Assembly (NCBI GenBank): GCA_017744795.1
Contig: JAGIAQ010000034.1
Span: 1 to 38,003, forward strand
DNA: 38,003 bases
Source of the DNA: Niabella sp.
GTDB taxonomy: Bacteria; Bacteroidota; Bacteroidia; Chitinophagales; Chitinophagaceae
Direction of reading: 5' to 3'
Numbering within the stretch: the first letter of the stretch is position 1; every line of letters begins with the position of its first letter. Under the pieces are notes generated by a model. That model was not told the DNA's origin, ran no database searches, and saw only the letters and a program-made list of their open reading frames with translations. Made by a program: the position numbers and the translations under genes. Shown here piece by piece: positions 1-38,003 of this stretch.

Positions 1-36
1 TTTTTTGCTAGTGCTATGTCAAGCACATTTTATCAG

Positions 37-94
37 GCCACAAAGGCACTAAGCTACTAATTTATTATTCTTTGTGCCTTGGTGTCTTAGTGGC
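37..94. repeat. Imperfect palindromic intergenic repeat downstream of the glucan phosphorylase gene
   Basis: The left arm begins GCCACAAAGGCACTAAG. The right arm, read on the other strand, begins GCCACTAAGACACCAAGG, so the two arms are imperfect reverse complements around an AT-rich centre. Such 'CCACxAAGxCAC' repeats are commonly seen in intergenic DNA of Bacteroidota and other bacteria (general knowledge). It lies about 100 bases past the phosphorylase stop and could act as a bidirectional transcript end. Function is inferred only. Confidence 0.5.
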
Positions 95-200
95 AACAGA
101 CATTATACACCTGACTTAGCTCTAGTTTTTGGTGCGCTGCAGCCGAAACAAAAAATGTGCGACTGTAAAGCCGCACATCGTTATAAAGTTTATCCGTAAT

Positions 201-1868
201 TTATTGAACCGGCGCGCTGTACATCAGCTCATAATATTCATGCGCCATACGGTTACTTTCAAACTGCCACCGTACGTCCTGCATACCGTTCTTCATGATC
301 TGGCGCCAGGTATTGTAGTCATTGTAATACAGCGGAATGATCTGGGAGGTAAGGATTTCATACAATTTATTCAGATCGTATTCGTCCTGCTCCTGCACAT
401 GCATATTTGCATAATCCGCCTTCGGGATTACGAAGCCATTATGCCCGTTATTGATAAATTCGGGAATCCAGCCGTCGTCTGTAGAGAAGTTTACAGCGCC
501 ATTCATGGCAGCCGTCATACCACTTGTGCCGGAAGCCTCGCGGGGAACACGGGGGTTATTCAGCCATACATCAGCCGCCTGCTTCAGGCGTTTGGACAAT
601 CCCAGTTCGTAGCCCACTACCACAGAAACGTTCTTGTATCCCTTGCTCAAATGCACCAGTTCATTAAATTCTCCTATCGCCGGAAAGTCCATCGGGTAAG
701 GCTTTCCAGCCCAAATGATCTGGATCGGGTACTGCGTATTGGTCATCAGTTCATGAAACCGCTCACGGTCCGATGCAATCAATCCTGCTCTTTTGTAACC
801 CGCAAACCTGCGCGCCCACACGATCGTAAGCACATCCGGGCTAAACAATTTTCCCGTTTGATCGGCAATGATCTCAAAGGCTCTTTTCTTGAGGAAACGT
901 TTACGATCATCAAAGCCATAATTATCCCCTACGTCCTTAAACTTGTACATTTGTTTGTCGGCCCAGTAGGTCCAGTTTTGTGCATTGGTGATGGATATGA
1001 TCGGGCAGATGCGGTCGTATTTACCCCACATTTCGCGTGAGACTTCTCCGTGCAGCCGCGACACCCCGTTAGCAATATGTGCAAAGCGCAATGCCACCAG
1101 CGAATGATTAAACTGATCACCGGACTCATGGGTCAACGCCTTTACTTCGTCAACACTCAGTCCGCAGAAATAACTCATCTTATGGCAGAGGTAGATGTCA
1201 TGCTTTTCATTGCCGGCTTCTTCCGGTGTGTGTGTCGTAAATACCAGGCGTTTTTTTACCTCGCTGAGATCACGATAATATTTTTGATATAAATAAAATG
1301 CAGCCGAAAGACCATGGGCTTCATTTAAATGATACACTTCAGGATTGAATCCCAGCAGATCGATCAATTTGGCACCGCCCACACCCAGCAAAATAAACTG
1401 AGCTACTTTGGTTGCCACGTTGGCGTCATATAATTTATGCGAAATGGTTTGCGATACATAATCATTCTCCGGCAGATCCGTGCTCAGTAAAAACAGGGGC
1501 GCCGTTTTAAAGGTTTCAGGAGCCAGGTAGTATGCTTTTACCCAAACCGGGGCGTCGTGCACAAGTATCTGGAATTTGATACCGGTATCTTCTAAAAAGC
1601 TGTACAGTTTTTCGTTCCAGGCTACGTCCAGCGTTTGGTCCTGGTTGCGCTCCTGGTCGTAATATCCGTATTTCCATAAAATACCGATACCGATCATATT
1701 TTGCTTCAGCTCGTAAGCACTGCGAAAATGGGAACCAGATAAAAAGCCTAATCCGCCGCTGTAGATCTTTAACGGCTGATGAATGGCAAACTCCATCGAA
1801 AAATAAGCTGCTTTTTTCTCATAATTCTTATCTACTTCATAAGGCACTTTAAAATTCTCAAAACTCAT
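201..1868 (-). CDS. Alpha-glucan (glycogen) phosphorylase homologue, GT35 family, short form
   Basis: Family members release glucose 1-phosphate from glycogen or maltodextrin in the cytoplasm, using a pyridoxal phosphate cofactor. The product is 555 residues with no signal peptide. Family motifs are present: YFSMEFAIHQPLKIYSGGLG near residues 22-41, VYHLNEAHG at 178-186, a FTTHTP motif, and EASGTSGM followed by NGA near 445-457. It is much shorter than the roughly 850-residue bacterial forms and lacks their N-terminal extension. The residue that is normally the PLP-binding lysine (GTSGMK in relatives) is Thr452 here; I read the codon as ACG on the minus strand. It may therefore not be a standard PLP phosphorylase. 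The ATG at 1868 is the natural start because homology begins about 20 residues later. The other glycogen gene, glgB, lies at the far end of the window on the same strand. Family assignment is sure; activity is not. Confidence 0.9.
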   Translation of the reverse strand: MSFENFKVPYEVDKNYEKKAAYFSMEFAIHQPLKIYSGGLGFLSGSHFRSAYELKQNMIGIGILWKYGYYDQERNQDQTLDVAWNEKLYSFLEDTGIKFQILVHDAPVWVKAYYLAPETFKTAPLFLLSTDLPENDYVSQTISHKLYDANVATKVAQFILLGVGGAKLIDLLGFNPEVYHLNEAHGLSAAFYLYQKYYRDLSEVKKRLVFTTHTPEEAGNEKHDIYLCHKMSYFCGLSVDEVKALTHESGDQFNHSLVALRFAHIANGVSRLHGEVSREMWGKYDRICPIISITNAQNWTYWADKQMYKFKDVGDNYGFDDRKRFLKKRAFEIIADQTGKLFSPDVLTIVWARRFAGYKRAGLIASDRERFHELMTNTQYPIQIIWAGKPYPMDFPAIGEFNELVHLSKGYKNVSVVVGYELGLSKRLKQAADVWLNNPRVPREASGTSGMTAAMNGAVNFSTDDGWIPEFINNGHNGFVIPKADYANMHVQEQDEYDLNKLYEILTSQIIPLYYNDYNTWRQIMKNGMQDVRWQFESNRMAHEYYELMYSAPVQ

Positions 1869-2111
1869 ATATACAAATTAAGGTTTGCAAAATAAGCGAA
1901 ATATAGCGATAAATATGTATAAAATACACAGCCGTTAATAACGGTGTGGATAAACCGAATCGCCAGTTGTAATACCAGGAGAGATGATCGGGTGGTTCGT
2001 GCGGGTACAAACCACGACTTCGTTGCTGTTGTTATATGAACCCCTCTTCTTTAATTGGTGCGATAAGTGGACTGATGCGACGCCGCGGTTGCAATGGCAC
2101 CGGGAAGACGT
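1869..2111. other. Intergenic region upstream of the phosphorylase gene
   Basis: There is no convincing gene here. It must hold the leftward promoter of the phosphorylase gene, but I found no exact TAnnTTTG box, only near matches (CAAATTAA and CAAAATAA on the plus strand) within 30 bases of the start codon. A 13-base perfect palindrome, CCGTTAATAACGG, sits at 1932-1944, extended by CACA/TGTG flanks with one unpaired base. It could be an operator or a small hairpin. Confidence 0.4.
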
Positions 2112-2143
2112 AAAAACGGGAAGTTTTTGTTTAAACTTCCCGT
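2112..2143 (-). terminator. Intrinsic terminator of the long minus-strand SusCD operon
   Basis: ACGGGAAGTTT at 2116-2126 and AAACTTCCCGT at 2133-2143 form a perfect 11-base-pair stem with a 6-base loop. Read on the minus strand, a run of five T follows the stem directly. It lies 29 bases beyond the stop codon of the last operon gene at 2172, as expected for a Rho-independent terminator. Confidence 0.85.
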
Positions 2144-2171
2144 CCTTACCCCTTTCTGGTTTATAAAAATG

Positions 2172-3920
2172 CTACTTTATCTCCGTCGAAAAATTAGACA
2201 GCCAGGAGGGCGCTATGCCCCCTACTCCGCCCTTAATGCCCATCCAGTATACAATGTTGGATACTACATCTGTGGCAGCTGTGGGTATGGAAGCCGTGCC
2301 GTCAGGAGAAGCCGTGCGACCGGGCGGAACGTTTGGATCCATGCGTATCCAGCGGTAGGTACCGTTCAGCGCCATGTCATAGCCTCCCGGTGCATAGTTG
2401 TTGAATGCATCTCCTGTACCCTCATCCAACGGCCACCAGCCCGTAAGGTTTTTAAAATACGGGTGCCGGGTATAATCCGTCAGGTTTATATAGTTTTTAA
2501 CAATACTATCCGGCAACGACTTATTAAAATATACCAGGTCTGCGGCATAAAACGACATCGCATGGTTGGCGGTTATTGCAGGGCCACCGGTAGCCATCCG
2601 GTAGCCTAATTTAAGCGGCTCCGCCGGGTTGCTGAAATCAATATTTGTGCTGGAATGGCCCGAAGCAGTAGAGGCAATATTAATATCGCCGCCCGCCGGA
2701 ACTCCATCAACGTACAGTCTGGACCTGCGGGTGGTTGCACTCGTATTGGTGATCGTCATCGTATAAGTATGCCATTGATTTACCGATATAGCATTGGTAA
2801 ATGCTGCCTGATCCGCCTTAATATCGCCACTGCCAAAGTTGGGTTCATACCGCACACTTCCACTATTTACATTCAACCACATCCACCCCTTGATACTGTA
2901 ATAGGAGTTATCAATTTTGCTGGTCGATTTGGATAATATCGCCGGGTATTGTTTACCATCCAGATTATACATTCTTACCTGTATAGTAAACTCCTGCCCC
3001 AATTTGCAATCGTACAGCCCATTATCATTGGGCACATAAGCATAGGTGGTCGTATCTGAATTAAAAAAAGCTGTGGTAAACCCGGTTTTCTTTACCTCAC
3101 TTGAAACGCAACCCGGATAAGAACACAGGAAAAAGCCGGGTAAGGGGTTGGTATTGCCACCTGGGTTGGTAGTAACCATTACCAGCCAGCTTTCCTTATT
3201 GTAATTTTTACGGGCTTTCAATGCAGTCATAATATCGCCAATATAGCCGTCGGCCTTGCTAAGGGCGGTTTTATAGTCGGGGTTGGTTGCGGCAGCATAA
3301 ACGCCGGTTGCTTTGCCAGCCAGTGAGGCCCCGTTAAAATCCACTACCATTAGCCCCAGCTTATCATCCCTGTTTAACAAGCTCACCGAAGAATCCCGTA
3401 CGTTAGCATCGGCACTGAGGCTATACTGGTAATTAGCTGCACCGGCATATTTTGCCAGCCGGTCCCAGGGTGTTATTATTGCGGTGGTGTTACCGGGGCG
3501 GTTGCTGCGCAATAAGGTAAAAATAGTATTGGCGAAAGGCACGCGGTTTACCGGTGGCACTACAGGTTGCGCCGGATTATACTCCAGGCTGCTATCGGTA
3601 ATACCATGTATCAGCGGCTGCCGTCCGGTAAGGAGGGTGGCCCAGCTGGCCCCATCGGTTCCCGGTTTAGGCGTTTTGCTCTCGTTGTAGGAATACTTGG
3701 CATTTTGCTGCAGAGCGGTTATGTTGGTTAGTTTTGCAGCCAGCAGCTCCGAACCCGACACTCCGTCGATAGTGATCACCAGCACTTTTCTTTGCTTGCC
3801 CGCGCTATCGGGCTGATCAAAGATCTGGGGCGTGCTGGGGTATTTCTTACAACCCTGGAAAAAAGCGCCCGCCAGTACTGCTGCCAAACAAAAAGCGCCC
3901 GCGTAAATACCATGTTTCAT
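2172..3920 (-). CDS. Lipoprotein with degenerate alkaline-phosphatase-like domain and LamG-like domain (DUF4983-type)
   Basis: The signal peptide ends in a lipobox (AGAFFQGC, Cys24, then Lys-Lys), so this is probably a membrane-anchored lipoprotein facing the cell surface. Residues about 45-260 follow the alkaline phosphatase/nucleotide pyrophosphatase fold: KVLVITIDG (Asp52), then ASWATLLTG, then KADGYIG, then LVMVTTNPGG. Asp52 is kept. The later ligand motifs are altered: the usual D-x-x-G-H reads as S-x-x-G-K, and the usual SDHG reads as TNPG. The nucleophile position is Asp89 beside Thr88. Residues about 290-520 look like a LamG/concanavalin jelly roll (FTIQVRMYNLDG, WHTYTMTI, LYVDG), followed by a short C-terminal domain that I relate to DUF4983. 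It is the last gene of the operon, 29 bases after the M60-like gene, and a paralogue of the gene at 6002. I infer a surface-binding role; catalysis looks lost. Confidence 0.75.
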   Translation of the reverse strand: MKHGIYAGAFCLAAVLAGAFFQGCKKYPSTPQIFDQPDSAGKQRKVLVITIDGVSGSELLAAKLTNITALQQNAKYSYNESKTPKPGTDGASWATLLTGRQPLIHGITDSSLEYNPAQPVVPPVNRVPFANTIFTLLRSNRPGNTTAIITPWDRLAKYAGAANYQYSLSADANVRDSSVSLLNRDDKLGLMVVDFNGASLAGKATGVYAAATNPDYKTALSKADGYIGDIMTALKARKNYNKESWLVMVTTNPGGNTNPLPGFFLCSYPGCVSSEVKKTGFTTAFFNSDTTTYAYVPNDNGLYDCKLGQEFTIQVRMYNLDGKQYPAILSKSTSKIDNSYYSIKGWMWLNVNSGSVRYEPNFGSGDIKADQAAFTNAISVNQWHTYTMTITNTSATTRRSRLYVDGVPAGGDINIASTASGHSSTNIDFSNPAEPLKLGYRMATGGPAITANHAMSFYAADLVYFNKSLPDSIVKNYINLTDYTRHPYFKNLTGWWPLDEGTGDAFNNYAPGGYDMALNGTYRWIRMDPNVPPGRTASPDGTASIPTAATDVVSNIVYWMGIKGGVGGIAPSWLSNFSTEIK

Positions 3921-3949
3921 CAGTTACTATTTTATAGTTTATATTTTTT

Positions 3950-5959
3950 TTACAAGAAGCTCACTTCTGCCATTGAAGCATCATTAAAAGTGGCCTGCCC
4001 CGTTGTAAATACAATTCTTATATACTGGCCCGCTACCGGCGTTGTAAAATTAAAGCGCTGCAAGGCATCCCCATTTGCAAGGTCCCCTTCAAAAGCCTTG
4101 GTCATATTTGCCTGTACAGATGTGCTGCCCACATAGATAATAAAGTGCTTGGGACGGCTGGGGTTTGCGGTTCCCTGCTGCCGTTGTGTAAGCAATGCGG
4201 CTGAAACACTGCGGGTTTCCTGCATGTCTATTAACAGGTAATGCGGATAAGGTGGTTGCGGCGTTGCAGATACTTTTGTGTGCCAATAGGTGGTAATATC
4301 GCCATCTTTTACATTAACAGCCCTGCCGTCTTCACTGGTCGTTTCTTCTGCATCGGCGGTTACTACCCATTTATCTGTTGCAAAAGGCTGACCGGGAAGA
4401 TAGGTTACGGTTGAATCGCCGCCCGTGCGTGTAAAGGGATTATAGGCCCATATATTTTTATTCAGCTTCGTTGGGAAGCGCCCGGCCATTTCGTTTTGTT
4501 TATTGGCCGATATATTGATGCCCCAGGCCTGGAAAAACAGGATGCAGTTTAACCCCGTGTATTCGCAAAGCGATTCATAGAAATAGTCTTTCCGTTCCCC
4601 ATCGCTGATAAAATTTCTTAGCGGATTATTTCTTGTTTTTGAATATATATAATTTATAAATCCGAAGCCATCCTGGGTACCGTCTGCGCTTTTTAATTTA
4701 TCAAGCACCTGCATAAACGGGATCATTCTTCTGTAAATATCCACCATGTTCGGGTCGGTTTCCAGGTTCTTTGGCTGGTTGGTGGTGGGATCCAGGTAGG
4801 GTTTTGCAGCGAACAACAGGGCCAGGCTATCCGGGTTGCTGAAATAAAAAGGGTTCAGCCTTCTTCTGTCGGCATCCAGCCCCAGTCGTTTGGCCCGCCA
4901 CCAGGGAAATAAATTGGGCATGGAGGTTTGCGCCCAGTTGGGCATGCCCCGGTTACCTCCATAGAGGTTGCCAAAAGAGTACAGAAGATCCCAGGTTTTG
5001 CTGAAATCAGCCGCGTTGCGGCTGGTAACAGCAAATATTTTACCCATCCATTCATCGGTATTCAGGAAACTGATCGGATAACCCAGAATTGAATAAGTGC
5101 TTTGAGCATCCAGTGTTACCCGCCAGGGAACCAGCGAAGGTTGGTTTGCCGTGCTACCGGTAGAAGAAAGCCCTATCCAGCCCTCAAAATCGGACTGGAT
5201 GGCCGATTGCCATTCCTGTGCGAACACCGCCGGATCAAAGCCCGGATTCGCCTGCATATAGGTTTTAATGCGGGCTGTTGGAAGGGTAAAAATGGTTTTA
5301 CCGGTATTTATTTCAAACCAGGGAACGGTTGTTTTTTGTATTTTTTGGTTCCAGTCAGCAGCAGTGGTTGTTCCAAAAACAAAATCAGCGCTTTGGCAGG
5401 CGCCGTCTATTGTAAATGTTACCGGAGCGGATATTGGATAAGACGTCAAAATATAAATATGGCCACCAAACTGATTTTGAATACTGTTTTTCCCGGAGAA
5501 CAATTGGGTACGGGTTATGATAGCAGAATAACGTTGACCGCCGCTTACATTGTTGGACCAAACGCCTACCTGACACATAAGCCCGGTTACGCCAGAAGGA
5601 ACGGTAATGGTCACCGGCTCACCGGGAGCTGCGTAGAACCCGGTGCTGTACCGGTTGGCGGCGGGGAAGACGCCGGGTATGTTATACACGAAGGCGCTCG
5701 CATTAGAATTATCATAATTCAGATTCAAGGTTACGGTGCCGCCCTGCACCCGCGGTTCGCTCTTACCCACCAGCCCCGGAAAGGCGCGGGCATACTCTAT
5801 AAGGTTATTGGCGGCCAGGGAATCACCCTTATGCAACTGGGCGGAGTCCTTTGCATAGCCGTCCGGTATATTGAACCCGTATTTTTTGCAGCCGGCAAAA
5901 ATGAACAGCAGCACCAGGGCGGGCGCCTGCAGTACTAATAACCTGTAAATAATCTTCAT
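3950..5959 (-). CDS. M60-like (enhancin-type) lipoprotein with discoidin domain; protease site degenerate
   Basis: The signal peptide ends in LLFIFAGC with Cys23, so it is a predicted lipoprotein. Residues about 85-300 match the M60/enhancin accessory region, with a Tyr-Ser-Thr-Gly-Phe-Tyr-Ala-Ala-Pro-Gly-Glu stretch, a GGHIYI strand and a VPWFEI motif. M60 peptidases cut glycoproteins such as mucins and carry HExxH. Here the aligned segment reads LLYSFGNLYGG, with Tyr327, Ser328 and Asn331 in place of His, Glu and His, so zinc binding and catalysis appear lost. Residues about 530-669 resemble an F5/8 type C (discoidin) domain, with KDGDITTYWHT, PHYLLIDM and QYIRIVF. The gene lies 42 bases after one phosphatase-like gene and 29 before the other. 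A surface glycoprotein- or glycan-binding role is inferred; the family call is fairly firm. Confidence 0.75.
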   Translation of the reverse strand: MKIIYRLLVLQAPALVLLFIFAGCKKYGFNIPDGYAKDSAQLHKGDSLAANNLIEYARAFPGLVGKSEPRVQGGTVTLNLNYDNSNASAFVYNIPGVFPAANRYSTGFYAAPGEPVTITVPSGVTGLMCQVGVWSNNVSGGQRYSAIITRTQLFSGKNSIQNQFGGHIYILTSYPISAPVTFTIDGACQSADFVFGTTTAADWNQKIQKTTVPWFEINTGKTIFTLPTARIKTYMQANPGFDPAVFAQEWQSAIQSDFEGWIGLSSTGSTANQPSLVPWRVTLDAQSTYSILGYPISFLNTDEWMGKIFAVTSRNAADFSKTWDLLYSFGNLYGGNRGMPNWAQTSMPNLFPWWRAKRLGLDADRRRLNPFYFSNPDSLALLFAAKPYLDPTTNQPKNLETDPNMVDIYRRMIPFMQVLDKLKSADGTQDGFGFINYIYSKTRNNPLRNFISDGERKDYFYESLCEYTGLNCILFFQAWGINISANKQNEMAGRFPTKLNKNIWAYNPFTRTGGDSTVTYLPGQPFATDKWVVTADAEETTSEDGRAVNVKDGDITTYWHTKVSATPQPPYPHYLLIDMQETRSVSAALLTQRQQGTANPSRPKHFIIYVGSTSVQANMTKAFEGDLANGDALQRFNFTTPVAGQYIRIVFTTGQATFNDASMAEVSFL

Positions 5960-6001
5960 CGAATTTCTTTTAAATTTTAAAACGTATCCGTTACTCTTAC
6001 T

Positions 6002-7870
6002 CTAAGGCACCACATCCGTATAAGGGGTGCTCCAGTATTTGCCATCCAGGTTCCAGCTTACAGCGGGTATCAGGCCCAGCCAGGTGTATACCTCAAAGGG
6101 CAGATCGACCCCCCGTATAGAAGCTTTATAATAGCCCTGGTCCGGCGGGGGACATACGCCCGGCCCCGGCTCGCTAAAGCTGAACCAGGATTTTGAATTA
6201 TTGTAATCGAATATTTTTCCGTCATTGTGCCGGGACGACCGGTCTTTTGCAATGGTAGCGCCATTACCATCATTCAGCTTCAGATCGGTAACCAGGAATG
6301 GATAGAGCGGGTCGTTCGGCCCGATGTTCGTACGGCAGGAATAGCTGGCTACCTGGGCGGGCGTCATAAAGGTTTTCCAGTACCGGAAATCGGATATCAT
6401 AAAATCCACCCCGGGAGACATGGAGCTGAAGGCCCATGCCGGGTAGCCAATGGTAAGCGGATTGGGAGATACAATGCTGGTGCCCCCCGGTTTATAGCTT
6501 TTCTGTGCTCTTTGCGCCCCATCAAAATAAAAGGTATGCTGAATAGGGCTGCCCGCAGGCCAGGCCACGGTAAGCGTCATATTATGCCAAAGCACATCCT
6601 TGGGATAAACGGAGCCGGCGCTCACCCGGTTTCCCGAGGCGACTGAACTTGTCGTATCACCCACAATATTGGTGAGTACATCCCCATTCTTATTTCCCAG
6701 GTCAAATGCAAAACAAATACCCTTGTAGGTGCTGTTATTATTATTGCAACTGGTCACTAATGGAAAGCACCAGTGCCCTGCACCTACGTCCGGAGACTGG
6801 CCCACCTGGCTGGGGTTTAGTATTTTTATTTTAAATTGTATGGTAAGGCTATCGCCCTGGTTAATATTGTAAATTCCATTGGTATTAGGTAACTCCACCC
6901 GGGCCCCGGAGGACCAGTTGATCGCATTCTTGGTTGAAAAGCCGCGGTACAAAAGCGCTGAATCCGTATAATTAGCAAAATTAAGCGTGGGCGGCGGCGC
7001 GGTAGGCCAATATTTGGTTGGGCTAAAGCGCTTGTTATAAAATATGGCAAAACTGTTGCGCCTTGTGTCATCATATAACGAAGCGCTGTCAGCGCCTTTT
7101 TTACCCTGGTTCAGGTTGCCGTTGATATTGGAAGCCACTATTATGAGCCAATCTTCATTTACATAACCCTTACGCGCCCTTATAGCAGCCAATGTGGCGC
7201 CTACATATCCATCCACGGCACGCACGGCATCAGCATATTGCTGCGCACGGTTGGTATAGCCATAAGCATCCCCTGCTTTGGCAATGCTGTTAAACTGGCC
7301 AATAAAAAGGCTGGCGCTGTCGGTATTCAAGGCATTCACGATGTTGGAAGCTACCTGCTGATCATTGTTCTGGCTAACGGTATTAACCGTAGCATCTTTA
7401 AGCAGGTTATCGCTAAACAGTTTATCAGCGGCGAAGGCCACCGTCCTTGTTTGCGGCCGTTCCGTTTTAAAGCGGGTTACAAGGCTGGGATAGCCGGCAA
7501 AGTTGGCAGAATCGAACCCCGCTACCACGCGGGTCTTACTGCTGAAGGCTCCGGTCATCATATTGGCCCAGGAAGCGGGAATCAATGAGTCGCGGGAATC
7601 AGTGCCTGATAAAGCCAGCGTGGTATATACAGCATTTTTGAGCATGCCGGTCATATTAACCGGGGCAATGGTATCCACCTCCCGCCCTTCAGCGCCATCC
7701 AGGATCAGGTACAGCACTTTTTTCTGAACAGACGCGCCACCCGGAGGCGGATAATTATCGCGCAGTTTATTGCTGTCATCAGGGAATATTTTGTTGCATG
7801 AGAAGGCAACAAATGCCGCAAACACAATAACGGCCAGGTTTAATTTTTTATTACCAATAATTATATTCAT
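6002..7870 (-). CDS. Lipoprotein with degenerate alkaline-phosphatase-like domain and LamG-like domain (DUF4983-type), paralogue 1
   Basis: I place the start at the ATG at 7870. The frame is open to 7975, but only from 7870 is there a signal peptide with lipobox (AAFVAFSC, Cys25), and the longer start would overlap the previous gene. Residues about 50-280 show the phosphatase-like fold: KKVLYLILDGAEG (Asp58), PASWANMMTG, RAVDGYVG and LIIVASNING. The Asp-His metal pair of the usual SDHG motif reads SNIN, and the middle D-x-x-G-H reads A-x-x-G-D; Ile97 takes the usual nucleophile position. Residues about 330-560 look like a LamG jelly roll (SLTIQFKIKI, HNMTLTV, HTFYFDG). It shares its layout with the gene at 2172. 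It lies 41 bases after the DUF5008-like gene. Probably a non-catalytic surface binding protein (inference). Confidence 0.75.
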   Translation of the reverse strand: MNIIIGNKKLNLAVIVFAAFVAFSCNKIFPDDSNKLRDNYPPPGGASVQKKVLYLILDGAEGREVDTIAPVNMTGMLKNAVYTTLALSGTDSRDSLIPASWANMMTGAFSSKTRVVAGFDSANFAGYPSLVTRFKTERPQTRTVAFAADKLFSDNLLKDATVNTVSQNNDQQVASNIVNALNTDSASLFIGQFNSIAKAGDAYGYTNRAQQYADAVRAVDGYVGATLAAIRARKGYVNEDWLIIVASNINGNLNQGKKGADSASLYDDTRRNSFAIFYNKRFSPTKYWPTAPPPTLNFANYTDSALLYRGFSTKNAINWSSGARVELPNTNGIYNINQGDSLTIQFKIKILNPSQVGQSPDVGAGHWCFPLVTSCNNNNSTYKGICFAFDLGNKNGDVLTNIVGDTTSSVASGNRVSAGSVYPKDVLWHNMTLTVAWPAGSPIQHTFYFDGAQRAQKSYKPGGTSIVSPNPLTIGYPAWAFSSMSPGVDFMISDFRYWKTFMTPAQVASYSCRTNIGPNDPLYPFLVTDLKLNDGNGATIAKDRSSRHNDGKIFDYNNSKSWFSFSEPGPGVCPPPDQGYYKASIRGVDLPFEVYTWLGLIPAVSWNLDGKYWSTPYTDVVP

Positions 7871-7911
7871 CGTTTTAGTATTGTTTGTCCTGTTATTAAA
7901 AATACGTGCGG

Positions 7912-9609
7912 CTATTGTGTTAACTTCAGCTGTACGATATTGCCCACAGGTGTGTTGTCTATCCGGGATATCCATCCGTACAGGAGCACGAGATTATTGG
8001 AGCGCTGATACATCCCTAAAATCCGTCCCGAAAAAGCGCCCATATTGTTATAGCCATTGGCAAGCGCGCCGGTAGCGTCTACCACTGCAAATCCCTGGCG
8101 AAGGAGGCCGCCGTATTGTTTAAAGTTGCCGGCAATAATTATTTTCCCATTGTTGAGCTGACCGGCATAGTTGATATATCCGCCCGAGTAGTCTGCCAGC
8201 TTAAAGGTATTGTCCAGGGTTCCATCGGGGTTCAGCATCGCCACCCCGTTGGCCGGCTGCCCGTTAAAACTGGTGAAGTTGCCGGTGACCAATATTTTTT
8301 TAGTAGTATTATTATACGTGATCTTGAAAACACTTGCATTGGGCCCGGCACCGATATTGGCAGCAAAAGCCGGATCCGCCTGCCCCGCAGTAGTAAGCGC
8401 CATAATGCCCGGGACGTGCAATGCCGGGGAGGCAGCATTAGAGGGACTGGAAAGATCTGTAAAGCTACCTACTATAACGATCCTTTTATCCGGTAGCTGA
8501 ACAGCATCAACGACATTGCCGTTCAGGTTGCGGTCATAATTGCCATTTAAACGGTTATAGCTATAGTTATAGGTAGTGTCCAACATTCCTACCTGGCCGG
8601 CATTCACCTGTACCCGGGCAAAATTTCTTATGCCATAATAAGTAGGATAGGCCTGCCCTTTAGCAGAACGGGAATAATCATAATTTACATAATGGCTGAA
8701 GTTGCCGATAATAATGGCCTGGTCATCTGTGGGCCCTGCAAATATTTTTGCAATGGCGATGGAACCACCGTCTGCGACGCCGCCGTTAAATGCTGAAACG
8801 GTGTCTAAACTATTCAGCGGATACAGCACCGAATCGGAGTTCAGCACTTTTACCGTAGTGCTGTCGAGCCCCAGGTTGCCGGGGTTAACGGAGGCAATGT
8901 CCAGCGACTTAATCGTTGGAGAATAATAATTCGAAAAAGCTCCACCCAAAAAATATTTGGCGGCGCCGGAGGTTTTACCGGAAAAAATAGTGGCTATAGC
9001 TCCGTTAGCGCCCCAATGGGTATTTACATCCCAAAAACTTCCGTCATCCGCATACAAACTAGCAATATTATTCAGCTTGCGGCTTTGTCCGTTATAATTG
9101 CTGAAGCTGCCCGCAATAATGTAAACAGGCCTGTTATTGGCAGTGGCAACCGCAAGATCACTAATGGGCCCGTCGGAGCCGGGTGTAATACCCCCACGGT
9201 TAAAATCGGGGTCAATAAAAATGTTACCGATAATTTTTATTTCGGGACCGTAAAAATACTGTCCATCGCTGGTTACAATACTTCCCGGGCCGGAAGAAAC
9301 GTTTTGCGGAATGACCACATATACGAGGCTGTCCGTTGCTTTTGTTACCGTTGCGGGTGTACCATTTATATAAAAAGTATAGCCGGAGCCCAGTTTGCTA
9401 ACGCCCCTTACCCGAAACTGAACCGTGTCGCCCACATTGGCTGTCGGAGTCACCTTATCTTTTCCGTAAAACCCGACAATGGGCTCGGGCGCCGGCGGGT
9501 AGGGCGAGCCGGACAGGTGGCTGGTCTTAGTGCAGGCGTAAAAGGATGCAAGCAGCGTAGCCATTATAGAAAAAGCCGCTATACTATATCGTAAACCATT
9601 TTTTTTCAT
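7912..9609 (-). CDS. DUF5008-like surface lipoprotein with IPT/TIG-like domain and delta-60 repeats
   Basis: The signal peptide ends in ATLLASFYAC (Cys26), indicating a lipoprotein. Residues about 45-130 look like an immunoglobulin-like IPT/TIG domain (VGDTVQFRVRGV, YTFYINGTPATV). From about 150 to the C-terminus there are several copies of a 'GNF-x-x-(F/Y)-x-G' pattern followed by 'LNPDGTLDNTF', the hallmark of delta-60 repeats that form propeller-like folds. Clear copies include VTGNFTSFNGQPANGVAMLN and AGNFKQYGGLLRQGF. No catalytic motif is visible. The gene lies 46 bases downstream of the FAS1 gene, in the slot where SusCD operons usually place surface glycan-binding proteins. I infer binding of a polymer or glycoprotein; the ligand is unknown. 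DUF5008 is assigned from memory of similar Bacteroidota operons, the repeats from the sequence. Confidence 0.7.
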   Translation of the reverse strand: MKKNGLRYSIAAFSIMATLLASFYACTKTSHLSGSPYPPAPEPIVGFYGKDKVTPTANVGDTVQFRVRGVSKLGSGYTFYINGTPATVTKATDSLVYVVIPQNVSSGPGSIVTSDGQYFYGPEIKIIGNIFIDPDFNRGGITPGSDGPISDLAVATANNRPVYIIAGSFSNYNGQSRKLNNIASLYADDGSFWDVNTHWGANGAIATIFSGKTSGAAKYFLGGAFSNYYSPTIKSLDIASVNPGNLGLDSTTVKVLNSDSVLYPLNSLDTVSAFNGGVADGGSIAIAKIFAGPTDDQAIIIGNFSHYVNYDYSRSAKGQAYPTYYGIRNFARVQVNAGQVGMLDTTYNYSYNRLNGNYDRNLNGNVVDAVQLPDKRIVIVGSFTDLSSPSNAASPALHVPGIMALTTAGQADPAFAANIGAGPNASVFKITYNNTTKKILVTGNFTSFNGQPANGVAMLNPDGTLDNTFKLADYSGGYINYAGQLNNGKIIIAGNFKQYGGLLRQGFAVVDATGALANGYNNMGAFSGRILGMYQRSNNLVLLYGWISRIDNTPVGNIVQLKLTQ

Positions 9610-9655
9610 CCCTTAATTTTTTATTGTTTTATTTAACCGGTTCGTCATTTTTATT

Positions 9656-10372
9656 TTATTGACCTTTAGCCGCGATACCGCCGCTCAGCGCACCGTTTAT
9701 GAACAAATTGACGTCAATCCCGAAATAATTGGCGCTCGTAAAATCCAGTACATGCACGATGCCATTGGAAGGGTTCACATCTGAAGAAGCCACATAATAA
9801 AGCTTGGGCGCATAAGTAGCGGCGGGCGGGTTAGGCGTTATAGTCAGTTGCCGGTAGCCCGCATATTTAACGCCGGCAGCATCGTAAAAAAACACCCCGA
9901 TCAGCATTACTTTACCGTAATAGGAAGCATAATACTGGCCGCCATAGACCCGGAAATTATTCGGGTCGATCTGGGGATAGTCCTTCAGCCGGTGCAGGCC
10001 TTTAAACATATATTGGCCCAGCTGGTCTTTTAAGAAGTCGGGGGTAAATTGAGACAGGCTGTATACCGTATCCCGGCCCTGCGCCCGCAACACACTATTT
10101 AAAACAAGCATGCTGTTTTTAATGGAAGTGTCGGCCGGTGCAAAAAAGGTAAGGCTGTCCGTTGTAAAAACCGTTTCCAGACCTGCTAATTTTATCATGC
10201 GCGACAAGGAGTCGAACATATGGTATTTATTATTCTGCAGGTATTGCAGCATGGTGCCATTGTATTTGGGGTTGATGGTACCCGTATCCGTATAATAACT
10301 TTTTTTACATCCTGCGGCAACTATCAGCATCATTAGCCCCAGCAGCATGGAAAATATGGTATTGCGTTTCAT
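9656..10372 (-). CDS. Fasciclin (FAS1) domain lipoprotein, distal module
   Basis: An ATG at 10381 would add Met-Tyr-Thr; the ATG at 10372 gives a cleaner signal peptide (MKRNTIF). The peptide ends in LMMLIVAAGC, so this is a lipoprotein. The mature part carries FAS1 features: MLQYLQNN, DSLSRMIKLAGLETVF, LTFFAPADTSI, DQLGQYMFKG, and a C-terminal NGIVHVLDF strand where FAS1 domains normally read 'NGVIHVID'. FAS1 domains mediate adhesion to carbohydrates or proteins. It follows SusD by about 26 bases and precedes the DUF5008-like gene, probably as an accessory surface protein of that SusCD complex. A second FAS1 gene sits in the same position of the upstream module (16315-16998). Confidence 0.85.
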   Translation of the reverse strand: MKRNTIFSMLLGLMMLIVAAGCKKSYYTDTGTINPKYNGTMLQYLQNNKYHMFDSLSRMIKLAGLETVFTTDSLTFFAPADTSIKNSMLVLNSVLRAQGRDTVYSLSQFTPDFLKDQLGQYMFKGLHRLKDYPQIDPNNFRVYGGQYYASYYGKVMLIGVFFYDAAGVKYAGYRQLTITPNPPAATYAPKLYYVASSDVNPSNGIVHVLDFTSANYFGIDVNLFINGALSGGIAAKGQ

Positions 10373-10398
10373 CGTATACATTTTAAATCTGTTAATCG

Positions 10399-11937
10399 CT
10401 ATTTGCTCCAGTAGGTATTTAACTGCATACCGGGGTTATTGATCAATGCATTGGTGCTGATGGGCCAGGTCCACGCGCCGGAGGCAAAATCATTTTCCGA
10501 TATGGGATGGTAACAAAACTTGGGATCCATAATGCGACCGGTACGCACCAGGTCAAAAAAGTAATAGGATTCGCCCAGCAGTTCTTTGCATCGTTCATAA
10601 AAAATAATGTCCAACAGGTCATACCCCGGGCGCTCCCCGTCCTGATAAAGCACGGCGCCGGCACGGGCCCTTACTGTATTTAGCATTTGGACGGCTACAT
10701 CGCTATGGCCCAGGCTGGCAGCCGCTTCCGCCCGAAGTAAAAGGGCATCCGGCAGGCGAAAAACCATCTGGCAGTCATCCGGGTTTACGTCCTCCCCCGG
10801 TACAGCATATACGTTGGTAAACTTCGTATAGCTCATCTGGAAGGGATCGGTATTATTAGGGGGTTCATAAAAGAAGGTGGTCCACCGTTTATCATTTTTA
10901 TCAGGGAACAAATCCTGTTTTATAAACACCTGGTTATAGCCGGCAAAGGTAGCCGTAGCGGTTTTAAAAGGCTGCGCCAGCACATTATCAGCAAAAGTGG
11001 AAAATTCATTGAACTGTTCGCCGGCATTTAAGCTTTGTCTTATTTCAAAAAGGCTTTCGGGTGTACCGCCTTTAAATACCTGGTGCATCTGGTCCATTGG
11101 CAGCAAATAATACGAATTACCGTTTTGGGTCAGCAGCACATTACCCAATGAGTCAGTTTGACTCCAGTATGTTTGTTTATTATTAGCGTCGAAACCCGCG
11201 CACCACATATCGATGTTCATCATCAGGTCCAATGCGCTGCCCTTCATAGCGCGGCAGCCTTTTTGGGTAGGATCATCAAAGGTCCAGGGCATATCATTTA
11301 CTACCGCCTGCAGGTCATTATAACAGTTGCGCAATACCTGCACCATATTCTGACGCGGCTGCGGATTTTGATCAAAAGCCTTGGTACTGTACGGAATATC
11401 ACCGTACAAGCGGGCCATCATAAAAAACACTAGGTTGCGTATAAACACAGCTTCCCCCAGGTATTGGCCCTTTTCACTGGGCGCCAGCACACCATTATCT
11501 TTATTAATGGCATCCACCATAATATTGCAGCCGGCAATGATCTTAAAGAAAGGCCCCCAGTCTGTATCTTTTTGCCAGGGCGCGCCATTGGCCCACTGTG
11601 TATAATTCTTGGTCAGATAAAGCAGGTTATTATTGGCCAGGGCGCCAATGTAATCCCTGCCCGAAACCTGATTGGTAACCGGTGCGCACCTGAAATCGCC
11701 CACGGCCGGGAAAAACTGCGTATACACATCGCTGCCCCTGCGGGGACCCATAGTGGCAGACCGGAACTGAACATACAGACCCAGTACAAACTTTTCGTAG
11801 TCGCCGGAGCTTTTCCAGAAATTATTTCCGGAGAGCGCCAGGGGCGGATTCACATTCAGGAATTTTTTACATCCGCTTAATCCGAAAACAGCGAAAAGAA
11901 GGTACACAACAAAACGCGGCTTAAGTATTTTTTTCAT
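10399..11937 (-). CDS. RagB/SusD-family nutrient-binding outer-membrane lipoprotein, distal module
   Basis: SusD proteins cap a SusC barrel and bind the incoming ligand at the cell surface. I chose the ATG at 11937, which gives MKKILKPRF and a lipobox at LFGLSGC-like residues (AVFGLSGCKKFLNV); an ATG at 11958 adds seven residues. Family traits are the start CKKFLNVNPP, the helical segment FIRNLVFFMMARLYGDIPY, and a C-terminal region ERCKELLGESYYFFDLVRTG. Length (512 residues) is typical. It begins 32 bases after the SusC stop, so the two are translated as a pair. Confidence 0.93.
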   Translation of the reverse strand: MKKILKPRFVVYLLFAVFGLSGCKKFLNVNPPLALSGNNFWKSSGDYEKFVLGLYVQFRSATMGPRRGSDVYTQFFPAVGDFRCAPVTNQVSGRDYIGALANNNLLYLTKNYTQWANGAPWQKDTDWGPFFKIIAGCNIMVDAINKDNGVLAPSEKGQYLGEAVFIRNLVFFMMARLYGDIPYSTKAFDQNPQPRQNMVQVLRNCYNDLQAVVNDMPWTFDDPTQKGCRAMKGSALDLMMNIDMWCAGFDANNKQTYWSQTDSLGNVLLTQNGNSYYLLPMDQMHQVFKGGTPESLFEIRQSLNAGEQFNEFSTFADNVLAQPFKTATATFAGYNQVFIKQDLFPDKNDKRWTTFFYEPPNNTDPFQMSYTKFTNVYAVPGEDVNPDDCQMVFRLPDALLLRAEAAASLGHSDVAVQMLNTVRARAGAVLYQDGERPGYDLLDIIFYERCKELLGESYYFFDLVRTGRIMDPKFCYHPISENDFASGAWTWPISTNALINNPGMQLNTYWSK

Positions 11938-11969
11938 TTGTATTTTGAATTGAAGCATAATGGCAAAAA

Positions 11970-14900
11970 TTAAAAGGTAACGGTTAGGCTGGCCGAAACG
12001 GTTTTGGGCGGCGGGTACCCCCCGGAACCATCGAAGCCTAAAGAGGTAACGGCTTCAGGGTTGGGCCCTGTGTACCTGGTAAAATAATAAATATTCTGCG
12101 CGCTGAGGGAGGCCCTGGCATAGGTAACACCGAATCGCTTAATAAAATTAGGGTTGAGCGTATAGCTGAGGCTGATCAGGTTTACTTTTACATAGGATCC
12201 GTCCTCAAAAAACAAGGACTGGTTATACCGGTAAGGGTCGATGCCGCTGGTATACCGGTAATCGAAGGGATTGGGGTATTTTGCATTATCGCCGTTTTGC
12301 TTCCAGTAATTATAATCATCAACAGGCGGTATAGCTGCCTTCTTGTAAATATAATCGGAACTGCTTAAACTAAGGGGATTATAAAGGGACAAAAATTTAT
12401 CAGCGATAGCAGTGTTCACCACATCGCGAATTAATGTAAATGAAAACTGGGTATTAAAACTCCAGCGGTCCTTATAGGTTACCCCCATGTTAAACCCACC
12501 GGTAATCAATGGCAGCGGGTTATACAAAGCCACCACATCATTGTTATCGATGAGGTAATCGCCGTTTAAATCGGTCCACCTGGGGTCGCCCGCTTTTAAA
12601 GGCACACCGTTTACACGTAACCGGTAGCCGGTAAGCGGGTCTACCTGTACGTCCTTATTCGTGGCGTACACGCCTACGGTATTATAGGACAGTGCGGAAA
12701 TCGGGTGGTTCCCCACTCTTATCAGCACCGGGATGTTTACCTGCCGGGGGTCCTTGATTATTTGCACGTACTCGCTCTGGTTCCCTTCCAGGTGGGTCAG
12801 CACATCACGGTCATAAGCGCCTACCAGGCCCACATTCCAGTTAAATTTGCCCATCCGGGGCGCCATATAGCGCAGGTCAATCTCGTGCCCTACGCTCACC
12901 AGTGAGCGGTCGTTGGTTTGTATGGCATCAAAACCGGTTGTGTTGGCCAGCGTTAATTTGGCGGCATTATTGTCCTTCATGCTGTAGTAAAAATCATACT
13001 GGATCGCCAGGCGGTTATTAAAGAAACTACCTTCATACCCAATCCCCAATGATTTATTAGAAAAAGGGGTAAAGTTTACGTTGGGCAAATAGCTATAATC
13101 GAACCCGATGGTTGGCTGGCCCACGTAACTGGCGCCGGGCTGGTATTTACCGTACACCGAAAAAATATCGCCCTGGGGGGTGATCTGCGTTCCATAGCTC
13201 AACCTGATGGCGCTTCCGTTGATCCATTTTACATCCTGCAGCCATTTTTCTTTTTCCATGTTCCAGCGAAACGCGATGCTGGTATTTTTTACATAGCCCT
13301 GGTTGGGGCCATTGGTGGAAGCAGCATCTGCACCGGACTGCGCCCAAAGCACGTAGCGCAGCTTATAGTTATACGTTAAGCTTCCGCGGTAGCCCACCCG
13401 GCGGGTATCGGTAATATTATCCAGCACGCCCCCCTTTGAGGCCCAAAAATCATAAGAGGCAGGTGTATAGGACTGGTCGTTGGCGATACCGGTTAAAAAA
13501 TACATATTTCCGCGGCTGACGTCTTTGGAAAATTCAGTTAAGAAGGTAGCGATAATACCATGCGGCTTGTCTTCCCCTTTGCCAAAATTATAGGTATAGT
13601 TGGCCACATTAAGGTTCCGGTAGCCATAGGTGCGGCGGTTAGATGTATTGTAGGCTGTATTTCCTGCATTGATATAGGAAGGCTTAAAATCATCGATAGA
13701 GCTGGACTGAAAGCTGTAGGATATTTCTGAACGGAGCGAGAGGTTCTGTATGGGTCGCCAGTTTGCGCTAAAGAACGGATAGATCTTGTAGCTTTTGTTA
13801 TCATTTTTTTCCAGTATTCCCGCCACGGCCCCGGTATTACCGGAAGAAAGTGATGGCGGGGGTAATAAGGTAGAGGCTGATGCAGCGGAAGCCACCCCGC
13901 TTTGCGATATGGCGTTACCACTTCCCAACCCCAGGATATCGATACCGGAACTATAATTAAAATTCAGTTCCAGTTTTGGCGTGGTATACACCAGTTTGGT
14001 GCCCAGCGTATATTTGGTATACCCCGTATTCCGCAGAATACCCGGCTGATTATAGTAACCCAGGGTGGTTGCATAAGTGAATCCCTTGCCTGAGGCTTTG
14101 TCATTGGTGCCCCCCCTTACGCTTAATACCTCGCTGGTATTAAAGGTGGGCTTATACAGCAGCGCCTGCCAGTCTACCGAATTATTATAAAACGCATTAA
14201 GGCTATCCGAATAATAAGGAATGCCTGAAATAATGCCCAGGGCATGGGACAGGGAGGTATCGTAGGTCAGTAACTGGTTCAGCCGGATATCCCGCTCCTT
14301 TCTGCCGCCGATAATTTTACGCAGGGGGGGCACTGCGCTGTAAAAAACGGAACTCGTAAGGCTAAACTGGGGCCGGGCGCTCTGTGATCTTTTGGTGGTG
14401 ATTACGTAAACACCATAGGCCCCGCGGGAACCATACATGGCTGTGGAAGCTGCGTCTTTTAATATCTGCACGCTTTCAATATCTTCAATAGGGATCACGG
14501 AAAGCGGGCTGGATCCGGCGTTGCCGGCACCGTAACCATAATCGGTATTTCCATCGATCATTACCCCGTCTATCACATATAAAGGCGAAGTGGGCGTCAA
14601 ATAGGCGTTCTGATCGCCGCCCTGGATACTGATATTGGACAGGCCCCGGAGCAGCGCCGTGCCCCGCACCCCCGGTGCCCCGGTATTATTCTGGATGTTT
14701 AACCCTGCCACTTTTCCCTGTAATAAGGATTCCACACTTGCCGCCGGCTGATCGCGTAGCTGCGCTGCAGAAATGATCGTTGAGGAGCCGGGGTTCAAAA
14801 CCCGTGATACTTTATTAACCCCCACTACTATTACTTCATCGTCCTGTGCATTGTGCTTGGCCTGCATCAGCAATACCACCGTACTGTCGCTTGGCACTGG

Positions 14901-15161
14901 TTTTATTTTTCGTTCCTTGTAGCCGGCATAGGACAAAATAAGGGTGGCATTTGCCGGCACGGAAAAGGTAAAGGACCCGTCGGGCTGCGAAACACCTAAA
15001 ACACGGGCGGCCTTGCCTGCCGAAAGAGTGATGGTGGCGCTTTCCAGGGGGAAACCGCTCACACTATCCATTACTTTTCCCGTGTACTTAAATTCGTTTT
15101 GTGCACTTACCCTTCCGGAAAAAATAAAGGCAATGGCTATCGTTAGGAATATGTAGCGCAT
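11970..15161 (-). CDS. SusC/RagA-family TonB-linked outer-membrane transporter, distal module
   Basis: This is the TonB-dependent importer of the SusCD pair. I use the ATG at 15161 (MRYIFLTIAIAFIFSG, a good signal peptide ending VSAQ); a TTG at 15188 would only add nine residues. Residues about 25-100 form a carboxypeptidase-regulatory-like domain (YTGKVMDSVSGFPLESATI). Next come the TonB-box-like EVIVVGVNKV and the plug (SVESLLQGKVAGLNI, PLYVIDGVMIDG, IESVQILKDAASTAMYGSRG). The remaining roughly 800 residues are the barrel, ending in Phe (SLTVTF). Length of 1063 residues is normal. A gap of 98 bases separates it from the DUF5007-like gene upstream, and it contains an AACCG/CGGTT hairpin at 15187-15202. 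A promoter or processing site could lie there, but I saw no clear promoter box. Confidence 0.95.
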   Translation of the reverse strand: MRYIFLTIAIAFIFSGRVSAQNEFKYTGKVMDSVSGFPLESATITLSAGKAARVLGVSQPDGSFTFSVPANATLILSYAGYKERKIKPVPSDSTVVLLMQAKHNAQDDEVIVVGVNKVSRVLNPGSSTIISAAQLRDQPAASVESLLQGKVAGLNIQNNTGAPGVRGTALLRGLSNISIQGGDQNAYLTPTSPLYVIDGVMIDGNTDYGYGAGNAGSSPLSVIPIEDIESVQILKDAASTAMYGSRGAYGVYVITTKRSQSARPQFSLTSSVFYSAVPPLRKIIGGRKERDIRLNQLLTYDTSLSHALGIISGIPYYSDSLNAFYNNSVDWQALLYKPTFNTSEVLSVRGGTNDKASGKGFTYATTLGYYNQPGILRNTGYTKYTLGTKLVYTTPKLELNFNYSSGIDILGLGSGNAISQSGVASAASASTLLPPPSLSSGNTGAVAGILEKNDNKSYKIYPFFSANWRPIQNLSLRSEISYSFQSSSIDDFKPSYINAGNTAYNTSNRRTYGYRNLNVANYTYNFGKGEDKPHGIIATFLTEFSKDVSRGNMYFLTGIANDQSYTPASYDFWASKGGVLDNITDTRRVGYRGSLTYNYKLRYVLWAQSGADAASTNGPNQGYVKNTSIAFRWNMEKEKWLQDVKWINGSAIRLSYGTQITPQGDIFSVYGKYQPGASYVGQPTIGFDYSYLPNVNFTPFSNKSLGIGYEGSFFNNRLAIQYDFYYSMKDNNAAKLTLANTTGFDAIQTNDRSLVSVGHEIDLRYMAPRMGKFNWNVGLVGAYDRDVLTHLEGNQSEYVQIIKDPRQVNIPVLIRVGNHPISALSYNTVGVYATNKDVQVDPLTGYRLRVNGVPLKAGDPRWTDLNGDYLIDNNDVVALYNPLPLITGGFNMGVTYKDRWSFNTQFSFTLIRDVVNTAIADKFLSLYNPLSLSSSDYIYKKAAIPPVDDYNYWKQNGDNAKYPNPFDYRYTSGIDPYRYNQSLFFEDGSYVKVNLISLSYTLNPNFIKRFGVTYARASLSAQNIYYFTRYTGPNPEAVTSLGFDGSGGYPPPKTVSASLTVTF

Positions 15162-15259
15162 AGTTAAGTTTTTCGGTATTTTGTTCAACCGCTGTAACGG
15201 TTACTAAAATTTTAAAATTGTTTTCAATCCTTGTATCTATATAAAACAGGTAACCGCTT

Positions 15260-16288
15260 TTACCCGTCCGAAAATTTCGGGTTATCATTACGGAACCAGA
15301 AAATAACCTCCCAGTCGCCGGGCTGGTATATCTTAAAATCGAAGGCGATGCTGCAGTTGAAAAATTGTTGTCCAAACCCGATGCGGCTCCATGCAAACAC
15401 CACATGCGCCAGCGTGCCGGCGGGGTTGGTATATTTTGTGGGGAACTGATCAATAAGCGGAACGGGGTAAGCCACTGTATAACTTGCTGCAGTGTCTGAA
15501 AGCTTCATATCGAACCCGTGCACCAGCGTGGTCCATTGGGTGAGTTTAAATTTATTGGGGTTAATGAAATGTTGCGCCGTATCTAAAAACTTAAACGTAA
15601 GCGAATTGCCATCCCCTTTTCTTCTGAAAAACACTACCCCGTCAACAAAAGTAGCCCCGGCCTCACCCACTACATTTGTGAACGTGAGGTTATTGCGCAC
15701 ATAGGGAACGGTGGCTTGCCCTGTTACCGGGTCGATATTGCTGGGCTCATAGGGCCGTTCTTTCAGCGGTTTTAACCGGAGGCCGGAAATATATTTTGAG
15801 CCGCCGGAGTTGCCCACCTGCACGTCAAAAACATAGCCGGAGTCCGGCTGGCTTCTGAAGATCTTTGAGCTGGCTTCGGGCCACATCAGAAACTGCCCGG
15901 AGTTGGGCCGTACTTCGAACAGATGGTGCGGTTCTACAGTACGTTTGTCTTCTATTTCTTTTAAAGAGGTTTCCAGCCCGGTGTATTGTTGTTTCCACAC
16001 TTTTACCGGGTATACATCGGTAGTGATCTCGGGAGCCGGATCGCCCGAAAGCGTGCGTGCATTCAGGATCTTAAAGGTGAGCGGCTGGGTTGAGCCGGTA
16101 AAGTTAAAGTTGCTTACGTCCGTAAGATAGGGCCGGCCCAGGGTAGGTGTAAACGTGGTTGAAATATACTGCGCATTGCTGTGGCTGAACTGTACCCGTT
16201 CTTCCGGCAGATACCTTTTTACACAGGAGGCAGCCCCCAGCATCCCTATTGACAGCAAAAACAAAAATATTTTTAAATTTATTTTCAT
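15260..16288 (-). CDS. DUF5007-like lipoprotein
   Basis: The product is 342 residues with a signal peptide ending in MLGAASC and the mature start CVKRYLPEE, so it is a lipoprotein. I relate it to DUF5007 by overall pattern and by its place after SusC, SusD and FAS1 genes; this is recalled, not searched. It is rich in beta strands and has no recognisable catalytic motif. Features include FTFTPTLGRPYL-like strands, an HHLFEVRPNSGQFLMWPE segment and a C-terminal DWEVIFWFRND stretch. It follows the FAS1 gene by 26 bases and precedes the second SusC gene. Probably an accessory surface protein of the upstream SusCD pair; ligand unknown. Confidence 0.6.
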   Translation of the reverse strand: MKINLKIFLFLLSIGMLGAASCVKRYLPEERVQFSHSNAQYISTTFTPTLGRPYLTDVSNFNFTGSTQPLTFKILNARTLSGDPAPEITTDVYPVKVWKQQYTGLETSLKEIEDKRTVEPHHLFEVRPNSGQFLMWPEASSKIFRSQPDSGYVFDVQVGNSGGSKYISGLRLKPLKERPYEPSNIDPVTGQATVPYVRNNLTFTNVVGEAGATFVDGVVFFRRKGDGNSLTFKFLDTAQHFINPNKFKLTQWTTLVHGFDMKLSDTAASYTVAYPVPLIDQFPTKYTNPAGTLAHVVFAWSRIGFGQQFFNCSIAFDFKIYQPGDWEVIFWFRNDNPKFSDG

Positions 16289-16314
16289 GCGTTTGTCGTT
16301 TTTTCCTGATAAGC

Positions 16315-16998
16315 TTATGAATTAACTAACCGCGTTACGAATTCTCCAAATCCGAATACGTGTTTATCTGTGATCGTATAAATGATGCCGTTAGCAGCAT
16401 ATACCCCGGATGTGGTGGCATAGGTAGGCACCCAGAACCGGGTAAATATGGAATTTTTGGGATCGGCAATATACAGTTCCAGTGCCCCCCCCTCCATGTA
16501 ACCCTGGGCATCGTTGCGATTGTAGGCCATATTCATCATGTAGCCATATTTAACTGTGGGATAGTTAACGCCGTCCTTAAATTTCTGCAGCGTGTCGGGC
16601 AATACCTGCTGCGTCAGCACGTAGCGACACAACAGCGTATCCAGCTGCGCGGCGTTGATGGTTGCTAAATATAACGGCTGCCTGTTTTGGAGCTTACGCA
16701 AATTATTAAGCCCATTGACCGCTGCGGTAAAACTGGCATTGTTAACAGCGAGCAGCGTAATGCCTTTCTGGTTCTGCAAGGAGTCTTTCAACCCCTGTAC
16801 GCGATCTATGGCAAATAAAAGCGAATCGAACTGGCCGGGGGGCTGCCCCTTTATAAAATCATATACGCTGCCATTGAACGTGTTCTGTTTTTCAAAATTA
16901 TAATAGGGGCCTTTGGCCTTACTGCAACCCGCAAAACCCATTACCGCCAGTATTATAATACTGAATACAATTGCCTTTTTGTTAATCGCCGTTTTCAT
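16315..16998 (-). CDS. Fasciclin (FAS1) domain lipoprotein, proximal module
   Basis: The signal peptide ends in LAVMGFAGC, indicating a lipoprotein of 227 residues. FAS1 features are SVYDFIKGQ, FDSLLFAIDRVQGL, ITLLAVNNASFTAAVN, DTLLCRYVLTQQVLPDTL and the C-terminal AANGIIYTITDKHVFGFG strand. FAS1 domains are adhesion or ligand-binding modules. It starts 6 bases after the SusD stop, so translation is probably coupled. It occupies the same slot as the FAS1 gene at 9656-10372 in the distal module but is clearly diverged from it. Confidence 0.85.
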   Translation of the reverse strand: MKTAINKKAIVFSIIILAVMGFAGCSKAKGPYYNFEKQNTFNGSVYDFIKGQPPGQFDSLLFAIDRVQGLKDSLQNQKGITLLAVNNASFTAAVNGLNNLRKLQNRQPLYLATINAAQLDTLLCRYVLTQQVLPDTLQKFKDGVNYPTVKYGYMMNMAYNRNDAQGYMEGGALELYIADPKNSIFTRFWVPTYATTSGVYAANGIIYTITDKHVFGFGEFVTRLVNS

Positions 16999-17004
16999 AA
17001 AATT

Positions 17005-18594
17005 TTATTTTCCTTCCCAATAAGGGTTTTGTTTAATTAACGGGTTTGCTTCCATTACCGCGGTAGACACCGGCCAGTAAATGCCTCCCTGGTCGATCAA
17101 TTTATTGAAAGCAGGATTAGTTCGTTTCAATTTATTATACCGTACCAGGTCGTACCAGCGCCAGGCTTCGCCCAGCAGTTCCCGCCTTCGTTCCATAAAC
17201 ACGGCGTCAATCAGGTCGCCATCTTTTTTTGCATCATAGCCGGCCTCCCCCCTGTTGGCCCTTCTGCCGTTTAGTATCGAAAGGGCATCTGTGGTATTGC
17301 CAATAGCGGCACAGGCTTCGGCCCTCAAAAGCGCTATCTCCTCCATGCGCGAGAACATTATATTAGAGCCAAAAACGGCAAACAGATCGGTGGTTTTACC
17401 ACTAGTAAATACTTTTATTTTGGTAAACATAGGGGTAGCCGAAAAGAAGGTGCTCGGCTCTATATATTTACCCTGTGCCACCACCCTCCTGGTACTGTCT
17501 ACCACGGATGTTTGTACGGTATCAAAACGGAAGCGCTGATCCTGCGGGTCATTAAACATTAATGTAATAGAATCGGAAGGCACATACAAATCGGGCACTG
17601 ATTTAGCAACATAGGGCGTGGCCAGCGTCCAGCTTTCTATATGACCAAAGCCGCTGGTGCCGGTTTCGCCATGGTCCCAAAACAAGGTGAAACCCAGCAG
17701 CATCCGGTTATCACTTCCCACCTGGCCCCGGCCTTTAAAAACACCATTGGAGGCCGTAATATCTGCAGTGGTTGAATAGGTTAACCGGCCCTGGCTCATG
17801 TAATCCATTACAAATTTGGCGTATACATCCACATCAGCATAGCGCCCCTGCCAGGCGGCAATATGCGCCAGCAGGCCGTAGGCGCCCAGGCGGCCAACAA
17901 TGGTAGTACTGAAGCGGCTAAAATCATAGTTGTGATAATTGCCGGACTGTATGGGATCACTGCCGCCATAATAAAAAGGCAAATAATCCATCGCGCTCAA
18001 GAGCTCTTTTTCACAAAAGCCCAACACCAGCGATTTATCCGTACGGGCCACTGTGGGGAATTGTCCTTCGTAAGAGCTGGTTAGTAAGGGCACATCGCCC
18101 CAAATGCGCACCAGCATAAAATAAGCCCAGGCCCGCAAACAACGCATATGGGCCACATCTACCAATTGCAGGGCCTGCGTATACCGCCCGTCCTTTTTCA
18201 ACACTTCCGGGGAACGCTCAATAAAGAGGTTCGCTGCATTAATTACGGCATAGAACCGCCGCCAGTCGCGCATTTCATCCAATTGCGGAAAAGGCGCGTT
18301 CAGGTTACCGTCTATTACCGCTTTTAAATCGGCGCGCTGAACGGATGCAAAATCGCCCCCGCGCAGTTCGCCCCATAATAAATAGTCGTTATTGGTGGCC
18401 ATAGTAGCGCGGAACAAGGCATATACGGCAAAAAAATTACTGTTGATATCATCCATGGTATTCCATGCCACGGCCTGCCCATAAGCATGTTCCGGCGTAA
18501 TTTCCAGTTTTTTATTACACGAAAAACTAAAAATCATCAATAAAACAATGCTTACGTTTAATGCAAGATCCTTTATTGTAAATCGCTTAATCAT
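17005..18594 (-). CDS. RagB/SusD-family nutrient-binding outer-membrane lipoprotein, proximal module
   Basis: A lipoprotein (LLMIFSFSC, then NKKLEITPE) of 529 residues with SusD traits: AHMRCLRAWAYFMLVRIWGD in the TPR-like helical core, and RRELLGEAWRWYDLVRYNK near the C-terminus, followed by IYWPVSTAV and a terminal NPYWEGK. It should sit on the extracellular face of the SusC encoded just upstream; the gap is 18 bases. It is diverged from the distal-module SusD, suggesting a different ligand or a different part of the same one. Confidence 0.93.
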   Translation of the reverse strand: MIKRFTIKDLALNVSIVLLMIFSFSCNKKLEITPEHAYGQAVAWNTMDDINSNFFAVYALFRATMATNNDYLLWGELRGGDFASVQRADLKAVIDGNLNAPFPQLDEMRDWRRFYAVINAANLFIERSPEVLKKDGRYTQALQLVDVAHMRCLRAWAYFMLVRIWGDVPLLTSSYEGQFPTVARTDKSLVLGFCEKELLSAMDYLPFYYGGSDPIQSGNYHNYDFSRFSTTIVGRLGAYGLLAHIAAWQGRYADVDVYAKFVMDYMSQGRLTYSTTADITASNGVFKGRGQVGSDNRMLLGFTLFWDHGETGTSGFGHIESWTLATPYVAKSVPDLYVPSDSITLMFNDPQDQRFRFDTVQTSVVDSTRRVVAQGKYIEPSTFFSATPMFTKIKVFTSGKTTDLFAVFGSNIMFSRMEEIALLRAEACAAIGNTTDALSILNGRRANRGEAGYDAKKDGDLIDAVFMERRRELLGEAWRWYDLVRYNKLKRTNPAFNKLIDQGGIYWPVSTAVMEANPLIKQNPYWEGK

Positions 18595-18612
18595 ACAACT
18601 ATAATTTTTTAA

Positions 18613-21540
18613 TCAAAATGAAAGCCGAGCGCCAACGATTGCCATCTTCGGTATTTTTTGTGAATAGCCCGTGTAGTTTCCCAAATAATTCACCAGCTCC
18701 GGATCACCATTCTTGAACGGTGAAATCGTAAACAGGTTGGTTCCCGAAACATATACTAAAAACTTACTGATGCCGCCCATCTTTCTTTTACCCAGCACAT
18801 CGTAACTGAGGCTAACGGATCGCAGTTTAACATAGGAAGCATTTTGCAAAAACAGGTCCTGGCCTGATTGGTAAGGGATTACATTACTCCAGGGATTATA
18901 CATCGGGTAGTCGGTAATAGTAAAATCTTTCTGCCAGTAGGTAATTTCTTTAACCGTATTCAAATCAGCATTACCCTCGTTGTTGACAAAATTGAGCCGG
19001 TTTGAAATTTCCTGGTTGAGGAGTTTTTGCCCGATGGCAAAATGAAACATAAAATTGAGCGCATATCTTTTATACGAAAAATCATTACTAAAGCCCCCGT
19101 TGAGCTTTGGAAGCGCGTTGCCTTTCAAAACTTTGTCCTTATCGTTAATATCGCCATCGCCGTTCACATCCCGCCATTTAGGATCGCCCGGGTTCAGCGG
19201 GCCGCCATAAAAGGTTTGCCTGCGACCGGAGGAGGTAGTGGGTATATCTGAAAGGGAATTATAAATACCTTGGTTCTCAAACACCCAGAACGCATCGGCC
19301 GGTGCGCCCACTTTTAACATGCGGTTGCCGATAATAACCGACTGCAGCCCATCCGGCAAAGCCGTTAAGGTGTTTTTATTAAAATTGAAATTCAGCGCTG
19401 AGGTCCAGTTAACTGCTTTAGATTGCACAGCTCTGAAACTGATCGTTGCATCCAGTCCCTTATTATTTATTGCCATGCCGTTTTTGTAAACGCCGGAATA
19501 GCCCAGCTCCCTTGCCGCCGGAAGCAGGATGAGCATATTTTTATTATCGTTATTATACACATCAAGGGTTATCATTAATCGTTCCTTCAAAAACCCAAGA
19601 TCAACCCCAAGGTTGGCCTTATAGGCTTTTTGCCAGTCGATGCCATAGCCGATCCAGCCCTGGGTATAGGGATGGGCGGCTACCCCGCTTCCCAGAAAAG
19701 AAGGAATGGTAGGGTCCTGCGGCCAGGTGAGCCCTGTTGTAACATATACCGGGCCCTGGCTGTATAAATCGGTATTGTAGGGTATGCCCAGCACACCATA
19801 AGAGGCCCTCACAACAAAGCTGCTCAGGACTGCACTTTTTATAAGGCCGCTTTTTTCAACATCCCATTTTATATTTCCCATGGGCTCGGTGATCCAGCGC
19901 AGGTTCGGCTGAATGAAGGAAGCCCCATCCCTGCGTATTAATGCTTCTGCTTCTAAAAAATCCTTGTAGGTATAATGCAGGCGGCCATATAAGGAGCTTT
20001 GGGCGATCTTTTGCTTATCCGTAGCCAGATAATGGTATTGAAAATTGTAAACCGGATAGCCATTATCGGGATCGTTTTTCAATGCCCGAACTTTAATATA
20101 ATCGCTGGGTGTGTTGTAACCATAGGCATAGTCATAACGCTGTACATCCGACCGGAAGGACTGCCCTGCTTCAACCTCCAGGTTCATATCTTTATTGAGG
20201 CGGCGCGGATAGCTGATGGAATTGTCCAGTTGTATGCGCTGGTTGAATCCAAAATAATTGGAAGTAAAATTGTTGCCTGACAATAAAAAGGTGGGCCAAA
20301 ATGCGTCCCGGATATTTTCATTATAAGCGATACTTAGCTGGGACACTATTTTTATTTGTTTTATCGGCGACATATTCACAGCTGCTAATGCTTTAATATC
20401 ATTGACAATATTGTTATCGATAGCCCCCGTGCCCGGTGCGGTAAATACATTGAGGTATTTTTGATAATATTGTTTGTTCGGTGGCAATGGGCTTAATAAT
20501 GATGGGGTGTAGCGTACTTCCGCCAGGCGGTCCCTTACATTTTTATCACGGTCGCGTTCCAGTCTTGACCCGGTCACCAAACTGGTAAAGGTCATCCAGG
20601 GAAAGGGTTTCAGATCACTGACGATCGAAAAGCCATAGCGATGAAATTTAGAACCATCCTGCCCCGAAGCACTGTTCGTATGGTTTAAGGAGAACCGCAC
20701 ATTGGCCCGCGGATTATTGCCCACGGCCGCACCGGCATTGATTGAGTAAACGGGCGTGGTTTTATAATAGGCGTCTGTCCAGTTGGCCGGCCCGTAATAG
20801 CTGGCATCAGTCGAGTCTTTAAGGTAAGTGGGTATGTTTAGCCTATTGGTTAAGGTACCATACTTATCGTAAAACGGTTGCCGCCAGCTATTTTCATAGG
20901 CCGCATTCACCGGTGTTACCGGCGCATTAAATGCGGCTCCGAAATACGTGTTCACAAAAATATCGTTGCGCTTTGGCCGCGGCACTTTGGAAGTAATCCA
21001 AATAGCCCCGTTCGCCGCCAGGGGGCCTAACTTGGCCAGTTCAGCGGGATCTTTTAATACTTTAATACTTTCAATATTATCTGCTTCAACAACGGAGAGC
21101 AGGTTCGTTGCCGGGCCAATGCGGTTAAAATCTGTTGGCTGAATATCAAAAACCATATTATTATCCGGCATCATAGGAATACCATCCAGGTATACGGCCG
21201 GTTGTTGGGCATATAGGTCTTTCTTTGATAAAAGCGGCGTCTGCAATCCCCGTATGTACATAAATTGTTCTGTACCCGGTTCCCCATTCGGCTCCTGCAC
21301 ATATAACCCGGCTGCATTTCCCTTGATCATTTGTTGCAGGGAAATATAGGGTTGTTGCGTAAGATGACGCACAATAACCGGGTCAATCCCCTTTTGTATT
21401 CTGGAGTTGCGGATGGCCTTCGATGCAGTATCGCTTTTAGTACTATCGCTAACCTGGGCGTTTACATCAGACACCGTTCCGGCAAGAAGCAATAACAGGC
21501 ACAAATTTCTTAGATGGCCTAAACAATTGTTTATACTCAT
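18613..21540 (-). CDS. SusC-like TonB-dependent outer-membrane transporter, proximal module; no N-terminal regulatory-like domain
   Basis: This is the first gene of the long operon. A signal peptide (LCLLLLLAGTVSDVNAQ) is followed by only about 25 residues before plug-like sequence: ISLQQMIKGNAAGLYV, MYIRGLQTPL, PAVYLDGIPMMPD, IESIKVLKDPAELAKLG. The carboxypeptidase-regulatory-like domain normally found before the plug of SusC proteins is missing, and the plug's usual 'YGxRGANGV' reads GPLAANGAIWIT. The barrel occupies the rest and ends in Phe (GARLSF). Total length is 975 residues, short for the family. Its partner SusD starts 18 bases downstream. The ATG at 21540 is firm because the signal peptide begins there. 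Confidence 0.9.
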   Translation of the reverse strand: MSINNCLGHLRNLCLLLLLAGTVSDVNAQVSDSTKSDTASKAIRNSRIQKGIDPVIVRHLTQQPYISLQQMIKGNAAGLYVQEPNGEPGTEQFMYIRGLQTPLLSKKDLYAQQPAVYLDGIPMMPDNNMVFDIQPTDFNRIGPATNLLSVVEADNIESIKVLKDPAELAKLGPLAANGAIWITSKVPRPKRNDIFVNTYFGAAFNAPVTPVNAAYENSWRQPFYDKYGTLTNRLNIPTYLKDSTDASYYGPANWTDAYYKTTPVYSINAGAAVGNNPRANVRFSLNHTNSASGQDGSKFHRYGFSIVSDLKPFPWMTFTSLVTGSRLERDRDKNVRDRLAEVRYTPSLLSPLPPNKQYYQKYLNVFTAPGTGAIDNNIVNDIKALAAVNMSPIKQIKIVSQLSIAYNENIRDAFWPTFLLSGNNFTSNYFGFNQRIQLDNSISYPRRLNKDMNLEVEAGQSFRSDVQRYDYAYGYNTPSDYIKVRALKNDPDNGYPVYNFQYHYLATDKQKIAQSSLYGRLHYTYKDFLEAEALIRRDGASFIQPNLRWITEPMGNIKWDVEKSGLIKSAVLSSFVVRASYGVLGIPYNTDLYSQGPVYVTTGLTWPQDPTIPSFLGSGVAAHPYTQGWIGYGIDWQKAYKANLGVDLGFLKERLMITLDVYNNDNKNMLILLPAARELGYSGVYKNGMAINNKGLDATISFRAVQSKAVNWTSALNFNFNKNTLTALPDGLQSVIIGNRMLKVGAPADAFWVFENQGIYNSLSDIPTTSSGRRQTFYGGPLNPGDPKWRDVNGDGDINDKDKVLKGNALPKLNGGFSNDFSYKRYALNFMFHFAIGQKLLNQEISNRLNFVNNEGNADLNTVKEITYWQKDFTITDYPMYNPWSNVIPYQSGQDLFLQNASYVKLRSVSLSYDVLGKRKMGGISKFLVYVSGTNLFTISPFKNGDPELVNYLGNYTGYSQKIPKMAIVGARLSF

Positions 21541-21873
21541 TGAGAATAATTAGGTAGTTACAAATATGTTATGCCATGTGGCAAAAGTTTCCGGGTACTA
21601 AAATCAATCGCATGTAAGTTTTTCTTAGAATTTATGAATCAATCGTTTTTATTTTCCAGTCAGCGTCCCTCTTAACCAATTTTATCAGACACATACATTA
21701 CCGGATCAGCAGCATTTTAACTGTTCAGGCCTGTAATTAAAAGGGGGTTCACACGCAAGTAAAATCTCTGTCGCACTTTTTTAGTTTATTTATAAATTAA
21801 CGGCAGCCGGCACTTTTCCAAACAAATCGTTAAAATTTTTCAGTTACAATGCTAACATATCCGGGCATAAAAC

Positions 21874-21904
21874 CAAACTTAATTTGTCTCAATTTTACAC
21901 CAAA
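21874..21904 (-). promoter_or_regulatory. Bacteroidota-type promoter for the 19-kb SusCD operon
   Basis: Read on the minus strand, TTTG at 21904-21901 is followed by 19 bases and then TAAGTTTG at 21881-21874. This is an exact match to the Bacteroidota vegetative consensus (TTTG, about 19 bases, TAnnTTTG). Transcription would begin near 21868, giving a leader of roughly 330 bases before the first SusC start codon at 21540. Confidence 0.6.
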
Positions 21905-22135
21905 TCGTCTCAATTATTCAAAATACAAATCAGTGTTACCAGGACATTAATTCATTTAATTAATTTACTATCAATACATAATGAATTAAATATTGCACTT
22001 ATTATGGCATTTTGGTTTCAGCTGCCCGTCTCATCATTTGCCTGTTATTTTTCTCCTGATATCAATTGGTCAACAAATTCATTAATGGTATGAACCAGCA
22101 TAACCGGGTATTTTTAACAGATCGTAAACATACGT

Positions 22136-22174
22136 AAAAAAAAAGCTTTTTTTCCAAAAAAAAAGGAAAAAAAA
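22136..22174 (-). terminator. Possible AT-rich terminator / homopolymer cluster
   Basis: On the plus strand the order is A9, GC, T7, CC, A9, GG, A8. Read on the minus strand, CC and GG flanks with T and A runs can form a 9-base-pair stem (22147-22155 with 22165-22173), followed by GC and nine T. It is about 275 bases beyond the stop at 22448, so it is a weak candidate terminator for that gene. It could equally be curved DNA. Confidence 0.3.
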
Positions 22175-22447
22175 CAAAAACTTAATAAACAATCGTTTGT
22201 TTTTAAAGTAAAATGTATGTTTCTGGGGTAGATGATTATCGTCACTGAGAACCTGATAATTGGCTCAAATAAGATATTGGGCAGGGAAGGCCGGTCAATT
22301 AATACTGTGAAAAAACAAACCTGTTCCATTTGGACTGCAGATCCCTGCTGTAGTCTTGTGCGTCAGTAAAGAGAAACAGCCGCTGTCCTCTGTTTGTGCT
22401 GAATCTTCCCGCCTTGCGCTGTGGATAAAAATCTAAAGAAAGATCGC

Positions 22448-25297
22448 TTACTTCACTTCTATCTTTTCTGTTTTTACGCCTACATTTCCTTCCAGATCCA
22501 TACCCTCAATCCATAGTGTGTAGGTTACAGGTTTTCCGCTGTTGGAAGATGGCAGATCGGCGGCGTAAAAACTAACATTTGCTTCACCATTGGCATTAGT
22601 GACCACCAACGGATTCCAGTAAATAGTGGAACGATAGTCGGGCAGCGAATCATTTATATAATTTGCGTTGTAACGGGGTGCATAAAAGGTTTTACCATAG
22701 GAAAAAGGTTGAGGGTATAAATAACTTTGCCCCGGAGTAGTTTTTTTAAATGGCCCGGTTCCGGAATAGGTAGTTACTTCAATATCCAAAATATCCAAAA
22801 CCATTCCCTGCGATATATTCTGAAGAATTCTGTCCATTCTACTATCGCCGGGCAGGGCTTGCTTCACTCTGCTAAGTTCACCCAAAATTCCCTGCAAACT
22901 ATTTTGCGCTTTGTTATCCTCCGGAGCATTATGATCCGGAACCTTTCTATCCTCCGACAGCGCCCTTTCGAATTCACCATACTTTCTATAGGAGGTGCGG
23001 GGATTAAACACTTCAATGCTTTTTATATCATACCCATTATATGCCCGTAAAAAGCTGAGCCTATTTTCCAGGAGTTGCTGCTTGTCTTCTCTTACAAATA
23101 ACCCCCGATCCATGTATAGGCCATCTATATAAATCATTGCTGGCCTGTTCCCAATTACAAAATTAGTTTCCAGGGCTCTTTTCAAGTTCAGTGCCCTGAT
23201 TCCAAACCCTTTTACTTTTTCTGTTAACAGATCCAAAAGATTTTTGTTGATACCGGGTTTTATCTCATCCGGGCCTACGGTTTGCATCAGCTCTCCATAA
23301 TCAAATGCGCCCTGAATACGTGTTTTCCCTTTTACAATAACATTTGGCAGAAACCCGTTTTTTTTCAGGAAAGCCTGGTCATACGTCTGGCTATTTTGCA
23401 AAGTGTTTAACAGAGCAGTATCCATACCCACCCGATTGTAATGATACGGTAATGCAAGGTTGCTTGTATTGGGTAGTGCAGCCTGTTGCAATTTTATATC
23501 CAGGCCAAACCTGCTTCCAATTTTCGACCGGGACAAGGCGATAAGTGTAATTGTGTCAAAAGCAGGAAGATCGGTAAAGGTAAATTCGCCGCTGGTGTTG
23601 CAGGTGGTATCTCTTAAAAAATGTACTTTGGGGCCGTTGCCAAGCAAAGTAAGCTTTGCATTCTTTGCACTTTTGTTAAGCATATTATTCACTTTTCCTT
23701 TCACCACAAATTCTGGTTCCGCTTCATATTTAAACGTTGCGGTGTCCCAGTCGTACCGCACAAAGCCTTGCGTAAGCATCAGGGCATCCAACGCGGCCCC
23801 CCTGTCCCCTGAAGGGGGAGCGCCCGCGCTGCTGAAATAGTAACCGGGCGTTTCAATAGTTCCTTTCAAATCAGATTGCAGCAACAGGTATGACAAGATA
23901 TTCTGATCGGCTTTGCTATCTTTCTTCACCTGGCTGTCGTCGGTTACCGCAAAAGAAAAGCTCCCCAGCACGGGTTTACCTTCTTTGTCTTTTACGGTGA
24001 TGTTTACCGGTATGCTGTCGCGCGGGTGATAACTTTGCAGCGGCGTTTGCAATTGAATATTTAGCCGATGGCTATTATTGTTTACAAAAATGGCGCGCTC
24101 GCTGAGCAGCTGCCCCTTGTCATTTTGCAAAATGAACCGCGCTACGCCGGTGGGAAAAGTGCTCTTTGGAAATCTTAATACGACCGCTTCAGACTTTACT
24201 ACAATCTTTTCCTTGTAAACGGTCGCACCTTTTGCATCAGCCTGTAAAATATATTCCTTGTTAGCAAAAGCAGTCGTGGCCTGTATTTGCAGGCGGATAG
24301 CCGTGTCGATATAATTTTGCGATACATGCAGCAGAATACCTTCCGGTTCTGGCTTTGGCAAAGCGACCTGCTGTCCGTTTTGCAAAAAAGCAGTATAAGT
24401 TTTACCCGCTTCAGGTATAAAATTAAAACTGCCCATGCCCTTGTATAGCGACTGAAAGGAAATAATCTCACCACCTGTATTATCTTTTATCACCCCTTTT
24501 ATATCATACCCCAACCCATCTTCGGCAATAGCCTTAAACCCCACTGTGTTGGGCAGGCCGGCTACCAGGTGACCGCTTTCGGGCAATAACTGCAGGTCGA
24601 TATTTTTGCCGCTGAATAACGGAATTATTTTTTTGATGTCTTTTTTGCTGCTGCCTATCCTGGCAAATACAGGACTGCCAGCTTGTTGTTTGGTTAAGGT
24701 GAAGGTTGCTTCCAGTTTTCCCTGATAATCAGTTTGCAATTTGCCTGCCTGCATTGTTCTGCCTGCTTCGTCCGTTATAAAAAAGCTAACCGGCCGGTTA
24801 TGTAAGGGTTCCAGGTTTTTTTCTTTGAACTGATATACAACGGAAATATCATACCCCTTATCGCTTTCCTTAACCACAGGCGGCGCGCTGGTCACCAACC
24901 AGTCGTCGGTTCTGGCGCCTCCAATGGTGAGTTGTTTTTGAAAGAACAGGCTATCGCCGAAATTCTGCATCCAGTTGGTGTAGGCGCGCAGGATATAGTT
25001 TCCCGGAGCAAAGGCCGTATCAATTGCAATATCGCCAAAGCCCGTTCCTGCAAAAGAATGGAGGGCGATCCGCTGAACTGCTTTTTTATTTTCGTCAATG
25101 AGTTCCACATATTCAATACCGCTGCGGATCACCGGCAATAGGGTAAAAGCATCCACCAGGTAGGTTTTGAACCAGATGGTATCGCCGAGTACATAATCGT
25201 TTTTATCGGTGTGCAGATAGAGTTTCTCCCGAAGGGAAGACTGGGAAAAAACATTCCCACAAATAAACAGTAGCATCAACAGGCAGCAATAGCGCAT
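22448..25297 (-). CDS. Secreted protein with macroglobulin-like domains and a TonB-receptor plug-like domain
   Basis: The product is 949 residues with a signal peptide (MRYCCLLMLLFICGNVFS) and no lipobox. Residues about 20-125 resemble the MG2 domain of alpha-2-macroglobulins (EKLYLHTDKNDYVLGDTIWF, NYILRAYTNWMQNF). Around 540-600 is a carboxypeptidase-regulatory-like fold. Around 650-750 is a plug-like segment (NLLDLLTEKVKGFGIRAL, PAMIYIDGLYMD, IKSIEVFNPRTSYRKYG) with no barrel after it. The C-terminus (FYAPRYN, RSTIYWNPLVVTN, ANVSFYAADLP) is another macroglobulin-like domain. Proteins with this layout are widespread in Bacteroidota, but their role is not established to my knowledge. A GC-rich palindromic stretch encodes residues about 493-501. 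It follows the AraC-type gene by 44 bases and is probably co-transcribed. Confidence 0.8.
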   Translation of the reverse strand: MRYCCLLMLLFICGNVFSQSSLREKLYLHTDKNDYVLGDTIWFKTYLVDAFTLLPVIRSGIEYVELIDENKKAVQRIALHSFAGTGFGDIAIDTAFAPGNYILRAYTNWMQNFGDSLFFQKQLTIGGARTDDWLVTSAPPVVKESDKGYDISVVYQFKEKNLEPLHNRPVSFFITDEAGRTMQAGKLQTDYQGKLEATFTLTKQQAGSPVFARIGSSKKDIKKIIPLFSGKNIDLQLLPESGHLVAGLPNTVGFKAIAEDGLGYDIKGVIKDNTGGEIISFQSLYKGMGSFNFIPEAGKTYTAFLQNGQQVALPKPEPEGILLHVSQNYIDTAIRLQIQATTAFANKEYILQADAKGATVYKEKIVVKSEAVVLRFPKSTFPTGVARFILQNDKGQLLSERAIFVNNNSHRLNIQLQTPLQSYHPRDSIPVNITVKDKEGKPVLGSFSFAVTDDSQVKKDSKADQNILSYLLLQSDLKGTIETPGYYFSSAGAPPSGDRGAALDALMLTQGFVRYDWDTATFKYEAEPEFVVKGKVNNMLNKSAKNAKLTLLGNGPKVHFLRDTTCNTSGEFTFTDLPAFDTITLIALSRSKIGSRFGLDIKLQQAALPNTSNLALPYHYNRVGMDTALLNTLQNSQTYDQAFLKKNGFLPNVIVKGKTRIQGAFDYGELMQTVGPDEIKPGINKNLLDLLTEKVKGFGIRALNLKRALETNFVIGNRPAMIYIDGLYMDRGLFVREDKQQLLENRLSFLRAYNGYDIKSIEVFNPRTSYRKYGEFERALSEDRKVPDHNAPEDNKAQNSLQGILGELSRVKQALPGDSRMDRILQNISQGMVLDILDIEVTTYSGTGPFKKTTPGQSYLYPQPFSYGKTFYAPRYNANYINDSLPDYRSTIYWNPLVVTNANGEANVSFYAADLPSSNSGKPVTYTLWIEGMDLEGNVGVKTEKIEVK
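23796..23821. repeat. GC-rich palindromic (REP-like) sequence inside a coding region
   Basis: The plus strand reads GCCCCCCTGTCCCCTGAAGG followed by GGGAGC. CCCCT and AGGGG form a perfect hairpin core and the C and G runs extend beyond it. Similar CCCCCTTCAGGGG sequences are frequent intergenic repeats in Bacteroidota (general recollection). Here it is in frame in the macroglobulin-like gene and encodes Ala-Pro-Pro-Ser-Gly-Asp-Arg-Gly-Ala, a low-complexity loop unlike its surroundings. Confidence 0.5.
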
Positions 25298-25341
25298 GGT
25301 TAAACAGGTTATTTAAAATTAATGATTTTAATCTAACCGCT

Positions 25342-26238
25342 TCACTTTTTCCTGTTGCTCAATTTATAGGTTCTGGGAGATTGATTGGTTAGTTTTTTAA
25401 AGATCCTGCAGAAATAATACGGATCATCATACCCTACAGAAGCTGCCACTTCTTTTATTTTCATATTAGACGCAACCAGGAGGGTGCAGGCATGATAAAT
25501 TTTGAGTTGGATAAAATACTCAAGCGGAGCCTTACCGATTTCCTGCTTAAACAAGTTGGAAAAATACGAAGCAGACAGGTTGCAATTGGCTGCAAATGTT
25601 TCCACAGTCAGCTTCTTATCAATATTTGCTTTCATAAATTCAATAATCCTGGCCATCATTTTTTCCGAATTGAAGGCCGGTTCCTGCAAATACATTTCTT
25701 TAAATAAAAACGAGGCTACAAAGGCATGTAAACACAATACGGCATTGGCGATATTCTCTTTCGAAAAGCCTTTTTCAAAACTTTGATACATGGTATTCCA
25801 TAAGTTCAATGCATAGGAGTTGTAATAAATGGAGCCCGGGCCGCTTTGCGGAGACAGTTTCATCGTTTTATTAAACATATTAATTGCCGTTCCGGTAAAA
25901 TGCACCCAGTAAATGGTCCAGGGATCTTCATTATCAGCCCCGTAACGCATGTATAAATCCGTTGCCGGTAATATTACAAACTGATTTGCCGAAAGCTCAT
26001 ACCGGTTCTTGCCAGTTACATACCAGCCCCTGCCCTGGGTGCAATACAACAAAATATTATCGGCGCAGCCATTCCTTCGCTCCCGGTAATGGAATAGCGC
26101 CTTTGGAAAATACCCGATCTGTGTAATGTACATATGTTCCAGCAAAGGATCTGCCCTGATGATTTTGTTTACCACCCGATTGGGCAAAACGATCATTTTC
26201 TGGCCCGTAAAACCATCGCGCCGGCTAAAGCTGCTCAT
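25342..26238 (-). CDS. AraC-family transcriptional regulator with cupin-type sensor domain
   Basis: The product has 298 residues. The N-terminal half (about 20-170) is the AraC-type cupin fold that binds a small ligand, often a sugar: ILLYCTQGRGWYVTG, QFVILPATDLYMRYG and WTIYWVHFTG. The C-terminal 100 residues hold two helix-turn-helix motifs, the first around LTVETFAANCNLSASYFSNL and the second around IKEVAASVGYDDPYYFCRIF. It faces the ECF sigma gene divergently across a 419-base gap, and the macroglobulin-like gene follows 44 bases downstream. It could control that gene, the fucosidase locus or the SusCD operon; the sequence does not decide this. Confidence 0.93.
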   Translation of the reverse strand: MSSFSRRDGFTGQKMIVLPNRVVNKIIRADPLLEHMYITQIGYFPKALFHYRERRNGCADNILLYCTQGRGWYVTGKNRYELSANQFVILPATDLYMRYGADNEDPWTIYWVHFTGTAINMFNKTMKLSPQSGPGSIYYNSYALNLWNTMYQSFEKGFSKENIANAVLCLHAFVASFLFKEMYLQEPAFNSEKMMARIIEFMKANIDKKLTVETFAANCNLSASYFSNLFKQEIGKAPLEYFIQLKIYHACTLLVASNMKIKEVAASVGYDDPYYFCRIFKKLTNQSPRTYKLSNRKK

Positions 26239-26657
26239 AAAATACCCATTGTTTTAAAACGGTCAGGCCTCGCATACCATAACAAGAACCGTTATTTAAT
26301 CTACATTAAAATATCCATCAAAAAAATAGAATAATCCACCTTAATGCAGGCTCTAATTTAAAAAATTTATTAATAATCAATATATTACGAATAAATATTT
26401 GATATACCCGTGCCTCACCTTCTTTAAAAAATGATGCATTTATTTACAATCGAATAATCCATTTTTTTCATTTAAATGACTATTGAATGTAAAATTCAAC
26501 CTTTATAATTTTATTAACAAATTTATTCTTCAGGTATAACCGGCACACAGACCTGTATACCTGCACAATAATAACGATTGAGGGTCGGGTGGTATGCTTG
26601 CCGGCAAGGAATGATTTTTACATAATAACAGATCGGGTACCTTAAATACTAATTTCA
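26239..26657. promoter_or_regulatory. Divergent regulatory region between araC-type and ECF sigma genes
   Basis: These 419 bases are strongly AT-rich and hold no gene. They must contain promoters in both directions. I found no exact TTTG-N19-TAnnTTTG match on either strand. A 10-base direct repeat, GAATAATCCA, occurs at 26329-26338 and 26452-26461 and might mark regulator half-sites, though chance is not excluded. Confidence 0.4.
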
Positions 26658-27212
26658 ATGATCCGGATACAGGAAATTAAAAATGGCAACAAGGACGCTT
26701 TTCAAAAAGTGTATCAAGACTATAATAAAAGGTTGTATGATTTTATTTACTCAAAAACGGGTTCTGATTTTTATGCGAGCGAAGTGGTTCAAATGACCTT
26801 CCTGAAATTATGGGACCGGCGTCAATCATTACATTCCGATATCGCCTTATCAAACCAGGTGTATCAGATCGCCAAATCCGTTTTAATTGATGTATTGCGA
26901 AAAACAGAAAAAGAGCGATTGAAAAGAGCTTCGCTGCACCGGCAGGCAAACTCAAAAGTAAATACGGGTTATGAGCGCATAGAAGAACGGGAAGTACAGC
27001 TGATGCTGGAAAAGGCCCTGGCGGCAATGCCTCCGGTTCGCAAAAAAGTATTTAGCATGAAAGTGCAAAGCCAGCTGAGTTATAAAGAAATATCCAGCAT
27101 CTTATCGATCTCGACAAAAACGGTGAACAAACATATGGAGCTGGCGATGCAACAGATAAAACCGTTCTTCAGATCCTTTTTTGTTTTCATTTGTATATTG
27201 ATCAGTTATTGA
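26658..27212 (+). CDS. RNA polymerase ECF-type sigma factor (Bacteroidetes FecI-like)
   Basis: The product has 184 residues. Region 2 lies at about 10-75 (AFQKVYQDYNKRLYDFIY, ASEVVQMTFLKLWDRR) and region 4 at about 110-170 (ALAAMPPVRKKVFSMKVQ, LSYKEISSILSISTKTVNKH). It ends in a hydrophobic tail (FFRSFFVFICILISY), which many Bacteroidota sigma factors of this class share. It is followed 46 bases later by its FecR-type anti-sigma and then a SusC gene, the usual trans-envelope signalling set that turns on a polysaccharide utilisation locus when its ligand is bound. Confidence 0.95.
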   Translation: MIRIQEIKNGNKDAFQKVYQDYNKRLYDFIYSKTGSDFYASEVVQMTFLKLWDRRQSLHSDIALSNQVYQIAKSVLIDVLRKTEKERLKRASLHRQANSKVNTGYERIEEREVQLMLEKALAAMPPVRKKVFSMKVQSQLSYKEISSILSISTKTVNKHMELAMQQIKPFFRSFFVFICILISY

Positions 27213-27258
27213 TGCGCCGTTGTAATGCTGTTACGGGAACGACTTAAATATTATCCCC

Positions 27259-28287
27259 GTGGATGAAGATTTAATTAAAAAGTATTTTACAGGGAATTGC
27301 TCTCCGGAGGAAAAGAGGCGTATTTATTTATACCTCAGAAAACATCCGGTGCGCTTTCTGAAGCACTTCCCGGACGAGGAATGGAGCGGTTTGCAAACAG
27401 ATCCGGAGCAAAAAAAATACGCCGGGCAAGCGCCCTTTTTATTTATCCCGGAAAGAAGACAACCCTTTTTATGCAGGCGTCCCGTTGCACTGGTACTGAT
27501 GTTGTTTCTTTTGGTCCCGTTTTTTTTACATCAATCAGCCAAAACCTTGCGCCCCCGCACCAGGCCCGATGTGCCATTAACCCAACTCATCGAAATCAAA
27601 AATACATTAAAGCAACCGGAACACCTGCAATTGCCGGACGGTTCTTCCGTTGAATTGTTTGCCGGGAGCAGCATCAGTTATCTGAAAAACTTTGCGCCCG
27701 CAAAACGCGATGTTCATTTAAAAGGAACGGCAATTTTCGAGGTAGCTAAAAATCCCCACGCACCGTTTACCGTTTATTGTAACAAGGTAGCAACAACAGC
27801 ACTGGGCACAAAATTTAAGATTTGCACTTCCAATAAAAAACGGGTTCTTATAAGCTTATTGGAAGGCAAAATTGTAGTGCACCCCACCGAGACAGCGCTT
27901 TCAAAAGAAAAATATTACCTTACAGAAGGTAATGCAATAGCCTTTGATGTGGTGCAGCATACGGTAAAAAGACTCCCTGCTTTTAAGACAATTACTTCAA
28001 AGCCGCTTGAACCGACCGGTTCTATTACATTAACCAAAGAAGGAACCCTTCATTTTGACAACATACCGCTGCCGCGAGTATTGGACTACCTGGAACAAAA
28101 GCGCCAGGTAACAATACAATACCAGGCAAAACCTATTTCGAAAATCCGCTTTATAGGCACCGTATACTATAATGAGCCCGTGAAGGACATCCTGCACAAT
28201 CTGTCGCTCTTGACCGGCTTACGGCTTTCTGTAAAAATCGACAGCGCCCGCAACGACACCCTTTATATATTTAAACCGGCCGATTAA
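27259..28287 (+). CDS. FecR-family anti-sigma factor
   Basis: The start is GTG at 27259. The next residues, DEDLIKKYFTGNCSPEEKRR, match the usual opening of Bacteroidota FecR proteins, so no upstream start is needed. Residues 1-50 form the cytoplasmic sigma-binding part, about 75-91 is one transmembrane helix (VALVLMLFLLVPFFL), and about 105-215 is the periplasmic FecR domain (LPDGSSVELFAGSSISYL, HLKGTAIFEV, TTALGTKFKI, LLEGKIVV). Residues about 255-340 match the C-terminal FecR/DUF4974 domain (LHFDNIPLPRVLDYLEQK), which resembles secretin/TonB short domains. It probably holds the upstream sigma factor inactive until the SusC receptor signals. Confidence 0.93.
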   Translation: MDEDLIKKYFTGNCSPEEKRRIYLYLRKHPVRFLKHFPDEEWSGLQTDPEQKKYAGQAPFLFIPERRQPFLCRRPVALVLMLFLLVPFFLHQSAKTLRPRTRPDVPLTQLIEIKNTLKQPEHLQLPDGSSVELFAGSSISYLKNFAPAKRDVHLKGTAIFEVAKNPHAPFTVYCNKVATTALGTKFKICTSNKKRVLISLLEGKIVVHPTETALSKEKYYLTEGNAIAFDVVQHTVKRLPAFKTITSKPLEPTGSITLTKEGTLHFDNIPLPRVLDYLEQKRQVTIQYQAKPISKIRFIGTVYYNEPVKDILHNLSLLTGLRLSVKIDSARNDTLYIFKPAD

Positions 28288-28323
28288 AAAAAAATTTCAT
28301 TCTGATTAGGGTACCGGAACAAA

Positions 28324-31300
28324 ATGTTTCGTAATAACTTCTACAAAGTGTTACGTTTTTGTAACACAGTTAAACGGTTTGCTTATATGTTTAAATTACT
28401 AAGGACCTGCTGCTGGATGGTTGCCATTATTTTGCTGCCTGTTATTGTTCATGCGCAGCAAAGAGAAGCTGCATCCGGGATCGTACGCGCTGCGGGCACA
28501 AGAGCCCCCATAGCATCGGCCTCCGTTGCCGCTTTAAAAAACGGGGAGATCATTTCGTCTGTACTTACAGATAAAGACGGAAAATTTATTTTTTACCAGT
28601 TGCCAGAGGGCGCCGTCAGCTTTTCAGTGAGCCACAAGTCATTTGAAACACAATCGCTTTCAAATTACACGATTAAAAGTGAGGAAACCCTTTCTGTTTT
28701 AATTGATATGAAGCCACTCGGCAGTGCTCCAAAAGAAAAACTGCCCAGGCCGGGAAGCGCAAAAATAACCGTAACGGGTACGGTTGTGGATTCAATTGGC
28801 AACCCGTTATTTTCTGTAAATATTACCTCTGGCACCAAAACCTCAATAGGTACTACTACGGATGCAAACGGGCGCTTTATCCTGGATGCCTCCCCTAACG
28901 ACGTATTGCAGATAAGCTATTCCGGATACGAAACATTCGAATACCGGGTTCCGGAAAAACCGCAATCGCGGCTCATTATAAAATTGCACACAAAAATTAC
29001 CGCAGCAGCGGATGAGGTGGTTGTTACTGCCTATGGCAAAAAACAATTAAAAGAGGCCGTTGTTGGATCCGTTTCCACCATTAAACCTGAAAATTTGCTG
29101 ATACCGGCCAGCAATCTTACCAATGCGCTTGCCGGCCAGGTGGCAGGTATCATAGGCTTTCAAACGGGCGGGCAGCCGGGTTTGGACAACTCGCAGTTTT
29201 TCATACGCGGCGTAACCACCTTCGGTTACCGCCAGGACCCGTTGATCCTGATAGACAACGTGGAACTGACCACCAATGACTTGGCGCGGCTGCAGGTAAA
29301 CGACATCGCCAGTTTTTCAATTTTAAAAGACGCGAGCGCCACCGCGTTATACGGTGCAAGAGGTGCCAACGGCGTAATACTGGTAACAACAAAAACGGGA
29401 AAGACCGGCAAACCCACCATCAATCTTGTTGTGGAAAATTCGCTCTCGCAGCCTACCAAGAGCCTGCAACTGACCGACCCTATCACCTACATGAAAATGT
29501 ATAATGAGGCGCTCACTACCCGCAACCCACTGGCCACGCCTTTATTTAATGCCGACCAGATCTATAATGCCACGCAAACGTTGAAAAATGCGCCCGGCAG
29601 CAACAAATACGTCTACCCGGCGGTGGATTGGCTGGACCTGTTATTTAAGAAAAGAAGCTTTACAGAAAGGGCCAACCTGAGTGTGAACGGAGGATCTGAC
29701 TTTGCGCATTACTATATTTCGGCCAGTTATAGCAATGACAATGGAATGCTGAAAAGCGACCCGGCAAATAATTTTAAAAACAATTTAAAATTCAATAACT
29801 ACCAGCTGCGTTCTAATATCGATTTTAAAATTTTTCCGCGAACAGTAGTATCCGTTATGTTGTGGGGAAACTTCAATGAATACAACGGCCCCATAACGAA
29901 CAACGCCAGTTTTTCTACTGACCTGTTTAACATGGCCACCCATACCAGTCCTGCGTCATTCCCCGCTTATTATGCACCAGACTCTGCCAATGCCAAAGCC
30001 CAGCATATTTTATTTGGTAACGCCATTGGCGGAAGCGGCGTTAACAGCATTGGGTATGTAAATCCTTACGCACAAATGCTGAGAGGCTATCAACGTTATT
30101 CGGAGTCAAGAATGTCGGCCACGCTAAAGCTGGATCAGAAGCTGGATTTTGTAACACCGGGCCTGGCATTTTATGGTTTCTTTACTACCAACCGCTATTC
30201 TTATTTTGATAATACCATGGCGTATAACCCGTTTTATTATATGATACCACCGGGAGGCTATGATATTGGCAGCAACAAGTATAACCTTCTTTGGATCAAT
30301 TCGCTCCCTAACGGAAATCCTTTTGACCCCGGTTTGGGTGCGGCAGGAAACAGCAATGCCGCTACGGAATACCTGGTGTATGCTCCCGGAAAAAAGGATG
30401 CTACCAGCTTTCTTCAATTACAGGGTCAGTTAGATTATAACCGGCAATTCGGCGACCACGGCATTGGAGCATCACTTATTCTTGTAAGACAACAGACGCT
30501 AAAAGCCAACGGGGTTGATCCGAATACTAGTCAACCCTCCCTGGCTTATTCCCTGCCCTACCGGAATCTGAATCTGGCCGGACGCGTGAGTTACAATTAT
30601 AAAACCCGTTACTTTTTGGAATTCAACTTCGGCTATGATGGTTCCGAACGTTTTGACCCCAGCCATCGTTACGGCTTTTTTCCTACCATTGGCGGATCCT
30701 GGATGGTTTCAAAAGAAAAATTCTGGCAGGGTGGCATAGCTGACATTATCACCTCGCTTAAACTACGGGGCAGCTATGGTAAAACCGGTAATGACCAGAT
30801 CGGCAACCAGCGCTTTTTCTATTTATCAAACGTAAACCTCCAGGCGAACAACGGTTCAAGTTTTGGGCTGAATAACGGTTACAGCCGGCCGGGGGTAGTG
30901 ATCAATAATTATCAAAACAGCAATATCACCTGGGAAACCGGTATCATCAGTAATGAGGCCATTGAAATGACCTTATTCAGAAAGCTTGATTTGATTGCAG
31001 AATACTGGCAGCAACACCGGAGCAATATTTTGATGGGGCGTAACATTCCCTCCAGTATGGGTTTGGAGGCCGGCATCTATTCCAATGTGGGCACTGCCGA
31101 TATAAAAGGACTTGACCTGACGGCGAACTATACACAGCGGTTTTCCAATAAACTGTCCGTTGCATTTATGTCGAACTTAACGTTCTCACAGGGAAGGTAT
31201 GGCAATTATGAAGAGCCGCCCTATACTAATGAGCCCTGGAGGCGTAAATCGGGCTCATTACTGAACCAACAGTTCGGTTACATCGCAGAGCGGCTTTTTG

Positions 31301-31953
31301 TGGATAACAAAGAAGCGGCATCCTCTCCTTCGCAAAATTTTGGCGGACCTCTGCCCATGGGTGGCGATATTAAATACCGCGATGTTAATGGCGATGGCCA
31401 GATCACCGTGGCCGACCAGGTACCTATTGGTTTGCCCACCGTTCCCGAGATCGTTTACGGATTTGGACTTTCGGCCCGTTATAAAGGATTTGACCTGGGT
31501 TTCCGCTTCCAGGGACAGGCGCGCGTGTCCTTTTTCATCAAGCCTCAGGACATCAGCCCTTTTGTAATTCCACCTTCGGATGAACATATCCCCGGCCAAT
31601 CGCAGGTTTTAACAGCAGTTGCTAATGACTACTGGTCGGAAAGTAAACAAAATCTGTATGCCTTTTATCCGAGACTGGGCACCAGCTCCACGCTGATCAC
31701 AAACAACTTACAAACCAGTACCTGGTGGATGCGCAATGGCGATTTTTTAAGGTTAAAAATGGTAGAATTAGGCTACAACCTTTCACAAAGAATTGCAGAG
31801 CGGATAAAATTCAAATCCTGCAGAATTTATATCAATGCCTTTAACCCGCTGCTTTTTTCAAAATTTAAATTATGGGATGCAGAGTTAGGTGGCAACGCCT
31901 TCACCTACCCCATTCAAAAGGTGTATAATCTGGGAATTAATGTTTCTTTATAA
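28324..31953 (+). CDS. SusC/RagA-family TonB-linked outer-membrane transporter of the fucosidase locus
   Basis: Two starts are possible: ATG at 28324, or the in-frame ATG at 28387 (MFKLLRTCCWMVAI), which gives a more ordinary signal peptide ending VHAQ. Residues about 48-130 form one carboxypeptidase-regulatory-like domain (ASVAALKNGEIISSVLTDKD) and about 148-230 a second (VTGTVVDSIGNPLFSVNI). Then come the TonB-box-like EVVVTAYGKKQ and the plug (LTNALAGQVAGIIGFQTGGQ, PLILIDNVELTTND, FSILKDASATALYGARGANG). The rest is barrel, ending in Leu. I see no STN signalling domain at the N-terminus, although the gene follows a sigma/FecR pair. It should import fucosylated oligosaccharides with the SusD that follows. 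Confidence 0.94.
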   Translation: MFRNNFYKVLRFCNTVKRFAYMFKLLRTCCWMVAIILLPVIVHAQQREAASGIVRAAGTRAPIASASVAALKNGEIISSVLTDKDGKFIFYQLPEGAVSFSVSHKSFETQSLSNYTIKSEETLSVLIDMKPLGSAPKEKLPRPGSAKITVTGTVVDSIGNPLFSVNITSGTKTSIGTTTDANGRFILDASPNDVLQISYSGYETFEYRVPEKPQSRLIIKLHTKITAAADEVVVTAYGKKQLKEAVVGSVSTIKPENLLIPASNLTNALAGQVAGIIGFQTGGQPGLDNSQFFIRGVTTFGYRQDPLILIDNVELTTNDLARLQVNDIASFSILKDASATALYGARGANGVILVTTKTGKTGKPTINLVVENSLSQPTKSLQLTDPITYMKMYNEALTTRNPLATPLFNADQIYNATQTLKNAPGSNKYVYPAVDWLDLLFKKRSFTERANLSVNGGSDFAHYYISASYSNDNGMLKSDPANNFKNNLKFNNYQLRSNIDFKIFPRTVVSVMLWGNFNEYNGPITNNASFSTDLFNMATHTSPASFPAYYAPDSANAKAQHILFGNAIGGSGVNSIGYVNPYAQMLRGYQRYSESRMSATLKLDQKLDFVTPGLAFYGFFTTNRYSYFDNTMAYNPFYYMIPPGGYDIGSNKYNLLWINSLPNGNPFDPGLGAAGNSNAATEYLVYAPGKKDATSFLQLQGQLDYNRQFGDHGIGASLILVRQQTLKANGVDPNTSQPSLAYSLPYRNLNLAGRVSYNYKTRYFLEFNFGYDGSERFDPSHRYGFFPTIGGSWMVSKEKFWQGGIADIITSLKLRGSYGKTGNDQIGNQRFFYLSNVNLQANNGSSFGLNNGYSRPGVVINNYQNSNITWETGIISNEAIEMTLFRKLDLIAEYWQQHRSNILMGRNIPSSMGLEAGIYSNVGTADIKGLDLTANYTQRFSNKLSVAFMSNLTFSQGRYGNYEEPPYTNEPWRRKSGSLLNQQFGYIAERLFVDNKEAASSPSQNFGGPLPMGGDIKYRDVNGDGQITVADQVPIGLPTVPEIVYGFGLSARYKGFDLGFRFQGQARVSFFIKPQDISPFVIPPSDEHIPGQSQVLTAVANDYWSESKQNLYAFYPRLGTSSTLITNNLQTSTWWMRNGDFLRLKMVELGYNLSQRIAERIKFKSCRIYINAFNPLLFSKFKLWDAELGGNAFTYPIQKVYNLGINVSL

Positions 31954-31963
31954 ACATACAATT

Positions 31964-33880
31964 ATGCGTAGGAATAATTATAAAATAGTTTTGTTTTTTT
32001 ATCTGTTAACGGCTCTTTCATTTCAATCATGTAAAAAATACCTGGACGTAACGCCCCAGAATGTGGGTACGCTTGACTATGCTTTTCGTAACCGGAGCGA
32101 AGCAGAAAATTATCTTTTTTCCTGTTATGGCACTTTACAGCGTTTTGGCGATGTTACAAAAGACCCAAGCTTTACCACATCGGGTGAAACGATGTATCCC
32201 CTTAATCTTGATGAGGGCCCCAAACTTTTTGACCTGGGCTTTCAGCTCATGCGGGGCACTCAAAACATATCCAAACCCGTGCTTAATTTCTGGGATGGAG
32301 ATGGCAACGTGCCGTCTATATTCCAGGCCATCCGGCGTTGCAATATCATGCTTGATAATATTAATAAGCCCATTGATCTTTCCGCTTCCGAAAAAGCCCG
32401 GTGGATCGCGGAGCTTAAATTTCTGAAAGCCTATTATCACTATTACCTTGCAAGAATATACGGGCCCATTCCTATTTACAAAACAGAGCAGGACATTAAT
32501 ACGCCCATAGAGCAATTACGTGTAAAACGCCAGCCGGTGGATTCCGCATTCAGTTATGCCGTCCAGTTAATTAATGAAGCCGTTCCGGATCTGCCGGTTG
32601 TAATTGGTAACATCAGCCAGGAGCTGGGGCGCATTACACAGCCAATAGCTTTGGCAGTAAAAGCAGAGATCCTTGCCACAGCTGCCAGCCCTTTGTTTAA
32701 CGGCAATCCTGATTATGCAAGCTATAAAAATAAAGACGGGCAGTTGCTCTTTTCATCAAAATTTGATGCCTCTAAATGGGACTCCGCTTCCGCAGCCTGC
32801 AAAGCAGCTATTGATGCCGCGCAGGCACAGGGAATTGCCTTATACCAGTTTGTAAGACCCGCCAACATCCCTGCAAATCTCCCGGCTGTTTTAACCCAGG
32901 AGCTTACCATACAAAACGCAGTTACAGAAAGATGGGATTTGAACCAGGAAGTTATTTGGGACCTGAACATGTATTTTAACCAGCAAACAAATGCCATACC
33001 CCGGCTTACCCCAACTTTTGTATTGGGCGTGCCCGGCACTCTGGCGGTTCCTATTTCAACCACCGAAATGTTTTATACAAATAACGGTGTGCCTATAAAC
33101 GAGGACAACACCTGGGATTACCCCGGACGCCTTACGCTGAAAATTGGCGACACTACCAATAAATATTATATCCAGCAGGGATACACCACCATAAAGGCCA
33201 ATTTTAACCGGGAGCCCCGGTTCTACGCCAACATTGGTTTTGATGGTGGTATATGGTATGGGAACGGTACTTATGATCCTAAAAACGGACTGCAATATAT
33301 ACAGGCCCAAACAGGCCCAGCGGCAACGGTAGATGGCTCGCGGCTGAATGTTACTGCCATCTGGCCCAAAAAATTAGCGCATTACCAAACCGTAGACAAT
33401 AACGGCACTTATTCAGAAGTTGGTTTTAGAATACCGAGGATGCGGCTTGCAGACCTGTACCTGCTGTATGCCGAATGCCTGAATGAAAGCGGCGGCCCTT
33501 CTACAACAGTTTATAATTATATCGATAGCGTTAGGGCAAGAGCCGGCCTGCAGGGTGTGGTGCAATCCTGGGCGAATTATTCCAGTAATCCGGGCAAGCC
33601 ACTTACCAAAGATGGATTGAGGAAGATCATTCACCAGGAAAGAAGGATCGAACTTTGCTTTGAAGCCCGATCCGGCTGGGACCTGCGGCGCTGGAAAGAA
33701 TGGACGAGTGTAATGGCGCAACCCTTCCAGGGATGGTCGTTCCGCCAAAATACTGCGGCAAATTTTTATGTTCCGGTAACCCAGTTTCTGCCATCAGTAA
33801 CGCTGAAAGATTACTTCTGGCCTTTGTCTGACAATGATATGCAAATAAATAATAACCTGGTACAAAGTCCCTACTGGTAA
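31964..33880 (+). CDS. RagB/SusD-family nutrient-binding outer-membrane lipoprotein of the fucosidase locus
   Basis: I chose the ATG at 31964 (MRRNNYKIVLFFYLL), giving a lipobox at LTALSFQSC and the mature start CKKYLDVTPQ. The frame is open further upstream to an ATG at 31889, but that would overlap the SusC gene by 65 bases and bury the signal peptide. The product has 638 residues, a little long for the family. SusD features are LKFLKAYYHYYLARIYGPIP in the helical core and the C-terminal IHQERRIELCFEARSGWDLR. It starts 10 bases after the SusC stop. It should bind the glycan at the cell surface and close the SusC barrel. Confidence 0.94.
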   Translation: MRRNNYKIVLFFYLLTALSFQSCKKYLDVTPQNVGTLDYAFRNRSEAENYLFSCYGTLQRFGDVTKDPSFTTSGETMYPLNLDEGPKLFDLGFQLMRGTQNISKPVLNFWDGDGNVPSIFQAIRRCNIMLDNINKPIDLSASEKARWIAELKFLKAYYHYYLARIYGPIPIYKTEQDINTPIEQLRVKRQPVDSAFSYAVQLINEAVPDLPVVIGNISQELGRITQPIALAVKAEILATAASPLFNGNPDYASYKNKDGQLLFSSKFDASKWDSASAACKAAIDAAQAQGIALYQFVRPANIPANLPAVLTQELTIQNAVTERWDLNQEVIWDLNMYFNQQTNAIPRLTPTFVLGVPGTLAVPISTTEMFYTNNGVPINEDNTWDYPGRLTLKIGDTTNKYYIQQGYTTIKANFNREPRFYANIGFDGGIWYGNGTYDPKNGLQYIQAQTGPAATVDGSRLNVTAIWPKKLAHYQTVDNNGTYSEVGFRIPRMRLADLYLLYAECLNESGGPSTTVYNYIDSVRARAGLQGVVQSWANYSSNPGKPLTKDGLRKIIHQERRIELCFEARSGWDLRRWKEWTSVMAQPFQGWSFRQNTAANFYVPVTQFLPSVTLKDYFWPLSDNDMQINNNLVQSPYW

Positions 33881-33916
33881 TCCCCAATCAACCTCAGTAG
33901 TTTTTTTAGTATAAAT

Positions 33917-35161
33917 ATGTTTTCTATGAATTATAATAATATTGGCCGCTGTTTACTATTGTCTCTGATTGTATCCTGGTTCTTTTTTACCGCCTGCAAC
34001 AAAGTGCAAAATTTTATAGGCCCCGTATCAACCGATCAAACCAAGCCCGGCCCGGTAACAAACATTAAGGTCAGTAACTTCAACGGGGGTGCTTACATAA
34101 CTTACGATCTGCCTAAATCAGATAACATTTTGTATGTACAGGCAGACTATACCATTAACAATAAAACGGGCGCCCGTTTACAAAAAAAATCCAGCTATTT
34201 CTCTGATACCCTAATGGTAAATGGTTTCGCACAATCGCAGGACTATAAAGTAGCATTAAAGGTGGTGAGCCGGGCCAATGTGGAATCCGATTCGGTTATG
34301 ATCACCGTACATCCGGATACCCCGCCTTATTTATTGGTTGCCCAAACCCTCTCCCTGTCTCCGGATTTTTCAGGCGTGCGGGTACTAGGAACCAATACCA
34401 CACAGCAAAATGTAGGGGTGGTGTTATTGTATAACGACCCCACTTACAAAAAATATACGATCCGCACACAATCTTATACCAATTTTACCGCCGTTAACTT
34501 TGCATCCAGGGGTTTTGATACCCTTGCCAAACAAATGGCCGTATACGCAACAGACCCATGGGGTAATAGTTCAGATACGCTCTACAATACAATTTATCCG
34601 CTTTATGAAACCCAATTAGATAAAGGCAAATATTTTGTATACAATTTGCCAAGTGACAGCCCTATTGGCTTTGGCTGGGTTACCCGCAATTTATTCGATA
34701 ATAACATCGGCACGGGCTGGCACACACCACAGCCAACCGCAGTACTTCCTCCTGTTTGCACTTTAGGATTAGGAACCTCGGCTGCACTGAGCCGATTTTT
34801 GTTGTGGCAAAGAGGCGGGTCCTATTATTGGGACCATGGTAATCCAAAAGTATTTACGGTATGGGGCTCAAACAAAGTGCAACCGGGCGACTTTCAGCCA
34901 CCCATGTATGCAGACGTAGGCGCTGTAATTGGCGACTGGGTGAATATTGGCAATTTCAATTTCCCCTACCCTCCTTCCGGCTTGCCCCCCAAACAGGCTT
35001 CCCCTACAGACAAAGCATGGTCTGATGCAGGGGTTGAGTTCGATATTCCTTTTGGCGCTCCAAAGGTTCGTTTTGTACGGATAGCTGTTCCCCAAAACTG
35101 GGACGGGTCGAACAACTACGCGCATATTATGGAATTAACTTTCTTTGGTGATCCGAGATAA
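33917..35161 (+). CDS. Multi-domain surface lipoprotein (DUF4959/DUF5126/DUF5000 type)
   Basis: The product has 414 residues; an in-frame ATG at 33926 is an equally likely start. The lipobox is SWFFFTAC (Cys-Asn-Lys). Residues about 40-135 look like a fibronectin-type fold (PGPVTNIKVSNFNGGAYITY), about 140-235 like a second beta sandwich, and about 245-410 like a discoidin-type jelly roll (FDNNIGTGWHTP, KVFTVWGSNKV, KVRFVRIAVPQNW, AHIMELTFFGD). I match this layout to the DUF4959, DUF5126 and DUF5000 trio that often follows SusCD pairs. It lies 36 bases after SusD. Probably a surface glycan-binding protein for the locus. Confidence 0.78.
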   Translation: MFSMNYNNIGRCLLLSLIVSWFFFTACNKVQNFIGPVSTDQTKPGPVTNIKVSNFNGGAYITYDLPKSDNILYVQADYTINNKTGARLQKKSSYFSDTLMVNGFAQSQDYKVALKVVSRANVESDSVMITVHPDTPPYLLVAQTLSLSPDFSGVRVLGTNTTQQNVGVVLLYNDPTYKKYTIRTQSYTNFTAVNFASRGFDTLAKQMAVYATDPWGNSSDTLYNTIYPLYETQLDKGKYFVYNLPSDSPIGFGWVTRNLFDNNIGTGWHTPQPTAVLPPVCTLGLGTSAALSRFLLWQRGGSYYWDHGNPKVFTVWGSNKVQPGDFQPPMYADVGAVIGDWVNIGNFNFPYPPSGLPPKQASPTDKAWSDAGVEFDIPFGAPKVRFVRIAVPQNWDGSNNYAHIMELTFFGDPR

Positions 35162-35182
35162 ATTATACTCTAACAAATTATT

Positions 35183-35881
35183 ATGTATCAAAATAAACAC
35201 AGCTTTACCCTGGCTATTTGCATGCTGGTTGTTGCAGCTTTTTACAGTTGCAAACCGGATGCCAACGATTTTCAAAAATACCAGGGACATACGGAAATAA
35301 TTTACACGGGCACTGTTACCGGAATAGCCGTGCGGCCGGGAAACCTTCGGGCGCAGGTTCAATGGGCTCCCACCCCCGACCCTAATGTTACAAACTATGT
35401 GCTGTACTGGAACAATGGCGCCGACTCTGCCGTAATACCGGCAGTTAATATAAAAGACACTATTAAAACCATTGTAACCGGCCTGCAGGAAACAAGTGTT
35501 CAAAATTTTCTGTTATATACCATTAACGGAAAAGGCAATCGTTCTATAGGCCAAACAATTTCGTCTGTTAAAGTATTGGGGCCTATTTACCAGTCATCGT
35601 TATACAACCGCCAGCTCAACGCAGCGAAGCCGTATAGAATGTTCGGAACCGATTCTGTTCGATTTTATTTTACCAGGGCAGATTCGACATTGATTTATTC
35701 GAAGCTCTGGTACCGGCATCAAAACGGAACCCTGGACAGCAGCCTGGTTAAAACCGATTCTATCACATTAATGCAGTTTAGCAACAATACAAAAGCTGCT
35801 ATCCGATCTTTTTACCTGCCCGCAACCGCTATTGACACGTTCTCTGTTCCTTATATAGACTCTACAATAGCGATTCATTAA
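35183..35881 (+). CDS. DUF4998-type surface lipoprotein
   Basis: The product has 232 residues with a signal peptide and lipobox (LVVAAFYSC, Cys-Lys-Pro). Two beta-rich domains are seen. The first (residues about 28-125) has fibronectin-like strands: YTGTVTGIAVRPGNLRAQVQ, NYVLYWNNGADSAVI and YTINGKGNRS. The pattern and position after a DUF5000-type gene fit DUF4998 (recalled, not searched). It starts 21 bases after the upstream stop and is followed 50 bases later by the fucosidase gene. Likely an accessory glycan-binding or complex-stabilising protein. Confidence 0.72.
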   Translation: MYQNKHSFTLAICMLVVAAFYSCKPDANDFQKYQGHTEIIYTGTVTGIAVRPGNLRAQVQWAPTPDPNVTNYVLYWNNGADSAVIPAVNIKDTIKTIVTGLQETSVQNFLLYTINGKGNRSIGQTISSVKVLGPIYQSSLYNRQLNAAKPYRMFGTDSVRFYFTRADSTLIYSKLWYRHQNGTLDSSLVKTDSITLMQFSNNTKAAIRSFYLPATAIDTFSVPYIDSTIAIH

Positions 35882-35931
35882 CGAGCCACATAAGCACATC
35901 GATTCTATAAACAACAATACGAAGCATCTCA

Positions 35932-37317
35932 ATGAAAAAAATAATCCTTATTGCAGCTATGTCCATCAGCATACTGGCACACGCACAAACAAAAAAGATC
36001 TTTACTGAAACGGCCAGTCAAAAATCCAGCCGGCTGGAATGGTGGACGGATGCGCGTTTCGGCATGTTTATACACTGGGGGCTCTATGCGTTGCCGGCGC
36101 GACATGAATGGGTAAAAATGCGTGAGCGGATGACAGATGAGCAATATCAAAAGTATTTTGATCATTTTAATCCTGATGAATTTGACGCTAAAAAATGGGC
36201 AAAAGAAGCAAAGGCTGCCGGTATGAAATATGCTGTGCTTACCTCAAAACATCATGAAGGCTTTTGCCTGTTCGATTCAAAGTATACGAATTACAAAGCC
36301 ACTAACACTCCGGCCCACCGGGACCTGGTGAAAGAGTTTGTAGATGCGTTTCGTGCAGAAGGTATTAAAATAGGATTTTATTATTCATTGCTCGACTGGC
36401 ATCATCCGGATTATACCATCGATAATTGCCATCCGTTGCGGCCAGCCGACAGTCTTACCAATACGCAAAAGGATGCCTATTATACCCGGGTAAACAAAGG
36501 CCGTGATATGAAAAAATACCAGCAATACATGAAAAACCAGATCACGGAATTACTTACAAAATATGGGAAGATTGATATTTTGTGGTTAGACTGGACCTGG
36601 CAAAAAGGTGAGAAATATGGGAAGCATCCACAGGACTGGGATGCCTTAAACCTGATAAAGCTTGTAAGAAAGCTGCAACCAAATATTTTAGTAAACAACA
36701 GGCTGGGGCTTGATCAGGATGGATATGCCGATGGAGGGGATTTTGTAACCCCTGAGCAGGTAAAGCCAGCGGAATTACTCAAATACAAAGGAAAAGATTG
36801 GGAAACCTGTCAAACCTTTTCAGGCTCCTGGGGGTACTACAGGGATGAGCGCACCTGGAAAAATCAGCGCCAGCTACTTGATCTGCTGATCACATCGGTA
36901 GCAAACGGAGGAAATCTTATTCTAAATGTGGGCCCCACGGCGCGTGGCGAATTTGATTACAGAGCCAACCATGCGCTTGACAGTTTAAGTTATTGGATGC
37001 ATGCTAACAGCCGGTCTATTTATAACTGTACCTTTCCCCCGGAAGAATATAATTTGCCGAAGGAGTTGAACCAGCGCCTGACCTATAACCCCGCTACAAA
37101 AAAATTGTACCTCCAGATTTTTGACTACCCCTCCGATGGAGTTTTAGTATTGCCGGGATACAACGGCAAGATCACCTACGCACAGTTTTTAAATGATGCA
37201 TCTGAAATTCAATTTCATCCATCGGGTCCTGAAAATAAAGACCTGACCCTGAAACTTCCGAAGCAAAAACCACCGTATGAAGTGCCGGTAATAGAATGCA
37301 CCCTTACCGTCAAATAA
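35932..37317 (+). CDS. Alpha-L-fucosidase, glycoside hydrolase family 29
   Basis: The enzyme removes terminal alpha-L-fucose from glycans by a retaining mechanism. A type I signal peptide (MKKIILIAAMSISILAHAQ) without lipobox places it in the periplasm. Family motifs are WWTDARFGMFIHWGLYALPA near residues 37-56, YAVLTSKHHEGFCLFDS near 100-116 with the substrate-binding His pair, and IDILWLDWTW, in which Asp220 is at the expected nucleophile position. GGNLILNVGPTARGEF follows as in other GH29 enzymes. The 461-residue length is the catalytic domain plus a short C-terminal beta domain, with no added carbohydrate-binding module. It is the last gene and only recognised hydrolase of this locus, and so points to a fucosylated substrate. 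The GH29 subfamily and linkage cannot be told from the sequence by eye. Confidence 0.95.
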   Translation: MKKIILIAAMSISILAHAQTKKIFTETASQKSSRLEWWTDARFGMFIHWGLYALPARHEWVKMRERMTDEQYQKYFDHFNPDEFDAKKWAKEAKAAGMKYAVLTSKHHEGFCLFDSKYTNYKATNTPAHRDLVKEFVDAFRAEGIKIGFYYSLLDWHHPDYTIDNCHPLRPADSLTNTQKDAYYTRVNKGRDMKKYQQYMKNQITELLTKYGKIDILWLDWTWQKGEKYGKHPQDWDALNLIKLVRKLQPNILVNNRLGLDQDGYADGGDFVTPEQVKPAELLKYKGKDWETCQTFSGSWGYYRDERTWKNQRQLLDLLITSVANGGNLILNVGPTARGEFDYRANHALDSLSYWMHANSRSIYNCTFPPEEYNLPKELNQRLTYNPATKKLYLQIFDYPSDGVLVLPGYNGKITYAQFLNDASEIQFHPSGPENKDLTLKLPKQKPPYEVPVIECTLTVK

Positions 37318-37340
37318 ATATACTTATCATCGGACTAAAG

Positions 37341-37496
37341 AAGAGGCTGTCTTAAAAGTTTAAGAACCAAACCACGGAGGGTACAAAGGTTTAACACGGA
37401 GTACACAGCGCCCTGTTAATCAATGCACCGCCTCTGTAATCTCTGAGTATTCTCTGTTTACTCTGTGGTTTGAAGTTACTTTTGAGACAGCCTCTT
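37341..37496. repeat. 156-base inverted-repeat element between fucosidase gene and glgB
   Basis: The ends are near-perfect inverted repeats: AAGAGGCTGTCTTAAAAGT at 37341-37359 and its complement at 37478-37496, with 18 of 19 bases matching. Both arms continue inward with AACCACxGAG and then CACGGAG or CAGAG-like steps, so the whole element is an imperfect palindrome with a short unmatched centre. No open frame is inside. It resembles a MITE or an intergenic palindromic element, and its right end is one base from the complement of the glgB stop codon. I saw no clear target-site duplication. Confidence 0.65.
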
Positions 37497-37497
37497 T

Positions 37498-38003
37498 TTA
37501 TTTCAATATCAATCCGCCCAACGGTGGCAGGTTGATGGTGATTTTATAACGCATGTTTGCTTCATCAATACACTCCGACCGGATAGTTTGGTTGAACACA
37601 TCCCCGGTTCCATCGTATATTTTATTATCGGAGTTAAACAATTCCTCCGTATATTCTTTTCCTGATACCTCTATAACCCAGTCGTGGTGCACTTCCGGTG
37701 TCATGTTCAATATCACCAGCAGCTCCTGCTCCGGTGCGTTGCCTTTTCGTTTATACACGATCACACATTGCTCCCGGTGATTCAGATCTACCCATTCAAA
37801 CCCGTCTGTATTAAACTGGTTCAGGTGCATGGCCGGCTCCGACACCAGTATCCCGTTGAGCCGGGTCAAACATTCCTTTGCACCCTTGTGGCTGTTGTGT
37901 TGCAGTAAGGACCAATCCAGCTCCGACTTATAATTCCATTCTGAGGTTTGGCCAAACTCAGACCCCATAAATAACAATTTGGCGCCCGGGTGCGTCCACA
38001 TAT
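37498..38003 (-). CDS. glgB: 1,4-alpha-glucan branching enzyme, C-terminal part (runs off the right edge)
   Basis: GlgB adds alpha-1,6 branches to glycogen in the cytoplasm. Only the last 168 or so codons are in the window, and the start is outside. The visible part has the GH13 segment MWTHPGAKLLFMGSEFGQ and EWNYKSELDWSLL, which follows the catalytic residues in GlgB, and then the C-terminal beta domain (FEWVDLNHREQCVIVYKRKG, ELLVILNMTP, YTEELFNSDN). The end LPPLGGLILK resembles the usual GlgB terminus. It reads toward the phosphorylase homologue 35 kb away on the same strand; the inverted-repeat element directly follows its stop codon. Confidence 0.93.
   Translation of the reverse strand, partial: MWTHPGAKLLFMGSEFGQTSEWNYKSELDWSLLQHNSHKGAKECLTRLNGILVSEPAMHLNQFNTDGFEWVDLNHREQCVIVYKRKGNAPEQELLVILNMTPEVHHDWVIEVSGKEYTEELFNSDNKIYDGTGDVFNQTIRSECIDEANMRYKITINLPPLGGLILK

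Follow-up and report, generated by a model that had tools for sequence, protein, structure and literature searches.

Several described loci resemble the one analysed here. In excerpts of the published accounts of Bacteroides thetaiotaomicron, BT0268 is the gene for the SusC-like transporter of an arabinogalactan PUL (PMC5061871), and the promoter of this gene is the one in PUL5 that responds to arabinogalactan, with BT0267 as the HTCS (PMC6874557). The annotation listing of PMC10434189, in the part available, gives two RagB/SusD proteins and one DUF5007 protein for BT0269–75, and a carbohydrate-binding protein and an alkaline phosphatase family protein for BT0277–79. The substrate of PUL5 is given as unknown in the relevant excerpt of PMC13088901. 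Furthermore, partial descriptions present BT4244 as an M60-like O-glycopeptidase encoded in a SusCD locus, and BT3013/BT3015 as belonging to a PUL with an M60 protein and without CAZymes. In the literature searched, DUF5007 and DUF5008 are almost unmentioned, there is no account of the cassette described below, and none joins SusD, fasciclin and arabinogalactan protein.

The window, that is, the whole stretch of 38,003 nucleotides that was analysed, is the entire contig C169 of a Niabella genome of 4.57 Mb (241 contigs, 90% complete).

Organization and distribution of the cassette

The cassette consists of 11 co-directional open reading frames on the minus strand, running from 21540 to 2172, and contains adjacent SusC and SusD genes twice. 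In the order of transcription, its features are:

18613–21540, minus strand: SusC1, TonB-dependent transporter (Plug 1.3e-10; counterparts at the cassette head of relatives 40–53% identical)
17005–18594, minus strand: SusD1 lipoprotein (SusD_RagB 1.6e-15; PDB 3hdx of B. thetaiotaomicron, E 4.9e-122)
16315–16998, minus strand: FAS1-like lipoprotein a (no Pfam FAS1 hit; profile against TGFBIp FAS1 9.5e-4)
15260–16288, minus strand: DUF5007 lipoprotein, all-beta model (PF16398 6e-75; model pLDDT 92.3)
11970–15188, minus strand: SusC2, TonB-dependent transporter (Plug 6.6e-18)
10399–11958, minus strand: SusD2 lipoprotein (SusD_RagB 4.5e-20; 3iv0 of B. thetaiotaomicron, Z 46.7, 39% identity over 447 residues)
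9656–10381, minus strand: FAS1-like lipoprotein b (Fasciclin 2.7e-4; family profile 1.3e-7)
7912–9609, minus strand: DUF5008 and DUF5122 beta-propeller lipoprotein (PF17164 3.8e-20, PF16400 5e-6)
6002–7870, minus strand: PDE1, alkaline-phosphatase-like predicted pseudoenzyme lipoprotein (PF01663 0.0033, 17.5 bits, under the cut-off of 23)
3950–5959, minus strand: M60-like protein with F5/8C domain (PF13402 4.6e-13, 49.8 bits against a cut-off of 25.8; zinc motif lost)
2172–3920, minus strand: PDE2, alkaline-phosphatase-like predicted pseudoenzyme and LamG-like lipoprotein (PF01663 5.2e-8, 33.3 bits against 23; Laminin_G_3 2.8e-5, below cut-off)
2110–2149, minus strand: intrinsic terminator (hairpin, T run in the 3' arm, -24.1 kcal/mol, an energy that stands without a shuffle control)

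The genes are separated by gaps of 6, 11, 17, 18, 26, 29, 42, 46 and 71 bases, the last of which becomes 98 if SusC2 starts at the internal ATG at 15161. The PDE1 frame opens at 7975, which gives a 64-base overlap with the previous gene, while the internal ATG at 7870 gives a 41-base gap and yields a signal peptide. A lipobox cysteine is present in all nine non-SusC proteins, eight of them recognized by pattern and that of PDE2 (Cys24) by eye. The 11 co-directional genes, short gaps and strong terminator described in an earlier note on this DNA are present as described; the terminator hairpin (2149–2110) is not among the hits of a consensus scan. The single promoter candidate of that note corresponds to one TTG-N19-TAAGTTTG match around 360 bases upstream of SusC1, which is weak and carries no chance estimate, and the consensus scan found 45 sigma-70-like sites where 34.1 were expected. 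From this layout, we infer that the 11 genes are expressed as one unit.

The domain assignments of the earlier note fared differently. Pfam supports the two SusCD modules and the DUF5007/5008 and M60-like lipoproteins. The phosphatase-like folds hold for PDE2, while PDE1 stays under the cut-off. A FAS1 lipoprotein had been placed after each SusCD pair; protein b reaches 21.6 bits against PF02469, just under the cut-off of 22, and its family profile reaches the FAS1 chains of TGFBIp at 1.3e-7, but protein a, without a Pfam hit, reaches them at 9.5e-4. Elsewhere in the genome, five of its seven fasciclin-domain matches lie on G000 contig C162, away from the window.

The DUF5007 model has a top Z of 8.0, for a cadherin/Ig-like N-terminal part, and gave zero Foldseek matches at 0.001, a result that excludes no family. 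A weak LPMO match of the same protein (0.055) is below the Pfam cut-off, as is a carboxypeptidase-regulatory-like match (1.4e-6) at the N-terminus of SusC2. A single-sequence search for solved structures related to DUF5007, the propeller protein or PDE2 found none at 0.1. The FAS1-like, DUF5007 and DUF5008-propeller lipoproteins are likely surface binders.

A search for the same gene order in other genomes, as the earlier note had proposed, found that it recurs. Among 195 family genomes, 29, counting that of the window, match PDE2, and regions were fetched from 21 of these 29. The exact 11-gene order, on a single strand, is found in 13 of the 21; G006 and G177 hold a form without M60 and PDE2 (the stretch fetched from G177 begins at FAS1-like a), the cassette of G124 is interrupted by a contig end, and the five other genomes have stand-alone PDE relatives only. 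A set of named genomes was collected with a SusD2 profile and comprises the best 80 of 247 relatives, so it is biased toward close relatives. The exact cassette is present in 55 of these 80 loci (Pedobacter, Sphingobacterium, Mucilaginibacter, Niabella and others). PDE1 is missing in four, M60 and PDE2 are replaced by other genes in 14, and the M60 and PDE2 frames are split into pieces in one, L084 (Arachidicoccus ginsenosidivorans). The remaining six are incomplete: L102 stops after PDE1, and L097, L140, L150, L155 and L160 are partial. Both sets overlap, with L085/G187, L096/G009, L100/G180, L101/G189 and L147/G083 being, to judge by their length, the same contigs.

In the scanned loci with replacement, the genes after PDE1 encode lipoproteins with DUF1735-like, PA14, PKD or F5/8C domains, and no enzyme was found among the two genes directly following PDE1. 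Loci with other genes after PDE1 include L152, L143, L135 and L158.

In a class-wide sample of 395 genomes, DUF5007 is present in six, window included, which indicates that the cassette is patchy outside these families. Whole-domain DUF5007 occurs in G233, G445, G531 and G550, whose best matches are to named Sphingobacteriaceae loci, at only ~69% in the case of G233, while G421 has only a partial match. The M60 profile matches five of the 395 genomes, again including the window, and a 16S pattern matched 0 of 295.

There is little doubt that the cassette is a conserved uptake operon. Its 11-gene order, reduced to a core of nine genes in the shorter forms, extends over Chitinophagaceae, Sphingobacteriaceae and one Flavobacteriaceae MAG, and marks a common nutrient-capture machine, with lipoproteins largely of unknown function.

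The surroundings of the cassette are as follows. Upstream of SusC1 and 0.9 kb away, the stretch 22448–26238 encodes an AraC-type regulator and a 949-aa protein that matches MG2/Big_1 weakly; weak homologues of this regulator are found close to the cassette in a few relatives. A separate PUL on the plus strand (26658–37317) encodes an ECF sigma factor, FecR, SusC, SusD, a DUF4959/5126/5000 protein, a DUF4998 protein and an alpha-L-fucosidase. In G103 (L056), a set related to this fucosidase PUL, accompanied by GH95 and GH36, is located upstream of the cassette. The fucosidase PUL may or may not be linked to the cassette. The window is flanked by a phosphorylase/glycogen-synthase-like gene (201–1868) and by the end of a glycogen branching enzyme gene (37498–38001).

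Active sites of the enzyme-like proteins

The seven catalytic and metal positions of PDE1 and PDE2 were taken from intact stand-alone relatives, and their roles are presumably those of the equivalent residues in the alkaline phosphatase family. One of the seven is retained in each of the two window proteins. Counting the window, none of the 74 PDE1 rows and none of the 62 PDE2 rows has the full set, against five of five stand-alone relatives. A few of the rows are fragments from genes that are split or cut, and the fetched family loci were inspected by eye without scoring. The first Asp is retained in 71 of the 74 PDE1 rows and 58 of the 62 PDE2 rows, and single further residues are kept in some fetched loci, such as DHGG in the PDE1 of G124. 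Judged by these residues, PDE1 and PDE2 are very probably non-catalytic, and the impression of the earlier note that the phosphodiesterase-like proteins have lost key catalytic residues holds cassette-wide.

A different pattern is displayed by the M60 peptidase. The window protein has YSFGN where 13 fetched relatives have HExGH, the region of the second Glu is deleted, and the motif HExxHx(8,28)E, a pattern used as in the available part of PMC3267712, is absent from it. A frameshift was considered as the source of the loss and rejected, as no other frame encodes the motif. All 13 fetched family loci keep HExGH and the following Glu, and of the 60 named loci whose M60 exceeds 200 bits (drawn from the best 80 of 247), 53 have the motif intact. 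The seven motif-less proteins are those of L109 (HQLGH), L111, L113, L118 (Niabella), L119, L127 and L138. These counts imply that the usual system is peptidase-bearing and that the enzyme-free state seen here is derived. On the strength of the motif, it can be held with high confidence that the M60 is normally active and is dead in this genome. The host genome encodes two other M60 proteins with the motif (HELGH and HEVGH).

In a tree of 61 M60 rows, supported branches force a minimum of five changes to account for the dead state, a count to be read as a guide, given that all columns including the motif were used and several dead rows are long branches. The window row groups with Arachidicoccus, and its end branch has a length of 1.5 changes per column. 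The window M60 shares 38% and 42% identity with those of G187 and G018, while the M60 of G116 shares 52% and 49% with these two. These differences of 14 and 7 points are the largest relative drop of the cassette, as would be expected after the loss of the active site. The acceleration is not clean, since PDE2 (3 and 5 points lower) and DUF5007 (5 and 4) drop similarly, to a lesser degree. SusC2 is 1 point lower, FAS1-like a is 0 and 3 points lower, and the remaining six cassette genes have a higher identity in the window than in the G116 comparison.

The earlier note had claimed that the locus contains no intact hydrolase, which is true of this copy, where M60, PDE1 and PDE2 have all lost active-site residues; SusCD uptake loci typically, though not universally, include a degradative enzyme. 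The note had also proposed a system that is enzyme-free by design, in which dead enzymes read the ligand and cleavage takes place elsewhere or is dispensable. This design fits the present copy and the 14 named loci that carry other lipoproteins in place of M60 and PDE2, with no enzyme in the scanned ones. However, a conserved hydrolase, the M60, is found in relatives, a finding that the note itself had set against its proposal, and with the motif intact in most named and all fetched loci the design is improbable. What stands of the proposed capture system with dead enzymes is the capture and uptake operon, the dead phosphodiesterases and the state of this copy; as a description of the system overall it fails, the M60 being usually intact.

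A further reading, possible although on the unlikely side, is that the cassette is a conserved receptor system of pseudoenzymes, in which PDE1 and PDE2 are dedicated non-catalytic ligand receptors built on an alkaline phosphatase fold, and that the M60 has repeatedly turned from a cutter into a glycopeptide binder, with its gene staying in the operon. The natural occurrence of live and dead M60 copies within one type of operon makes it possible to test directly what surface proteolysis contributes to uptake by SusCD.

Candidate ligands and proposed mechanism

The kinship of the SusD proteins provides one lead to the ligand. SusD1 matches PDB 3hdx at 4.9e-122, with the next match at 1.3e-19, and SusD2 matches 3iv0 at 1.8e-91, its sole match at 1e-20. 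According to the PDB titles, these structures are NP_809182.1 and NP_809186.1, both from B. thetaiotaomicron VPI-5482. The two proteins are four accessions apart, and SusD1 and SusD2 are likewise four genes apart in the window. The pairs BT3015 = NP_811927.1 and BT4244 = NP_813155.1 give offsets of 808912 and 808911, which point to BT0270–0271 and BT0274–0275. The structures were taken as BT0269 and BT0273, given a drift of one in the offset and the identities of BT0268 (SusC) and BT0269 (SusD). The gene order of B. thetaiotaomicron used here comes from annotation lists and accession spacing, not from sequence, and on this basis 3hdx and 3iv0 would be BT0269 and BT0273, in the operon that starts at BT0268.

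The same structures bear on whether the cassette could be a RagAB-type peptide importer, with its cargo produced by proteases encoded elsewhere. The SusD2 model aligns to RagB of RagAB with a Z of 30.2, as it does to many SusDs, and the 11 genes lack CAZymes, which would suit a peptide importer. Nevertheless, the scores to 3iv0 (Z 46.7) and 3hdx (Z 37.0) are far above that to RagB, and the cassette lipoproteins carry F5/8C and LamG-like domains, making this possibility very improbable.

The closeness of both SusDs to proteins placed in the BT0268 operon favours a ligand of the arabinogalactan-protein kind, and an arabinogalactan-type ligand is the leading candidate, although less likely than not. 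The host genome has 20 GH43 matches, 18 of them above the cut-off. One of these proteins has galactan 1,3-beta-galactosidases among its best PDB relatives, and its gene adjoins a GH43 and a GH2 on contig C9. Its orthologue was searched for in the 195 family genomes; 18 had a match at 1e-25, of which the 15 with E < 1e-200 were counted and three weak ones were dropped (G006, G106 and G183, the first of which has a short cassette). As cassette genomes, the 18 with DUF5007 at E < 1e-60 were taken, plus G124, where a contig end truncates the gene; five with partial hits were dropped. The orthologue is present in six of these 19 cassette genomes and in nine of the 176 others (p 0.001), or, counted by genus, in 3/9 against 8/92 (p 0.057). 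A close orthologue is lacking in 13 of the 19 cassette genomes, and the co-occurrence of cassette and GH43 is weak.

The second lead comes from the neighbouring genes. Flanking proteins, 358 in all, were grouped all-against-all, and around 40 of them were scanned with Pfam. Hexosaminidases were found near the cassette in four relatives: a GH84 directly after it in L121, a GH20 directly after it on the same strand in G085, a GH20 three genes downstream in L118, and a GH20 about 6 kb upstream, beside a GH2, in G189. The coordinates of these genes (three GH20, one GH84) are L048:4387-6600, L047:11540-14209, L118:19640-21514 and L121:19433-21505. Other nearby enzymes are a GH43 in G085 and a GH88 in G180.

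These hexosaminidases are in line with a scavenger of mucin-type or other HexNAc-bearing glycoproteins, with the M60 acting as an O-glycopeptidase like BT4244, the partly described M60-like precedent in a SusCD locus; the PUL of BT3013/BT3015, by its excerpted description, is a parallel for an M60 without CAZymes. A GH20 near three loci, rather than one, lowers the odds of arabinogalactan and raises those of HexNAc. Nonetheless, only four loci are concerned, the other scanned flanks hold housekeeping genes or unrelated enzymes, and the SusD kin indicate arabinogalactan. The genera among the named cassette relatives are mostly from soil and plants, which also counts against mucin-type ligands. 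A HexNAc scavenger is a possible but rather unlikely reading.

The recurring flanking groups comprise a downstream lipoprotein (18 loci; F5/8C in the two scanned members that had hits and none in that of L106), an NHL-repeat lipoprotein (13), a glutaminase A group (six) and GH20 (three). The glutaminase A group follows the cassette in its six loci, alongside the genes that replace M60 and PDE2. Other flanks hold ATP synthase (by eye), FtsZ/FtsA, Lon, RsmF, RecN-like and transport genes. With many cassettes beside housekeeping genes, no enzyme is common to all the flanks scanned. The phosphorylated or sulfated polymer suggested in the earlier note found no support; the independent leads are to arabinogalactan and to HexNAc glycoproteins. 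DUF5007, DUF5008 and the pseudo-phosphodiesterases gain candidate ligand classes in this way.

In the reading preferred here, the operon encodes an uptake system with two SusCD pairs whose ligand is a glycoprotein, possibly an arabinogalactan protein; pseudoenzymes act as binders at the surface, and the peptidase was lost secondarily in this genome. As a whole, this reading is given somewhat less than an even chance. The two SusCD pairs would work as one surface uptake machine. Seven further lipoproteins, most of them probably exposed on the surface, would serve a large glycan-bearing protein or its fragments, which the FAS1-like, DUF5007, propeller and pseudo-phosphodiesterase proteins would bind. 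The loss of catalysis in PDE1 and PDE2, which have an alkaline-phosphatase fold, probably predates the spread of the cassette, and their present role is most likely binding or scaffolding. The tenth gene would in most relatives encode an M60 gluzincin that cuts the glycosylated polypeptide at the cell surface. As the peptidase of this genome appears to be dead, the system must live on fragments, which would be supplied by enzymes encoded elsewhere or by neighbours.

Comparison with known systems

PUL5, from BT0268 onward, probably has the kin of the SusD pair of the cassette; it begins with a SusC (BT0268), and a DUF5007 protein and an alkaline phosphatase family protein are annotated in this stretch. 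They differ in regulation, with PUL5 having the HTCS BT0267 and the window an AraC-type upstream regulator (an HTCS was sought in the window only), and also in the M60, which is dead in the window. We take PUL5 to be flanked by arabinogalactan-degrading CAZymes.

BT4240–4250 and BT3013/BT3015, in their partial descriptions, resemble the cassette in combining SusCD with a surface M60-like lipoprotein that bears an F5/8C-type carbohydrate-binding module, and the BT3015 locus, as excerpted, also resembles it in the absence of CAZymes. In contrast to the window M60, BT4244 is active. In the description available, BT4240–4250 has one SusCD pair and no mention of FAS1 or pseudo-phosphodiesterase proteins.

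Finally, the SusCD utilisomes of gut Bacteroidetes, in the excerpted account, share with the cassette a SusCD core and surface glycan-binding lipoproteins (PMC7618045). The cassette is distinguished from them by its two pairs and its inactive enzyme folds. An active surface enzyme is carried by the levan utilisome.
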